A model generated the notes under the pieces. That model saw only the letters and a program-made list of their open reading frames with translations, searched no databases and had not been told where the DNA came from. This document shows, in pieces, positions 1-64,000 of a stretch of 64,000 nucleotides of DNA. This DNA comes from Phanerochaete sordida. Its lineage: Eukaryota; Basidiomycota; Agaricomycetes; Polyporales; Phanerochaetaceae. The position numbers and the translations under genes are program-made. The stretch is taken from NCBI GenBank assembly GCA_019973155.2, contig BPQB01000002.1, positions 558,001 through 622,000 of the forward strand, written 5' to 3'. Numbering within the stretch: the stretch's first letter is position 1; each line of letters starts with the position of its first letter.

Positions 1-3000
1 GCCACACTCCGATTCGACACATCTTTGAGTCACAATAGCCTCCGCGGGTCAGCCACTGCACGGACGATTTCCTCTCCTGCGCCTCCATCACTGCTTCTCC
101 TCGTCCTGACGCCTGCCTCCACCGCCGACCTCCCCGCCGGTTTGGAGCGCCAGAGGCTCCCTTCCCGTTGCGGAGTTCCAAAACGCTGCTGCTCTGCGCT
201 TCTCTGCCGCCTCGTCCTCGTGTTCTTGGTGAAGCCCTCGCAGATGGTTCGTCGCTGCAAGGTTCGCCCAGCGGTGCGGAACCTCGATAGCCTTACGGCT
301 ACCTTTGAGCTTCGCGAGGAGATCCTGGCCGGACGAGCCGTGCGCTGCTTCTCAGGCCCGATGGCTGTCACTTGACCGCGTCTTCGGAACTGCAGGGCCT
401 GACCTTGCCCTGTCTTCATCTGCGTACAGCCGGCCCTCCGACAAGAGCCTTCTGTTTAACGCACGAGAGCAGGGTCCCTGACGCCCATCGATGCCGTGTT
501 TCCCTGCACTGGCGTCAGTCTCACCGTCTCCGTCGTCGACCCGTCTCAGGCTACCTGGTGTATGGGCCCACAGGCTGCCGTAGCGGCGACAAGGCAATGA
601 GACAACGCAGCAGGAGGCTTGACGCTGCTCCATGGAACATACGGGTCCACGTACGGCAGCAGCGGACGAAGGTGTGCTCCGCCTTGTAACTCTGCCTCAT
701 CTCTGTCGAGTCTAACATGCTCTCCAGGCCTCAAGTTGAAGCGAATTTCAGCAACGGCATCGCGACCTCGACGGCCGACGTATGTACTCAGCTACCTAAT
801 CCGGACGCACGGTATAACTCTCGCTCATTCCCGTTGCTCGCAGGCTTCTCCCGCGCTCGGTAATTTGAACTGGAAATCTTGCCAACCCTGTGCAATCTGG
901 TTATCAGCTGTCGTTCCAGGTCTGCTCTGGTTTGGGCGCGGTATTTCCAGTCTTTAGGGCTGCTTGGATGCGATCGGCTTTGGCCCCGGCCGCAGGTACC
1001 TGGGCTGCTCTAGCTGGTATTCACCAGTGTCGAAAAACAGTATGGGCTTGCCTCGCCCCCATAATGAATTCTGGGGCAGCTCATTTGCAGGCCTCCAGTG
1101 TGGGTCGAGGGACGACATGTCTTCTGATCACTTGCTCCTTCGACAAAGCGCACATCCATAATCCCGTGTTTCCCCTGTTCCGAATCGAATTTGTATTGCT
1201 AGCGGTACTCAACTGAAATCCGTCCCGCAGAGCCGTGCTCAAGCGTCGCCACTCACACGCAAGGTCAGACAAGCAATCAAAACACCCACGCCGCCTCTGA
1301 TGATCTTACGGAACGACCCTTTGGCCAGATTCATCATCGTCACGCTTGCTTTATGCCGGACTCATTCTGTGTTCGCGGTTCTCCGTCTGTGCGCGGCGTT
1401 CCTCCCCGCGCGATAGGCGTAGGCTGATCAAGGCCAGGTCCAGATGCTTTCTCTATTGCCTGGTCGCCGACGCTCGCAGCGACTCTTGGCCCAGCTCGAG
1501 ACCCGCGGTGTGCTGATAGCAGTCAGGAGAAGCAGGTATTCATCTGCCATAATATTCTTTTCATGATCTACGTTATGAACTTACGCCGAGTAGGCTCGTC
1601 ATACCTTGCTACTGGTCCAAGACAAGGCTGGGAAAGACATACCCCTTTGCCCTCACGAGTCCGGCACTCACGATCATTCGCGACAAGATTTATCCCCGCT
1701 GCTCTGGTGGCACTCTATCCCCGCCGTTCACATGAGTAATTCTTACGCAGAGACGCAGCAGCGCAGAGGTCCCATCACCTCGTCATTCCCCAGGGAATGC
1801 GTATGCTGTGTCGCGCATGCCCGATGACTGCCTATCCCCATATTCTGTGCTATATTCCGCGCTCCATCACATCACGCCTTGCTCTGTGCAGGGCTGATAC
1901 AGTACCGATGTCGATTAACACGCCTTCGATGCGGGTGCGGTGCAACGTGCCCTCTTCTCATGGCATGCAATGCCGCTTCGCGCAGGCTCCTACCACATAC
2001 CAAGCTGTAGACGATCGTTCATCCTGTCCTCCCCGGTGGCAGGTACACACGCCCTAATGTCGCATCCCTACCCCTTGGTCGTCGTCTGCTCTGTTCATGT
2101 TGCCGTGCGTACGACATTTCGCCACCAGATGACCCCGAACCCTGAAGTGAAGGGCCTGCGCACCGTCCTCGTCGAAGTGAAGAAGCACGGCCAGCCGAGC
2201 GCGGGCACGGAACATGAAGGGAAAGAGGTTTCGGCGCGGGAGAGAGCCAGTAGGGTCTTGTCAGGCGGTGTCGCAGAGGATTGGTCGCCAGGCGGTCCGT
2301 CGCGCTCCGCTGCGTCCTCCCAATGGCCGTTGCTTCCAGCGCCGCGCAGGGCTAGGCTCGGGATTTGATACGTGCGCCAATGTCCGCGCGGCCTCTCTTG
2401 TCGTCGTTGTTCGAGTGTATCAGGGGATCCTGGATACCGGGTGTTGCTTGGTAAGAGGCCCAATGCTCTGATGTGTCAAGGTTCAACGTTGCAGGGCTGA
2501 AAACGCAGATTGGCAGGTTCGCAACCTCCGCTGCCGGCATGGGCACTCCAATGTCTCAAGCATGTGCCTAGGAGAGCTTCGCATCTGTGGAGAGGCCCCA
2601 CAGATGTGGTGTTTCTCCATACATTTCAAGCCTACTGCGCCAAGTGACACGACAAACTCAGCCTTCCCTGCGGATAACAGCCGCTAACGTTCGTGCAAGA
2701 GGAGATGCTCCACCAGGTGCCCACGCTCCTTGCATCGATATAGAGTTTCGGACATGCGTAAAACTTCGTGGTAAACGCAAGCTTGAGCGCGACGATGGCT
2801 TGTCTCTGCTCCGTCAAGGTCCTCGCGAGTGCTCATTTCATCAGCGGGATAGGCGCATGACTTTGTGAGTTCTGTCTGTCTGAGCTACTTCGGATTCGGC
2901 TGGGTGAAAGTCAGTCCCTGATGTTTGTTTTGCATGCGTAGGTAATTCATTCATTGGCTAATCACCGTCATCCATAACATGTTGTTTTCCCGAATTAGCT

Positions 3001-4300
3001 GTGAAGCTCCGCCTTTACTCCCACCGCCCTTCCTCAGTCCTCAGCGAGGAGCGCAATGTCCGGCTAGAGTTGCTGCGTGCGCGGCCAGGATTTCATTGGC
3101 TGCCCGACATGCATCCCATCAGGTCAGTCCTGGTGTGCAGAGAGGGGTGCGTTGATACGGTTCTCCCCGCGATGCAAAGCGCGCACGGGACGATTATGCC
3201 TTTGCCTCTGTGCCAGGCAGATGACCTGTATGTCGCCACTGAAAGGCATGACCAAGTATCTGACGCAGGTATCCACACCACTAGCATAGTGGAACGGTGC
3301 TCTCGTTAGCTTTGCGAGTCCGGCGATACTCGGAAGCGATTTTGACATTCGCGGCCTCACAAAGGGCCAGCTGCATACTATGTGCATGTGAGTTTCTGAT
3401 ATCTATTCGCCGGGATGCCACATTATACGCGCATTGAGAGCACATCAGAACAGCTTTCGATGGGAGCCAGATTATCGCTGAATATTACAGGTCGCGATGC
3501 GCTCAAGATAATGCATCTAAGCATGTTAAGCTTCGTATTGCCCGGCCCTTTGTGCCTCAAGTCACATCCAAAGTTGCCCCGGTTGTCGTACGTGCCTTGT
3601 TCTCCGCGCCGTCCGCCGGACATCCCGTCGTTTGCGGTGTCTTTTCAGACATCTACGATCACAACGTCCGCGCGAAATCGGCACGGAATGAAGACTTCGG
3701 GAGCATCAGCGCACTCCATAGCCCACGACCCAACGACCCTCGATAGAGCAACGCTGCAGAGGGCCGGATGAGCCCTTCCGTGACAGCCCCGCGATTTGAG
3801 GATTGGTCGGCCTTCGCCCTCGCAATCAACGCTCTTTGCATGCGCAAAAGAGATGCTATCGATATCTGGGACGCAACAAATGCGTTTCAGTTGGCCCTGC
3901 ATGTCTGTGTCTTCTCCGGACGCCTAAGAGCAAACGCGAAAACGGTAGGACGGACCCGCCTCGGACCACTAACTTTCGTGTGCTTCTCGCTCCGTTCGTA
4001 CGTGGCCGTTCAATCCTCGCACGATGGTCACAGGAACGATTCTCGCATGCACGAAAACGTTGGCGATACGATAGGCGGACACAGCAGTTGAGAGCCCTTC
4101 GAGCGCGACTGTGGAGGATCTGGGTTGATGTTCTTGAATGTGCTAGAAGGCCGCTGGCGCCGGCACCTCTGGGTCGGACCAGACAAAAACACGTCGCAAA
4201 TTCCTCCGATGCGACAGGGACAGACACGTTTCTTAAGTCATGCATGCCGGCCATCCTCGAGTATGAATGTGTGAGTCGTCTGTGAAGACCCTGCGCGAGG
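1..4300. other. No recognisable gene
   Basis: Only short open frames occur on either strand. None has a recognisable domain, and none can be joined by paired splice signals into a longer conserved protein. Base composition is mixed and close to 50-55% GC. No terminal repeats, tRNA-like folds or long tandem repeats were noticed. It may be intergenic DNA or old decayed repeat sequence; the sequence alone does not say which. Confidence 0.5.
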
Positions 4301-5925
4301 GGACAGCTGACCGCCGGCGCACGAAACGCACGAATCGCAGATCGGTGGACCGTGCGGCCGGCAGACACAGCACGAGCCTCTCTCCTCGCGAATAGCGAGC
4401 ACAGCAGCGCGCCGCGCAAGCCACGCTGCCGCCCAGAGCACCATAGCCCGTCGGCCCAGGCTCACGCTGTGCCGCCCCCGATCCCAGCACCCTGCGTCGC
4501 GCCGCGCAAGCCGCGCGCGTCCGCCAGGCGACGTTCGCCATTGGGCCACGAGTAGCTCGCACAGCGACGAGTAGCGAATCGCAGGCGTCGCCGCGCGGCC
4601 CTGCACGCCCTGCGCCGCTCGCGCGTCGCGCGATAGACGATAGCGCGCTGCGGCGGGGCTCCAGCCGGCTCTGGGCAGGCCTGCCGCGCCCGCCGCGCGC
4701 GCGTGCACGGTGTGCGGGTGCACCCCCGTTTCTGCCGCGCCTCGCGCAATCGTCGCGATCCCGGACGAGGGGCTGCGGCGTGTGGCCACACCGAAGCGCC
4801 ACACGCGAGCACAAGCGTGCGGAAGCGTCTGGGGCGTGCGCAGCGATCGCTTCGGGAGGGGCGCGCGGCGCCTGTGCAGGGCCGCATGACGAGTGTATCT
4901 GCTTGTCGATGCTCCTGTCCGGACGCAGTTCGTGCGTGCCAGCGAATCGCGGGATGTCCGTCGTCCACAGGTGCCTGGCTTCTGTAAAACGCCGATTTAC
5001 GCAAATATAATCAGCGTTGCCATTCGCCTGCTGGAGACGATCTCGCGATGTGCGTGATCGTCGCCATCGCAGAGGATCGAGCTCGAGCTTTGAATACTCG
5101 ACACACCCTGCTATGATCCGTCGCGATCGTCCTATCGTGACGATACCTGTTCATCTCCTGTGCATCTTCGCGCTCGTGAGGCTCCGCATAGAACCTGGCC
5201 ACCCACGATTGAGCCTCGACGCACGCCCAGCACCCTCGATGCCAGCGAACGCCCCCGGAGACAGACGCACGCCGCACCCAGCCAGTGGCCACCCCAAACT
5301 CAAGCTCTGCCCGCGATTGTGGCGTGCGCGCGCAGCCGGGACGTCTCCCGGCGTGCATATGGCAACTCGTGCTGCACTGGGCGAGCCCCCGCGCGCGGCC
5401 CTGCCGCGGTAGTGCTTCCGGTCTGCTTCTGTAGTGCGTCCGCCGCCTCGGCGTGCCTCGCGGCCGGGCGATCCCCGTGTGTCGTCAACACCCGTCAACG
5501 CTGCGCTGGTCAACGCTGCGGGGCAGTGGGGCAGGGGCGGCGCGCGGGGCCTCCGATCGCTGGGGCCGGGGCGCGCCTCAACGTTTGCGCTGCGCGGGAG
5601 GACGGCCAGGGCCGCACGGCCGTGCGCGGCGGGCTGCTGCCCGCGCGCGGATCGCACGGGCAACTCTAACCTACGCTATCATCGCGTGCTGATGTGCCCC
5701 ACGGGCTGGCTGCGCACGCTGGGGCGCGCGGGTGCGGGGGAGATGCACCGTCCGGAGGGGCGGCCGGGCTGCAGCGCGAGTGATCATTCCTGTTCGATTT
5801 AGCGTGTCTAGAGTGCTCGTGTTACACCGGCAACCACCTGAAAGGAGGACACATCCCTCTGATTCCCCGCCTTTCCCCTCCCTTCCACAGACCCAAATTC
5901 CAATTCCCAGCCGCCGCGGCGCGCC
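4300..5925. other. GC-rich stretch without a gene
   Basis: This block is very rich in CGCG and GCGC words, so frames stay open on all strands for 100-200 codons. Those frames are Arg/Ala/Pro-rich, show no domain and mirror each other on opposite strands, which is what GC-biased non-coding DNA gives. It adjoins the 3' end of the KduD-like gene and resembles that gene's oversized third intron. Confidence 0.5.
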
Positions 5926-8622
5926 TCACCGGCCCATCCAGCCGCCGTCGACGACGAGCAGCTCGCCGCACACGTACTGGCTCGCGGCGCTCGCGAGGAA
6001 GACGGCGGGGCCCGCAAAGTCGCGCGGCGCGCCCCAGCGCCCGGCCGGGATGCGCTCGCTGATCTGGCGCAGGCGCACCGGGTCCGCGAGCAGCCGTTCG
6101 TTCCTGCGCAGGGGCGCGTCAGCGAGCATCCCCATATGACAGTGCACTCGGGAGCAGAAGACAGGAGGGTGTGGAGGCTGAGGGATGAGGCGGCGCCGGG
6201 GATACGGGCGTGTGGCGCACGGAGATGGGGGCGCGAGCCGAGAGAGCACGTACATGTCTGTCGCGATGTAGCCCGGCACGATGCCGTTCACCTGCACGTT
6301 CGCGCTGCTCCACTCGTTGCTGAGCGCCTTCGTGAGCTGCCCGAGCGCGCCCTTCGCCGCGGCGTATGCTGGGACCGTGAGCCCGCCCTGCACACCACAA
6401 ACCGCACATGCACCACAAAGCGCAAGCAGGCACAAAGCCCTACGTCAGCGCGCGGCGCAGCACCTCGCGAGGCGACACGCACCTGGAAGGTCAGCAGGCT
6501 GCAGAAGTTGATGATCTTGCCGCGGCGGCGCGGGACCATGTGCTGGCCCGCGGCCTGGCAGAGCAGCCAGCACGCCTTGAGGTTCACGCCGAGGACCTGT
6601 TCAGCGCGAGCGAGCAGGCGCAGAGCGGGCGAACGCAGAGCGCAGAGCGGGGACGAGGCCGCGGCGGCGGGTCGCGGACCGGCGGTGGGGCGCGACAGGC
6701 GTAACCGGGGCCGCAGAAGCAGCGAGAGTTGCGGCGCGCGAGCAGGCGAGAAAGACCCAGGCAGGCGGGGCAGGGTCGCGCGCCGCGGGTGGTATTGCGT
6801 GCGGCCCCCGCGATCACGCGATGACGCGCCGGGTGTTTCGCGCAGGTTCGAGCGCGTTCGCGCGCCGCGGGCATCGCCGGGCGAGCGTAAATCGTCGCGC
6901 GTGCGCCAGGGTCGCCGCGGGCAGCACACACTCAGAAATCAGCGACACCAGGGCCCAGGGCGCGTGGCGCGTGGCGTGCGTTCGAGCAGGTTCCGCCGCG
7001 CGTGGCGAAGCGCACAGAGCGCGGCGCAGACGCGTCCGGGCGCGACGTCAGCGATCAGGGCGCACATACATGGCGCATACACAGCGTATACAGCCGCATA
7101 TAGGCGGACGCAGAGGCAGGCCGCGGCCCACAATCACGCGGGAGGCGTCGCGGCGGCGCAGCCACATCCGACGCAGCGCGCAGGCGTGCGCCACGGGGCC
7201 GCGAGCGTGCCGTCACGATCAGACGCGCGGGGCGTGTCAGGCGTGTCAGGGCCGCGCGCAGGGGCGGGGGGCGTCGAGGCCCATGTCGGCAGCGCGATCG
7301 GGGGTTTGGCGCGCGCGGGGCGAGCGATAGCGCGGGGGGCGGCGGGGCGAAGGGCGAGGACGCGCGCGGAAGGTGCAGGGCCGCCGCCATTACGCAAGGG
7401 CGAGGCGGGGCGATCGCGCGGCAGGCCCGCGGGGCGTGGCCGGGGCGGTGCGGGCCAATCGCGTGGGGCCGCGCGGCGCGAGTGTAGGGGCCCGTGGGAG
7501 GGTGTTACGTGTGCGTGGGCGTGCGCGCGCGCGAGGAGGGCGAGGGCAGGCGGGCGGCGCGCGGTGTCGTAACGGGCGAGTCCAGAGCGCGGCCGCGCGC
7601 AGATGAATGGGGCGCGGGCGCAGAACGGCCGGCGACGTCATCAGCGTGCGCAAGGCCCGCAGCGTGCAGAGGAGAGTTGTCGGAGATGGCCAGGGTGTGG
7701 GAACGGCAGCGCGTGCGGCACGAGACGTCGGGAGATGCAGTGAGACGTCATGGGCGGGTTAAAAGCGAATGAATGAGCGGTACGAAGGATTTGCGGTGCG
7801 GATTCGAGAAGAGGTCGTGTGGTGGTGGGACGGACGGAGGGTCGGGTCGGGCAGATGGGCGTTGGAGACGCGAAGAAGTCGTAGTTGACGCGTCAGAGAG
7901 ACAGCCGAGATGGGAAGAAAAAGCAGCAGCCCGATGAGCACTTCGGTTCTGGCGAGCAGTACCGAATGCACGCACCTCATCCCAATCGGCCTCGCTAAAC
8001 TCGACTGCCGGGGCGCGGCGCTGGATGCCTCCACAGTTGACGAGCACGTGGATCTCGCCCATCTTCTCGAGGGCCTGTGCGAACACGCCCTTGACGGACT
8101 CGAGGTCTGCGAGGTCGCATTCGACGATCTCGACGCGCCTACCCAGCGCGCGGATCGCGTCGGCGGTCGCGGTGTTGGTGCTCGCGGGGCGCTGGACGAG
8201 GCAGATGTCGGCGCCCGCCTCGGCGAGCGCGAGGGCGCAGGCCTGGCCGATGCCTAGGAGGATGCGTGAGCAGCGGGGCTCGCGCGAGCGTGGGGCGAAG
8301 ATAAACCGCGCGAAGGGGCGCGACACCGGTGCTCTATATGCACGGACGGAGAGCCGTGGTGGCTGTGAACGGGGTGCACAGCGTGCCAATCCCGGTCTAT
8401 TCGAGCAGGCAGCGGCGTGTGCGTGCGCGACGGGGCACAGGATGACGGCGCGCACTGCACGCGCGCGCCGCGGCAGGCACGGAGGGGGCCTGGACACGGA
8501 GAGCGGTGCTGGCGAGGCAAATATGGGCGGGCGGGCGTACCTCTGGAGGCACCGGTTATGAGCACGTTCTGGCCTGCGAGGGAGAAGAGCTGCAGGGCTG
8601 GCGCTGCCGGTGTCTGCTCCAT
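5926..8622 (-). CDS. KduD-like short-chain dehydrogenase/reductase
   Basis: Predicted soluble NAD(P)-dependent oxidoreductase of 261 aa, closest in pattern to 2-dehydro-3-deoxy-D-gluconate 5-dehydrogenase (KduD). Exons on the minus strand are 8622-8541, 8253-7976, 6596-6483, 6387-6254 and 6103-5926; all joins keep frame at GT-AG borders. Visible motifs are the cofactor loop TGASRGIG near residue 23, a catalytic Ser in [11 protein letters not shown], the YxxxK pair in [10 protein letters not shown], and the C-terminal RIPAGRWG and VDGGW blocks typical of KduD proteins. The usual NNAG is NCGG here ([11 protein letters not shown]). Length is normal for the family. Introns are 287, 1,379, 95 and 150 nt, all longer than in most other genes of the window. 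A TATA-like site lies 132 nt before the ATG. The gene is divergent from the zinc dehydrogenase at 9650. Family assignment is strong; the exact substrate is inferred. Confidence 0.88.
6597..7975 (-). other. Oversized 1,379-nt intron of the KduD-like gene
   Basis: Conserved protein sequence stops after ADWDE at a GTGCGT donor and resumes with [10 protein letters not shown] after CAG, exactly where other KduD-like proteins are continuous. The stretch between is very GC-rich and holds long mirrored open frames on both strands with no domain. About 50-60 nt is usual for introns in this window, so this one probably grew by insertion or repeat expansion. No element ends were recognised. Confidence 0.7.
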
Positions 8623-8747
8623 GGTGTGCGGTGGTCAGGGTGGGGTCCGGGGATAGCGTCGACAAGCAGCGAGGGTACGTCAGGACGGACGTAGACGAAA
8701 GGAGGGAGGATGAATCGGAAGCGGGGTGCGTCAGGATGTGCACCGCT

Positions 8748-8754
8748 CCTTATA
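8748..8754 (-). promoter_or_regulatory. TATA-like box of the KduD-like gene
   Basis: TATAAGG on the minus strand, about 132 nt before the ATG at 8622. It is the only clear TATA-like word in the nearby upstream sequence. Confidence 0.4.
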
Positions 8755-9481
8755 TGAGGGCGCCGCGAGTCCGCCGAGCATCGAAGCGAGCCATAGAGGA
8801 GGACAGCAGCCGGGACGACGATCCGTGGTTGGGGCACTCGAGTCTGGACTGACGCGCCGTCGCAGGCAGGGTCGAGATGACGCATATGGACATGGTGCGG
8901 CCGGGTGCGCAGCTCGGGAGGCGGGCCCGCCCTCCGAACTCTGTCCATTGTCGCGGAAAATTTCACGGCGCGGCAAATCGTTGCTGTCCATCGCACCGGG
9001 ATGTCTCGCACGGGGTCATGTTGCCCGGACGGAAGGCCTCCGGGGCAGGCGTTGCGTTATTTGCGCTGGGGAAGCTGGCGACGGGCGCAGGCTAGGGCCT
9101 GGTGTCGCGGTGTACGGCATTCAAAGCGTCGTGTAGGATAGCGTGCGAGGGGAGATCTAGGGTGCCCATCGCTGGCGTGGGCGGGTGGGAGCACAAGCTG
9201 GCGATTGAGGCAGCTCAGCCCCGGGCCGGCCGGAAGCGGGCCATCAAAGCGAATCGGGTGCACGATCGGCAAGATCTGGGGAAGGCCTCTGTCCCTCTTC
9301 GGATGCGGGCCGTGTCCCCGACGAGTGTTTCCGGTCTGGCCCTTGGGCTTTCTCTCCACGCCCTCCAGCTTGCATGTTTGGATTTACCTCTGTTTGCCAG
9401 ACCCTCGCCAGCCCTTCCACCATCCAACCATGAACCAGCCAGGCGCCAGTCCCTGCCACGCTCACCTCCCCTCCCATCTTC

Positions 9482-9488
9482 TATAAAA
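9482..9488 (+). promoter_or_regulatory. TATA box of the zinc dehydrogenase gene
   Basis: TATAAAA 168 nt before the ATG at 9650, followed by a CT-rich leader, a common arrangement in well-expressed fungal genes. Confidence 0.45.
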
Positions 9489-9649
9489 CACCCCCGCTCT
9501 ACCTCTCCTCCTCCCGTCAGCCGCCTCCTCCCCGTCCTCCGTCAACCTGTGCCTCCCCCGCCTTATCTCGCATCCTCACTCACAATAAGCGTCGCCTCCC
9601 TGCCTCTCTACATAAACCACCTCTCACCTACCGCTTCCGCATCCCTGCC

Positions 9650-11091
9650 ATGTCCCCGTCTGTCCTCCGCTCCCAGAACGCCGCCATCCTCTACGGCGCA
9701 CGCGACCTCCGTGTCGAGCAGCGCACCCTCTGGCCGCCCCAGGAGGGCCACGTCCAGATCGACGTCCGCGCGACCGGCCTCTGCGGCAGCGACTGTGAGT
9801 ACCTCCCGCTTTTGCCTTTCTCGCCCTGCACATCCCGCGCCCACTTTCGCCTCCGCCATCTCGCCATCCCACCATGTCCCCATCACCCCATAGGCGCCCT
9901 CGTGCCCTCTGTTCTTTTACGTGTCCCTCCCTCGCCCCCGTTCCCCTCCCGTGACAACCGTGCTGACCAGCCCACCCCCGCAGTGCACTACTACCTCCAT
10001 GGACGCAACGGCGACTTTGCGCTCCAGGCACCCCTCGTCCTCGGTCACGAGGCCGCCGGCGTCATCACAGCACTCGGGCCCTCCTCGCCTTCGTCCTCCA
10101 CGCACGGCTTCCACGTGGGCCAGCGCGTCGCGATAGAGGCCGGCATCAAGTGCGGCGAGTGCAGCTACTGCACCAAGGGCCGCTACAACCTCTGCAAGAA
10201 CATGCGCTTCGCGAGCAGCGCCAAGACCTACCCCCACCTCGACGGCACCCTCCAGGAGCGCATGAACCACCCCGCGTCCTGCATCCACCCGTGCGTGCCC
10301 CTAACCTAGCGCGCGCTGCTCAGGGCTGACCCCGCCCTAGCCTGCCCGACAACGTGTCCTTCGAGCAGGCCGCGCTCGCGGAGCCGCTCAGCGTGCTCAT
10401 CCACGCGAGCCGCCGCGCGGGCCTCAGCCAGAGCACGCCCGCCGCGCAGCTCCCCACGAGCATGATCGTCCTCGGCGTCGGCGCGATCGGCCTCCTCGCG
10501 TGCGCCGTCGCGCGCACGTACGGCATCGCGCGCGTGTGCGCGATCGACATCAACGCCGCGCGCCTCGACTTTGCGCGCGCGCACGGCTTCGCGGACGCCG
10601 TCTTCTGCCTGCCGCCGCCCGCGGGCGAGAAGCCGAAGACGGCGGACGAGCAGCTCAAGCGCGCGAAGGACGCCGCGGACGCGGCGCTGCGCGCGTTCGG
10701 GCTCAGCGAGGACGGCGGCGCGGACGTCGTGTACGAGTGCACCGGCGCGGAGCCGTGCATCCAGCAGAGCGTCTTCCTCGCCGCCGCGGGCGCGCGCGTG
10801 CTCCTCATCGGCATGGGCACGCGCCAGACCGTGCTCCCGCTCAGCGCGGCGGCGACGCGCGAGGTCGACGTCCTCGGCAGCTTCCGCTACGCCGACACGT
10901 ACCCCGAGGCGCTCGCGCTCCTCGCGCAGCCGGGCAGCTTCGTGCGCGCGCACGCGCTCGAGCTCGTCAGCCACCGATTCGCGCTTGCGGATGCGAAACG
11001 CGCGTTCGAGCTCCTCGCGAAGGGCCGCGACGAGACCGGCGCGATGGTCCTCAAGGTCGTCGTCACGCCCGACGGCGCCGAGGCGCAATAA
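9650..11091 (+). CDS. Zinc-dependent sorbitol/xylitol-type dehydrogenase
   Basis: Medium-chain dehydrogenase/reductase of 400 aa, expected to oxidise a polyol such as sorbitol or xylitol with NAD in the cytosol. Exons 9650-9794, 9984-10290 and 10341-11091 join in frame; the introns are 189 and 50 nt, the second with a CTAAC branch site. Catalytic zinc ligands are C45 (GLCGSD), H70 and E71 (GHEAAG), and E165 (AEPLSV). The four structural-zinc cysteines are C105, C108, C111 and C119 in KCGECSYCTKGRYNLC. The Rossmann loop is GVGAIG followed by an acidic D in AIDINAARL, which points to NAD rather than NADP. The polyol dehydrogenase family is clear; the preferred substrate cannot be read from sequence. 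It is divergent from the KduD-like gene, so a joint role in sugar-acid or polyol catabolism is plausible. Confidence 0.92.
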
Positions 11092-11966
11092 CATGCCACT
11101 CGACATGCCACGCGCCTCGCCCGAGGCCCCCACGCGTCCCGCCCGCCGCGCGCACCGCCGCCCGCCGCGCAGAAACCGGGCTGCGCGCCCGCCGCGCGCC
11201 CCACACATCCCGTCCCGTCCCGCTCATAGACCCGCCCCGCCCGCGTGCGCCTGCGCCCGCCCCGTCCGGACTAGCACACCCTAATACTATTCCCCCGCGC
11301 CACCCGCCCCGCAATACCCCACCGATCCCTGCACGCCGTGGACCCTCTGCCCGCGTTCGCCTTTTGTTATTTTTTTCTCCTTGTGTCTGCACGCATTCTG
11401 TATCAATACGCATGTGGCTCTGGCTCTGACGCGCAATTTTAATTGTTTCTGTGATGCATTTGGGCCGCGTCGCGTCGTGTGCAGATGCGCAGATGCATGG
11501 TCCCGCGCAGGAGCGGAACTGGGTGCGCTCGCCGCTTCGGACCATTGCCCACTCCCGCATCCGCGAATTTGACGACAGGCATGAAGGATCAGGCCAGCCA
11601 CCCGCGGACCCTTGCCCCAGCGCGCACCCGCGGGCCCAGCATCACCAGCCGACCGAGGAGCACCACAGTTGCTCCCCGCTGCACTCCCCGCTGCACTCCC
11701 CGCTGCACTCCCCGCTGCACACTCCCAGCGCGGATCCAGGTCACGCCGGCCACCAGCAAGCTTACACGCGCAGCTCGTAATCCGCAGAAGGTCCGGGGGA
11801 CCGGGACTCTGTGCCGTCCGCATCCGGCGTCCACGGCGTTCCGATTCCCCTTCGGAATCGGTTAACAACTTGGTAAAACTCGCCCCCCCTCACGTGCTTT
11901 TTCGGTCGTGTTCGCGTCACATACGTTACGCGTGACTCTGACTCAGCTCCCGCCGCGGCGGGCCTC
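11092..11966. other. Intergenic region with a 12-bp tandem repeat
   Basis: No gene is supported. The stretch holds the 3' flank of the zinc dehydrogenase, a T-rich run near 11370, and a CCCCGCTGCACT tandem repeat at about 11672-11722. After about 11880 the composition changes toward that of the accessory island. Confidence 0.5.
11672..11722. repeat. 12-bp tandem repeat (CCCCGCTGCACT), about 4 copies
   Basis: Four near-perfect consecutive copies of a 12-bp unit are read directly. The unit keeps any reading frame open, but no gene is supported here. Confidence 0.85.
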
Positions 11967-12064
11967 CCGGCGCCTGTGCCGACGCCCACCGTTCTTCCGG
12001 CGCCTGTGATGACGCCCACCGTTCTTCCGGCGCCTGTGATGACGCCCACCGTTCTCCCGGCGCC
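11967..12064 (+). repeat. 30-bp minisatellite, copy set 1 (CCGGCGCC core)
   Basis: The core CCGGCGCC recurs at 11967, 11997, 12027 and 12057, an exact 30-nt period. The spacer is close to TGTGATGACGCCCACCGTTC. Read on this strand it gives a decapeptide with an LPAP core. Sets with the same core and period lie at 28054-28350 (opposite orientation) and 35240-35367. This set ends 26 nt before the Helitron TATA box, so it sits in the promoter region rather than in the protein. Confidence 0.9.
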
Positions 12065-12089
12065 TACACCTCTCCCTTCCCGCCTGCCT

Positions 12090-12098
12090 TATATAAGG
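12090..12098 (+). promoter_or_regulatory. TATA box of the Helitron gene
   Basis: TATATAAGG, 42 nt before the ATG at 12132. The spacing matches that of other island genes. It decides the start: the frame is open upstream to 11976, but that ATG lies before the TATA box, inside the minisatellite. Confidence 0.65.
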
Positions 12099-12131
12099 CT
12101 GGGCCGGGGGATGAGACTCGATAATTCAATC

Positions 12132-15100
12132 ATGTCTACTCTTTTACCCACCCAAGTCGGGTTCTTTGTACCCGCAATATTGTTTGTAGTGATGCTCGTT
12201 GCACTTTTACGAGCGGTCGTTCTGGGCCGCGCCGCGCGAATCCGTGTCGTGCGCGCGGTCAAGGGATTCTGCTGTCGTGCTGGTAAAGTCTCTGCGACTT
12301 TATCTAATGTTCAGGTTCTTACTCTCGGTGCTGTAACGGAGCAGATGGCCGTGGGTATATACGTTCTTATTGTCCTCTTGTGTATGTTATCGGCCGTGAG
12401 CCCGCGTGCTACATCCCTCTCACGACCTCGAGGTGCTGGGTTTCGTCATGCCGGACGTGTGTCAGTAGCTTCGTTGCAAGGCCTGCACCCGTTAGTGGGA
12501 AGTGTTGGTGACCTGCAGCCTGATCAGACACTCATATATGTCGGAGTGGTCAGGGACTTGTCTGAGGTGCAAGCACACGGGGACATTGTTGTGTACCGAC
12601 TGCCGGTACGCCATATTGGAACGATACCTCTACGCGCGGACTTGTTCAAGTTATGTTCTGCCCACAACATAACTCGCAGGCAAGCGGGTACGTCCGTTCA
12701 GTCTGCGATCAACGCGCTGTGGAGCCACCAGTGTGATATTCGCTGTATGACGATTGTGTACGCTTTCCGTCGGCCAGGCGTGTCGCCCTCGGTAGTCCCT
12801 AGTGTTAGCGGGAGCGAGCCTATGGGAGAATGTGCATCAGCGGCTGAATCGGACCAAGCGGGGGCCGACGTTTCGTTCCCACCTCGACCCCATGCTCCCT
12901 CGGAACTTGCGCAGTTCGTGCGTGAATGGTGTGCAAATATAACATCCGATGCGTTAGACGAGGGTGTATGTGCGGTATGTTCCCGGCTGGTATTGCGTCG
13001 AGAGTTGACCAATGTTCCCCGAACAGCGAAGGGGTTCGACGTACTGCACGCGCGGCGAGATATTGTGACTTGTGAGGGTGGACAGGTTTTATGTCCGGCT
13101 GGAGTTAACGCAGGGGAGAATGTAGCGTCTGTCTGCGGTCCTTGTCTATACTCCTTGCAGGCGGAGTGTGTACCTGCGATGTCATTAGCGAATGGACTGT
13201 GGATTGGAGACGTCCCGGACGAACTGAAGGCGTTGACGTTCGTGGAGAAGATAATGGTTGCGCGTTATCGGCATAATGTGTGCGTCGTTACTGTCGGTAT
13301 GGGTCAGAAGAAGATGAGGGCCAATGCTGTAGTATTCTCGCAACCGGTAGCAAAGTTACAAGCCGTCCTGCCGCCTAGGCGCGGAGAACTTGAAGAGTGT
13401 TTGGCCATTGTCCTTGTCGGGTGTGGAACACTTGAAACTCAGGACTTGAAGAGGACCCCGTTGTTGGTGCGCAAAGGGAAGGTATGGGCGGCGTTGCAGT
13501 GGCTTCGGCGGCATCACTGTGACTACGGTGACGTGGTACTTAGTAAGGAGAATCTCGCAGAGTATAATGAAGACGAAGCACCTGTGGAGATTATCTATGA
13601 CACGATGTCGGCCGAGACAGGTGGCCACTCACTTGGTGTGTACGAGAGGCAAGACGATGAACGCGGCGTGCAAGACGGGCCATGCCCCCTCGCGGTTCAC
13701 GGCCTTATTGCAGAACAGGTGGTCGATTTACCTAAGGCGACCAAGATTGCTATCGCGCTGAAACACATTCGGTCAGGTGGAAAGGTCCTTGCGTATGGTC
13801 GCGACAGTGAGCCGGAGTCGATTTTCCGTAACGCTGAGATGTACCCTGGCATGTTCCCTTGGCTGTTTCCGTACGGCCTGGGAGGGTTTGAGAATAATCG
13901 CATGCTTCGCCCTGTGGCTCGCGCGGCGCATATTCGGTACCTGCTGGCGTACTGGGATCGCCGGTTTCAAACGGATGAGTATTTCGTGTACCTTGTGTTC
14001 AATCAGGGACAGATACGTGAAAGCTCACGAGCGGGTTACTTGTTGACCGAGAAGAAGAATTTCCACAGGATCGCTGACAAAATCCTCAGTATTAACGTAC
14101 ACGCATTGGATTCCTTGATTGAAAAGGGCAGGACTACAGGGTACGCACGGCCGGATGACGAGGATGAGAAGGCGTGCTTTGAGCTCATGCAGTTCGTCGA
14201 CCACGTCGCTGGGCACGTTCCTGCGTCGTGCACACGAAAGAAGTATCAACGGTCCGAGATACGGTCGCTGATCATAGAAAAGGGCGTACCTATGTTCTTC
14301 ATAACGTTCGCACCGGCTGATTTTAAGAATCCAGTCTGTCTGCACTTCTGTGGTATGCCTGTAGATTTGACCGGTCTGAGTGGAACGCTCCCGGATGCCC
14401 AGGATAGGGTACGTGCTATTGCAGCCAATCCTGCGGCGTGTGCGCGGTTTTTCAATTACATGGTTGGCCTGTTTTTGAAGGTTATTCTCCGAGTCGATAG
14501 CAATCGTGAAGGGTTGTTTGGTAAGACATCGTCTTACTACGGCACGGTCGAGAGTCAGGGACGGTTGACATTGCATCTGCACCTACTTCTGTGGATTGAG
14601 GGGTCGTTCAGCCCTCAGGAAATACGCAATCGGATGATGGATCACGGAGACCACTTTCAGGAAAACCTGATACGCTGGTTGGAGGGATGTCACCAGGGTG
14701 AGCTTAATACAGGCACGGTAGATGAGATAGGGGAGCGTATCCGTGCGAAATCTGGTCGCGGTGAGGACATGGAAGACGTAGCCGACGGTCCTTCAGCAAG
14801 GGCGGGTTGGCAAGATCCTACAGAAACGTTACCTACGCCGCCACCTGCCGTCGCCTATGGGTCTGCGCTGGACGAATGGTATGAAAATATGTGTGGCATT
14901 GTTGACGAGATTGTATACCTTTCGAACCGGCATCATAAGGATCATAAGTACGGGTGTAGGCGGCCAGGTCAGCCGTGCAAAGCACGCTTTCCGCGGGAGT
15001 TATTCTGGGAGACGGTCGTAGACCCGGATACCGGAGCGATTCGCATGAAGAAGCGTGAAGAGTGGATCAATATGTTTTCGAATGTCTTGAGCTACGTACT

Positions 15101-18100
15101 TCGCTGCAACTCAGACGTGACTTGCTTGTTGTCTGGTACTCAGGTCAGGGCTGTGATTGCTTATGTCACCGACTACATAACTAAGACGTCTATGAAGACA
15201 CATACCATGTTCGAAGTGATCCGAATGGTTTTGAATGCGGGTGAAGGATGGGTGGCAGCCGGTACAGACCGGCAGCAGACTGCGCGGCAGGTCATCGTGA
15301 AAATCGTAAATGCATTGACGGCGCGGACGGAGACCGGGGGACCTATGATTTGCAGTTACCTGTTGGGCTACCCGGATCATTACACTGGTGAGACGTTCAA
15401 GGTGTTTTTCTGGTTCAGTTACGTCATGCACGTAGCAGAGCAATGGTCAGACCTAAATGATCGCACGGACTATTGCGACGAAGACGATGGCACGGGTGGC
15501 GCTCCGGTAAACGACTTCGTGCGACTGGACCGGACTGTGAGGGGTATTGTTGGGCACAGTAAAGTCCAGGATTATATTTATCGACCGACTTACATGGATA
15601 AGTGGGCACTGTTTGATTACCTGCAGCGTACAGAGGTACGGAAACTGCGCCCGCGGCAACTGATCGAGTTGGCGCGTACCCGGCCACGAGGTCATGCGAG
15701 GGTATCACCTGGAGGATTGGGCAATCCGGACGTGGTTTGTGAGGCTGCAGGGACCGCGGATGGCTGCCAAGAGGTCGGTGTCGAGGCGTTGTCTGATGAC
15801 GCGAAGTTCTATGCATTTCAGGAGGAGCACCCTCTGTCGGACACGCACGCTGTATTTCTGTTGAAGGACGATAGGCGATATGTGTTAAACTTTGTCGGGC
15901 CTACGTTGCCCAGGAAAGACCGCGGAAATCGCGAGGAGTACTGTCGTACCATGATGACCCTTTTTGCTCCTGGTGGCTGGCGGACCGGTAAAGAGCTGAA
16001 GTCTGAAGAAATGAGCTGGGAACAAGCATTTGAAAGTGCGCACTTTGGTGGTCGGCATGAAGAGGTCATGCGGAATATGAACGTGCTCTATGAATGTCAG
16101 GATGAGCGTGACAACTATTCTGCGATTAGGCGACGGCAGGAACAGGGCATATTCACCGGAGGGTTGTTCGCCGGGCAGGCCGAACATGGAGCAGACGGGG
16201 AGGGTGGTCCGATCGAGTATGAACATACAGCGTCTATCGACGGCAACGAAGAATATTTGCTGGGAATGTTAGATGATGACGGAGAGATCGGGAAAGCGAC
16301 GGCGGCTCACCAGGACAGGATGGAGAACATGCAGGAGTTAATCTTGGGGCTGCGCAAAGGTTTAGAAGCAGATACCGATGTCGCGAATAGGCGTGAGGCA
16401 CCTTCCGAATGTCTTCGGACCGATGTTCCAGGTGACGTGTGGAGGCTGCGGATGATGGACGCGAAGGGTACGGCATTAGACCGTCGAGGAAGGGATCCGG
16501 GGGGGTCTGGTGAATGCGCCTACGGGCCATCCCGTCCGTTTCCAAGCGAGGGGACTGTTCGGGTCGTCGGAGGTGCTGCGCTTGATCAGCTCATATTTCA
16601 GGACCATGTACGACGAGACGTACCAGTAACGGAGCAGGATCGTTTAGCTGAGGTTGTGCGCTCGTTTACCTTGACCGGTGAGCAGGAGAGGGCGTTCGCT
16701 CTTGCCGCTAGACATGTAACAGTGAAGGAGCCGACCGAACCTCTGAGAATGTACCTGGGCGGAATGGGGGGTACCGGTAAGTCCCAGGTTATCAAAGCTC
16801 TCATCGCTTACTTCAATCTGAGAGGGGAAGGTCATCGATTTGAGATATTGGCTCCTACGGGAAGTTCTGCGTGTCTAGTTGGCGGTTCAACGTATCATTC
16901 TGCTCTGAGTATTGGCCGCGGCGAGAAGCTCACCCAGGCAAAATGTGCAAAAATCCGGGAGCGTCTTGCGTCCGTAGATCTTATCTTCATCGACGAAGTG
17001 TCAATGATCTCTTGCATGGACCTGTTCCGAATTAGTTCTTATTTGTGTACAGCGTTCAATGAGCCAATGACGCCTTTTGCGGGTAAGCATGTCATACTTG
17101 CCGGTGATTTTGCACAGTTACCTCCGGTTGGAATGGGCCAGTATCCGTTGTACAGCGGCTCTGTTGGTACATCAGACAGCGGCTTGTCGGTAGCGGGGCA
17201 ACGGAACGCGTTAGGAAAGTTGGTATGGCATACGTTCAATACAGTCGTTCTGCTGCGGGAAAATATGCGTCAGCGCGGAAGTTCGGTCGCAGACAGTCTG
17301 TTCAGATCTGCGTTGGAAAACATGAGGTACAAGTCATGTACCGCGAATGACATCGCGTTGCTTCGCACAAGGGTTGCGAACGGGCAGAGTGGACATCCGC
17401 GTATTACAGACCCCCGTTTCCGGGATGTGCCCATCATCACGGCTTACAATGCTCACCGGGATGCTATCAATGCGGTCGGTGCGCGCAAGTTTGCTGAGGA
17501 TCGCGGGCTACCGTTGACGACCTTCGTATCTAGGGACCGGTTGAGTCGGCCGTCATCGAAGAGCTCGACTCGTGCGCTTCGGCAAGTCATGAGGACAACA
17601 GCGGATGTTCGAACAAAATCGAATATACCTCCGATGAGTTTGCAACGGGTGTTATGGGATCTGTCTCCCGCGCTCACGGAACATGTCGCAGGTAAGCTGG
17701 AGTTGTGTCCTGGTATGCCTGTAATGCTCAAGAATAACGAAGCGACGGAGCTCGGAGCGACCAATGGGGCAGAAGGACATGTGGTCGGATGGGACTATCA
17801 CGAGCGTCCAACCGGCGAGAAGGTCTTACAGACTTTATTCGTTCGTTTGCTCAACCCCGTGCAAGCGGTAACCATCGAGGGCTTGGAACCGGGCGTGATA
17901 CCTGTCGTGGCTTCAACGGAGAGAGTATCGTGCATGTTACGAGATGATAGGACACTTACCGTTGTGCGAGAGCAAGCGCGCGTCCTCCCCGATTTCGCCA
18001 TGACCGACTATGTCTCGCAAGGGAGGACGAGGCCCGACAACGTTGTTGATATCCGCTTCAGTCGAAGTTTCCAGTCAGTGTATACTTGCTTATCGCGGAG

Positions 18101-19286
18101 TTCGTCCTTGGAGGGAACTGTTATTCTTCGTCCATTTGACGAGACGAAAATTATTGGGGGCCTACCACCTGATCTCCGGCGGGAGTTTCGGTCTTTGGAG
18201 GTTCTGGATGATCTGACAAGGCTGCGATACGAGGGTGCGTTACCCGACTTTGTACAAGGCGAGACCCGGTCGGAGCTGTTACACGCGTATCGTCAGTGGA
18301 AGGGCGATACATTCGTACCGAAAAACGTTCACCAAGCACTCGATTGGTCAAACGAACCGGCCTGGGTCGTCGACGGTTTCCGTTCCAGGCAAGATGGGCG
18401 CGGTGTCAAGCGCGCAAGTCGGAACGCACGTGAGCCACCTCCGGCGAAGCGGGCCAGACTCGCGCATGTAGACGCGCCAACTCCTGGCCCATGTACGTGT
18501 TCGACACGGTCTGTTTGTCCGACGTGTCAGCATAACGCTCCGTTGGGTCCTGTTTGTGATAACGTGGCAGGTACGTGTGCACTGGACGCTGTGCTTGTTG
18601 TGCTGTACAACCTCCTGGATCTGTCAGCCAGTGATGAGACCTGCGAGGCTGCCATGCTGACTTCCCTGCGAGAGCTCCGGGACTCGCGGAAAGGAATGGA
18701 CGGCGCGCGGGATGAGATCTGGCAGGAAATGGTGCGCACGGCGGGAATAACTATCGATGAGCAAGGGGCTGATGTCGTACAGGTGCTACAGGCGTTCAGT
18801 CGCTGCATGGGCGGGATTGGAGCCAGGACCGTAGCCTGCGAGCAGTGCGCTGAAGTCGAAAATGCTGCGGTCATGCAGGATATTGTGTTGAGCCCTGATG
18901 ATGTCCGTGGAGGCGATGGGCCCTCGGCTTCACGCGACTGTTCTGCGTGTGGGAAGGCCAATTCAGTGAGTGCGCGAGCGACGTTCGAGACTGTTCCGCG
19001 GTTGATAGCTATCGACTGCACGCAAACTGCGACACCAAATATCGCACCGTGTGTGTATGTCGATGGCGGCAGAGGCGTGGTGTGCGGTAGGCTGGCGGCG
19101 GTCGTTGCGTATGGAGATTCTCACTACTTTGCCAGATTCGTTGACCGTACAGGCGTAGTTTGGTCGCATGACGGTTCAACCCGATGGTGTTCGCGCCAGT
19201 CCACCTCTACTGACCCACTTCAGATTCGTCTGACTCGAGGATTGGATAGAATATGCCTCGCAATGTACAACACATTCAGTGAGTAA
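12132..19286 (+). CDS. Helitron Rep/helicase with C-terminal UCH/USP-like protease domain
   Basis: Intronless gene for 2,384 aa, the transposition protein of a Helitron-type rolling-circle element. In order: two hydrophobic segments (about 9-31 and 72-89); a DUF6570-like region with Cys pairs (about 335-500); a Helitron-like N domain beginning FPWLFPYGLGGF near 575; the Rep core with HUH motif LHLHLLLW (H815, H817) and a two-tyrosine motif YVTDY (Y1011, Y1015); a Pif1-type helicase with Walker A GGMGGTGKS near 1541-1549 and Walker B LIFIDEVSMI. After about 2115 comes a cysteine-protease-like domain with Cys box GTCALDA (C2149), CxxC pairs (CEQC, CSAC) as in USP zinc ribbons, and a His box GDSHYFARF (H2331). 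All key nuclease and helicase motifs are present and no stop interrupts the frame, so the gene may be active. The ATG at 12132 is chosen for its 42-nt distance from the TATA box. Rep and helicase are certain; the protease is inferred from motifs. Confidence 0.95.
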   Translation: MSTLLPTQVGFFVPAILFVVMLVALLRAVVLGRAARIRVVRAVKGFCCRAGKVSATLSNVQVLTLGAVTEQMAVGIYVLIVLLCMLSAVSPRATSLSRPRGAGFRHAGRVSVASLQGLHPLVGSVGDLQPDQTLIYVGVVRDLSEVQAHGDIVVYRLPVRHIGTIPLRADLFKLCSAHNITRRQAGTSVQSAINALWSHQCDIRCMTIVYAFRRPGVSPSVVPSVSGSEPMGECASAAESDQAGADVSFPPRPHAPSELAQFVREWCANITSDALDEGVCAVCSRLVLRRELTNVPRTAKGFDVLHARRDIVTCEGGQVLCPAGVNAGENVASVCGPCLYSLQAECVPAMSLANGLWIGDVPDELKALTFVEKIMVARYRHNVCVVTVGMGQKKMRANAVVFSQPVAKLQAVLPPRRGELEECLAIVLVGCGTLETQDLKRTPLLVRKGKVWAALQWLRRHHCDYGDVVLSKENLAEYNEDEAPVEIIYDTMSAETGGHSLGVYERQDDERGVQDGPCPLAVHGLIAEQVVDLPKATKIAIALKHIRSGGKVLAYGRDSEPESIFRNAEMYPGMFPWLFPYGLGGFENNRMLRPVARAAHIRYLLAYWDRRFQTDEYFVYLVFNQGQIRESSRAGYLLTEKKNFHRIADKILSINVHALDSLIEKGRTTGYARPDDEDEKACFELMQFVDHVAGHVPASCTRKKYQRSEIRSLIIEKGVPMFFITFAPADFKNPVCLHFCGMPVDLTGLSGTLPDAQDRVRAIAANPAACARFFNYMVGLFLKVILRVDSNREGLFGKTSSYYGTVESQGRLTLHLHLLLWIEGSFSPQEIRNRMMDHGDHFQENLIRWLEGCHQGELNTGTVDEIGERIRAKSGRGEDMEDVADGPSARAGWQDPTETLPTPPPAVAYGSALDEWYENMCGIVDEIVYLSNRHHKDHKYGCRRPGQPCKARFPRELFWETVVDPDTGAIRMKKREEWINMFSNVLSYVLRCNSDVTCLLSGTQVRAVIAYVTDYITKTSMKTHTMFEVIRMVLNAGEGWVAAGTDRQQTARQVIVKIVNALTARTETGGPMICSYLLGYPDHYTGETFKVFFWFSYVMHVAEQWSDLNDRTDYCDEDDGTGGAPVNDFVRLDRTVRGIVGHSKVQDYIYRPTYMDKWALFDYLQRTEVRKLRPRQLIELARTRPRGHARVSPGGLGNPDVVCEAAGTADGCQEVGVEALSDDAKFYAFQEEHPLSDTHAVFLLKDDRRYVLNFVGPTLPRKDRGNREEYCRTMMTLFAPGGWRTGKELKSEEMSWEQAFESAHFGGRHEEVMRNMNVLYECQDERDNYSAIRRRQEQGIFTGGLFAGQAEHGADGEGGPIEYEHTASIDGNEEYLLGMLDDDGEIGKATAAHQDRMENMQELILGLRKGLEADTDVANRREAPSECLRTDVPGDVWRLRMMDAKGTALDRRGRDPGGSGECAYGPSRPFPSEGTVRVVGGAALDQLIFQDHVRRDVPVTEQDRLAEVVRSFTLTGEQERAFALAARHVTVKEPTEPLRMYLGGMGGTGKSQVIKALIAYFNLRGEGHRFEILAPTGSSACLVGGSTYHSALSIGRGEKLTQAKCAKIRERLASVDLIFIDEVSMISCMDLFRISSYLCTAFNEPMTPFAGKHVILAGDFAQLPPVGMGQYPLYSGSVGTSDSGLSVAGQRNALGKLVWHTFNTVVLLRENMRQRGSSVADSLFRSALENMRYKSCTANDIALLRTRVANGQSGHPRITDPRFRDVPIITAYNAHRDAINAVGARKFAEDRGLPLTTFVSRDRLSRPSSKSSTRALRQVMRTTADVRTKSNIPPMSLQRVLWDLSPALTEHVAGKLELCPGMPVMLKNNEATELGATNGAEGHVVGWDYHERPTGEKVLQTLFVRLLNPVQAVTIEGLEPGVIPVVASTERVSCMLRDDRTLTVVREQARVLPDFAMTDYVSQGRTRPDNVVDIRFSRSFQSVYTCLSRSSSLEGTVILRPFDETKIIGGLPPDLRREFRSLEVLDDLTRLRYEGALPDFVQGETRSELLHAYRQWKGDTFVPKNVHQALDWSNEPAWVVDGFRSRQDGRGVKRASRNAREPPPAKRARLAHVDAPTPGPCTCSTRSVCPTCQHNAPLGPVCDNVAGTCALDAVLVVLYNLLDLSASDETCEAAMLTSLRELRDSRKGMDGARDEIWQEMVRTAGITIDEQGADVVQVLQAFSRCMGGIGARTVACEQCAEVENAAVMQDIVLSPDDVRGGDGPSASRDCSACGKANSVSARATFETVPRLIAIDCTQTATPNIAPCVYVDGGRGVVCGRLAAVVAYGDSHYFARFVDRTGVVWSHDGSTRWCSRQSTSTDPLQIRLTRGLDRICLAMYNTFSE

Positions 19287-19298
19287 GTGATAGACACG

Positions 19299-20407
19299 CT
19301 ATTCTACATCTCCTTCTCCCATTGTATGCTCCTCGTCTTCTACGAATGAAATGCTGGTGTGTGTGCGGACTACCTTGTGCTCCATGGGGTCGACCACGTT
19401 CATAGACTAGACGGGGAAATTTGGTTACCAGAACATAATCAACTGATCCGCGACTGACACTCACCGGAATATTTCTCCGAGATTGCAGCAGGACGACGTT
19501 CTGCAGAGCGAAATGGATCTGCGTCTTGTGACCTTTCGACGAGGTAACTGATGCTATATCGGCTGTGACTGTCGCTTCTACGAAATCGCCTTTCTGTATC
19601 ACCATGTGATTGCAGCGCCGGATCTTGTAGTCATCGTGCTGTCGACCGACAAGCAGATGGGACGCGACCACCCACATATGTTCTATCCGCTTTGCGTTAT
19701 GCGATGGATCGTCGCTGGGCTGTAGCACACTGTGGACTGATCTCCCCGGTCGTACCTGGATCAGTCTTCTGGTAAGCTCGCCGCATGGATACAATGAGCC
19801 GAGTGCCTACTTTCGTGAATACACGGCGCTGAAGATGGAGATGAGATGATTGTGATCGCTCTCGTTGTACACCGAGGTTGCGACAGATGAGCTCGCGGAT
19901 ATTTTCCATCGCGTCTATTTGATACTGAAATATGTCGGAGTGGGGCCCACCATGTAGAACGAGGTATTGGCTGGCCTTTGGTGCGTCTTCGATGGTACTG
20001 AAGTGATGTGTCAGGAAGGGGACTTGTCTCGGGTAAACGGAAAACTTACTGATTCCAGTTTCCTGTGGGATGCAAGTTGAGCTTATGCACGAAACCTTGT
20101 AAGCGGAAGGCGACTTGCAGGCACTCGCCCGAGTCGTCCACTTCAGCCTTGTGTAATAATATGTGTCGCCTGCTCGGGTCGCTGCGTTCCGGGTTGCGTG
20201 CTACGTACGCCCATTGGTATAAGTCTTCGAGGTCGTCTGGAACGACATCCCTGTCTTCAAGAGGTCGGTCCTCGGTGTATTCTTCATATATCTGTGGTAG
20301 TTCAGGAGGCCATAGGTCGCGGATGAACTGTCTGTCGACTATTACGAGTAAGCACTTGGGTATAACGTCATATGTAGACATTAAGACCCACCTGTTAATA
20401 AGGACAT
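19299..20407 (-). CDS. Unknown protein, island repeat family (member H)
   Basis: Function not recognised. Exons 20407-20392, 20338-20050, 19997-19871, 19806-19465 and 19406-19299 join in frame to 293 aa; introns are 52-64 nt. The N-terminal part is acidic and Trp/Tyr-rich. The C-terminal part has KGDFVEATVTADIA followed by IHFALQNVVLL, matching the DIV...F.L..I.R block of five other genes in the island (A, B, C, E, G). The last exon is acidic. Its stop lies 12 nt past the Helitron stop, tail to tail. The first ATG after the TATA box (20459-20454) gives a 5-codon first exon, a pattern shared with other island genes. Alternating hydrophobic residues suggest a beta-rich fold; an OB-fold resembling RPA is possible but unproven. 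The third intron (64 nt) is the least certain join. Confidence 0.6.
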
Positions 20408-20453
20408 TGTTGCTTGTTTGTGAGTTAACAGATTATGTCGCTGCGTTATTAGA

Positions 20454-20459
20454 TTTATA
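20454..20459 (-). promoter_or_regulatory. TATA box of member H
   Basis: TATAAA on the minus strand, 52 nt before the ATG at 20407. With the box at 20787 it frames a short divergent promoter of about 420 nt. Confidence 0.5.
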
Positions 20460-20786
20460 TCCCAGCGCGGTCTAAACTACGCTGATTGCTATTTTAGGTC
20501 GAGCGTGTAAGCGCTTACACGCATCCGGCCTCGCGCCCGCTCTACTTCCTAATTCGGTCATGTTGGATCCGTTCACCGACGGATCCGTTCACTGTCGAAA
20601 TCGTTCGTGGACGCATTCGTCTCCGAGCGTATACATCCTCCGTTGGCTTCATTTGAGGGCGGATTTGCTGACCATCCTAATCGTCCGGCGTCGTCGCCGT
20701 CGAACGCTGCATCCGGTGGGCAGCTGCGCGAGGTGTCGCCCTGTCGCCCTGCGTGTTACCCTGCCGCGCGTCGAAGGGAGCGTGCA

Positions 20787-20794
20787 TATAAATA
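20787..20794 (+). promoter_or_regulatory. TATA box of member A
   Basis: TATAAATA, 43 nt before the ATG at 20830. Confidence 0.6.
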
Positions 20795-20829
20795 CCCCCT
20801 TCATTTCCACCTACCCGCTTATAACTAAC

Positions 20830-21920
20830 ATGACACAGAAGAAGCGCAAGTAAGTGCCTGACTTGTTTGACACTGCACCTGCTGACTGCCAATCTGACTT
20901 TGCAGAGAACTAACGAAAGATCCCAATGACGAGCGTGAAGCTCATGATGACGGGTCTGAAGGCTCGGTGACGGCATCGTCGGCAAACAGCGCAGAACAGG
21001 CGTTGTTGATGGAACAAGGTGAACACCAGTCGGGCTCCAGTCACGAGGTCCGTTTCCGCTGGTGTTGTCGGCAGCTCAGACTTGCTAACGTTTCCGTGCG
21101 TAGGATATGGTAACGCTGGACACGCGCATCTACCTCACTCCCCGACTCGTTGAACGTCTAAACGCGATGATTCGATACGCCAATCCATCGACCGTGTGTT
21201 ACGCTCTGCGTACTCTACCGCAGGACCGTCTTCATTGGGGTCGGCAGGGTACCGGGCGTGGTGATGCCAGTGAGTACCTGTGTATTGATGATGTTCCAGT
21301 GACAGTGTGGTTGGTGGGCGAAGTTGTCGCGCCAAACTTTACGAAGGAAGGACAGCCTCGGCGCAAGGCAGGGGTTTTGCTCCGGCCTTTGCTCGAGAGT
21401 GACTTCCACAAGGCGGTAAATATCATGAATTCGCATAGTAATCCGAAGATTGGTAAGTCCAATACCGCCTGAGCGGAACTCATTCATAGCTGACGCGTGT
21501 TGGGTAGATGACATGTCGCTTTACGATGGAGTCTGGGTTACTTGTTGGATGGGATCGCGCGCTATCCCTGAAGACGAGGTAAGTTACTCCATCTGGATAT
21601 ACCGTATGTTCACACGTGTGATACAGGTACCCGTTTTCACGGAGATCTACGATTGTCGTACAGCCATCCGCGCGAAGAAACTCATGACTCGGATGCGCCA
21701 TTCCGAGGTCAAGGCCAGAGATCTCGCTGTCGCTGAAGCTACAATCACCCGCTGGCCGGTGGCAGATAAAGACAAGGATGACCAGAAAGGCTCACGCTCT
21801 AAGCGTAGAACGTGGGACGCATGGCGCGTGGAGTATAGGTTGGAATCGCTGTGGTACGTGTTCGAAGGGTCGGCACATGATGTCGGGGCTCGGGGACCAG
21901 GAGAAGATGTGGTCATCTGA
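20830..21920 (+). CDS. Unknown protein, island repeat family (member A)
   Basis: Function not recognised. Exons 20830-20849, 20906-21047, 21104-21452, 21508-21578 and 21627-21920 join in frame to 291 aa, with introns of 48-56 nt. It begins MTQKKRK (a basic patch) and then has an acidic Ser-rich linker. Two family blocks are visible: VPVTVWLVGEVV...LLRPLLESDF, and a C-terminal DLAVAEATI...WRVEYRLESLW interrupted by a Lys/Asp-rich insert (DKDKDDQKGSRSKRR). The start follows a TATA box by 43 nt. For intron 4 the acceptor at 21507 gives a 55-nt intron with a CTGAC branch; an acceptor 18 nt earlier would also keep frame. Divergent from member H. Confidence 0.65.
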
Positions 21921-22122
21921 AGACGAGCGTGATTGGATGGAGGATTGTGTACGCAGTATTTCCTTGTAAAGGTTTCTTGCAATAATCGGCTGATTGGCTT
22001 TAGTTGTGAACCCTGCGGTCCAGGATGGGAATCGCCCGTATCCGGTCGGTCTGCGTGACGCCGGGTATTTAGTGCGGTCGAGATGACGCTGTCTGGCGCA
22101 TAACACACTCATCACTTTGACC

Positions 22123-23391
22123 ATGATTCGACTCTCGACACATTCAACAGACTGCATACGTAGCGAGGAAATAGGTGAGACTGGGCTCTCGTCATCGCAG
22201 TCCGCGTGCTGATCTGGTATCTATGACCTAGATTCTCGCCGGACGCTGGATGCGATTGAACCGCTTCTGGCAGCGGGCACGCGTAGGAGCACACTCTATC
22301 CTGTGCTATACCCCGAGGTGCGTATTATAACAGGTCATCGGATAATAAACTGTACTGATTACCAATATATACAGCTTTGGGATATGTATAAAGCAGCCGA
22401 GGCGTGCTTTTGGACGGTGGAGGAAGTAGATCTGGCGAAGGACCTACCGCACTGGCGCGACAAGCTCACCGACGACGAACGATTCTTCCTCGCACGAGTG
22501 CTCGCATTCTTCGCCTGTTCAGATGGAATAGTGTGCGACAACCTGGTGCAGCGGTTTTACACCGAGGTCCAGGCCTCAGAGGTACGATGCTTTTATGGGT
22601 ATCAGATCATGATCGAGAACATCCATGCAGAGATGTATTCGATCCTACTTGATACATTTATCCAGGACAAGGACGAGAAGGACCGCTTATTCGACGCGGT
22701 CAACACCGTACCGTCCATCGCAGACAAGGCCTCGTGGACGACGCGATGGATTGCGGACACCAATGCACCTTTCGCGCAACGATTGGTCGCCTTTGCCGCC
22801 GTCGAAGGTATATTTTTCTCCAGCTCATTTGCAGCCATTTTTTGGATGCGGAAGCGAGGATTATTGCCTGGTCTTAGCTATTCAAACGAGCTTATTGCAC
22901 GTGATGAAGGGCTCCACACTACATTCGCTTGCAAGGTCCACGCGACCCTCAGCCGACCTCTCCCTTGCGATACTATCAAGCACATTATTCACGAGGCTGT
23001 CGCCCTCGAAGTGGCATTCGTTGAAGGTAAGTTGTGTCGGCTGCGGCGATGTACCAAAGATATTGGGTTGACGATATCCTACAGAATCCCTGCCAGTGGC
23101 GGTGATCGGCATGAACCACGTGCTCATGACGCAGTACGTGCGGTACGTGGCTGACCACTTGTTGGTGCTCTTGGGCTGTTCCAAGTCCTTCCACGTTCCG
23201 AATCCTTTCGATTTCATGGACCTCATCTCGCTGTCGGGCAAGACCAATTTCTTCGAGAAGCGTGTGTCCGAATATTCCAAAGCTGGCGTCGGCACAGTGG
23301 GGGCCGCTGAATTGTGAGTAATCTCGTCTCGTCGTGGCGATACCGGAAAGCTGACGCTATTGTCGCTAGTGCGCTCGACGCAGACTTCTAG
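22123..23391 (+). CDS. Ribonucleotide reductase small subunit (R2)
   Basis: Class I R2 protein, which holds the di-iron/tyrosyl-radical cofactor used with the large subunit to make dNTPs. Exons 22123-22174, 22232-22317, 22375-23026, 23085-23313 and 23370-23391 join in frame to 346 aa (introns 56-58 nt). All metal ligands are present with canonical spacing: D96, E127, H130, E190, E224 and H227; the radical tyrosine is Y134 (ENIHAEMY). The C-terminus FALDADF matches the heptapeptide that docks on the large subunit. The N-terminal extension before the first helix is short (about 46 aa) compared with typical fungal R2. It is diverged at normally conserved places (for example [10 protein letters not shown]), so it looks like an intact paralog rather than the housekeeping copy. 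It sits between members of the island family. No large-subunit gene is seen in the window. Confidence 0.95.
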
Positions 23392-24281
23392 ACCCGGAGG
23401 TAGCATTGTCTTACGCCACACGTGCGCACGTTCCTGTTCTCCCTGTTTCACGCATGCTAAGAGAGGCTTAGTGACCATGGGCGGTCGACGAGTCTCGAAG
23501 CAATGTTTGCATTGGCAATGCTTTAGCGGCAAAGGCGGGGCCGACTGAATTACAATTGGTATTTCCTGCACCTGCTCTGTTCGCATGTCCTCCTGAAAGA
23601 TAACATCAGCGCTAGTGGCCACATTTCCAAAGGCGGTGGTGGCGCAGATAAGTCCTCACGGAAGCAAACGACGGTGCCCGTTTGGCCAGCGCGGGACTAG
23701 GCGCTCGACCGATCCGTTCGCCGCAGTTCTTATCTTGGTCGCATTCAATCTCCTGACGAGATAACGAGACAATTCATTGGACAGCGCCAAGACCGAGACT
23801 GTCGGTCTCTCGCGACGGATGCAAACGTTGATGCCTGTCCCGCCGTCGTCGGGCTAGGCGCCTGTCTTTTCCGGCAGCGACAGGTGCAATTGATATCTCG
23901 TGAATGTTCCATTTGTGAGTTCGTGGATAGGTCCTTCTATCTGTGAACCCATATAATTGTAACTCAGACTTATGAGGCTGCCCAGATTGTCGTGCGTGGC
24001 ATCCGGCGGCATGCATGATGCCGTCGATTCGGGTCGCTCCATGGATGTCAACAAAACAATATGATGTCTTCCGCCTCGTTCGTCGGATGGTCCAGTACGT
24101 CGGTCACATTATTATATGAGGTTCTATGAGGTTTCCGCTGTTGACCAAAATTAACATGCATGCATGCATAGGACGGTTCGACTCCGCACATTGCATGTTC
24201 CGGATCGGGTACATTCACCCCTGCGCTCGATATTTCTGGACTTGGAATGTTCACCTCCGCCCGCTCGTCTGCCTGCTGAAG
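23392..24281. other. Intergenic stretch without a gene
   Basis: About 0.9 kb between the R2 gene and the TATA box of member B. Only short frames are present. A GGTTCGACTCC word near 24175 resembles a tRNA B box but no cloverleaf fits around it. A short ATGC repeat (CATGCATGCATGCAT) lies near 24156. Confidence 0.5.
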
Positions 24282-24288
24282 TATAAAT
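24282..24288 (+). promoter_or_regulatory. TATA box of member B
   Basis: TATAAAT, 42 nt before the ATG at 24324. Confidence 0.6.
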
Positions 24289-24323
24289 GGGTGAGGCCAC
24301 CAGCTGGGAGCGACATCTCACTC

Positions 24324-26117
24324 ATGGAATTCACAACCGAATATCAGCACGACTACGCTTGGGGCGGGACCCCTTCCCTGCCCACCACTCTCGACGATTC
24401 CTTCATCGACGTCCTCACCGACGACACTGAGCGGCACAGCGCTCCCGCTTCTCACTTTGCCCCGTCCAATAACACCCTCAGTAAAGCCTCGCACGTCGCA
24501 AATCCTACTCAGTTTTTTGCGCCCGACGGGCAGGCCCTCGCCGCGCAGACATATCAGGTGCGTGGCCCTCTTAGATGGCACACTACTTCACGGCTGATAG
24601 CCCTTGTTAGTCTGTCAGCGCCCCGAATGTTAGCTGGGACGAGTATCTGATGTATTGGCAGTACTACGTCCCTGACTCCGCGAAGATGCAGGACGCCTCG
24701 TCTGTCCAGGTGCGTCCGCTATGTTCTCCCCGCGGCATCGCGACGCTGACCCGTATCGTGTCAACAGACGGACACTAGGTACCCCGTCACCTCAGCGGTC
24801 GCGGGGTCATCTGTCAACGCCGACGGTAACTTCCCCGCGTGGACGGTGTTACCCAACCCACCGCCTTCACCGGACCTCGATGCTCTGGCTGACGAGCTCG
24901 CCGCGTCCGACTTCGTTGAGGTCGACGGAAGCATGGCGAATGAGGCTATCTTCTCCGCCGATGCGGTACGTAGCAGCAGCTATCGCTCTAAGCCTTGATA
25001 CTCATGCGTTTCTAGGAGTATGGGTTCGTGTCTCTGTCTGCTGTCGGCGGCCCGGGAGCTGAACATGTTGCGCCTGCCGCCGGCCTTGACGAGATCGACG
25101 AGCTCATTGCCGAGACACTCGGGGACGACACCCACATCGCCCCTCCGTCGCCCGTCCCCACCGAGATCCTCGACGCGGATGACAGCGACTCTTCCGTCGA
25201 TGGCGACACCACCGACAGTGACGATGATGAAGACATGGAGATCGAGACCGCGGTCGCCCACGCCGTAGATCAGCCCGCTGGCGGTGCCCCCGTCCAGCTC
25301 GAGGCATATGTCCTCCATCATGGGGCGATGGAATACCTGGTAAGTGAACCGCTACCTGTACACGTCCAGCACATCCTGACTACTCTATGAACAGTACGCC
25401 GTGCGCTTCTACGACGGCATGCGCCCTGTCGAGCGGGCTAGGCTCGTCCAGATGATCCACTACGCGCCCTATGGCTCGAACACTGTCCCCGTCACCGCCA
25501 CGTCGGCTACCGTCGGCTACGGCTCGCAGACGGTTGTGCCCACCTCTCGCCGCTTGTTCCTGGTGACACAGGAGCAGGAGATCATCTTGTTCAACGTCGT
25601 CATCGAGGTGACTGACCTGATGTTCTACACGAGGCAGAACGTTCCTCGCCAGCATTGCGAGCTCACTGGCAAGCCTCTGCGTCCGATCGACAACTGTGCT
25701 ATCAATAGCCTCTTGTATCGCTACAACCGGTCCCCTGATCGTGCGTCGCTTCGCTGTCTTTTCTGTGGATCACCAATACTGACTGTCCTCGTAGCGTTCG
25801 ACTTTGATGTTCATAACACTTTCCACTACAAGGCCACCCCCGTTAGCGAGGAGGTTAGCGTCGTGAGTATCCATGCTCTCTCTCGTGGATGTTGGTACTG
25901 ACGCTATCCTCAGTTTAAGGAGTTCGACCAGATCTACGACTTCGTCTCCGTCTCCTCTGACGCGTCCCTTCCTGCGAAGTGGACGATTGAGGAGCTGGCC
26001 GTGGGAGACATCATCGCGGTGGAGTTCTGTGTCCGTCGCGGCAGGTCTGTCGGTCGTGACTGGTCCACTCGCTGCCACTTCAGCAAGATCACCCGTATTG
26101 CCGAAGCGCAGGGGTAA
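24324..26117 (+). CDS. Unknown protein, island repeat family (member B, long form)
   Basis: Function not recognised. Seven exons (24324-24557, 24611-24709, 24768-24965, 25016-25339, 25395-25740, 25795-25862, 25914-26117) join in frame to 490 aa, with introns of 50-58 nt. The first half is acidic and low-complexity, including a run of Asp, Ser and Glu encoded near 25185-25245. The second half carries the family blocks: EIILFNVVIEVTDL...LTGKPLRPIDN, and a C-terminal GDIIAVEFCVRR...CHFSKITRIAE. It is about 200 aa longer than members A and H because of the acidic region. Acidic, disordered N-termini recur in members A, C, E and G. Intron phases are mostly zero, so the long form may have grown by adding exons. 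Confidence 0.68.
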
Positions 26118-26431
26118 GCCATCCCCGTGCATTCATTGGTCCTTGTGTCGGTCTTCTTCATGAATCCGCGGCCCGTGCGCTTGTATTTTCTCACATGTTC
26201 CTGTACTCAAAGGTTTCGTCGCGACTGTAGAAATAGGCTTTTGTCCGTGTATATTAGTAGAATTTGTATGCCCTCGCAGAATTTATGGTTTGTTTGGCTT
26301 ACAACCACTTCTCGAATTTCTGCGCAAGATCTGGATTTTTCAGGACCGATTCCCCGCGCGACACATACGTGTGAAGCTCAGTGGTTCCTGTAACCCTACG
26401 AAGGGGTCATTGGTTTCTTGCGACTGGGATG
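26118..26431. other. Intergenic stretch without a gene
   Basis: Contains the 3' flank of member B and T-rich sequence. Nothing else is recognised before the TATA box of member C. Confidence 0.5.
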
Positions 26432-26438
26432 TATAAAG
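26432..26438 (+). promoter_or_regulatory. TATA box of member C
   Basis: TATAAAG, 66 nt before the ATG at 26498. Confidence 0.5.
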
Positions 26439-26497
26439 GACTGGGTGGTATGTAGCGGCCCTCTCCGCGGTGCGACATTCCTTCATCGTATCTTGCC

Positions 26498-27383
26498 ATG
26501 ACTTCTCCTCCTTCCCCAGCTGACTCATATAGCAGCGATGAGTCTGATGAAATTGTAGACGTGTACACGTCTTATGTATGTCCCATTCGCTCGATCGATA
26601 TTTATCCGTACTGATAGAGCCCAGGGAAGACTCAAGTACATCCGTCCCCTACCGGATGAAACTCTATCCCGGCTGCATGCTGCCATGGAACTTGTCAGAC
26701 AGCACTCGCATGAGTATCCTGTCCACGCACTGCCTGCGTCGCTGACGTGGGGAGGCGCACGCTACGACCGAGACACTTCGGCATCTTGTAGCCCGCAGAG
26801 ATGCAGTGTAAACGCCACCAGCACTCTCTGCACTGACCGCGACGAGCCTGTGATTCTCAAGATAATCGGCAGGCTCATGTCCTCCCACTTCGCGCCAGTC
26901 GGTACGAGTCTCCGCTCTTCTGCAAAAATCTACCTCGATCCTCTGCGCGATGTGGATCTCGAAGCTGCGCAGGCGATTGTCACGCGCTACACCTCCGACT
27001 TCAATTCTGGTAAGCGGCTCTGACCCCTCTCGATACGCCAGCCCGGTGACTTGTCCAAGTTCTTATGACAGACTTCCTGATATTTTCAAGTCCCAGTACA
27101 CAGGATGCCAATCCGGCACGTACAGTAGGTCCCGTTCGACAGTGCATCCGGGATCAAAACTAATCCTCCGCGACAGGAGACTTGCTTTGACAATCTATTC
27201 GAGGCACCCACATCTGGACCCTGGGATGGCTCGAGCCTTCAGCCACTTGCACACTCGGAGCTGACCCACAACGACATCGTACTCGTCCGCTTCCATTGCG
27301 TCCGTCGCATGACATGCCCGCATCACTGGGATGTCAGCTTCAAGCTAGTTGATATTATCCGACTCATCCGAGGCTCTACCTAG
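26498..27383 (+). CDS. Unknown protein, island repeat family (member C)
   Basis: Function not recognised. Exons 26498-26575, 26625-27009, 27072-27124 and 27177-27383 join in frame to 240 aa; introns are 49, 62 and 52 nt. The N-terminus is Ser/Asp/Glu-rich (SYSSDESDEIVDVY). The family blocks are EPVILKIIGRLM...IYLDPLRDVDLEAA and, near the C-terminus, HNDIVLVRFHCVRR...WDVSFKLVDIIRLI. These align by eye with members B, E and G over both blocks. No Cys/His cluster, signal peptide or membrane segment is seen. Confidence 0.65.
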
Positions 27384-28053
27384 CTCAATGACCAACCTGT
27401 AACGCAATATTCTGACTCCAGCTTCTGTATGCTATTATCTGCACTTTCGCCAGATGGACGGTGCGATTGAACTGAGGTGGTATGCGACGATGTGCCTCTG
27501 ACGCTACGTGAGCCATCATGCGGCCCCATTACTTTGGCGTGCGCGTGCGCTGGGGCAGGCGAGGTGCGCGCGCGCGAGCACGGCATTCAAGTTGTCCATG
27601 CGTTCATAAGCTAACGCTGTGTTACAATTGAGTTACTGCTTATGTTAAGTGCTTACCCGATCTGTTACTCTTTACTTATTGGTTACGTTGAGGACTTAGT
27701 GAAGGTAACAAGGCTGGCGTCAGCTCGCTGGCGATCCTATTGGTGTCCGTCGCATCCCTCAGTCGGGTTGCTGTTACAGGCGGCTTTCCACCGCGCAAGT
27801 CCGCAGTCGTCAGTTCTGGCCACAGGAGAAACTGTCGCTGTTCTGGGTGGTGGGATGTCCACTGTCGTCACTGTGTGCGCATGAAGACCGCCCGCCGCGC
27901 TAGGCACCGGGGGCTCAGCGCTATCCATCTCGGCCAGGGGAGAACTGCCGCCGTCGATTTGGGCGCCAGGCCCTGGGAGATCCGTCGTCGTCGTCGACGA
28001 CAGTCTGGCCACCCCCCCCCATGTCGCGCGCACGGCCTACCGGCGTCGGTGTA
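27384..28053. other. Intergenic stretch with degenerate repeat traces
   Basis: No gene is supported. From about 27900 onward there are imperfect GGCACC/GGCGCC words and GTCGTC runs that look like decayed units of the 30-bp minisatellite that follows. Confidence 0.4.
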
Positions 28054-28350
28054 GGCGCCGGGAGAAACGCAGAGATAGTAGCAGGCGCCGGTAGAAACGC
28101 CGCTATCGTAGCAGGCGCCGGGAGATCCGCCGTCGTCACGTCAGGTGGCGGGAGGTCTGCGCCGTCGTCGTCGGGGACGGTCTGGCCACTCCCATGCCGC
28201 GCCCCGCCTACCGGCGTCGGTGTAGGCGCCGGGAGATACGTAGAGATCGTCACAGGCGCCGGGAGATACGCAGAGATCGTAGCAGGCGCCGGGAGATACG
28301 CCGCTATCGTAGCAGGCGCCGGGAGATCCGCCATCGCCGTCGCAGGCGCC
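28054..28350 (-). repeat. 30-bp minisatellite, copy set 2 (inverted)
   Basis: The core GGCGCC recurs at 28054, 28084, 28114, then 28225, 28255, 28285, 28315 and 28345; a degenerate unit lies at 28144. The period is exactly 30 nt within each block. The two blocks begin with the same lead sequence (CCGGCGTCGGTGTAGGCGCC) 171 nt apart, so a larger segment was also duplicated. On the minus strand the units translate with LPAP cores, as in the other sets. A minus-strand open frame runs through, but its flanks are low-complexity and no start or splice context supports a gene. Confidence 0.9.
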
Positions 28351-28592
28351 CGAAGGTTGGTCGTTGTTGCGCGCGTTCGAGGGCTTGCTCGTCGCGTCAG
28401 GGGCCTCCGTCGACGGCCCCCTCGACGCCGACACCACAGCGTCACGCCCGCACCCCCTGTGTTTGAAGCTCCACGTGTGATAAGTCACCCAATCTCGAGC
28501 GTGCGCGATGGATTCACCGCGATACAAAAGCATGAGGTGCGTCCGCGCGGCAGTCCCTAAACCCCCCCTCTATTACTGTGTCATTATCTGTC

Positions 28593-29960
28593 ATGATCCC
28601 AAAGCCATCCACGCTCAAGAACCACCGCTCTTGTTGTCGATTCACCGCCCTGACCACCCAAGAGCAAGGCGAATTACAGGTAAGCTTGTCACCTTGCGCG
28701 ATTCTCGGCCCCCTGCTTAAACTGCCTGCAGCGTTGTGTCGACGATCTCATTAGGTCCCATATCGACATCAGCCTGACTTGGAAGCAACAGCCAGAGGCT
28801 GTTAAGCGAAGCATTACCGACGAGGTGCGTCGCCGATTATGCTCCACTCTTGCGAAGTCACTCATGCCGTCCGTCAGGCTATCCGACGCTGCCCATTCCT
28901 CCTGCGCAGCTACACCGATGCTTGGCCGGTAGAGGCCGTGCTGCGCAACAAGCTGATCACCTTGCGCCATCGCCGGGTGAAGCGCGCTAGGCGCCGTCAT
29001 CAACTTTCACCACAGGTATGTCAAATTTACTACTTCGTTCTCCGTCACTGACTCTGCTCGGTAGACTGTCCGAGATCTGGAAGACCATATCTATCCGGAC
29101 GCAGATGAGCAGTCTGCCCCCCACCCAGTACGTCCTCTCTGCTTTCATATGACTGCGTCTGACTGAGTCCCAGGTGGTGCTGTCGCCGCAGTCGCCGGTA
29201 TCTCCAGCGGCGTCGTCCGCGACGGTTGAGATCACTACCCGGCTGCCTTCAAGCCCTGACATCTCCCCACTGTGCCTGCCCCCGCTCTTTGACCTGAGCC
29301 GGGACTCACGCGCCGCGACCCCGACGGACTCTCTCGACCAGTCCGTTCAAAGCCGGAGCTACGTACCCTCGAATCACGGAGTCGAGGAGCCTGTAGCTTG
29401 TGACCGGCGGTGGCGTCGGAAGTCGCCCGCGTCAACGACGGACGTACGTGCTGCCACCCCCGCAGCTGGGTCCAGTAACCGTGCGCTTACACCCGGAGCC
29501 ATCTGGGCGATGGTCACTAGCGAGCAGGAGCTTACCCGCGATGGTGAGTATTTCGGTCAAGTCCCAACCGACGTGGTGATTAATCGTTTCTTCGATGCTC
29601 TCCGTCGCTGCCCTCGCGTGTATTCTCGTCGCCCCCATCGACGGTGTGTGCTTCACGGCGTTCCTGTTGGGTTCCGGCCACCTTTCCTTTGACCGCCTCG
29701 TGCTTGGGCGGATGCCCCCCTACGCAGTCTCCGTTGATCCGATGGACTACCCCGACGTCGCCCATTTTTTGTCCACTCTTCGTCCTCCGATGACACCTTT
29801 GTTGACCAGGCTAGTACATGCTGGTGTGATGACCGCAGGTCATCTGCGCCAGGTAGCTCGCATGGAGGACTGCGAGCGCACTGCGTTCTTACGTGATGAT
29901 GTACAGCTTGCTCCGCTTCAGCTCATAATCGTGCGTAGGGCTCTTGCCGGATATGTTTGA
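28593..29960 (+). CDS. Unknown 327-aa protein (gene D)
   Basis: Function not recognised. Proposed exons 28593-28679, 28732-28824, 28878-29015, 29065-29127, 29174-29543 and 29728-29960 join in frame. The N-terminal part is basic and Arg-rich (LRHRRVKRARRRHQ); the middle is Ser/Pro/Thr-rich and probably disordered; the end is a helical block (HLRQVARMEDCERTAF...LAPLQLIIVRRAL), a style common at the C-termini of Agaricomycete proteins of unknown function. The last intron, 184 nt, is much longer than its neighbours (46-58 nt) because no earlier AG restores the frame. Either that intron is real or the gene carries a frameshift there. A TACAAAA word near 28520 may serve as promoter. Confidence 0.45.
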
Positions 29961-30203
29961 ATGCTTTTCTTGCGATGTACAATATTGCCATATCCAAATC
30001 TCAGATCTCTGCACTCTGTAATGTCGGGATGGTCCTACTTGGTTCGGATAGTAAATAGTCTGGTGCAGACAATGACATCGGCCTAAACTGGTCGGTTCAC
30101 GCGTCTAAATTCGCTGGGCGTAGGATCCGGTCATGGTCGTTTCCGACGGCCACTGTTGCTCCCCATTATCGACTTGCTCTCATCTGCCGCAGAGTTGTTC
30201 AAG

Positions 30204-30210
30204 TATATAG
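30204..30210 (+). promoter_or_regulatory. TATA box of member E
   Basis: TATATAG, 47 nt before the ATG at 30251. Confidence 0.5.
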
Positions 30211-30250
30211 TCTTGCCTCGGAGCTATCTCAACATTTCAGCTTATGCATC

Positions 30251-30992
30251 ATGGTACTCACTCTCTCGTAAGTGACCGCAATCCGATCCAATGTCGTAGC
30301 GGCAGCTGAGCATTGCCGACAGGTCAGATGGAACTCCGTCCCCGTCCTCATCAATCTCGGAAGACGCTTACAATCTTCGTAGCGTCCTTCTCGCGATTGC
30401 TGCATACCCTTCTACCAGGCCTTTCGTGTACAACATTGCAGACGCACCCGACGATATCGCCTTCGGCAAGGGGCATCATTCCGATGTTGTCTGCGTATCC
30501 GGTGAGCCCGTGACGTTCACTATGGTTGGGAGAATACTAGCCAAATCGTTAGTGGACGCCGGCGGGATCCCTGTCGCGTTCCCTCGCCTCGCATTGGAGC
30601 CGATCCAGTCCGACGACCTCGTCGGTGTACATCGCCTCGCTCGTTGGATCCAACCACTATCAAGATCCGCTGCCTTCGACCGGTTCGTGACCATGACCAG
30701 CTACATTGCCCGCGCAAGTGCTGCTCACGGTAGAGACGTGAGTTTGTAGACGCTGCGTATGCTTGGTCCATGTGCTGATTACGCCCAGTGTCTCAAGTTC
30801 AAACACGTCTACGACGCGGTTCCGCTTCTCAAGGGGATCACTGCGGAACTCGGTGACCTCCAACTCTCCCACATCCACGATGGAGATGTCGTATATGTGG
30901 AATTTTACGCTGTGCGCCGCCCCGGAACGTCTGTTTTAGCCTTCAATTTCTCACGTATCACACGACTCGCAGAACACTCTACTCTGTATTAG
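30251..30992 (+). CDS. Unknown protein, island repeat family (member E)
   Basis: Function not recognised. Exons 30251-30267, 30323-30737 and 30789-30992 join in frame to 211 aa, the shortest member. The 17-nt first exon ends in phase 2. An earlier ATG at 30244 is out of frame with the rest, so 30251 is chosen. The N-terminus is Ser/Pro-rich; the family blocks are EPVTFTMVGRILA...ALEPIQSDDLVGV and GDVVYVEFYAVRR...FNFSRITRLAE. Because it lacks inserts it is the best template for the core domain of the family. Confidence 0.68.
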
Positions 30993-31074
30993 GGAGGTAC
31001 ACATCGTATCTAAACATATCTTTATTCTATGTGTGTTTGTTTGTCAGCTACGTGCGCGCGAATGGGCTCTGGAG

Positions 31075-31082
31075 TATATATA
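31075..31082 (+). promoter_or_regulatory. TATA box of the F-box/nucleotidyltransferase-like gene
   Basis: TATATATA, 43 nt before the ATG at 31118. Confidence 0.55.
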
Positions 31083-31117
31083 TGGCGATGCCCCGTCATC
31101 GGTGTCCGAACACCACC

Positions 31118-32060
31118 ATGTCAAGTATATCCCTGTGAGTGCTTGCGTGGAACTGCACCATGATTCCATACTGATGCGTGTTGAAGTTTACCAGTTGAAC
31201 TACTCTGCCTAATATGTATCGACTTCGACCTTGAGACCTTGCTCGCGTTGATGGCTACCTGCAAATACACGCGATACATCGTCTGCGAACAGCTCAGAAG
31301 GTCGTGGCATACTTTCCTCCTTCCCCGATTTGACCGCCCTGACATCGTCATCGAGGCTATGCGCAACACAGGAACCGTCGTTTCCGGTTCGGCAGCCTTG
31401 AAGTGGCTTCTCCGTACGACACAGTGGGAGAACGGGGACGTGGACTTTTACTGCCCCTTCGACACGTTCCCTAGCTTCGTGCGGACTCTTCTCAACCTCC
31501 CAGGTGTCGCACTACTCGCCAACATCACGCCCGACAATTGGGACAACATGTATCCGCTGCGACATGGCTTCTGCAACTACGTCGTGCTTGCGAGCAAGAC
31601 GTGGAAGATCGATATTCTGCGCAGCATCACCATATCACCAACTCATCCTTTGCCGTATTTCCACTCTACACCAGTTATGAACTTCGTCGGCGCAGATTCC
31701 TTCTGTGTCGCATATCCTCGGCTGACATTGCGGAACAGAGCAGTTCTGCGATCCTACGCCCTGCGCGACAAGGACATCACGGCGGTCGCGAAGTACATGG
31801 GGAGAGGCTTTGATTATCGAGACACCGCCGCGCGGTGGCTTGACACCCATACCAATCCTTCGCTGGCTCTGTACTGTAGCCAATCGGAGCGTTCATTCGG
31901 TGACGCTGCCTGCCTGACGGTCTGCTATGGTGAGCAGGACTGTCCGAACTCTCCGCTGCTCTGGAATACTCGATGGATTTTGGGGGGAGATCCGTGTGGC
32001 GGTACGTGCACAGTATCTACCACATTTTCTGTATTCAACGGCCTCTCCACATTGGTTTAA
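31118..32060 (+). CDS. F-box protein with nucleotidyltransferase-like domain
   Basis: Exons 31118-31134 and 31187-32060 join in frame to 296 aa (intron 52 nt with an ACTGAT branch). The N-terminus reads as an F-box: LPVELLCLICIDFDLETLLA followed by MATCKYTRYIV, expected to bind Skp1 in an SCF ubiquitin ligase. It is followed by VVSGSAALKWLL and NGDVDFYCP, the GS...DxD layout of a nucleotidyltransferase-like fold that is often paired with F-boxes in mushroom genomes. Whether the fold is catalytic is unknown. The acceptor at 31186 is preferred over the next AG because only it keeps the F-box in frame. The C-terminal 25 residues follow a possible donor at about 32001 and may be intron readthrough. 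Confidence 0.7.
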
Positions 32061-32327
32061 TCCCGCGAATGTCTTCCAAATTTGTAACGTTCGTGTTCAT
32101 TCCAATTTTGAGTGTTAACCTCCCTTTCCGGGCACGTTGGGCAACCTGTTCCTTTTTATTCATGCTGGCATAATGCGACTTCCGTTTACAGGATATTGAC
32201 CTCCCCGGAATCAAATCCGGTGCGTGTATATTCCTCAAGGTTAATTCCTGGTGAGCTACTACTATATTTCTGTCTTGGGTTTGATTCTCCGACGTACGAA
32301 TGAGGTCGGTACGCATGAGTAGTCGCG

Positions 32328-32334
32328 TATAAAA
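32328..32334 (+). promoter_or_regulatory. TATA box of member G
   Basis: TATAAAA, 44 nt before the ATG at 32372. Confidence 0.6.
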
Positions 32335-32371
32335 CTCCGCCAGGATAGCACTGACTCTACAAATCATCCTC

Positions 32372-33336
32372 ATGCATCTTTTTAAGACAAACATCCCCGG
32401 ACAGATCGCCTTAACCACCGACCTCATCGAGCATCAGGGCAGGACTCGCCATGTTTCCTTCCCTGAAGACGACGGCGACGACGCTATGTCCACATCTCCT
32501 CCTTCACTGGTTTCAGACTCAGATTCGGATGAATCTTCCATGCCGTCCTTGGAGAGCATCGAGCCACCGTCTTCCGACGAGTGCGATGACGTGTTACAAG
32601 TAAGTTGATCATATCGTAGTGTTATTCATCAACTGATTGGTCACATGTAGGTCGTATCATATTCTCCGCGCGATGCCGTTGACGAGATCTGTAAAGCGAT
32701 CACTCACGAATATCCCAAGTACAACCTATTTCCCGTCGCAACCGCTCCTCACGATCTAACGGTCGGGAATGGGCTCACTGCGCCATACGTTTCTCGAAAC
32801 GGCCTGCCCGTCACATTCACGGTAGTGGGCCGCGTTGCTCAAGCCCTTTTTGTCGATAGCGACGATGCTCCACTGCGTACTGTGCGCCTGGTCATCAACC
32901 CGCTGCGCGCCGAAGATGTGCGGGTCGCTCGCAGGCTAGCCCATCGCTTCACGCCGCAAGGACGGCGTCCGTTCGACCTTGCACAAGACGAGACCATCTC
33001 CTTCACCAAAGATCAGCCTATGTGCGATTTGTACCCGTACTTTACCGTGAGTCTGCCCGCTTCGATCCACATATGTGTTTGCTCATCAATGTTTAGTTTG
33101 TCAGATTTTACAACACGTTCGAGGCTCCATACGGGTTATCGTGTCACCCCTACGCCCTTCGTCGCATCGACGCCAAGACGCTGAACGTGGACGATGTCAT
33201 TATTGTCTATTTCCATATCCTACAGGCAGATTACGTTGACCCTGTTCGGATGGCACTGCATCATGTAATCCGTCTGTTCCGTTCGGACGATCCTGCTGTT
33301 GACAATCTTCCCACCAGATTTGATACGGTTCTGTAG
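32372..33336 (+). CDS. Unknown protein, island repeat family (member G)
   Basis: Function not recognised. Exons 32372-32599, 32651-33046 and 33097-33336 join in frame to 287 aa; introns 51 and 50 nt. An acidic Ser-rich stretch (about residues 35-75, with DSDSDESSMP) precedes the family blocks LPVTFTVVGRVAQ...VINPLRAEDVRVA and DDVIIVYFHILQA...ALHHVIRLFR. The C-terminal block is the most diverged of the five plus-strand members. Its layout (short leader, acidic N-terminus, core, few introns) matches members C and E. Confidence 0.66.
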
Positions 33337-33526
33337 CTAAGTTCGGATGCCTTCAGTTCTGCTTGTATTTCCCACGTATCTGACGCGATGTGTCAGTCTC
33401 CATGATCTTGATATAATCGAAATTGCCTCTTGACTAAACTGTTGGATTAATTCGCGTGTCGCAACCCTACGCTATGGCTTCTTTTCTTGGTGATTCGGAG
33501 TTCTGTACAGTTTACTAGCGCAAATG

Positions 33527-33534
33527 TATATATA
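33527..33534 (+). promoter_or_regulatory. TATA box of the first F-box-like gene
   Basis: TATATATA, 62 nt before the ATG at 33589. Confidence 0.5.
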
Positions 33535-33588
33535 CCCGCCTCGTCAGATGGCCAAGCTCACAGTAACTCCCGCCGATTTACTCCAACA

Positions 33589-34991
33589 ATGCCTTCTCAG
33601 TCTTTAGCCAGGATTCCCGAGCTTATCATCCTCATCTTAGAATATCTTGCGATAGACCACGCTGGACGGAAAGCCCTTCTCGCTTGTTCTTACGCGTGCA
33701 GGTCGTGGCACGCGATCGTCATCCCCGTCCTCTTCCGGCATACCATCGTTTACAGTCTCGCCGACGTTTCCACGTACATCCATCGGTCTATCCGCCTGCA
33801 ACACGTCACTACCCGTAACGCTCAGCCCCTCGGAACCTTTGTCAAATTTTTGCGCGACAATCCATTCATTGCGTCATCGATCCGTAGCCTTCAACTCAGT
33901 ATCCTCCCATGCTACCTACCTTCCCGGTATCGCTCTCTGGGTCGGTACTATGTCCGCGCCGATACGGTCGTCACGGTTCTCTGTTTGTTGCCTAGGCTTC
34001 AAGATGTCGTGTTCGAGGACGTGGTCCTCTGGGGCAGCCCGCGCACAACGGAACGCCTGGCACGACCGCTAGTGCTACGCGAGGTGAATATTTCGTTCAC
34101 CCATCACGCATACATCGCGAAGTGGAAGCATCTGCTCCACCTCGTGGCTCTATTTACGCATGCAGATACCTTGAAGGTCGACGAATACGGGTTTGGTACC
34201 TCTTTGGTCTATCAAGCAAATCGCACGGACGCTCTTCGAACCATGCCAAGCGTCAAATCACTCATCATCATGCTGGACGGTGCCCTGTCCCCTGGACAAT
34301 TTCTGATAGCAATTCAGGTTCTCCAGTTCCAGCGCGGAGTCCAAGCGTGCACAGTCGACAGACTCGGATATAGGAATATTTCAGACTTCAACGCCTTCTT
34401 AGCAGGTGCCAGTGCGCAGATAGAGACTCTGAGCATTACATTGGATCAATTGGTGGATCCCGTGGGCGGTGAGTCGCTTGCTACTGTTATCTAGTGAACG
34501 AGCTAATGTCTCTCGCCATAGACTTCATTGACGTCGGTGCCAAGTTCAGTCTTTGCCCACGCCTCCGCTCGTTGACAATTCGCTGGACATTGTCAATGTC
34601 CGAGCTGTTTTTGGCGACCCGGGAGAACATTGCCTCTATCTCGTACGTAACCCAGACGGTTTGCAACTTGGTCACTACGCGCTGCCCTCATCTGCAAGCG
34701 GTGGTACTCGAACTTGTCGTCGGTGCTCCGTCTCGAGTCGCGGCCTTGGTGGTTGTCAACTCGTACTTACATAGACTCGACATGGCCTGCGCAAACCTTC
34801 TTCGAACGCGACATGCTCCTTCCGTTGCTATCCATGTCCACACCGATAAGTCATCGGACGCCATGGCGCGCTGCATCGCCAGTTTCTTTCCCTGCACATT
34901 GGAAGCCCCGCGCGGAATGCTGGAGGTCTACGATCTAGCGTCTGGAGATGGCACTTGTTCTGCTCCATGCAGTCCAGACACCGCTCAGTGA
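33589..34991 (+). CDS. F-box-like protein (gene I)
   Basis: Exons 33589-34468 and 34522-34991 join in frame to 449 aa (intron 53 nt). The N-terminal 50 residues have the F-box pattern: IPELIILILEYL, then ALLACSYACRSWHAI and LFRHTIVYSL. The rest shows LRR-like hydrophobic periodicity (for example SIRSLQLSI, SVKSLIIML, RLRSLTIRW) but no clear repeat consensus. Such F-box/LRR-like proteins are strongly expanded in Agaricomycetes. Expected role: substrate receptor of an SCF ubiquitin ligase; the target is unknown. The frame is open upstream of 33589, but the TATA box favours this start. Confidence 0.65.
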
Positions 34992-35239
34992 TTTCTCGCC
35001 TCCCGTCGAAGGTTACTCGTCACTTGACTTACTGCCGTATTCCATGTTCTCTTCGACATCTACCTTCTTTTCCCTGCACACGATTTCCACGATCCACGTT
35101 CACGTACCATTCCCTGACGTTTTCCCCACCACCCGACCAAGTATAAGGACCCGACGCTCCGGTGCTCTTCCTTGCAGTAACGTTGGTCGCTATGACCGTG
35201 TCGGCTCTCCCAGCGCGCGCGACATTCCTTGCCGATTTA
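34992..35239. other. Intergenic stretch with a second TATA-like word
   Basis: No gene is supported. A TATAAGG word at 35142-35148 precedes an ATG at 35162. That frame runs through the minisatellite and starts with a hydrophobic stretch like a signal peptide (MLFLAVTLVAMTVSALPA). It could be a small secreted repeat protein, but the ATG is only 20 nt past the TATA-like word and nothing else supports it. Confidence 0.35.
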
Positions 35240-35367
35240 CCAGCGCCAAGCACGGCGGTGGTGGGTCTCCCGGCGCCAACGACGGTCGCTGCCGATCTCC
35301 CGGCGCCAACGCCAGTCGCTGCCGATCTCCCAGCGCCTACGACGGTCGCTGCTGATCTTCCGGCGCC
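35240..35367 (+). repeat. 30-bp minisatellite, copy set 3
   Basis: CCGGCGCC or CCAGCGCC cores at 35240, 35270, 35300, 35330 and 35360, an exact 30-nt period. The spacer is near ACGACGGTCGCTGCCGATCT. Read on this strand each unit gives LPAP within a decapeptide, as in sets 1 and 2. The set lies 113 nt before the TATA box of gene J. Confidence 0.9.
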
Positions 35368-35479
35368 TGGTCCTCCTCGTCCCGTCTCTCGACGACGGCG
35401 TCCCCTAACTCAACATCTACGACTCTTGCTCACGACCCCGCCTGGCATGGTCCCTCCTCCCGCCCTTTGCAAGCCCCTC

Positions 35480-35487
35480 TATAAATA
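35480..35487 (+). promoter_or_regulatory. TATA box of gene J
   Basis: TATAAATA, 61 nt before the ATG at 35541. Confidence 0.5.
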
Positions 35488-35540
35488 TATGGCCGCCTTC
35501 CATCGTAAGTCTCTGCTCCCACGTCCTGTCCTGCGCTGCA

Positions 35541-36826
35541 ATGACGCCCCTTAGTCTCGATGTCGTCGCCTGCATCTTGTCCTTCCTCGCTGGGGACAAA
35601 TCGACGCTGTTCTTCGCCACCCTAGTCTCACGCGAGTGGCGGCGACTCGCACAAATCATCCTCTTCAGGGAGATCAACATCTGCGTGGTACAAACGGTTG
35701 TCCTCGAACGATTCGTCAACCTTGTCAAAGCTCGACCCGAACTCGGGATCGCTATACGAGACCTCCAGCTCTCGTCCACCCCCGCGCGTCCCTCTACACA
35801 CGGAGCCATCCTCACACCGGTCTCTTCCATCCGCCTTGAGTTCTGCATGCTGTCCCAACTCCTCCTCTCCCTTCCTAAGCTCGAATTCCTCTCCCTCCGC
35901 GGCCTCTGCTGCACATGGTGCTCTCGCACCCGGCTCCATGACCACACGTGCATCCACGATTCATCGCATCCGTCGCTCACTGGTCTCGTCCTCGACTCCT
36001 TGGTGGCCCTAGACGTCCGCGCAGAACCGATGCGCCTTCTCGACGTCATGCCCAACGTCTCCTACCTCTTCGCGGCTGCGCAGACGGCGTCAGGTTGGGA
36101 CCCCACAAACCACCCGTCCGCCCGTCCTCGTCAGCGTCCGCTGGAGTATCTCTCTATCGCATTCCCTGACAAGCCGGACCATCTTCGCGACTTCACGCGA
36201 CGGCTGCCTCGCAACCGCCAGGAGCGCTGCATGCATCTCTTCGGTCTCAACGCGCACTTCCGGTCGCAAGCCGTGCGGATGTTGACGAGGAGCCAGGGCA
36301 CGTTGGAACGCTTGGCTTTGACTTTCAGGTTGGAGACGACTGGTGAGTACACCCATTTCATGCGACATGGATGCGACATTCATGTTGTGTTTTTGCCACA
36401 GTCGGGGACCCGCTGGACTGGGAGCCGTTCCCGTTCCACAAATGCGCGCGCCTTCGCATCATCATGTTGCGGTTCAATCTATCGTTCGCCCAGCAGACGG
36501 AGATGGTCCGACAGACACAAGTGTTGCGTGTACTCATTGCCGCCCTCCCCCCTACGGTCACCGACATCCATCTCGTGCTCCACCTTCGCGATTCCCTGTT
36601 CGTCGACCAGCTCCTCTGCCTGCGCTCGGTGCAATGGCGGACGTTGGACTACCGTCTTCGGGTTGCCCTGCCAGACACCACTCTGTACGTCAAGGTCGTG
36701 CATCGGGCCGTAGGATGCCGTGGGGAGGAGGTGATGAACACGTGGTGGACCCCCGAGCGGGAAGGTACGATTCAATCTTGGATTCCCGAGTCAGTCCTCC
36801 GCGGCCGTGTCAAGTGTATTTCTTAG
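35541..36826 (+). CDS. F-box-like protein (gene J)
   Basis: Exons 35541-36342 and 36402-36826 join in frame to 408 aa (intron 59 nt). The N-terminus is F-box-like: LSLDVVACILSFLAG, then LFFATLVSREWRRLA and ILFREINICV. The body is LRR-like with spaced Leu/Ile clusters and a Cys/His-rich patch (CCTWCSRTRLHDHTC) of unknown meaning. It has the same two-exon plan as gene I, with the intron near two thirds of the length, so the two are probably old duplicates. An ATG at 35489, right after the TATA box, is in another frame and is skipped. Confidence 0.62.
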
Positions 36827-37436
36827 TCGCGTAGCGATGTATAATCGTTCGTCGGTATTAGACCTGGGGTTGTCATGTAATATCAGTCTCTGCCTCGCTT
36901 TCTCGATCTATATGTACATGTACTACCAGTCTCTGCCTCGCTTTCTCGTTCTATATTTACTGCATTTATCTGTCTGTCAACGTGTCCAGCGCATCTATGC
37001 TGTCCACGTTGTTCACGTCACATCCGTGTGACTAGGCTGTCTGTCACCCGTGACTCTTGCCAGTGAGGTCACGCTGTCCATCGCCGTCTGCCTCTGACCT
37101 TGAGTCATTCAAGTACCATTCATCGTTCGAGTCCTGTTCGTAAGTCCTTACACAAATAATGATGCTGTTTATACCCTTGGGCACTATACCTCATCTTCAC
37201 TGCGCGTCGCACTCCTGCACTCTCTATATGGGCACGATGTGATGCCAATGCTCTTCGAAGCTCACCAAAAAAGGTATGCTCCTCTCAGTCCGCATAAAAC
37301 CAGGTCGTCGCTGCTAGATCCTACCAGACGGCATCTTTCTCCTTTCCCCCCACCTACCCGCAGCAAGGTTCGACGCTGTACGCCTTTCATTCATCCTCTA
37401 CCCGTCCTCAGGCACACTCTTACAAGCTCATGCACC
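36827..37436. other. Intergenic stretch with a 22-bp direct repeat
   Basis: No gene. CAGTCTCTGCCTCGCTTTCT occurs at 36884 and again at 36927, extending to 22 identical bases. It marks the right side of the TATA-box gene island before the zinc-finger gene at 37437. Confidence 0.5.
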
Positions 37437-38456
37437 ATGCCTTATCAGAGGCGCTGTCCCCACTGCCGCACATATCTCGATCCTCAGCCTTACGACGGGA
37501 TCAGATACTACAACAGCATCGGTAGACCCTTTGTTGAGGTGCGCCCACGTTTTCCTCTGTTCCAGGCGTGTGCTGACGGCTTTCCAGTGTAAGTGCACTC
37601 CTGAAGGCTTTTGGCGCTGGGCCGGACTTCCTTCCACCGCGTCTTCCCGTTCGGCATCCCCAAGTGACCACTTCGCCCTGTCATTCCTGCATAGGCCAAT
37701 GCCTGCGAAAGCTCGTCAGGTCAAAGCCGGCAAGGCTCGGCGGTACACGTGCGCCCGAGATGGCTGCAAACGCACAGCCAACTCGCGCTGCTACCGCCTC
37801 GACTGCTCCGCCTGCTGCAAGGGTCTTGGAGGGTGTTGTGGGGTGGGGAAGGAGCATTTTGTGAGCGTCACCACCTCTCTCACCCAAGCTGTACCTCGCG
37901 CTATGGACGAGATGCGCTCTCGATCGCCAACGCCCGCCCTCAGTGCAGATGAAGACGCTGTTCCAGTCCCCCCGCCCCCTGCCCCTGTTCCTCTTGCCGC
38001 TCCTCGTCCTGCGTCTTCCAGACAAGAGCAACCCCCCGTCCCCCCTGTTGCTCCTTCAAGACAGGCCAACGCTGGACGGGACGATGAGCAACCCAGGCGT
38101 GCGACCCACATGAACAACGTCTTCACCGCGGTTCGAGCGCAAGAGCAGCAGGATGAGGCTGAGCGGCGTGCTCGTGAGCAAGCTCAGCAGGCGGCACGTG
38201 AGCGTGTAGACCGTGCCATCTATGTTCATGTCTGGAGCCAGGTCAGTGGTGTCCCTCCTCACTCCATATTTGATCTGATTTCACGCGTACTGCACAGGAT
38301 GGGGCAGCACCCTACAAGTCGATTGTCTCAGACGGTTTTGATCCCTACCCGTTCCTGCCTCTCAACGAGACTCCGGCGATGTGCAGGCCGCCCGCGCCGG
38401 TCTGCACGCCCTGGATGACGAGCAGGAAGGTCAGCGTCACCTGCGCACACGCGTGA
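37437..38456 (+). CDS. GRF-like zinc-finger protein, probably 3'-damaged
   Basis: Exons 37437-37538, 37588-38241 and 38298-38456 join in frame to 304 aa. The first 45 residues fit a GRF-type zinc finger: CPHC, then YYNSIGRPFVECKC and FWRW, a module that binds single-stranded DNA in other proteins. A second Cys cluster follows (CARDGCKRTANSRC...CSACCKGLGGCC), then a Pro/Ser-rich linker and a helical Gln/Glu/Arg stretch. This domain set is common in Agaricomycete proteins of unknown function, which usually continue with a conserved C-terminal domain. Here the last exon starts well (DGAAPYKSIVSDGFDPYPFL) but soon stops, at the border of the 178-bp satellite, so the 3' part may have been lost. 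It precedes the TET/JBP-like gene. Confidence 0.6.
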
Positions 38457-38479
38457 GCCCAGACCAGGCGCAGCAGAGC

Positions 38480-39515
38480 GATGCACGCACGAGCGACGCC
38501 TGCACGAGGAGCTGGCGTGGCTCCGCCATCGTCGCGCGTCGTCGCGCCGTCGTCCACGCCAGGAGCCGCCAGGATCCGCGCACGCGGCAGTCGTCGCGCT
38601 GCACGGCGCGGACGTCGACAACGACCGAGCGTGCGCGTCCCGCACCGCTGCGCCGTCGTCCACGCCAGGAAACGCGCGCGTGAGCCCCGACGTCGCGCTG
38701 CAGTCGTCGCGAGTCGTCGCGCTGCACGGCGCGGACGTCGACAACGACCGAGCGTGCGGGTGAGTCCTCGCGCATGACGCAAGAACACGCCCGCCGCTCG
38801 GTCCCTGGCGTGGCTCAGCGGCCGTGGGCATCGCCATCGCCGCGCGTTCTCCCGCCGTTGTCCACGCCAGGAGCCGCGCGCGCGGCCTCAGTCGTCGCGC
38901 TGCACCGCGTGGACAGCGATGACGACCGAGCGTGCGGAAATGCCCTCGCGCACAGCGCAAGAGCACACCCGCCGCTCGGTTCCTGGCGTGGTTTCGTCGC
39001 CCTGGGTGCCGTCGTCGTCACGCCCCGCCGCGCCGTCGTCCACGCCAGGAGCCGCGCGCGGGGCCTCAGTCGTCGCGCTGCACGGCGCGGACGTCGACGA
39101 CGACCGAGCGTGAGGGCGTGACCTCGCGCACAGCGCAAGAGCATAACCGCCGCTCGGTTCCCGGCGTGGATCCGTGGCCGTGGGCATGGCATTTCGACGC
39201 GCGCCGTCGCGTCCACGCCAGGATCCGCGCGCGCGGCCTCGAGTCGTCACGCTGCACGGCGCGGACGTCGACGAAGACCGACTGTGCAGGTGTGCCCTCG
39301 CGCATGCCGCAAGAACACACCCACCGCTCGGTTCCTGGCGCGGTTCCGCGCCCGTGGGTGTGGCCGTCGTCGCGCGCCGTTGCGCCGTTGTCCACGCCAG
39401 GAGTCGCGCGCGCGGCCCGACTCGTCGCGCTGCACCACGCGGACAGCGACGACGACCGAGCTGGGGGCGTGTCTGCGCAAGAACACGCCCCTCGCGCGGT
39501 TCCTCGCCGGGTTCT
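38480..39515. repeat. 178-bp tandem satellite, about 5-6 units
   Basis: The marker word GACGTCGAC or GACAGCGA before GACCGAG recurs at 38611, 38734, 38912, 39090, 39264 and 39442. Spacing is 174-178 nt except for the first shortened unit (123 nt). Each full unit also carries CGCAAGA...CACGCC, CGCTCGGTTCCTGGCG and TCCACGCCAGGAG blocks. GC content is about 70%. Frames stay open through it on both strands but differ from unit to unit, so it is not coding. It starts where the zinc-finger gene degenerates. Confidence 0.85.
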
Positions 39516-39623
39516 GAGGGGTGGGTGGGTCGTATTGCGGCGGCGGCGGCTCATGGGGTAGTTGTCGTGTCGTGCGCCGTTTGCAGGGATGGAGGCTGAC
39601 AGCAGCGAGCACTCACCTTGTTT

Positions 39624-39690
39624 CCTCCAGCCCTCCAGCCCTCCAGCCCTCCAGCCCTCCAGCCCTTCAGCCCTCTAGCCCTCCGGTGTG
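39624..39690. repeat. 9-bp tandem repeat (CTCCAGCCC), about 7 copies
   Basis: A run of near-perfect 9-bp units directly after the 178-bp satellite, decaying at its right end. Simple minisatellite; no gene supported. Confidence 0.85.
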
Positions 39691-39872
39691 GTGTGTTGTA
39701 TGCGGTGTGGGGTTGCATAACATCGCTGCTCATGCTAGGAGCTGCGCGCCGCGCGAACGCCAAACCTTAACGCCAAACCTTAATTGAATCAACTTCAACC
39801 GCAACCACCACGTCGTCCCCAGCGCGTCCTCCTCCCGTCTTCAAGCCCCTCCCTCCCTCGCGCCGACCAGAG

Positions 39873-41984
39873 ATGCCACCTAAGTCAGAGCCGCAAGGCG
39901 ATAAGCCAGTCGTCTTAGAGCCTTTTGGTGAGCGTCTTGCCTTGTTTTTGTTTTGCCATTCTCCTTTCAGAACCTTTCCCCCCGGAAATTATGCCGTCCA
40001 ATATAGGCTGTCCAATACAGCTCTATGCCTGTAAGCCCGCGCATGTGGCCTGCTGCTGGAGCTGTGCTTGGTAGCTATTGTGACGGCACGAACTGTGCGG
40101 CCATCATGTAGCCTGCCAGCTCTATGCCTGTAAGCCCGCGCATGAGGCCTGCTGCTGGAGCTGAGTAAGCTACATGTAGGGCTGCTATCTTTTTGCTGCA
40201 GCTGTAACCTCTGCCCCTAACATGCTGACGCGTCTATTTGCAGCCGAACTCCTGTTTGAGCATCAAGTATGGCAGGTGGATGTTGCGGTTGACGAGGGAA
40301 TAGCGGCCGCACTTGCATGTGAGGAGCTGGCGGACTTGATGAGCCCGTTGACCTCCCTTGCACCCACGCCTCAACTGTCTGCTGCGCCGACCACTCTGTC
40401 CACAGCGGACATCCTTCGCCAGGTAACAGAGTTGCTCCAACAAGATGCGCAGCCTTCACCGCCTTCTCCTTCCCTGCCTCCATCTCACACTCCGTCTACA
40501 CCCCTTGTATCCTCCATTCCATCTGCTTCCACTATCAACGCCGGCCCTTCGCCACCAGCATCACCTCCGTCTAAGAAGGTCAAAATCAGCCGTCGCAAGT
40601 CCGAGCGTGGACGCGCAGGGCACCATGCTCGCAACACGGCGAAGCGAACAGCCAAGCGCGACAAGGCACGCCAGGATCGGGAGGAGAAGAAGAAGGCCGC
40701 TGGTCAGGTCTTCACTCCCGCCATGGAGTATCACGTCCGGCCAAGTCTCTCTCGCAAGTTTCTTTCTGCCCTTGTAGAGCCGATTGACGCGGTCGGAGAG
40801 GGCCTGCCTGCGTGTGAGGGTGCATGGAAAGGTCTGCACGTGCCAGAGAAAAAGCACCTTCCCACGTTGAAGGAAGCCCTGGCACGAGGCCTTCGTCTGC
40901 AGCCCTGGGATGGAAGGTACGCTCTGCTCTGCAGCCCTAGTGGATTCGTCCGTCGCTGACTAGCAAATATGTACAGCAAGACCATCATCTTGGTCGACAA
41001 GGCACGCCGGATTCTGGGCGTGCTCCTCAGCAAACCAGCTGACGGCGCCGGGCGGGTGCCTTTGGAGGAGACCTTGGCAGCGGCAGAGCGTGCCATGGAC
41101 CGGCTCAACGACGAGCTGGAATGGGGCAGCAATGAAGTGCTACCCAAGTTCCCGAAAAGCGAGGGGCTCAACCGCCGAGGCTCGTACAAGGCCATGAGCG
41201 ACGGCCCGTCCTTTGGCGGAGGTCAGAAGGTACGTACCGCCCTTTTCGTTGACCTTCCGCCTTCTCACTCCTGCCAGAAACCTCGAAATCTCACCCACAC
41301 CGAGCGGAACCTTGAAGCCATTGCACGCTTCAACACCGACCCTGCGGTTCAGCGTATGCAGTCCATTGCAAACGGTAAGCTTGAGCAAATCCATGCTATA
41401 TATTCCTGTTGATCATGCGTCTCGTAGGAGGCTTCGCGTTCTACGCGCCGAAATTATACCAGTACTATGTCAACACCCTGGCGAGGCTCTACAAGCATGA
41501 CCCAACTCTGGTGCCGCCGTTCGACGGTGCAATCTGGGCGAACAGAACTGTGTCCACCACGAAGAAATGTACGTCGGTCATGCACCGCGATCATAATAAC
41601 TTAGCGTTTGGATGGTGCGCGATCCAGCCCGTCGGGCAATTCGATCCCAAGGCTGGTGGACATCTCATCTTGGAGGAATTCGGCATTGTTGTCGAGTTCC
41701 CTGTAGGTACCACTATCCTTCTTCCGTCGGCGGTGGTCACGCATGGGAACACGTGCATCCAGGAGCACGAAACCCGCAAGTCACTCGTGTCCTATAGCTC
41801 AGGTGGCCTGTTCCGATGGGTCCAGTACGGCTTTCGCAGCTGGAAAACCTTTGAAAAGGAAGAGCCTGATGAGGCCGCTCTTGAGTGGGCCAAGCGCAAG
41901 GAGGAAAGGCCGCAATTTGCACTTAGTTTATTTTCTACGCTGGATAGCCTTATGGACGACCATGCTCTTGTTTTTGCTCATTAA
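39873..41984 (+). CDS. TET/JBP-like 2-oxoglutarate/Fe(II) dioxygenase
   Basis: Basidiomycete member of the TET/JBP-related oxygenases, predicted to oxidise 5-methylcytosine or thymine in DNA. Exons 39873-39927, 40244-40916, 40977-41229, 41278-41374 and 41428-41984 join in frame to 544 aa. The C-terminal double-stranded beta-helix shows the iron ligands H412 and D414 (MHRDHNN) and H465 (VVTHGN), and the 2-oxoglutarate-binding R476 (HETRKS), followed by GGLFRWVQYGFR, a block typical of fungal members. The middle is basic (KKVKISRRKSERGRAGHH), suiting DNA binding. A 60-nt segment inside intron 1 (39971-40030) has proper splice sites and keeps frame, so a 564-aa form is possible. All catalytic residues are present. 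The gene lies between a GRF zinc-finger gene and a CxC5/CxC6 KDZ-type gene, an association described for KDZ transposons in mushrooms. Confidence 0.88.
40018..40163 (+). repeat. 47-bp direct repeat inside TET/JBP intron 1
   Basis: Two 47-nt copies (40018-40064 and 40117-40163) differ at one base. Both include a GCCTGTAAGC donor-like word, so the duplication copied a possible splice donor. Copy 1 provides the donor of the possible cassette exon 39971-40030. Confidence 0.85.
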
Positions 41985-42353
41985 TTGAATCATTGTCTCT
42001 GTGTTGTGAATGCTTGTGACTGCTCATCAGGACCGTCACCTTCTATGTCCTCTGCAGTCTCCGCGGTTTGCACGCCTTCTTGATTCTGCACACCCTCCAT
42101 ATCCAGCATGCCCTCCATGGCCTCTGGGCTATCCTCTGTGTCCTCTGTGTCCTCTGTGTCCTCGCTGTCCATGGTTTCTGCGCCGTTCATGTTCTCTCTG
42201 TAGAGAGCTGCGACGCACAAGATGTACCGGATAGACATACTGGATAGACAAGCGTAGATAAGCTCAGGCGTACAGCATAGAACAGAATGAATAGAAGGTA
42301 CGGCATAGATGTACTAGATAGGCAGAGGAGACAAGAGGTACAGTACAGACATA
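41985..42353. other. Intergenic stretch with a 9-bp tandem repeat
   Basis: Lies between two convergent genes. TCCTCTGTG units repeat about four times at 42132-42165. On the minus strand they make an open frame rich in Glu and Asp (EDTEDTEDTED), but it lacks splice or start support and is more likely 3' flanking sequence. Confidence 0.5.
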
Positions 42354-44562
42354 TTAAAGAAGTCCATGCCAAGAACCAGGAACCTGCCCGCCGCTGCGCA
42401 GATCAGCAATGGTGTCCTCATTGCGGCGCATGATCAGCTCATCAAGGAAGAAGTTGAACCTGTCCACCTTCATCTCCCTGCAGATCGCGTTATATCCTGC
42501 GAGCCAAACGTTGGTTTGTTCAGCAATAGATGAGTTGAAGTACCAGTCGCCGTTGGGTTTGAGCAGCTCCGGGTACGCTATAGGGTTACAATTCTGCTGG
42601 CAGGTAAGATCGTTCTTGCTGTGCTTGGATGTATGGTGGAAGACGTCCACGGTGAGCATAATGTCCTCCCACCAGGGGTCGCCGCGCGTGATCTTGAATA
42701 TTGTGCAGTTGTTGTCAAAGAAGATGTGTTCGGGCTTGTGTTTGCCATGCTCGAAGGTATTCCTGATGAATTCCTTGATACGCAGTTAGCAACCGCTGCA
42801 GCGTTATGAAGCAGTGCAGACGTACCACAACTGTGTAAGGTGCTTCAGCTCCATAGAACGTTACACGTGCGATAATGACACCGCAAGGAGCAACGATGAT
42901 CTGCTCGTTGTGAGTTCGCTTCCTGCCCAGCTGAGCCCAAATTCGACGGTTCCCCTCAGTAGGCTTGTCTGGACATGCCTCCGGACTGAGGTCCTCAGGA
43001 ACGACACGACCGTCCGAGTCAACTTCAAACTCAACCTCTGCCGCCTCCAGTTCCTCCAGTTCCTCGGAAAGGCCTTCGGGCCCATTGACGAGAGGTGCCG
43101 GATGCTCTGCGTTTGCCATCCGAGCACGCTGAAGGGTTTTCTGGAGCTTGAAGCGTGATTGACCACGCTCCTTGTGGCGTTTCCAGATCTCGGCATGGCT
43201 AGGTTCGTCGCATGTCCGAGTATGTGGCACGACTGGCCGCTCACAGTCGCGTACAGAGCAGATATGATCTTTATCTTGATGCGTAGGGCAGAAGCGATCA
43301 CGATGACTGGCAAGAGGTATTTTGCAGTTGTGTACGGCGCAGCAAGGGTGGCCTATCGTGACCCCGTCGACGACCACCACCGAGACCTTGCCTGAATGAT
43401 GCCCGGCTATGAGACTATGCAGGCGAAGGGAACGAACCAACTGCTTACGGATACCATTCGCAGACTCGTAGTATCGAGTACATTTGTCACATCGATGGAG
43501 GGCATGTGGCTGGCCTGAGACGCGTATCCTGATATTGCGCTGCCGGACAGCATCTAGGAAGCGATCTTGCTGCTCCCCCGTGTGTGGAACTTGCAGTGTT
43601 GTCGAGCGTCGCTTGCAATCCTCCAAGAGGGAGAGAAGCGTAAACGCATCCCAAACGTGTTCCCGCCGCAGCTCAGCACCGAACTGCCAATCTGCTGGTA
43701 GCGTGGGAAAGGGGGAGGTCGCACACATCTTCTTGTATGCTTGGATGCACCCATATGCAGATGTCCTTCATACATTGATATTGGTAAGACGAGAGAGATG
43801 GTATGGCTTATAGCACTCACCAAGAGGTGCCCATAAGAGCGATCCACTGCTCGACAAGGCGTCTCTCCACGAACTGGTGCTCTCCAACCTGCAGCGTATC
43901 AGGGATCCCTTCATAGTAGTATCGCTGTCCAGCCTTGACGTAGAAGTTGTGATGATAATTGATTTTACATCCTAAAGACAGGGGTCAGATCACTCAGCCA
44001 GAACAGAATTATAAACGCACGATTGCAGTATAGATGAACATGGTAGGCAGGAAGCGTGCCGTCTGCTACGGTAAAGACAACAACAGCCTGCTGCTGAGGC
44101 TGCTTTAGTGGACGCTCCCTCTTGAAATCACAGTGCGTGCAGAAGAGCGACGGAGGGTAGTAGACGCGAGCCGCTGCACCCATATTCAGTAAAATCATGA
44201 GACAAATAGATAGACAACGCACTCAAGCCCTCAGTCACTCCGTAGCTCTGATACATGATCTCAGGATCCTGCTTGAGTTCTCTCATGTAGTCGGTATTCC
44301 AAGCGATGTGCTTGAGAACGTCCCAGCATGCGTTAACGGTGTTGCCATCAACGTTGAGGGCGCGTGAGCATAGGTTGGTGAAGACAGGGGGAAGAAAATT
44401 GGGCGGGGTGTCAGGATGATGCTTGGCATGTTGTGCAAGGATAATGTCGTTGCGCGAGTGGGACACAAGGGTGAGGAACTTGAAGATAAGGGATAGAGAT
44501 AAGTGGCCTTCAAGGGCAGAGTGCTGCAGCGCATTGGCTACGATAGCATTGATATTGTCCAT
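42354..44562 (-). CDS. CxC5/CxC6 protein with KDZ-transposase-like C-terminus
   Basis: Exons on the minus strand: 44562-44223, 44173-44021, 43971-43821, 43765-43455, 43391-42826 and 42773-42354; they join in frame to 646 aa with introns of 49-63 nt. The order matches the mushroom CxC5/CxC6 family: a helical N-terminus; a CxC5 region with YYPPSLFCTHC and YHVHLYC; the block VGEHQFVERRLVEQWIALM; CDKCTRYY; and CxC6 with GHPCCAVHNCK...FCPTHQ...CSVRDCERPV. The C-terminus has FFDNNC, then VDVFHHTSKHSKND, then SSIAEQTN and FFLDELI. That D..C / FH...H / E layout parallels the RNase-H-like core of KDZ transposases. So the protein is probably a KDZ-family transposase relative, not only a neighbour of one. 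All Cys and the candidate D, D, E are present. It is convergent with the TET/JBP-like gene. Confidence 0.85.
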
Positions 44563-47500
44563 GGTCGAACACACCAGATGTCAGGCTGAAGTGCTGGGTC
44601 GTATTTCACAGAGGTAAGGCAACGCAGAATACGCAGCGAGGAGGACAGGAGAGAGCCTGCTGCATGTGCCAGGGCGGTGCAGGCGTGCATGCGTCGGGTT
44701 TGACGCCTGTGACATGTGACACTTGCCTTGTTTGGCAGTCATGGACAGTCACAGACTCCATAGACTCCACGGAGCGCCCGGACGGCACAGAATTTCCAAT
44801 TCCTGGACGTTCTCGTAATCCGCGCGCAGAAGGAGACGCAGGGTCCGCCTGCCATCACGCATTACGCGAGCTCTCGTAAGCCCCCAGGCCCCCGCGCCCG
44901 CTTGACCGCGCGCGCGAGCCCGCGCTGCACTTCGTGCTTGCTTCGGGCACGTCCACGCCCGTGCCTTCGCAGCAGCTTTTTCTGATTGCCTTTTCTGTTG
45001 TTGCTGGGAGCTGACTCTGGCTAGCTCTGGCTGGCCTTTCCGGGCGAGCGACGCGCGAGGCGCACGCGGACGGAGGTGCGCCGCGGGATACGTACGTACG
45101 GTGTGCGTGGCTTAAAACGGCGGGTTTCCCTGCCACCCAGACCCGTCGCCGCACCGCACGTCTCGCTGCCGCATCGCAGAGGGCTAGCAGGGGGCCCAGG
45201 CAGCACACGCCGCGCGCACGAAGGAGACCCGCGCGTCGGCAGCGCACAGCGTGCGTCAGACGGTGCGGGCCCTGGGTGCGTCGGCTGCGCGCGCACTGCT
45301 CGAGCGGTGGCCACACAGGGCTGCCGGCAGACAGACGGACACTGCACGACCGCGCACGCGGCAGGCGGCGGCCCGGGCATGCCACTGCTTTGTGCATCTC
45401 GCTTTGCTGCATCTCGTTCCGTGCTTCTCGCTTTGTGCATCACCGCTTCGTGCATCAGCGTGCGTGGGCACCGCACGCCCGCCGCCGCCGCCACGCAGCG
45501 CAGCTATCGCCGATTGCCCAGGCACCGCCGATCCGGTGACCCTTGCTGTTGGCCCGCGGCGTGTGTGCTTACGTCGACGTGCGTGCGGACGCGCCAAGCG
45601 GGCACCAGGAACGGCGCGCGGGCGCATGCTCCGGGGCCCGCTGGGACCGCCGCGGAAAATGCACGTTAGCGCAGATGGAGTAGCGTAGATGGAGAAGAAG
45701 AAATGAAACAGAACAAAGAAAAGAACAAATGCGCGAGAACAAATGCGAGGAGGAATGCGCACGGCGAGCAGCGCGCCGCGGCGCGTTCAAGGATGCCCAC
45801 GCGCGTCGGGGCACGGACGCGCGGAGCACGGCCCGAAGCCCCTGTGTGCCCCCGCCGTCCAGCACAACTTGCATCTCGCCATCGTGAATCTACGCGAAAA
45901 TTTTCCTGCCAGCTTCCGCCCCCGTTTCCTGCGCGGACACCCGCAAATTCGTGTGCCTGGCTTGCGGGCCCGGCACGCAAGACCCCGCCGCCGCTTCGCG
46001 CGCAGGGACGCAAGGTTGCGCGGTCCCGCGAATCGTCGCGTACGTTGCGCGGGGACACCCTCCGAGCGCCACACGACGCAGAAAGGCCGTCGCTACGCGG
46101 CGACGGCACAGGGGCAGCCGTAAACCTGACACACCGCGTCGAGGGCCCTTGTGCAGCTGACGGCACGCGCCGCCGGGGGACCGGGGCGGGCACCCAAGCG
46201 AGCGAGATCGAGCTGGGACGCGCCCGATAGGCTCGCTAGGCCCGCCGCGCAACCTTGCTTGCATCGCGCACGGCGGCGGTGCTAGGCGGGCGAGGCTACG
46301 GCCCTGGGGATGCGGTGCCCCGCGTCGCTGCGTCGTGCTGCACCGGCCCCGGGGCGTGCGCAGGGCGGGCAGGAGCGCGTCGGCGCCCTCGCGCGATGCG
46401 GGAAAGCCAAACGGACACATGTCACGTTACACCCTGGCGCTGTTCCCAGGGCGAGCGCGCCGCGCGTGCGAAAAGGTGCGCGACGAGCCGTTTTTGAGTT
46501 GGCAGGGTGTGCAGGAGCCCAGGTGCAGACCTGCCCGACTCGCCTGCGCCGTGGGAACGCGCACTAGGCCAGCAGCGGCGCGCGCCGTCGCCCCCGGGCC
46601 GCACGTCGCTGCCGGCGTGCGCACGCTTGCAGGGGATGCGCGGCGAGCTCGAGCCTCGACGCGTCCCCGGTGGGCTTCATGACCGCGTCCGCCGCCAGCA
46701 GCGGCGACCCTGCGCCGTCGGCGCGCGGAGATGGCGTCCCGCTCCCGAGCGCGGCAGCGTCCTGGCGCGCGCCGGGCATCAGCGCACGCGAGACGCGCCT
46801 GCCCAGCTCGCCGGGGACGCTGGGATCGCGCGCCGTGCGGGGTGCGTCATGGCGCGCGGGCCCGCGCAGCAGATCGCGTCTGCTCGTTTGCCATCTGCGT
46901 GTGCAGAAGCCGTGGCGCGCCCGGACGCAGTAGCTGTCCCGCGCGAAAGATGGGCACAGCGTATCGCGCATCTCCGTCGCCTTCCCCGCATTTTGCATTT
47001 TGCATTTTGCCCTTCCCGCAGGAGCACAGCAGGGCACATGCCCGCGCTGCGCGACGCCCGTCCGAACGTTGAGGCTGCCCAGGCCCGAAGCGCACCTGCT
47101 ACAGCGGCCGATCAGACGTGCGGGGCCGCTTCTGCTCGGCGTGCCCAGCACCCTCGCGCTCCCGCGCGGGAGCCGCTGCATGGTGCCCGTGGCGCAGGGC
47201 CCGCGCCCAGGAGCAGCAATGCGCCCGCGGGGCAGCCAGGCAGCGAGATATGGGTGCCGCAGATACGCTCGACGAAGCGCACGCGCGAGGCTGCCCGGCC
47301 CGGGACGCTAGCGCAGTAACGTACGCGTGGGACGCAGAAATCGCTCGCGAGACAGCACCGAGGGGCGCGTCCGAGGCTCTGGGACGCACAGTCCAGGCCT
47401 GCGCGCCGCGCACCGAGGGCCCCGCGCGTGAGCGTAGGTAGTGCTCGCGCGGCCGCGACGCCTGCGGTGGCGTGATCACGACAGAGGCGAAGCTTGTTCT

Positions 47501-48166
47501 TGCTGGGATCCTGCACGCAGCTTCCATGCACGGACGGCGGCGATCATGGGTGGGAGTGCCGCCGCGGTACGTACGTCTCGCATCTCGGTCCTGCCATTCT
47601 GCGCTTAACCTTCCGTTAGGGTGTGCTGGGCCCGCGGGCGATGACGACGGGGGTCGCGGCCGTTGCACGTATGTTTTACGGGTGTCGGTAGTCTATCAGC
47701 TGGGAGGGCGAGGTGGCAGGCGTGGGCTTGGAGCACGCACGCGGCTGGGCCGCGGTGCGGAGATGACGCAGGTGTACGTCCTCGGAGGAAGTCCTGCGTG
47801 CGAAGACGTTTGCGTAAGTGCGTTAAATGCGGAGAGGAGATCCTCCCTTGTGCATGTTCTGCGGTGCACAGGTGCAGCGGTGTTGATTAACTGCACGATG
47901 CGGTGGATATAATCCGACTCATCCTCGGCGACGATCCAGGGTCGCACGACTTGGAAGATAAGGCCAGCAGGGTTTCAACAGCGTCGGTACGAGCCGCGCA
48001 CAGCAACACCACTTCTTCGCGGACGCGGGATGCCCACACGGTCTTGACGCGCACCCCATACTTCCCGCGCGCCGTCGCGCAGGCGGCGCAGCGTGCTTCC
48101 GCCGTCGTCATGCCCTCGAGCAAAGCGAACAGTGAATCGCAAACCTAAACGACAGCGACAGGGGCA
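44563..48166. other. GC-rich stretch without a gene
   Basis: About 3.6 kb, the largest gene-poor block of the right half. It is dense in CGCG/GCGC words, with long mirrored Arg/Ala/Pro-rich frames on both strands and no domain. Small local repeats exist, such as GCATTTT three times near 46990 and GTGCATC-type words near 45400. The last 600 nt are less GC-rich but still show no gene. Confidence 0.5.
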
Positions 48167-49005
48167 TCACGAAGCGGCGCGCGCGACGAAGTCGTCGCGC
48201 GCGCCGCGGTAGGGTATAATCGACGTGCCCACGGCGCACTCCGCCCACGGGCCCTGCTCGCCCGGCGGCCTGTCCAGCGCGAGCGCGCGGGGCGCAGGCA
48301 TCGCGATGAAGACCGCGACCTCGACCGCCGCGATTTCTGCGGGCGGCGATAATCGCGGGGTCGGGGTGCGGATCTGGGGGAGGGAGTCGCTGCTCGTGGA
48401 GGGCTCGATGCGCGAAGGCCAGGGCTTGAACCTGGCGCTGCAGGTTAGGGGCCGTGGCGGCACGACAGGGCAGGGACACGCACCAGGCTGCGAGGCGGGT
48501 CTGGCGGCGCACAGCGCGCTCTGGCCTGGCCTTCAGTTCTTCGGGAGACTCTGCGTCTTCTTCTGTCTCGACCTTCACGGCGAGAGGCTGGGTCCAAGGG
48601 TGGGTGAGATCGCCGAGCGTAGTGCGGCAGAAGCGGTGCGCTGCTCACCAGCACCTGGTCCCACTCTGCGCTCCTATCTGAGTCGTAGATTGGATCATGC
48701 GCTTTCTCCAGCTCGGGGAGATGTACGTCCCAGAGGCGCGGCCGCACGACGTCGCCGTCGGGCGTCGCCCACGCGGTGAGGCCCGCGCGCTCGCGCGCGA
48801 TGCGCCGGCGGTAGCAGGTGCAGCTGGCGGCGCAGACGATGAGCACGCCGATGAAGCCGACGGCGAGGACGATGATGAAGCTTGCGGCGCTCGCGACGGA
48901 GAGGTCGCGGCGGAGGATGCGCGCGCCGTGCGAGGAGGGGGATGTCGAGCCAGCACGACACAGGCCAAGGAAGAGCGAGAGGTAGTCTGTTGCGCACTCA
49001 GGCAT
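48167..49005 (-). CDS. Single-pass membrane protein of unknown function (paralog 1 of 3)
   Basis: Exons 49005-48649, 48587-48484 and 48437-48167 join in frame to 243 aa (introns 61 and 46 nt). One membrane segment lies near residues 37-60 (FIIVLAVGFIGVLIVCAAS), followed by a basic stop-transfer YRRRIARER. Then come RPRLWDVHLPE, PLAVKVE at the start of exon 2, and VAVFIAMPAP...GTSIIPYRG near the end. Two more genes in the window (52933-53722 and 54773-55643) share the order TM, LW/FxV, PLA.E, xxxMPxP, GTxxxxYRG and the same three-exon structure. Topology with the N-terminus outside is likely. Function unknown; the family is basidiomycete-style. Confidence 0.72.
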
Positions 49006-50340
49006 GGTGCGGCAGGGTCATCGAGGGCGTGATGGGAGATGAGGGGCAGGAGCAAGCCGTCAGAGCGGCGGGGGGCTCAGGCGGGCCATGGTGGTCGGGG
49101 CGCGCTGCGCAGCACCCGTGAGTAATGCGAGAACGCCCTGGTAACGCCACGCGTGTTACAGCTGCCCTAAAAGGGAAGTCCTGCGGGTACCGCTGAGCTG
49201 CGCTTTCGCGGGTGTGAAATCCAGTGTACAGGTACGCTTACTAGATCCTCAAGAGGCTGTTCACGAGAGAGTGGCTGTACAGGAGTTGTGCAGGAGGGTA
49301 TGCGATTAGCGGGCACCTTCAGGACAAAGATGGTTCTGCATTCGCCACAATCTGTACTTTCGCTTGGTGATGACTGTCGAACATTACAGGCTAGCTATAG
49401 TGTGGCAGCTCCAAGTTTCTGCCACGCCACAACGCTGAGATGGACGATAAGTCGTCCCGCCGAACGCAGCTCAAGGATAAACTTCGGCGGCTGGAATTCC
49501 ACGTCGACTTAGGGAGAAAGCAGACGCACAGGCCGAGTTTTGCAGAAGCTGGCGATCTTATACTGTGGCAGAGGCTTCAAAGGCAGGGATACACTGCGTA
49601 AAGAGCGAAAACGAATAGGTGGATGTTCGTGGTTCAGGAGAAAGGCGTCTATCTCCCACCTCCGCCTGATTAGGCATGTGCTGTCGTTTCACGCTTTGAG
49701 AAGTACCTGCTGCCCGCTCGAAGGCTTTGTTGACTTCTCTGAAACCGTCTTCTGAATCTTCTGCTATTGAGGGCTTGCCGCAGATAGCAGCTTATTAATT
49801 ATCTCTGTCCTTGAAGCCTGTAGCCTGCAGCGTCATCCGCATCGCGCACTGAGCGCCTTCCGGCGGCGAGCGAGAGCCCAGTGGTCGCCGTTGGGAGCGA
49901 CGTCAGAGGGGCTGCCCGCGCAAGCCTGTCTGTGGCATAGGACTATTCCAAGACCTTCTCTTTATGGCGAATACGCAGCGCTGTAATATATACTAGCTGT
50001 TAACTACTACCATGCCACGTTGACTCTGTGCGACGCTGGCGACGACCCTTGTTCTCCTTTATTTGGCTAGGTAGAGTTTGATCTGGTCTTCTGCTGTAAG
50101 GCTTGAGATACCCTTACAGTAGCCACTGGAGTTGAACATGTCTGCCGTGGTCAGCTTGGGCAAAAGTTGGATTATTTCTGGCGCTCTCGGCGACCGTGGC
50201 TTCAGGCGGCGCTCAAGTAGGCGCCTGCCGCTCTTAACGCTTCCCATCGTCTGTAGTGTGCATCGCGGTACGTCATGTCGCAGAGACTCTAGCTGCGGAA
50301 TTATTCTATATCTCACAGAGGACCTTAGGGCCGTTGAAAT
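49006..50340. other. Intergenic stretch without a gene
   Basis: About 1.3 kb of mixed composition. Only short frames without domains. It should hold the promoters of the membrane-protein gene (minus) and the PPR gene (plus); no clear TATA word was found close to either. Confidence 0.5.
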
Positions 50341-52659
50341 ATGGCGCCGCTCAGATTGGGCCTTGGGCTCTTTTGCACACGTCGTGCTGCGCGTTCGCAG
50401 CGAGTCGTGCTGTCGTCGCGGAGTCAAATGTGCCCTTTGGATCGTCCAACGGTCCTCGGGATGTACCAGAAGCCCCGATCTCTGCACACCGTGGAAGCAG
50501 GCCCTGCGATGGAGCTGCCACCAGTCATCTTCTACCTTCCTGGAGCATCATCTTCCGTAACCTTCATCTCGACCGGTGACCACCAACCAACTCGCGCGGA
50601 AATTCAAGCCGCGCGCGCGAGAGAGAGACAAGCCCACAAGGCCCATAAGCAGATGATCTCGGCTCTCCTCTCCAACGACGCCAGTCGCATCGCAGAGGCT
50701 TGGCCAGCTCTGCACCGGCTGGAGCCCCTCCACTTCTTGAGCACACAATGTGCTAAACAATACTCCGACCTCATCACACGACGGGAGCCCCATAGCTTCT
50801 CCTTATCATCTGCTACCCCTACTGCTGTCGACCGGTTAGCAGCTCTGGCAGCTGCGAAGGCATTCAATACGGGTTTCTGGGCGTGCATGCGTCGTTATTG
50901 GGATGCCGGGAATCCTGACGCAGTGCTTTCCCTGTTCGACCACCTTGATCCGCTGCTTCAACAGCGAGTGGATCTGCTGCGGAAAATGCCGTCGACCCCC
51001 GGAACTGTCTCCTCCTACTACGAATGCACCGGTTGGCCCAAGCCGCTTCCACATCTGACGCTTGCGTATGCGCTGATGGCACATGCCTCCAAGGGATCCT
51101 TTCCCGCTGCTATGAAGACATTAGTGGGGAAGATGGCCAATCTCTCCTCGTTCAGCGATATTGCTTCGAGCATGCAGCTGATCACCGGGACCCCCTCCCT
51201 GCACAAGAAAGCCCGAGAATACGCCCGTCGTATCTTCGACGCCAGCGTGTTTATACTCCCCCTTTCAACGTTCCGCGGCCGTGTTGAAATAGGCGGCCAA
51301 AGAATCTCTCGTTCCCTGCGTCACTTCGCCGAAAACAGCATTGCGGAATGCCTCCGAGAAGACGCCTGCATCGTCGTCGAAGGTACCAAGAGCTCTAATC
51401 CGGAGCCTGATCGCCATCAAGTCGTCGTCGATGACCAGCGCTGGGCTATCCTCCTTCGGGCTCTCATAGTCAACCGCCAGCCCGCAGCTGCAGAGCGCTT
51501 GTGGGACCGGTTGCACCAGCTCCTCTCGCCCATGCCCATGTGTCTCTGGGCCGCCCGCATCGACGGGTATGCCCAGACGAAAAGCTTCGACCAAGCGGAG
51601 GAGGCATGGGAAAAACTGCGTGCAACGCGACGTCCAAGCGCAGCGGTCTATTCGGTCTATGTCAGGGCGTTGTTCAGTCAAGGCCGTGTTCGAGATGCTC
51701 TGGCCCATTTTCACTCCCTCCGTGATAGGATCGGCACTGAGCCTTATCTTGTCGACGACCCAGACATACTCGACGTTCACGACGTGGTCCTGGAGCAGCT
51801 CCTGCGCCTCTCGCGAGTCGATGAAGCGCGAAAGCTTCTCGATGATATGAAGGCTCACGGTCCACACCCGCGCACTACCTCGTTCAGTGCATTCCTTAAA
51901 CACCATGCGGACGGTAATGACTTAGGAGGCGTGCTGGCCACACACGATGAGATGCACGCATATGGTCTCGTCTTGGATACATATGCGGCCTCAATTCTCC
52001 TAACTGCACAATTCGGCGCGGTGCACTCGGATGCCGTCCCACTCGTCCTCGCGCTGGTACAGCAGGACGGCATAGTGCTGAGTCAAAGATTCATTCACCG
52101 CCTCCTGGCCCACTTCGTCGGCTCTGGCAACAGATCCTCATTGTACGCAGCGATAGCTCTCGTCGATCACTTGGACAACTCCCCCAGCAAGCCGCTCGTG
52201 GCAGACAGAAATTACATCCAAATTCTGCGGGGTATCGAGAGCGTACCCTGGGAGGACACTGCGTGCGCCGAGCAGCTGCGGAACACGGTGCTGGACAAGG
52301 CTCTGGCGTCTGGCCGCAAGCTGATGAGCCACTCACACTCGGTTGCGATGCTCGTCACGGCCTGTATCGCAAACCCACAGCCTTCTGGGCCGAAGCAGGC
52401 ATGGGCGTACTACAAGGCATATCGCGACGCACCGGACAGGTTGATTGTCGACAAGAACGTGCACATACGGCTGCTCGCCGGGTTGAGGAAGAGGGACGAG
52501 TGTACGCTAGCGAAGAAGGTGGTAGCGGACATCCACGCTGCTAATGCTAGTGGTGCCCGGCCGCCGCAGTACAGCAGCTTGGCGCGCGAAATCGAGTACG
52601 TCAAGAAACGTGTACCTTGGGACAAGTCTGACGAGATGGAGATGCAAATGGCGGCGTAG
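50341..52659 (+). CDS. Mitochondrial PPR-like protein
   Basis: Single-exon gene for 772 aa. The N-terminus MAPLRLGLGLFCTRRAARSQ is Arg-rich without acids, as expected for a mitochondrial targeting peptide. The body is helical with PPR-like repeats of about 35 residues, clearest at YSVYVRALFSQGRVRDALAH, at TSFSAFLKHHADGNDLGGVL, and in WAARIDGYAQTKSFDQAEEA. Proteins of this type bind organellar RNA and act in its processing, stability or translation. The individual repeats are degenerate, as is common in fungi, so the RNA target cannot be predicted. The start is the first ATG of the frame and gives the presequence. Confidence 0.8.
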   Translation: MAPLRLGLGLFCTRRAARSQRVVLSSRSQMCPLDRPTVLGMYQKPRSLHTVEAGPAMELPPVIFYLPGASSSVTFISTGDHQPTRAEIQAARARERQAHKAHKQMISALLSNDASRIAEAWPALHRLEPLHFLSTQCAKQYSDLITRREPHSFSLSSATPTAVDRLAALAAAKAFNTGFWACMRRYWDAGNPDAVLSLFDHLDPLLQQRVDLLRKMPSTPGTVSSYYECTGWPKPLPHLTLAYALMAHASKGSFPAAMKTLVGKMANLSSFSDIASSMQLITGTPSLHKKAREYARRIFDASVFILPLSTFRGRVEIGGQRISRSLRHFAENSIAECLREDACIVVEGTKSSNPEPDRHQVVVDDQRWAILLRALIVNRQPAAAERLWDRLHQLLSPMPMCLWAARIDGYAQTKSFDQAEEAWEKLRATRRPSAAVYSVYVRALFSQGRVRDALAHFHSLRDRIGTEPYLVDDPDILDVHDVVLEQLLRLSRVDEARKLLDDMKAHGPHPRTTSFSAFLKHHADGNDLGGVLATHDEMHAYGLVLDTYAASILLTAQFGAVHSDAVPLVLALVQQDGIVLSQRFIHRLLAHFVGSGNRSSLYAAIALVDHLDNSPSKPLVADRNYIQILRGIESVPWEDTACAEQLRNTVLDKALASGRKLMSHSHSVAMLVTACIANPQPSGPKQAWAYYKAYRDAPDRLIVDKNVHIRLLAGLRKRDECTLAKKVVADIHAANASGARPPQYSSLAREIEYVKKRVPWDKSDEMEMQMAA

Positions 52660-52932
52660 TTTTCTCAGTGTCTAGGACCTTCATGTACTTTGGAACGTAT
52701 GCACAATATATCAAGTCAGCTTATCCTCGAGTAACAGCCGTAATGCAGCGGTAAGCATGTACACCACCGTGCAACGTCGTTCATCCAGCCCGAGTGTTCG
52801 TGTGCATCCTGGATAACCAAGACTAATGTGCTCTACGAATAAAACGATGCTATGCTACAGTATTGAGATGAGAGTACAGTATACGATCCCGATGCCCAGA
52901 ACATAAATAAAATAATAAACTGTTCGCTACGC

Positions 52933-53722
52933 TCAGCCGATGTACCCATATACACACATGTCCATCATTATCGGGGTCTCGTGGGCCTCCAGCTGTGCCT
53001 TCACCTTCGTTTCCTCCCCGCGGTAGAGGGCTTGTCGCGTGCCTATCGCGTAGTCGACGTGCTTCACCGCCGGCGATGTGGCGGGTGGTGAGGGCATGAC
53101 GACCAGCACGGACACCTGCGCCTGCTGCAGCGGCGCATCCGTCCGCGTGATGCTGCTTGAGGACGTGAACGTGCTGCAAGTTCTCGGTTAGGGGTATGTC
53201 ACCGCAAGACGCGCGGACGATGCTCACCGCCATAGTCGCCGCTTGCCGCCAGTAATGTCGATCTGCGACGTAGACCTGTGACCTCGTGCAGCGTAATACA
53301 CCAGTTGCTCCGGCTGAACCTCGAGCGCGAGCGGCTGCGTGAGTTTCATGTCAGCGTTTGGTCCTCCAGAGAATAGCGCATGCATCGCTTACATGCAGCG
53401 CATCGTGGTAGTCCTCCGGCTTCACAGACTTGAGCGACACCTCCCAGAGCTGTGGCTCGTCGTCCGCGCCGCGCTTCTCGTTCAGCTCGGGGGTGGCGTC
53501 GGTCTCGTACGACGAGCGGTGATGCATGATGCCGCCCGCGACGAGCAGCCCCCAGAGCGTGATCGCGACGATCACGACGATGGGCACGATCGTGGCGACG
53601 ATGCGGAGCGTTGAGTGGTCCTTCGAGCCTGAGGGCGCGGCGCTCGGTATGAACGTGATGCCGGACGTGCTCGAGGGCGGTGCCGCGGTCGTGGCGGTCG
53701 GAATAAATATCGACGAGGACAT
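52933..53722 (-). CDS. Single-pass membrane protein of unknown function (paralog 2 of 3)
   Basis: Exons 53722-53393, 53334-53228 and 53152-52933 join in frame to 218 aa. The acceptor at 53155 is an equally framed alternative. A Ser/Thr/Pro-rich N-terminus (probably external) is followed by one membrane segment (VPIVVIVAITLWGLLVAGG), then PQLWEVSLK, PLALEVQPEQ, and in the last exon VSVLVVMPSP...IGTRQALYRGE. Same exon plan and motif order as the genes at 48167 and 54773. The last 20 residues (ETPIMMDMCVYGYIG) are unlike the other paralogs. Function unknown. Confidence 0.68.
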
Positions 53723-54772
53723 CGTGGGTGGGGGTGTGTCGGAGGCAGCGGGGGTCGCGTCGTCGTCGTGGGCGAAGTGCTAAAGAGGAAAAGCAAAGCA
53801 GGGAGCCCGTCGGTCACCGCCACTGGGAGATATGCAGTCAGGACTGGGCCCTCGTAACGCCCCCGAGGGATCCCATCGCGGCTACTTTTAACTTCGCGCA
53901 CACCACCCGCCGGCGATGGAGGGCTACGTTCGTGTGTGAGCGCCGCCAGGGCTGCCCCCGGCGGATGGCTGCGACTGGGCAATCCAACGCTCCAATCCGA
54001 TCTGAAACGCCCTGAAGCGCGGTAGTGGAACTTGGAACCCCCTGACGCGCCAGTCGCGGACTACCGTTCGCCTGCGACATGATTGGGTTCGCGCGCGGGC
54101 TGCCCGTTGCCGCGACGAACAGTGATACCGTTGCAGAAGAAAACACACTAAAAGACGTCAACCTGTGCACGACGCGAAGGTCGGTCGGTCGCACCTTGTC
54201 ATCCTGAGCTGGGGGGCACCGCGCAAAAGCCGCACGTCAGCTTCAGAATTCCGCCAAGGCGAGGCCGTGCGGGATCTTGGAGGCTTTCGCGTATCTTCGA
54301 TAGTCCAAAAATCTGCCTAGCGATAGTGGAGAGCTGAGACAGCCAGGCGGAGTGCCTCCGCTCCTCGTGCGTTCCTGCAGGTAGCCAACAAGAGTGGCGA
54401 GACTACGCTGAGGTAAGCGAGGGAGCGGTGCTGCTGCAAGATCGAAACGCTGATGCGCTCTGTTGAGATGCCGCCGGGACCGACAGACAGGTTCGACATG
54501 TTTTGAAACCTCATTGCAAGTTGCGCAGGAAACTTTACTCCAGGGTGTATGTCTCGGAGACGGAAGACGAGCCTCTAATTGCACAGATATTAGTGGTACA
54601 GTATGGCTACAGTCGCAGCAGTGTCCAAAGCATATTAACACGGCCCTCCCGGAGGACCGCTCTATTAACCTCACACTCAATGATACTCCCGCCACTGCAT
54701 GACGGCCAGGGCCAGTAACGCACGCAGGCCGCCGCAGCTCAACCTTCCTCTCGCCCACCGAGCCGCCGCATG
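53723..54772. other. Intergenic stretch without a gene
   Basis: A minus-strand frame runs on past exon 1 of the next gene down to 54243, but it reads through that gene's introns and out of frame with the conserved exons, so it is not a real product. No other gene is seen. Confidence 0.5.
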
Positions 54773-55643
54773 CTATGCGGTCCAGTCGATCTTCCTGAGC
54801 AGTTCCTCTGCCTCGTCGTCGCCCTCCTGCTCGCCGCGGTACGGGACCCGCGTCGTGCCCAGAGCGAGCTCGGCCGCAGGCGCGCCAGGCGCGCGATGTG
54901 GCGCAGGCATGGACACGAGGAACGCGAGCTGTGCCTGCTGCATCACCGGCGGCGTGCCTTCTGCCAGAACGTCGGCGGGCGTGGGTGGCTGTGGGGCGCG
55001 TCCGAGCGAGAAATTTGGGAGATACCTGATCGCAGCGGCGGTGAGTGGAGGTCGACCATGGGCGGCGGCGCACGTACCACGGCCTCTGAGCGTGCGCTTG
55101 GGGCACGACAACAAGTGGTGAGGGGGGCTTTGATGGGCCGCTCCCTGGCGGCAGCTCTGCTGCGACAGGCTGTGCAGGAGGCGTCCTAGTAAGCCAGATG
55201 TCCCTCTTTCCAGAAGTGTCACTACTCACGAGCAACGCTTCCAGGTCCGCGTCCCATTGTGCCCCACGGACTTCCACTTCGAACAGCCTCGGCTTCACGA
55301 GGCGCTTCTTCTTCTTTGTGCGGCGCCTGCCGCCGCGTTCGTCGTCGGTGAGCTCGCCAGGGAACGCGAGGCTCTGCATGAGCAGGAGGCGCCGCCGCCG
55401 TCGCGAGTGGAACATGCCGCACGCGAGGAAAATGGCGAGGAAGCAGACGAAGCCGATGAGGAAGGCAGGCAGGATCGTCGAGATCTTGCGCAGGCCGCTG
55501 TTGTTCGAGTCGAACGCGCCGTTCGACGGCGCGCTGGGCTGCGGCGACATGGTGATCGTCACGGTGCTCTGGGCGGAAGACGAGGACGCGGAGTCGTCGT
55601 TCAGCCGCGTCGCGACGGACGGAAGGTGCGCGTAGGTCGTCAT
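54773..55643 (-). CDS. Single-pass membrane protein of unknown function (paralog 3 of 3)
   Basis: Exons 55643-55230, 55169-55078 and 55025-54773 join in frame to 252 aa (introns 60 and 52 nt). The N-terminal 50 residues are Ser/Thr-rich; the membrane segment is ILPAFLIGFVCFLAIFLACG, followed by a basic stretch (HSRRRRR) and a Lys/Arg-rich patch (RRRTKKKKR). Then KPRLFEVEVRG, PVAAELPPG, and LAFLVSMPAP...LGTTRVPYRGE. Same gene plan as the paralogs at 48167 and 52933. The acidic tail is EQEGDDEAEELL. Function unknown. Confidence 0.72.
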
Positions 55644-56060
55644 CCCTTAGCAGGTCGTCGACGGCGATGGCGGGTGGGGGTGGTGGCCGGAGCCAAGATA
55701 GACAGATGGTCGCATCGTTGCGTCCTCGACACTTCTTGTACGGTGATTGCCCCTTGTCCGTTGGCCGATGCGGAAGGCGTTGGCTGCACGGGGCTGTATT
55801 AGGCAGCCCCCTTGTACATGGGCGTCTCGACCGTGGCAGTATCTCGCTGCCACCCGACAGCGGCCTTGATGCGGGACGGCCGATTCCCATACCCGTACAA
55901 GGTCACCGTGGTACACGGCTACATTGACCTTCGGTGCGCATAGGTTAGGCGGGCTTCGAGACGTTGTAGAGGGTATCCATGGAAGTCAATTGTCATACAT
56001 AAGGCGAGAAAGACATACTAGCGATACACAATAACCCGCAGAATATAAGAATACAGCAGA
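55644..56060. other. Intergenic stretch without a gene
   Basis: Lies between the start of paralog 3 and the 3' end of the primase gene. Only short frames; nothing recognised. Confidence 0.5.
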
Positions 56061-57562
56061 CTACCACGACATATCTGAGAAAACGGCACGGTCAGCGCGT
56101 GGATCTCATGACGCCGAAGTAATTGCATACCTCCGCCTTGGTCTCGCTTCGTCCTCCTGACCTCTTCCATCAGGGCTAGAGCGTGCTTGTCCAGCATCTC
56201 GACATAAGGTTTGAGCGAAGTCTTCTCCCAATCTGTCGAGTGGCTTGTCGTCATCCTAGGCATAGCGAGCATGCCAAGCGCACTCACCTGAACGGTGCTC
56301 GGCGTCGCCGGTGTCTTTCGCCTCGTCAAGCTCGCGCAGCAGCTGCCCGACTGTGGGCACCGCCTCCGGCTTGAAGTCGTCGATCGTCCGTGGATCAACG
56401 GGGACGCAGACCCGACCTGTCTTCGGATGCACGCAAAAGGGCGCCTTGAGCAAGTGATTCCGGTGCTTCGAGACTTCGGCATCGATGCGTGGATAGGTGT
56501 ACTGCAGGATGATGTCCTCCATCGCAGTCGAACTGGTAAACTACAGGCATGATCAGCAGAGGTCTAGACAGTGTTGAACGGGACGCACGCGCTGTATCGT
56601 GTCCTTCCGAGTGCTCGACTTGATCTCGCTCTTGAAATCTTCCCACTTGTCATATGACGAGCGATCTCCCTTTTCCCACTTGGCTTCGAGGGTCTCAACG
56701 TAGTTCTTTGGGATAAGATGGAGTAGCTCGCGCCAGCCCTCTTCAGGTCGGAATACATCTTGATCTTCCAATATGATATCTGTAAAGGCAGGGCCGAGAA
56801 CTTCTAATGCTTCTCTGCGTAGCATGAGTAACAATACAGCGAAAGAGAGGGCGGTGACGCACTTCAGTGACGGAGGGAGATGCCTAGAGCTCAACCGCAC
56901 ATTGACCTTCTTGTGCTGTTCCTTGCTTCCCTGGATAACCGTCATCCACCCCACAAGAGCTTTCCGCTGGTCGTCTGAGAGTTCCATAGCATCCTTGTCG
57001 CTTATCCACAAGTGGATACCACGACGACCCGAGTAGACCCAGAGGAGGTGCTGGTAGCCGAAGTTATTACGGACGGCCTGGTCGAGGATCTTGACCGCGA
57101 CGGCGATAAACGCCCAACATCGCTGGCATATCGACGCGTCAGAGCAGCACGTTCGTATCGAGTCGTAGTCGGTCATGTCGATATCAAAGACGAGCTCGCG
57201 CATGACAGGCTGGAACGCGCCAGGGCGCGCGAGCTTCTTGTCCCGCGGCTACGAGGCGTTCAGCGCAGGCTAAGTTTCAGCAAAAAGCTACGCACCCGTG
57301 CAGTGTACATTGGCCCTATCTCGAAACGCGTCGGATTCATCGCGCAGACCTGCTTCTTGAGGTCGTCCGGGGTCGTGAACGACTGGTACCGCAAGTACAC
57401 GTCGCCCTGGAGCGTGAACGCGAACTCGCGGTTCATAAAAAGCTTGGTCGGCGTGTGCTCGTGGTTCAGCCAGTGGAAGATGGATTTGAAGGGGTAGAGT
57501 CGTCTGTAGAACGCGAGCATGAGCTCGGGAGTCAGAGGCTCCTCGTCGATGTTCATCGTCAT
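56061..57562 (-). CDS. PRI1: DNA primase small (catalytic) subunit
   Basis: Catalytic subunit of the nuclear DNA primase, which with the large subunit and polymerase alpha makes RNA primers. Exons on the minus strand: 57562-57296, 57248-56863, 56814-56589, 56540-56288, 56232-56131 and 56074-56061; they join in frame to 415 aa, a normal length. Key features: the metal-binding pair D111 and D113 (LVFDIDMTDYD), the zinc cluster CCSDASICQRC, the nucleotide-site block VYSGRRGIHLW, and the conserved C-terminal YPRIDAEVSKHRNHLL and FCVHPKTGRVCVP. The last exon is only 14 nt (ends MSW); without that splice the frame runs on for about 35 unrelated residues. Introns are 47-56 nt. Single-copy housekeeping gene and a good anchor for host sequence here. 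Confidence 0.95.
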
Positions 57563-57793
57563 ATCGAGGCCGAATGTCAACTCAGAGCGCGTCGAGTGAG
57601 ATAGACCGCCAGCAAAAGAAGCAGCTATGCGATACACGCGCGAGACGAGGGAGAAAGAAGCTGCGTCGACGTCGTCGTCGTGGGTGGTGGAAGGTAATAA
57701 AGCAGAAAATACGCGAACAATTGTCGCGCGTACAATTAGCAGCCGCCCGGCGTGATGCGGCACGTGGTAACGCGCGGATTGATCGCGACACAG

Positions 57794-58512
57794 TGACATA
57801 CACTACGCGGGGCTGCCTGCTGGTCTCGCACACCATCGTACTGGTCTTGACCTGGCTCAAGACGTATTCTCAGTGGCGCGAGGCCCGCCGATGCAAGCTC
57901 AACGTGTCTGTCTCGACGTGCCTGCTTCGTGACGGTAAGTCGTGCCTCCACCCAAACGAACCGCGTCTCAGACTCTGCACAGGGACTTGGTTCTTTCTGT
58001 GCGCACGAGCCCACGCTCTCTCGCCGGGGAGTCAACTAACATCTCGAGCCAAGAGCGACGCTCGCTCTAAACGTAGCCCAGATCGTCGCATCTTCAACCG
58101 TGAGTCCCCGGCGCACCAGCCCTCACATTGCCTCACCTCGCCTCAGCCGGACTTCCCGGTCGACCTCTTCGTGACGACGCTGGTAAGCACGCTCCCGTCC
58201 CGCGCCCACACGACCTCTCAGCCCTGGCTTCTCTAGCCCGCGGTGCTCTTCAACCGCTTCATGCTCAACCTGCGCTCCGTCGACGACACGGGCGAGCCGC
58301 CGAGCCCCGCCGCGCCGCCGCGCCTCTCGCGCTTCTCTTCGCCGCGCTTCCGCATCCCGGAGAGCTTCCTCGGCAACATCGGCGGGCCGGTGGACACGGG
58401 CGATGGTGAATACGTGGAAGACAGTAGCGAGGTCGTGCACACGGAGGAGCACTGGCAGGAGCGGGCGTGGAGTCAGGATGAGACGACAGGTGGACCCTCC
58501 GCGTACATGTAA
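57794..58512 (+). pseudogene. 5'-truncated DUF6533-like membrane protein gene
   Basis: Segments 57794-57934, 58056-58099, 58147-58182 and 58237-58512 join in frame and match the C-terminal half of the basidiomycete DUF6533 family: a membrane segment with VLVLTWLKTY, then CLLRD, ATLALNVAQIV, FNRFMLNLRSVDD, and SPRFRIPESFLGNIG. The usual N-terminal half with the first membrane segments is missing. The space upstream is only about 230 nt to the divergent primase start and encodes an unrelated Arg/Lys-rich frame. One acceptor (58055) is weak. It is therefore most likely a remnant left by deletion or rearrangement next to PRI1, though a fused first exon cannot be ruled out. Confidence 0.6.
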
Positions 58513-61018
58513 CATCTTGTATTCAGACGGGCGTGAAAAACGCATGACTGCAGCATTTAAAAGGATGAGGGCAAGCCGGGTGGAGTGAAAGGGGTTATCC
58601 AGCACAGTAGAGACGCATCGCTGCAAGTGTATCGTAGCCGTCGAGTAGACAAATCGAAGTCGACTCGGCCAGTACCGTGCTCGGGCCAAACCAGAACGGT
58701 GCGGATTAGGAGAGGCTGACGATGCTTACATGTGCGCATAAAAGGCTCGACCTCTGGTATGAGGAAGATCACGACAACAGCCAGGTCCTTACGCTCGGAA
58801 ACAGGGAAAATCCGGCTTCCGTTGACTTGCGCTTCACACCCACCGCAGGCCGAGTCTCCCACACTGCGCGCCGCCCACAACAGCGCATCGCACGTCTCAC
58901 AAGCACGCAGACAACCAACATAGGGACAACCAAATTGCCATTCAACCACTTCAATACAGGACCAACAGCGCTACCGTACTCGAGGGGACATCGTACAGGA
59001 GAACCAGCGTCAGAGACACCACCTCAGATCCTTCCTCCTCCTGCGCGCACCCGCACCACGCCTGAGTCGCACACGAAACCACCACCACCGCCTCCAACGA
59101 CTCCACCACACGAAAAGAACAGTGTACAACCACCCCGCCCGAGCCGCGCCGCGCGCGCTCCAACGTCGAACAAGAATGACCGAAACTAGCCGTGGGGTAC
59201 GTGTAAGCCGAGTGCTGCGATGAGCGGTGCCGGAGAAAGCGCGAGAGCGACGACGGATGCGTGTTGGTACAGATGAGGTAGGTGCGCGGACGACGCGGCG
59301 ACGATACAGGACATTATAGCTTGAACAGGTTTTGGGCGGCGGCAGCGAGGCGCGGGTATGCGGGTGTTGGTACATGACGGGCGCCGTCTGCGTGCGTGCC
59401 GGCGAAGGTTTTGAAGGGGCGAAGAGAGGCGGAAAGCGAGACGAGAAAGCTCTACGGGAGACACGAGCCGGAAGGGGACTTGCGCAACGAACGTGGGGCG
59501 GCCGACGGTGAGGACGAGCGCGAGGGAACAACAGTCGTCGGCGCCGGGGCCAACTCGGACGAGAGCGTGTGGAGGAGCTGCTGAGGAGCTCTGTAGAGAA
59601 AGCGGCGGAGTATATACATCCTAGAAACCAGTCAGCTTGTCGTCGCAATGAAGAAGAAGGTGAAGCTCACCAGCGCCGACAGCCCTACGCGAGAGGAGTA
59701 CAACAGAAGGGGTAGGAGCGGAGACGAAGGAGAAAATCTATGGAGCAACTAAGGTAGCCCGAATACGAGAGACGGGGAAGGATACTAGTGCACAGGAACA
59801 ACGCTAGAGGGGTAATATCGAGACAGAGAAAGGGGAAACGAGTCGTAGACAACGTTGGCTATATTGATACACTGCAGGCGACTGCCGGAAGTGAAGCAAA
59901 AACAAAAAAGGAAATGGTGAACAAAAAGAAGAAATCGGAATGTGTACGAAGACGAAGAGGGGATGCTCGCGCAAAAAGTAGAAGGTGAGCGCCGAGCGAG
60001 GAAGTGAGAAATTAGAACAACAGGCGTACGGAACACATCGTAAGGGGGTGGTGATATGACGAACACAGAGTCCCAAAATCCAAGAGCACATGCGATGCCC
60101 AACAGCCAAGACAACCGAGGAGACCACAGATAATAGACCGAGACGCGCCGCTACCTCCTCCCCTCGACAGCGCCCGGTTGTTGATAAATACGGCGATCGC
60201 TCTTCTTGCTTGTGTATTTTCTCTTGAACTCTATAGGTCTTGATTGTACAACGCCACGCGCTCGCCGGGAATATGAGAGGGATGAGTAGGCGAATAGGAT
60301 GTGGGTGGGCGCTCGCGCGTGGGTGAGGAGGGGACATGCAGATGCGAAGAGTGCTGGGAAGATGTGCGAGAGCTGAGTGTTGGCTTGATGTATAATGTCA
60401 CACTTGATGTAGGATAGACGGAGCCAAATATGAGTCAGGGAAATAGGCGGGAGATTCAATAAACAGGAACCGAAACCAGCGGTCGACGTGTGCGTGCGGG
60501 GCCCGGCCCACGAGGGGCGGAGACACGAGACGACAGGACGACCATGGCCGTCGACAACGGGGGTATGAATACCGCGGCGAGGGCCGAACCGAACCCAGCG
60601 GTTAGGCGGGGTATCGAGAGTGAGTGCGTGAGTTTGCCTGAGCGAGTGACCGTGGACGAGATGTGACCGAAAATAGAGGGGAACGACAAGTGTAAGTCCA
60701 GAGTACACGGGAGACCCATAGCCGTGAGTCCCCGACAATGACGAAGCCGAGCGTCGACGACGGGATATATAGGGTGGAGTCGACCAGGGAGCCCGTTGCG
60801 AGCAGGTCGACCAAGACGAGTGAGGTAGGATGTAGCAACTGTGTGCGACGCGGCGGCTTGAGATCGTGGCGGGGTATTAGCAGCGTGTAACGGTAAATGA
60901 GAGCATCTATGGGGGCCCGAATAACCTGAACTGCACAGGTCATCGTTAGCATCGTTCGAGGCTGCGGCGGGGACAACTAACCTATACACTTATGATACTC
61001 TATCCTTTAAAAATACAG
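58513..61018. other. Intergenic stretch without a gene
   Basis: About 2.5 kb. The left part is CA-rich on the plus strand near 58980-59130, and the rest is purine-rich on the plus strand. Frames on the minus strand are Ser/Arg/Pro-rich and lack domains. The right end should hold the 3' flank of the EDC1-like gene. No gene is supported. Confidence 0.45.
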
Positions 61019-62409
61019 TCATACGCGGAAGGCGGGGACTGGCAGCTCTTCCGGGCTCGGGGAGTTTTGGAAGACAGATCCGGCGTAGAAGCCAGCGGGC
61101 ATGCCGTCCATGGTGGACGGCGACGGCGTGCGACGCAGGTCGGTCACGGAACGCTGACCGCTGAGCGTGAGCTTGCTGAGGACGTTCTTGAGCTCGTCGG
61201 CGGACTCCGACGACGAATCCTCGTCCGTCGACATGCCGAACACTCCCTCGCTGGGGACTCGCTGGTGGTGACGACGGCGAGCGGCGGGAGACGGAGTGGT
61301 GAACGCAGGCTGCGCGAAGGGGTAGTCGAACGTGGACGTCAAGGGGGCTGTGCGGGGAGCGTCGTCAAAGAGGGTTTGCTGCCAGGTAGCGCCCAAATGC
61401 TTCGAACCGCTGGCGCTCTCACGGACGGGAGTTGTCGGAGAGCTCACGGTCATGTCATCGCAAATCGGAAACTCGTCCCACTGAGCGAGGGGGAGCTCGA
61501 CCATGGCACGCCGAGCCGCACGACGCGGAGGGGTGACAGGGGCGGGGTTCGGGGTCGACCTCGAGAGGGTCGCACCGCCACGAGATCCGTGAGAGCGGAC
61601 AGGCATGGCCTGCGTCGGCGTGGGGGAACCGTGGATCTGACCCGTCTGGCGACGGTGGGCGAGCTTGCCGGTGGGGCGGGAGGCGAGCTGGGGTGGTGCG
61701 CGGAAGGAAAGCGGCTTAGCGCCGTCCTTGGCAGAGGCTGCTGGCGCGACCTCCGACGACTCGTTATCCGAGGTCGAGTTGGCGACGAAAGGGTCGAATA
61801 GGTTCGATGCGCTTTCGCGTTCGGATGACTGGGCCCGGAAGGGGTTCACGGAAGCTCGGGACGTCTCGCTTTCGGTGGGTATCCTGGCGGGAGGGGGCGA
61901 GGGCTGGTGCGATTGCCGCCGCGCGTGCGTCCGAGATGTGGAAGGGCTTGTTGAGGCAGATCGAGTTGATCAGTCCACGTCCAGCTGGCCCGGTCGGCGG
62001 TTGCTCACCTTTGCTCAGGCTTGTCCTTGGACGCTGCCTTTGCGGACCGACGGCCCCGAGGGGACTTCTCCGGTGAAGCGACAGCTGGCTTGCTGGAGTC
62101 GTCATCAGAGCCTGCGGTGCGAGGCTTGGACGCTTTGGCCTTCTTTCCCTCCTCAACAGACTGCGCCTGCGCTGGCGCCGGCTGAGGGGGACGCTGCTGC
62201 TTGCCCTTCGGGGACCTTGCTGCGCGGGCACCAGACTGCGACTGTGGCCGCGACTGATGTTGCTGAGCAGGCTTGGAGAGCGAAAGCAGGCCAGGTGTCT
62301 GGGTTGAGCGAATGACGACCGGAGCGGAAGGGAGCCGGCTGTGACTCGGGCGCGGAAAATGCCCTTGGGGAGACGAGAAGAGCGTTACTGGCTTCTGGAC
62401 AGCCAACAT
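61019..62409 (-). CDS. EDC1/PNRC-like mRNA decapping activator
   Basis: Exons 62409-62009 and 61883-61019 join in frame to 421 aa; intron 125 nt. Almost the whole protein is low-complexity and probably disordered (Ser/Pro/Gln/Lys-rich). The N-terminus MLAVQKPVTLFSSPQGHFPR and TPGLLSLSKP, and the C-terminus FYAGSVFQNSPSPEELPVPA, are conserved islands. The latter fits the EDC1/PNRC motif, in which an aromatic-AGS segment is followed by SPSP..LP.P; in yeasts and animals this motif activates Dcp2 through Dcp1. Expected site: cytoplasm and P-bodies. The family call rests on this short motif plus position at the extreme C-terminus, which is how the yeast proteins are built. Confidence 0.7.
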
Positions 62410-64000
62410 GGTGGTCGGGGATGGCGGAGGATGTCGAGAGGGATGTTGAAGCCGAGACGGCGGAGGATGCTGCGGGGCGGGGGGGCGGGGGGCGTTGAGG
62501 ACGAGCAGAGGAACGAGGCTGGCGAGTTGAAATGTGGGAGGTGCAAATCGGTCGCTTTCGTGACCCCCATCCTATCAGTCCGCCCGTTTCAAACTCCGCC
62601 TCGAACTTTGCCGTCACTTTACCCGCCCGCCGGCCGACCGCACCACTCCTGCGCCGTATCCGCCTGTCCTCGCCACACAATTATTCGGTGCGAGCCTGCC
62701 GTGGGTGACTACACGAGTATCTCAAGCAATCGCCAGAGCACACGTAGCGACGGTGCGACGAGATATCGTGCGCTGGACAACAGCAAGGCTCCGGGCGGTG
62801 GCCCCTGAGCTGGTCCGTTCCGGCGACTGGGCCGAGCTCTGGCCTCCTCCCGATCAGAAGCCACCTGCCATAACAGGTATCCGGCTATACAGGTGACTGA
62901 TGGCCTGCCTTATCCAACCAGGCGCCCGTCAAATTGCTCGGGGCATCGGCCGCTCTCACTCCGTCCCGCCAGTTTTCTGTCCTTCCGCTCTCCTCGCTTT
63001 GCATTGCCTCGTGGCCCTGGCCCATCTTCACAAGCCAATACAGAGTTTCAGGCGACGCTTTGCCTATCCTCATACTGCGGTGAAGAATCCGTCTATTGTG
63101 TCCGCATATCGTCCTGGCAGTGCCCTGTCGTCCGCTTCTACGCTCGCTATTCAATCCCCAGATGCCCCCGACCTTCCTCGACGACGCACACCAAAGAGAG
63201 CCGTCCTCGCTCGCACGCAAGTCTTTTGCAGAGTTTGATACACGACGTGCCACGGGATCTGTTCGAGAGCGCTCCTCCGGCTCTGCATTGTTCTCGTAAG
63301 CTGTTCATGTGCCCTTGTTGCGCCACGGCTATCAGCCTATCACGTCCAACTACAACGGAGACGTCGACCGTTTCGACGACCCTGCTCCCACGCCAGCCCA
63401 ATCAGGCTGGCCCACCGCCTTGTCTGATCCAACAGGTTACAAACGCCGCCATTCGCGTCGTCGCCCTCGAGAGCCGCGACGCATGCACTGCCAGCGAGAC
63501 GCGCCAGCGACGAGTGCCCGCGGTCGCATCAGCGAGCTGTCAGCCCTCCAGCCGGGCCTGCACTGGCCCAGGCAGCGAGCCCTCTCGACTGCGCCCGAAG
63601 TGCCCACGGTGCGGGCCCGTGCCTATCCTGGCGATCTGCGTGCAGTGACGACATGCGCGGTGCACGCCATTTCACACCGGAGCGCGTCTGGCCCTGCCCT
63701 CGGGCGAGCTCTCTCGCGTCCGCCCGCCGCCCCTGCCGACTCTAACTGCGGCAGCGCTCGCTGCCCGCGACGACGTCCGCGCGCGGCGGCCTGGCCGCGT
63801 GCGGCGTCGCCTATTGTGCGCAGCGGGCGTCGTGCGCCACGACGGTGATACAGGGCCAGACAATTGCCCCTCAATTAATCGAGCGCACCGCCTCGCAACG
63901 GCCGCCGAGAAGCACACACGTAGAGGTAAGAGTGACCGCGCCGTCCCCACAATAGGCCCGGCGTTGAGTCGTCCAAACAGCCGGCGGTGGATCGCGGTGG
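62410..64000. other. No recognisable gene
   Basis: The first 300 nt should contain the promoter of the EDC1-like gene. Beyond that, frames on both strands are short, Arg/Ser/Pro-rich and without domains. The last 400 nt become GC-rich again. A partial gene continuing past the window end cannot be excluded. Confidence 0.45.

Follow-up and report, generated by a model that had tools for sequence, protein, structure and literature searches.

A probable family of very large Helitron-like transposons with a multi-gene cassette in Phanerochaete sordida

The closest described relatives of the element reported here are Helitrons that carry additional genes. The HELPO1 Helitrons of Pleurotus ostreatus likewise encode a basidiomycete Rep/helicase protein (RepHel), followed downstream by one to four additional genes, but they span 7-14 kb, their captured genes are of unknown origin and function, and the sections of that report drawn on here describe neither a conserved cassette nor a ribonucleotide reductase small subunit, R2 (PMC4289320). 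According to a 2019 review, fungal Helitrons reach about 14 kb and the acquisition of full-length host genes by Helitrons is exceptionally rare (PMC6431247). The Helitron2-type FoHelis of Fusarium share a hairpin at the 5' end, starting with TCAG where the P. sordida element starts at G/TTCCGATT; they are about 5-11 kb long, and the inverted repeat near their 3' end was not found in the P. sordida element (PMC5148889). Animal Helentrons with OTU/VTD deubiquitinase domains have a cysteine protease domain in the RepHel protein, where the P. sordida protein has a protease-like one, but theirs comes with an AP-type endonuclease, for which there is no Pfam match here, and the P. sordida domain matched no family (PMC9741609). 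Fungal TET/JBP dioxygenase Helitrons carry an accessory enzyme of possible benefit to the element, although this is one enzyme, thought to act against silencing, and not a multi-gene set (PMC12730594), and a platyfish Helitron captured and mobilised a single gene, encoding an SGNH hydrolase (PMC4021074). R2 subunits of poxviruses are likewise encoded on a replicating element and work with host R1, but the carrier is a virus and not a transposon, and for the mechanism of the P. sordida element they serve only as an analogy (PMC2900304). In the literature searched we found no case of R2 as Helitron cargo.

We analyzed a 64-kb stretch of the Phanerochaete sordida genome (the window), in which an earlier note had recognized an island joining a Helitron Rep/helicase to R2 and extra genes and had suggested a very large Helitron-related element. 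The island is real and has relatives elsewhere in the genome. We consider it probable that it belongs to a family of Helitron-like rolling-circle elements, very large and multi-gene, and that it is most likely a complex Helitron with a conserved replication-support cassette. The data show directly the retention of the cassette at several loci, the open reading frames, the 5' boundary and the catalytic features of R2; transposition and the biochemical roles given below are inferences. Features are listed in Table 1.

Table 1. Features of the island, in window positions.
Feature	Position	Strand	Basis or content
Putative Helitron-family island	from ~11838		RepHel, A, B, R2, C, D, E, F, G, H, F-box-like genes
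5' end, GTTCCGATTCCCCTTCGGAATCGGTTAAC, 8-bp-stem hairpin (11841-11861)	11838..11866	+	abrupt start of similarity, conserved palindrome
Minisatellite, first array	11967..12065	+	30-bp unit
RepHel: DUF6570, Helitron_like_N (HUH, two Tyr), PIF1 helicase	11976..19286	+	Pfam, motifs
RepHel C-terminal protease-like domain (possibly deubiquitinase)	18501..19283	+	Cys/His/Asp conservation
Gene A	19299..20407	-	spliced by hand, convergent to RepHel; genome matches, placed peptides
Gene B (family gene 1)	21107..21920	+	three exons; more exons upstream possible
R2	22123..23391 (end approximate)	+	spliced by hand, 346 aa; Pfam, PDB alignment, exon peptides
Gene C (family gene 2), main exons	25380..26117	+	C23 match, profile comparison
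Gene D (family gene 3)	26496..27383	+	C23 match, profile comparison
Minisatellite, second array	28053..28331	- (inverted)	30-bp unit
ORF E (possible family member)	28806..29048	+	31-aa match to C23
Gene F (family gene 4)	30300..30992	+	C23 match, profile comparison
Gene G: weak F-box, then nucleotidyltransferase-like motif (by eye)	31185..32060	+	genome matches, alignment of 8, Pfam
Gene H (family gene 5)	32470..33336	+	C23 match, profile comparison
F-box-like gene	33487..34494	+	Pfam E 1.4e-4, under cut-off; no C23 match
Minisatellite, third array	35230..35367	+	30-bp unit
Possible F-box-like gene	35409..36713	+	Pfam E 0.031, under cut-off

Comparison of the gene set within the P. sordida genome, plus one Ganoderma sinense protein, showed the accessory genes accompanying RepHel at unrelated places, as the earlier note had anticipated, and within this genome the pattern is the opposite of genes held in synteny at one locus beside a Helitron that alone varies. 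The order RepHel(+), A(-), B(+), G(+) occurs at six loci (at one, C196, the contig holds no more of RepHel than its C-terminus), and two more contigs carry A and G. These four genes, fixed in order and orientation, would form the core of the family. Gene A has 8 matches on 8 contigs, six of them with a PF14214 RepHel upstream, C196 with the RepHel C-terminus and C26 unread upstream; 12 of the 13 gene G matches lie on contigs with gene A. At nine of the 15 PF14214 loci gene A has no match, and a related Helitron on C131/C101 has no cassette, ending about 1.2 kb past the helicase match in a canonical hairpin and CTAG. A second G-like gene, in the opposite orientation, is present on both C63 and C131, and on C131 a canonical Helitron end and a G-like match are ~60 bases apart.

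Of the further copies, the one on C23 is the best and runs colinear with the window over 12-33 kb at 28-71% protein identity (ORF-against-ORF blastp; tblastx was too noisy and was set aside), and its flanks do not match those of the window. RepHel identity to the window falls from 56% (C23) to 29-30% (C67, C55), and ten exon sets gave pN of 0.20-0.40 vs pS of 0.68-0.85. Judged from these alignments, whole genes have kept their order and stayed constrained even as RepHel identity dropped to about 30%, and the cassette looks like inheritance of a working unit, not chance capture. An unlikely alternative is that insertions are nested or composite, with a smaller RepHel-A-B(-R2) Helitron joined by other mobile units that brought C, D, F, G, H and the F-box genes. 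The spacing of B and G, about 2 kb in C67, C63 and C196, 9 kb in the window and 17 kb in C23, agrees with such a history, as do the inverted G-like genes, the Helitron end beside one G-like match and the absence of a C23 match for the F-box genes at 33.5-36.8 kb; against it, C, D, F, G and H have colinear counterparts in C23, and in 6/6 loci examined G comes after B on the same strand.

The left end of the element is sharp. Similarity among the window copy (C2), C23 and C63 climbs abruptly at ~11838, from 1-4 matches per 10 bases to a full 10, and the conserved hairpin fixes the end at about this position. Its palindrome occurs without mismatch at 5 places in the genome, against 0 for the reversed control. 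Three of the five are the left ends of C2, C23 and C63; the hairpin is also found at C33, and it was not seen in C67, C55 or C131, where the sequence read did not reach the 5' ends. Only mismatch-free matches were used because allowing up to 3 mismatches gave 16 matches vs 9 in the control. The earlier note had proposed a search for a 5' TC and a 3' CTRR end with a hairpin. TC, the 5' end of Helitron1, lies one or two bases inside the boundary at G/TTCCGATT. No 3' end was found, which leaves the unit delimited only on its left. At 33-47 kb there were two weak hairpin-associated CTRR candidates, both without a following T, and at 33-42 kb no CTAA or CTAG with a stem of 6 or more; words and hairpins shared beyond gene H by C2, C23 and C63 did not exceed our estimate of chance. 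For the asymmetric terminal inverted repeat of Helitron2, the 5' hairpin is present and no partner was found on the 3' side. DNA searches, which skip common words, recovered no further copy of the right border region and, with the left border region, matched only the second minisatellite array. A pair of GTCAC..GTGAC hairpins at 11916 and 37017 was considered as paired ends and dropped, with at least two such hairpins in 78 of 200 shuffles.

The shared minisatellite reported earlier was recovered as one 30-bp unit in three arrays, the second on the other strand, and the element probably reaches at least the third. Since G+C rises at ~37.7 kb, we place the right border probably in the interval from 35.4 to about 37.7 kb. 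Within 12-37 kb, most 1-kb bins have 50-60% G+C (one bin 63%), vs 65-73% for the bins of 4-12 kb and 67-68% for those of 38-40 kb; low G+C also occurs in the window at 0-4, 40-45 and 49-53 kb, and the contrast is not seen in C23 or C63. The missing 3' end leaves a slim chance that an ordinary Helitron of about 8 kb, with RepHel only, adjoins a separate host gene cluster and that ancient segmental duplications spread the two together. Other Helitrons here are indeed short, as the C131/C101 copy with its end soon past the helicase illustrates, but order and strand are kept at six loci across the RepHel divergence described above, the compared C23 flanks are unmatched, and the shared minisatellite ties the regions at 28 and 35 kb to the 5' end. 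A common promoter layout, also claimed earlier, was not confirmed: in a single test, TATATAA occurred only at 12090 in the 64 kb.

Returning to the multi-gene Helitron, its RepHel is intact, as had been noted, with an open frame of 2436 aa. The Rep domain (PF14214, E 1.1e-29) contains the HUH motif LHLHL at 866 and YVTDYITK at 1063 and is fused to a PIF1-type helicase (PF05970, E 1.8e-19) with Walker A and B. A Rep with HUH and tyrosines, a fused PIF1 helicase and copies at unrelated places are features of the Helitron superfamily. From these motifs, the HUH/two-tyrosine site would nick the element end and the helicase would unwind the strand. The C-terminal domain has no Pfam match at E <= 1; its Cys, His and Asp are invariant in 4/4 aligned copies.

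The R2 gene is complete, in agreement with the earlier reading of a full small subunit, and the single open frame in the ORF list covers only its middle. The protein matches PF00268 (E 4.8e-83), the iron ligands and tyrosine are present among core residues aligned to human R2 (PDB) and read by eye, and the C-terminal R1-binding tail is EFALDADF; fold family, ligands, tyrosine and tail are all those of a class I ribonucleotide reductase R2. Three copies have a complete R2 between B and G. These form one clade (support 100/96) apart from the host's two R2 genes, which lie on C1, and R2 is absent from C63, C67 and C55. We regard R2 as an accessory gene of part of the family, probably acquired once. 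R1 is found on C68 only. By the poxvirus precedent, the element R2 would pair with this single host R1 and raise dNTPs when host R2 is low. The proposed role in DNA supply fits the gene, and suggests that the element may help supply its own replication, via R2, in some copies.

Of the six related genes counted earlier, five (B, C, D, F, H) were upheld by profile comparison and cross-hits, and the sixth, ORF E, is a possible member, with only 31 aa of similarity to C23 (its rows in the profile comparison were partly out of frame). Profile probabilities were 98% for F-H, 96% for B-D, D-F and D-H, 85% for C-D and C-F, 72% for C-H, 62% for B-H and 49% for B-F, with no direct support for B-C. These repeated proteins might bind the displaced single strand. 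A test for an OB fold gave 0 matches at E <= 0.001, with single-strand-binding proteins in 14 of the best 50 rows and Pol gamma accessory subunits at the top, and the gene B model (five rows, pLDDT 41) was too poor to use. The gene B profile matched nothing credible in PDB by sequence, and a protein search returned 3 of 4341 candidates at E <= 0.01, all from P. sordida.

Gene G has GS, DxD and a third Asp, each in 7/8 aligned copies by eye, a motif like that of Pol-beta-type nucleotidyltransferases. Such an identity had no Pfam support, the profile matched nothing credible in PDB, a single-sequence model (pLDDT 31) was too poor to use, and 0/1139 candidates from 5.8 billion proteins reached E <= 0.001. 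Families and folds gave no functional support for genes A, B and G, with the gene A exons outside the Pfam scan. The two or three F-box-like genes of the earlier note correspond to three weak Pfam matches, the two in Table 1 and gene G (E 0.0047), all under the curated Pfam cut-off. The suggested ubiquitin control leans more on the protease-like RepHel C-terminus than on these matches; that domain and the F-box-like proteins may act on host ubiquitin signalling.

Large DNA viruses are known to combine R2, deubiquitinases and DNA-binding proteins, and R2 with a possible deubiquitinase and possible DNA-binding proteins recalls this set, yet a virus-like or plasmid-like replicon with a borrowed Helitron RepHel is very improbable, since the Pfam scan of the main island ORFs (gene A left out) found no capsid, polymerase or integrase and 73 pattern matches in viral contigs yielded no relative of gene B. 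The same scan found no Starship or Maverick domains (DUF3435 captain; PolB, integrase). More tentatively, the complex Helitron may be a rolling-circle element that brings along a kit for its replication (R2 to provide dNTPs, a single-strand-binding family, a deubiquitinase and a nucleotidyltransferase-like protein) and copies outside host S phase, a replicon intermediate between Helitrons and DNA viruses. With R2 in the cassette, a fungus that can be cultivated offers a way to test whether nucleotide supply limits transposons and whether transposons manage that supply as some viruses do.

A second copy of the island genes lies on contig C23 of the same 40.84-Mb assembly (222 contigs). Comparison of C23:260001-310000 with the ORFs of the window (C2:558001-622000) revealed the same gene order and strand over 12.4-33.3 kb, from RepHel, the Helitron Rep/helicase, to gene H, whereas window ORFs outside 11877-33181 gave zero matches to this interval at an E-value ≤ 1e-4. 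Between the two copies, ten exon sets had pN of 0.20-0.40 and pS of 0.68-0.85, values for which no ratio is given because synonymous sites are near saturation. Even so, the amino acids of these exons have clearly been conserved.

Features of the island (window positions) and of related loci, with similarity between the window and C23; all genes named in the first eleven rows are within the island
Feature	Location	Window versus C23, or description
RepHel		54% over 2344 aa
Gene A (minus strand)		51-67%
Gene B		71%
R2 (ribonucleotide reductase small subunit)		70% over 219 aa
Gene C		29-37%
Gene D		43%
E (short ORF)		match over 31 aa
Gene F		48%
Gene G		51%
Gene H		33%
Two F-box-like genes	33.5-36.8 kb	without match
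Tandem array	38712-39471	178/352-bp unit, ~4 copies
RepHel motifs	HUH 866; YVTDYITK 1063; Walker A 1596; Walker B 1670; Cys box 2200; His/Asp box 2381	by residue
Second inverted G-like gene (L029-L030)	C63:119619-124468	after the C63 element
F-box-looking ORFs (L035)	C67:180348-183518	inside element
F-box-looking ORFs (L037-L038)	C55	inside element
F-box-looking ORFs (L023)	C23	inside element
Hairpin match (L039)	C33:170818-170839	fourth exact 5' match
Host R2 pair, presumed (L034)	C1:1208681-1211875	divergent, < 2 kb apart
Canonical Helitron (L014)	C131:34765	3' end
Canonical Helitron (L015)	C101:95553	3' end
G-like match beside 3' end	C131:33944-34765	~60 bases apart

The earlier note had counted six related genes in the island, and five of these (B, C, D, F and H) do form a family in a profile comparison, with values of 98% for F-H and 96% for B-D, D-F and D-H. 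Weaker pairs were C-D and C-F (85%), C-H (72%), B-H (62%) and B-F (49%), while B-C gave nothing; some second-exon rows are out of frame, so weak values say little. The sixth, E, had no profile match to any of the others, subject to the same out-of-frame rows. Independently of this comparison, window gene H also matches the genes on C23 that correspond to F, D and B.

The same gene set, proposed as something to look for elsewhere in the host genome, is present there. Oriented by RepHel, the order RepHel(+), A(-), B(+), G(+) occurs at six loci including the window: C2, C23, C63, C67, C55 and C196, the last a 15-kb contig with the C-terminus of RepHel alone, at its edge. A seventh locus, on C131, carries RepHel, A and G, the three genes looked at there. 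On C26 both A and G are present, and the sequence just upstream is partly N. Gene A of C67 as a query gave 8 matches on 8 contigs; 12 of the 13 genome matches to gene G are on contigs with gene A, and the thirteenth, on C69, spans 92 aa. Gene A follows 6 of the 15 PF14214 matches and does not follow the other 9, at the sensitivity of one gene A query, and the cassette therefore belongs to part of the genome's Helitrons, not all. In C2, C23 and C196, R2 is flanked by B and G. A whole-genome search placed R2 at five loci, which are those three plus a pair on C1, so it is missing from C63, C67 and C55. On C63 the inverted G-like gene is accompanied by more cassette-like ORFs, an arrangement that resembles two cassettes placed head to head. 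ORFs that look F-box-like by eye occur at varying places inside elements, in C67 and C55 between RepHel and gene A; Pfam gave no match for two of those on C67.

We compared the 5' ends of C2, C23 and C63, leaving out C67, C55 and C131. The three share GTTCCGATTCCC and a 7-8 bp palindrome, 0.6-0.75 kb upstream of the start of RepHel similarity, and identity in ten-base blocks goes from 1-4/10 over the preceding 60 bases to 10/10 in the first shared block. A search of all 40.8 Mb located the palindrome 5 times, against 0 for the reversed control: at these three ends and once each on C33 and C39. Shuffling the window 200 times gave an expectation of 0.01 palindromes per 64 kb. The longer form is found without mismatch in C2, C23, C63 and C33. 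No RepHel was found on C33, where the hairpin may be what is left of an element, or a non-autonomous copy. Because C33 has A before TTCC, the leading G may be target sequence and not element.

We looked for the 3' end of the island element, for which the earlier note anticipated a hairpin and CTRR terminus, and did not find it. A minisatellite ~130 bp inside the 5' end is repeated at 28.05-28.33 and 35.23-35.37 kb, positions which argue that the element extends to at least 35.4 kb. G+C goes up at ~37.7 kb, composition being a weak guide in this window, and the tandem array lies immediately right of the island. A related Helitron on C131 and C101 (about 97% identical) has a canonical 3' end of hairpin, ~12-15 bases, CTAG, then T. 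On C131 this end lies close to a G-like match, and the mobile elements there appear nested or abutting.

C2, C23 and C63 each have all six RepHel motifs, and C196 has both C-terminal boxes; Cys, His and Asp are unchanged in 4/4 aligned C-termini. We read the C-terminal domain as protease-like and perhaps a deubiquitinase, because animal Helentrons carry active deubiquitinases (PMC9741609). No Pfam model matched this domain.

R1, the partner subunit of R2, was found at one place only in the genome, on C68. The island R2, spliced by hand, is 346 codons long, and its C-terminal EFALDADF resembles the R1-binding tail of eukaryotic R2. By eye, it agrees with the P. sordida protein P0001 except for an internal stretch absent from the annotation. 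Alignment to human R2 subunit M2 B covers the catalytic core, where by eye the metal ligands and the tyrosine are conserved. A tree of 35 R2 proteins, with bootstrap not settled and long branches, groups the C2, C23 and C196 copies in a single clade (100/96) next to a Lentinula raphanica fragment; the two C1 genes fall elsewhere. A Ganoderma sinense model, P0118, has a gene-B-like N-terminus fused to R2 (profile E-value 3.7e-7 in a set of 123 proteins; 27% identity with P0121 over 60 aa). This suggests that B may adjoin R2 there too, with modest support because the R2 of P0118 falls outside the element clade.

Relatives of gene B are P0121, P0122 and P0123 (PsYK624_080250, _133240 and _122470, almost certainly from C23, C67 and C55). 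Its predicted structure is poor (pLDDT 41) and had no significant match in PDB; the first 50 rows hold 14 SSB proteins, with Pol gamma accessory subunits in the five highest places. Our guess is a putative ssDNA-binding protein, which would fit a rolling-circle element. Among eight aligned copies of gene G, the GS, DxD and third Asp, presumably a nucleotidyltransferase motif, are each kept in 7/8 by eye; Pfam, PDB and structure prediction gave this reading no support.

We found no description of R2 or of this cassette in a Helitron in the titles and abstract openings of the literature searched, most subscription papers being outside the search. The left boundary, the gene order, the constraint and the spread of the cassette through the genome are established, and the island is best read as belonging to a family of complex Helitrons that share a conserved, putative replication-support cassette.
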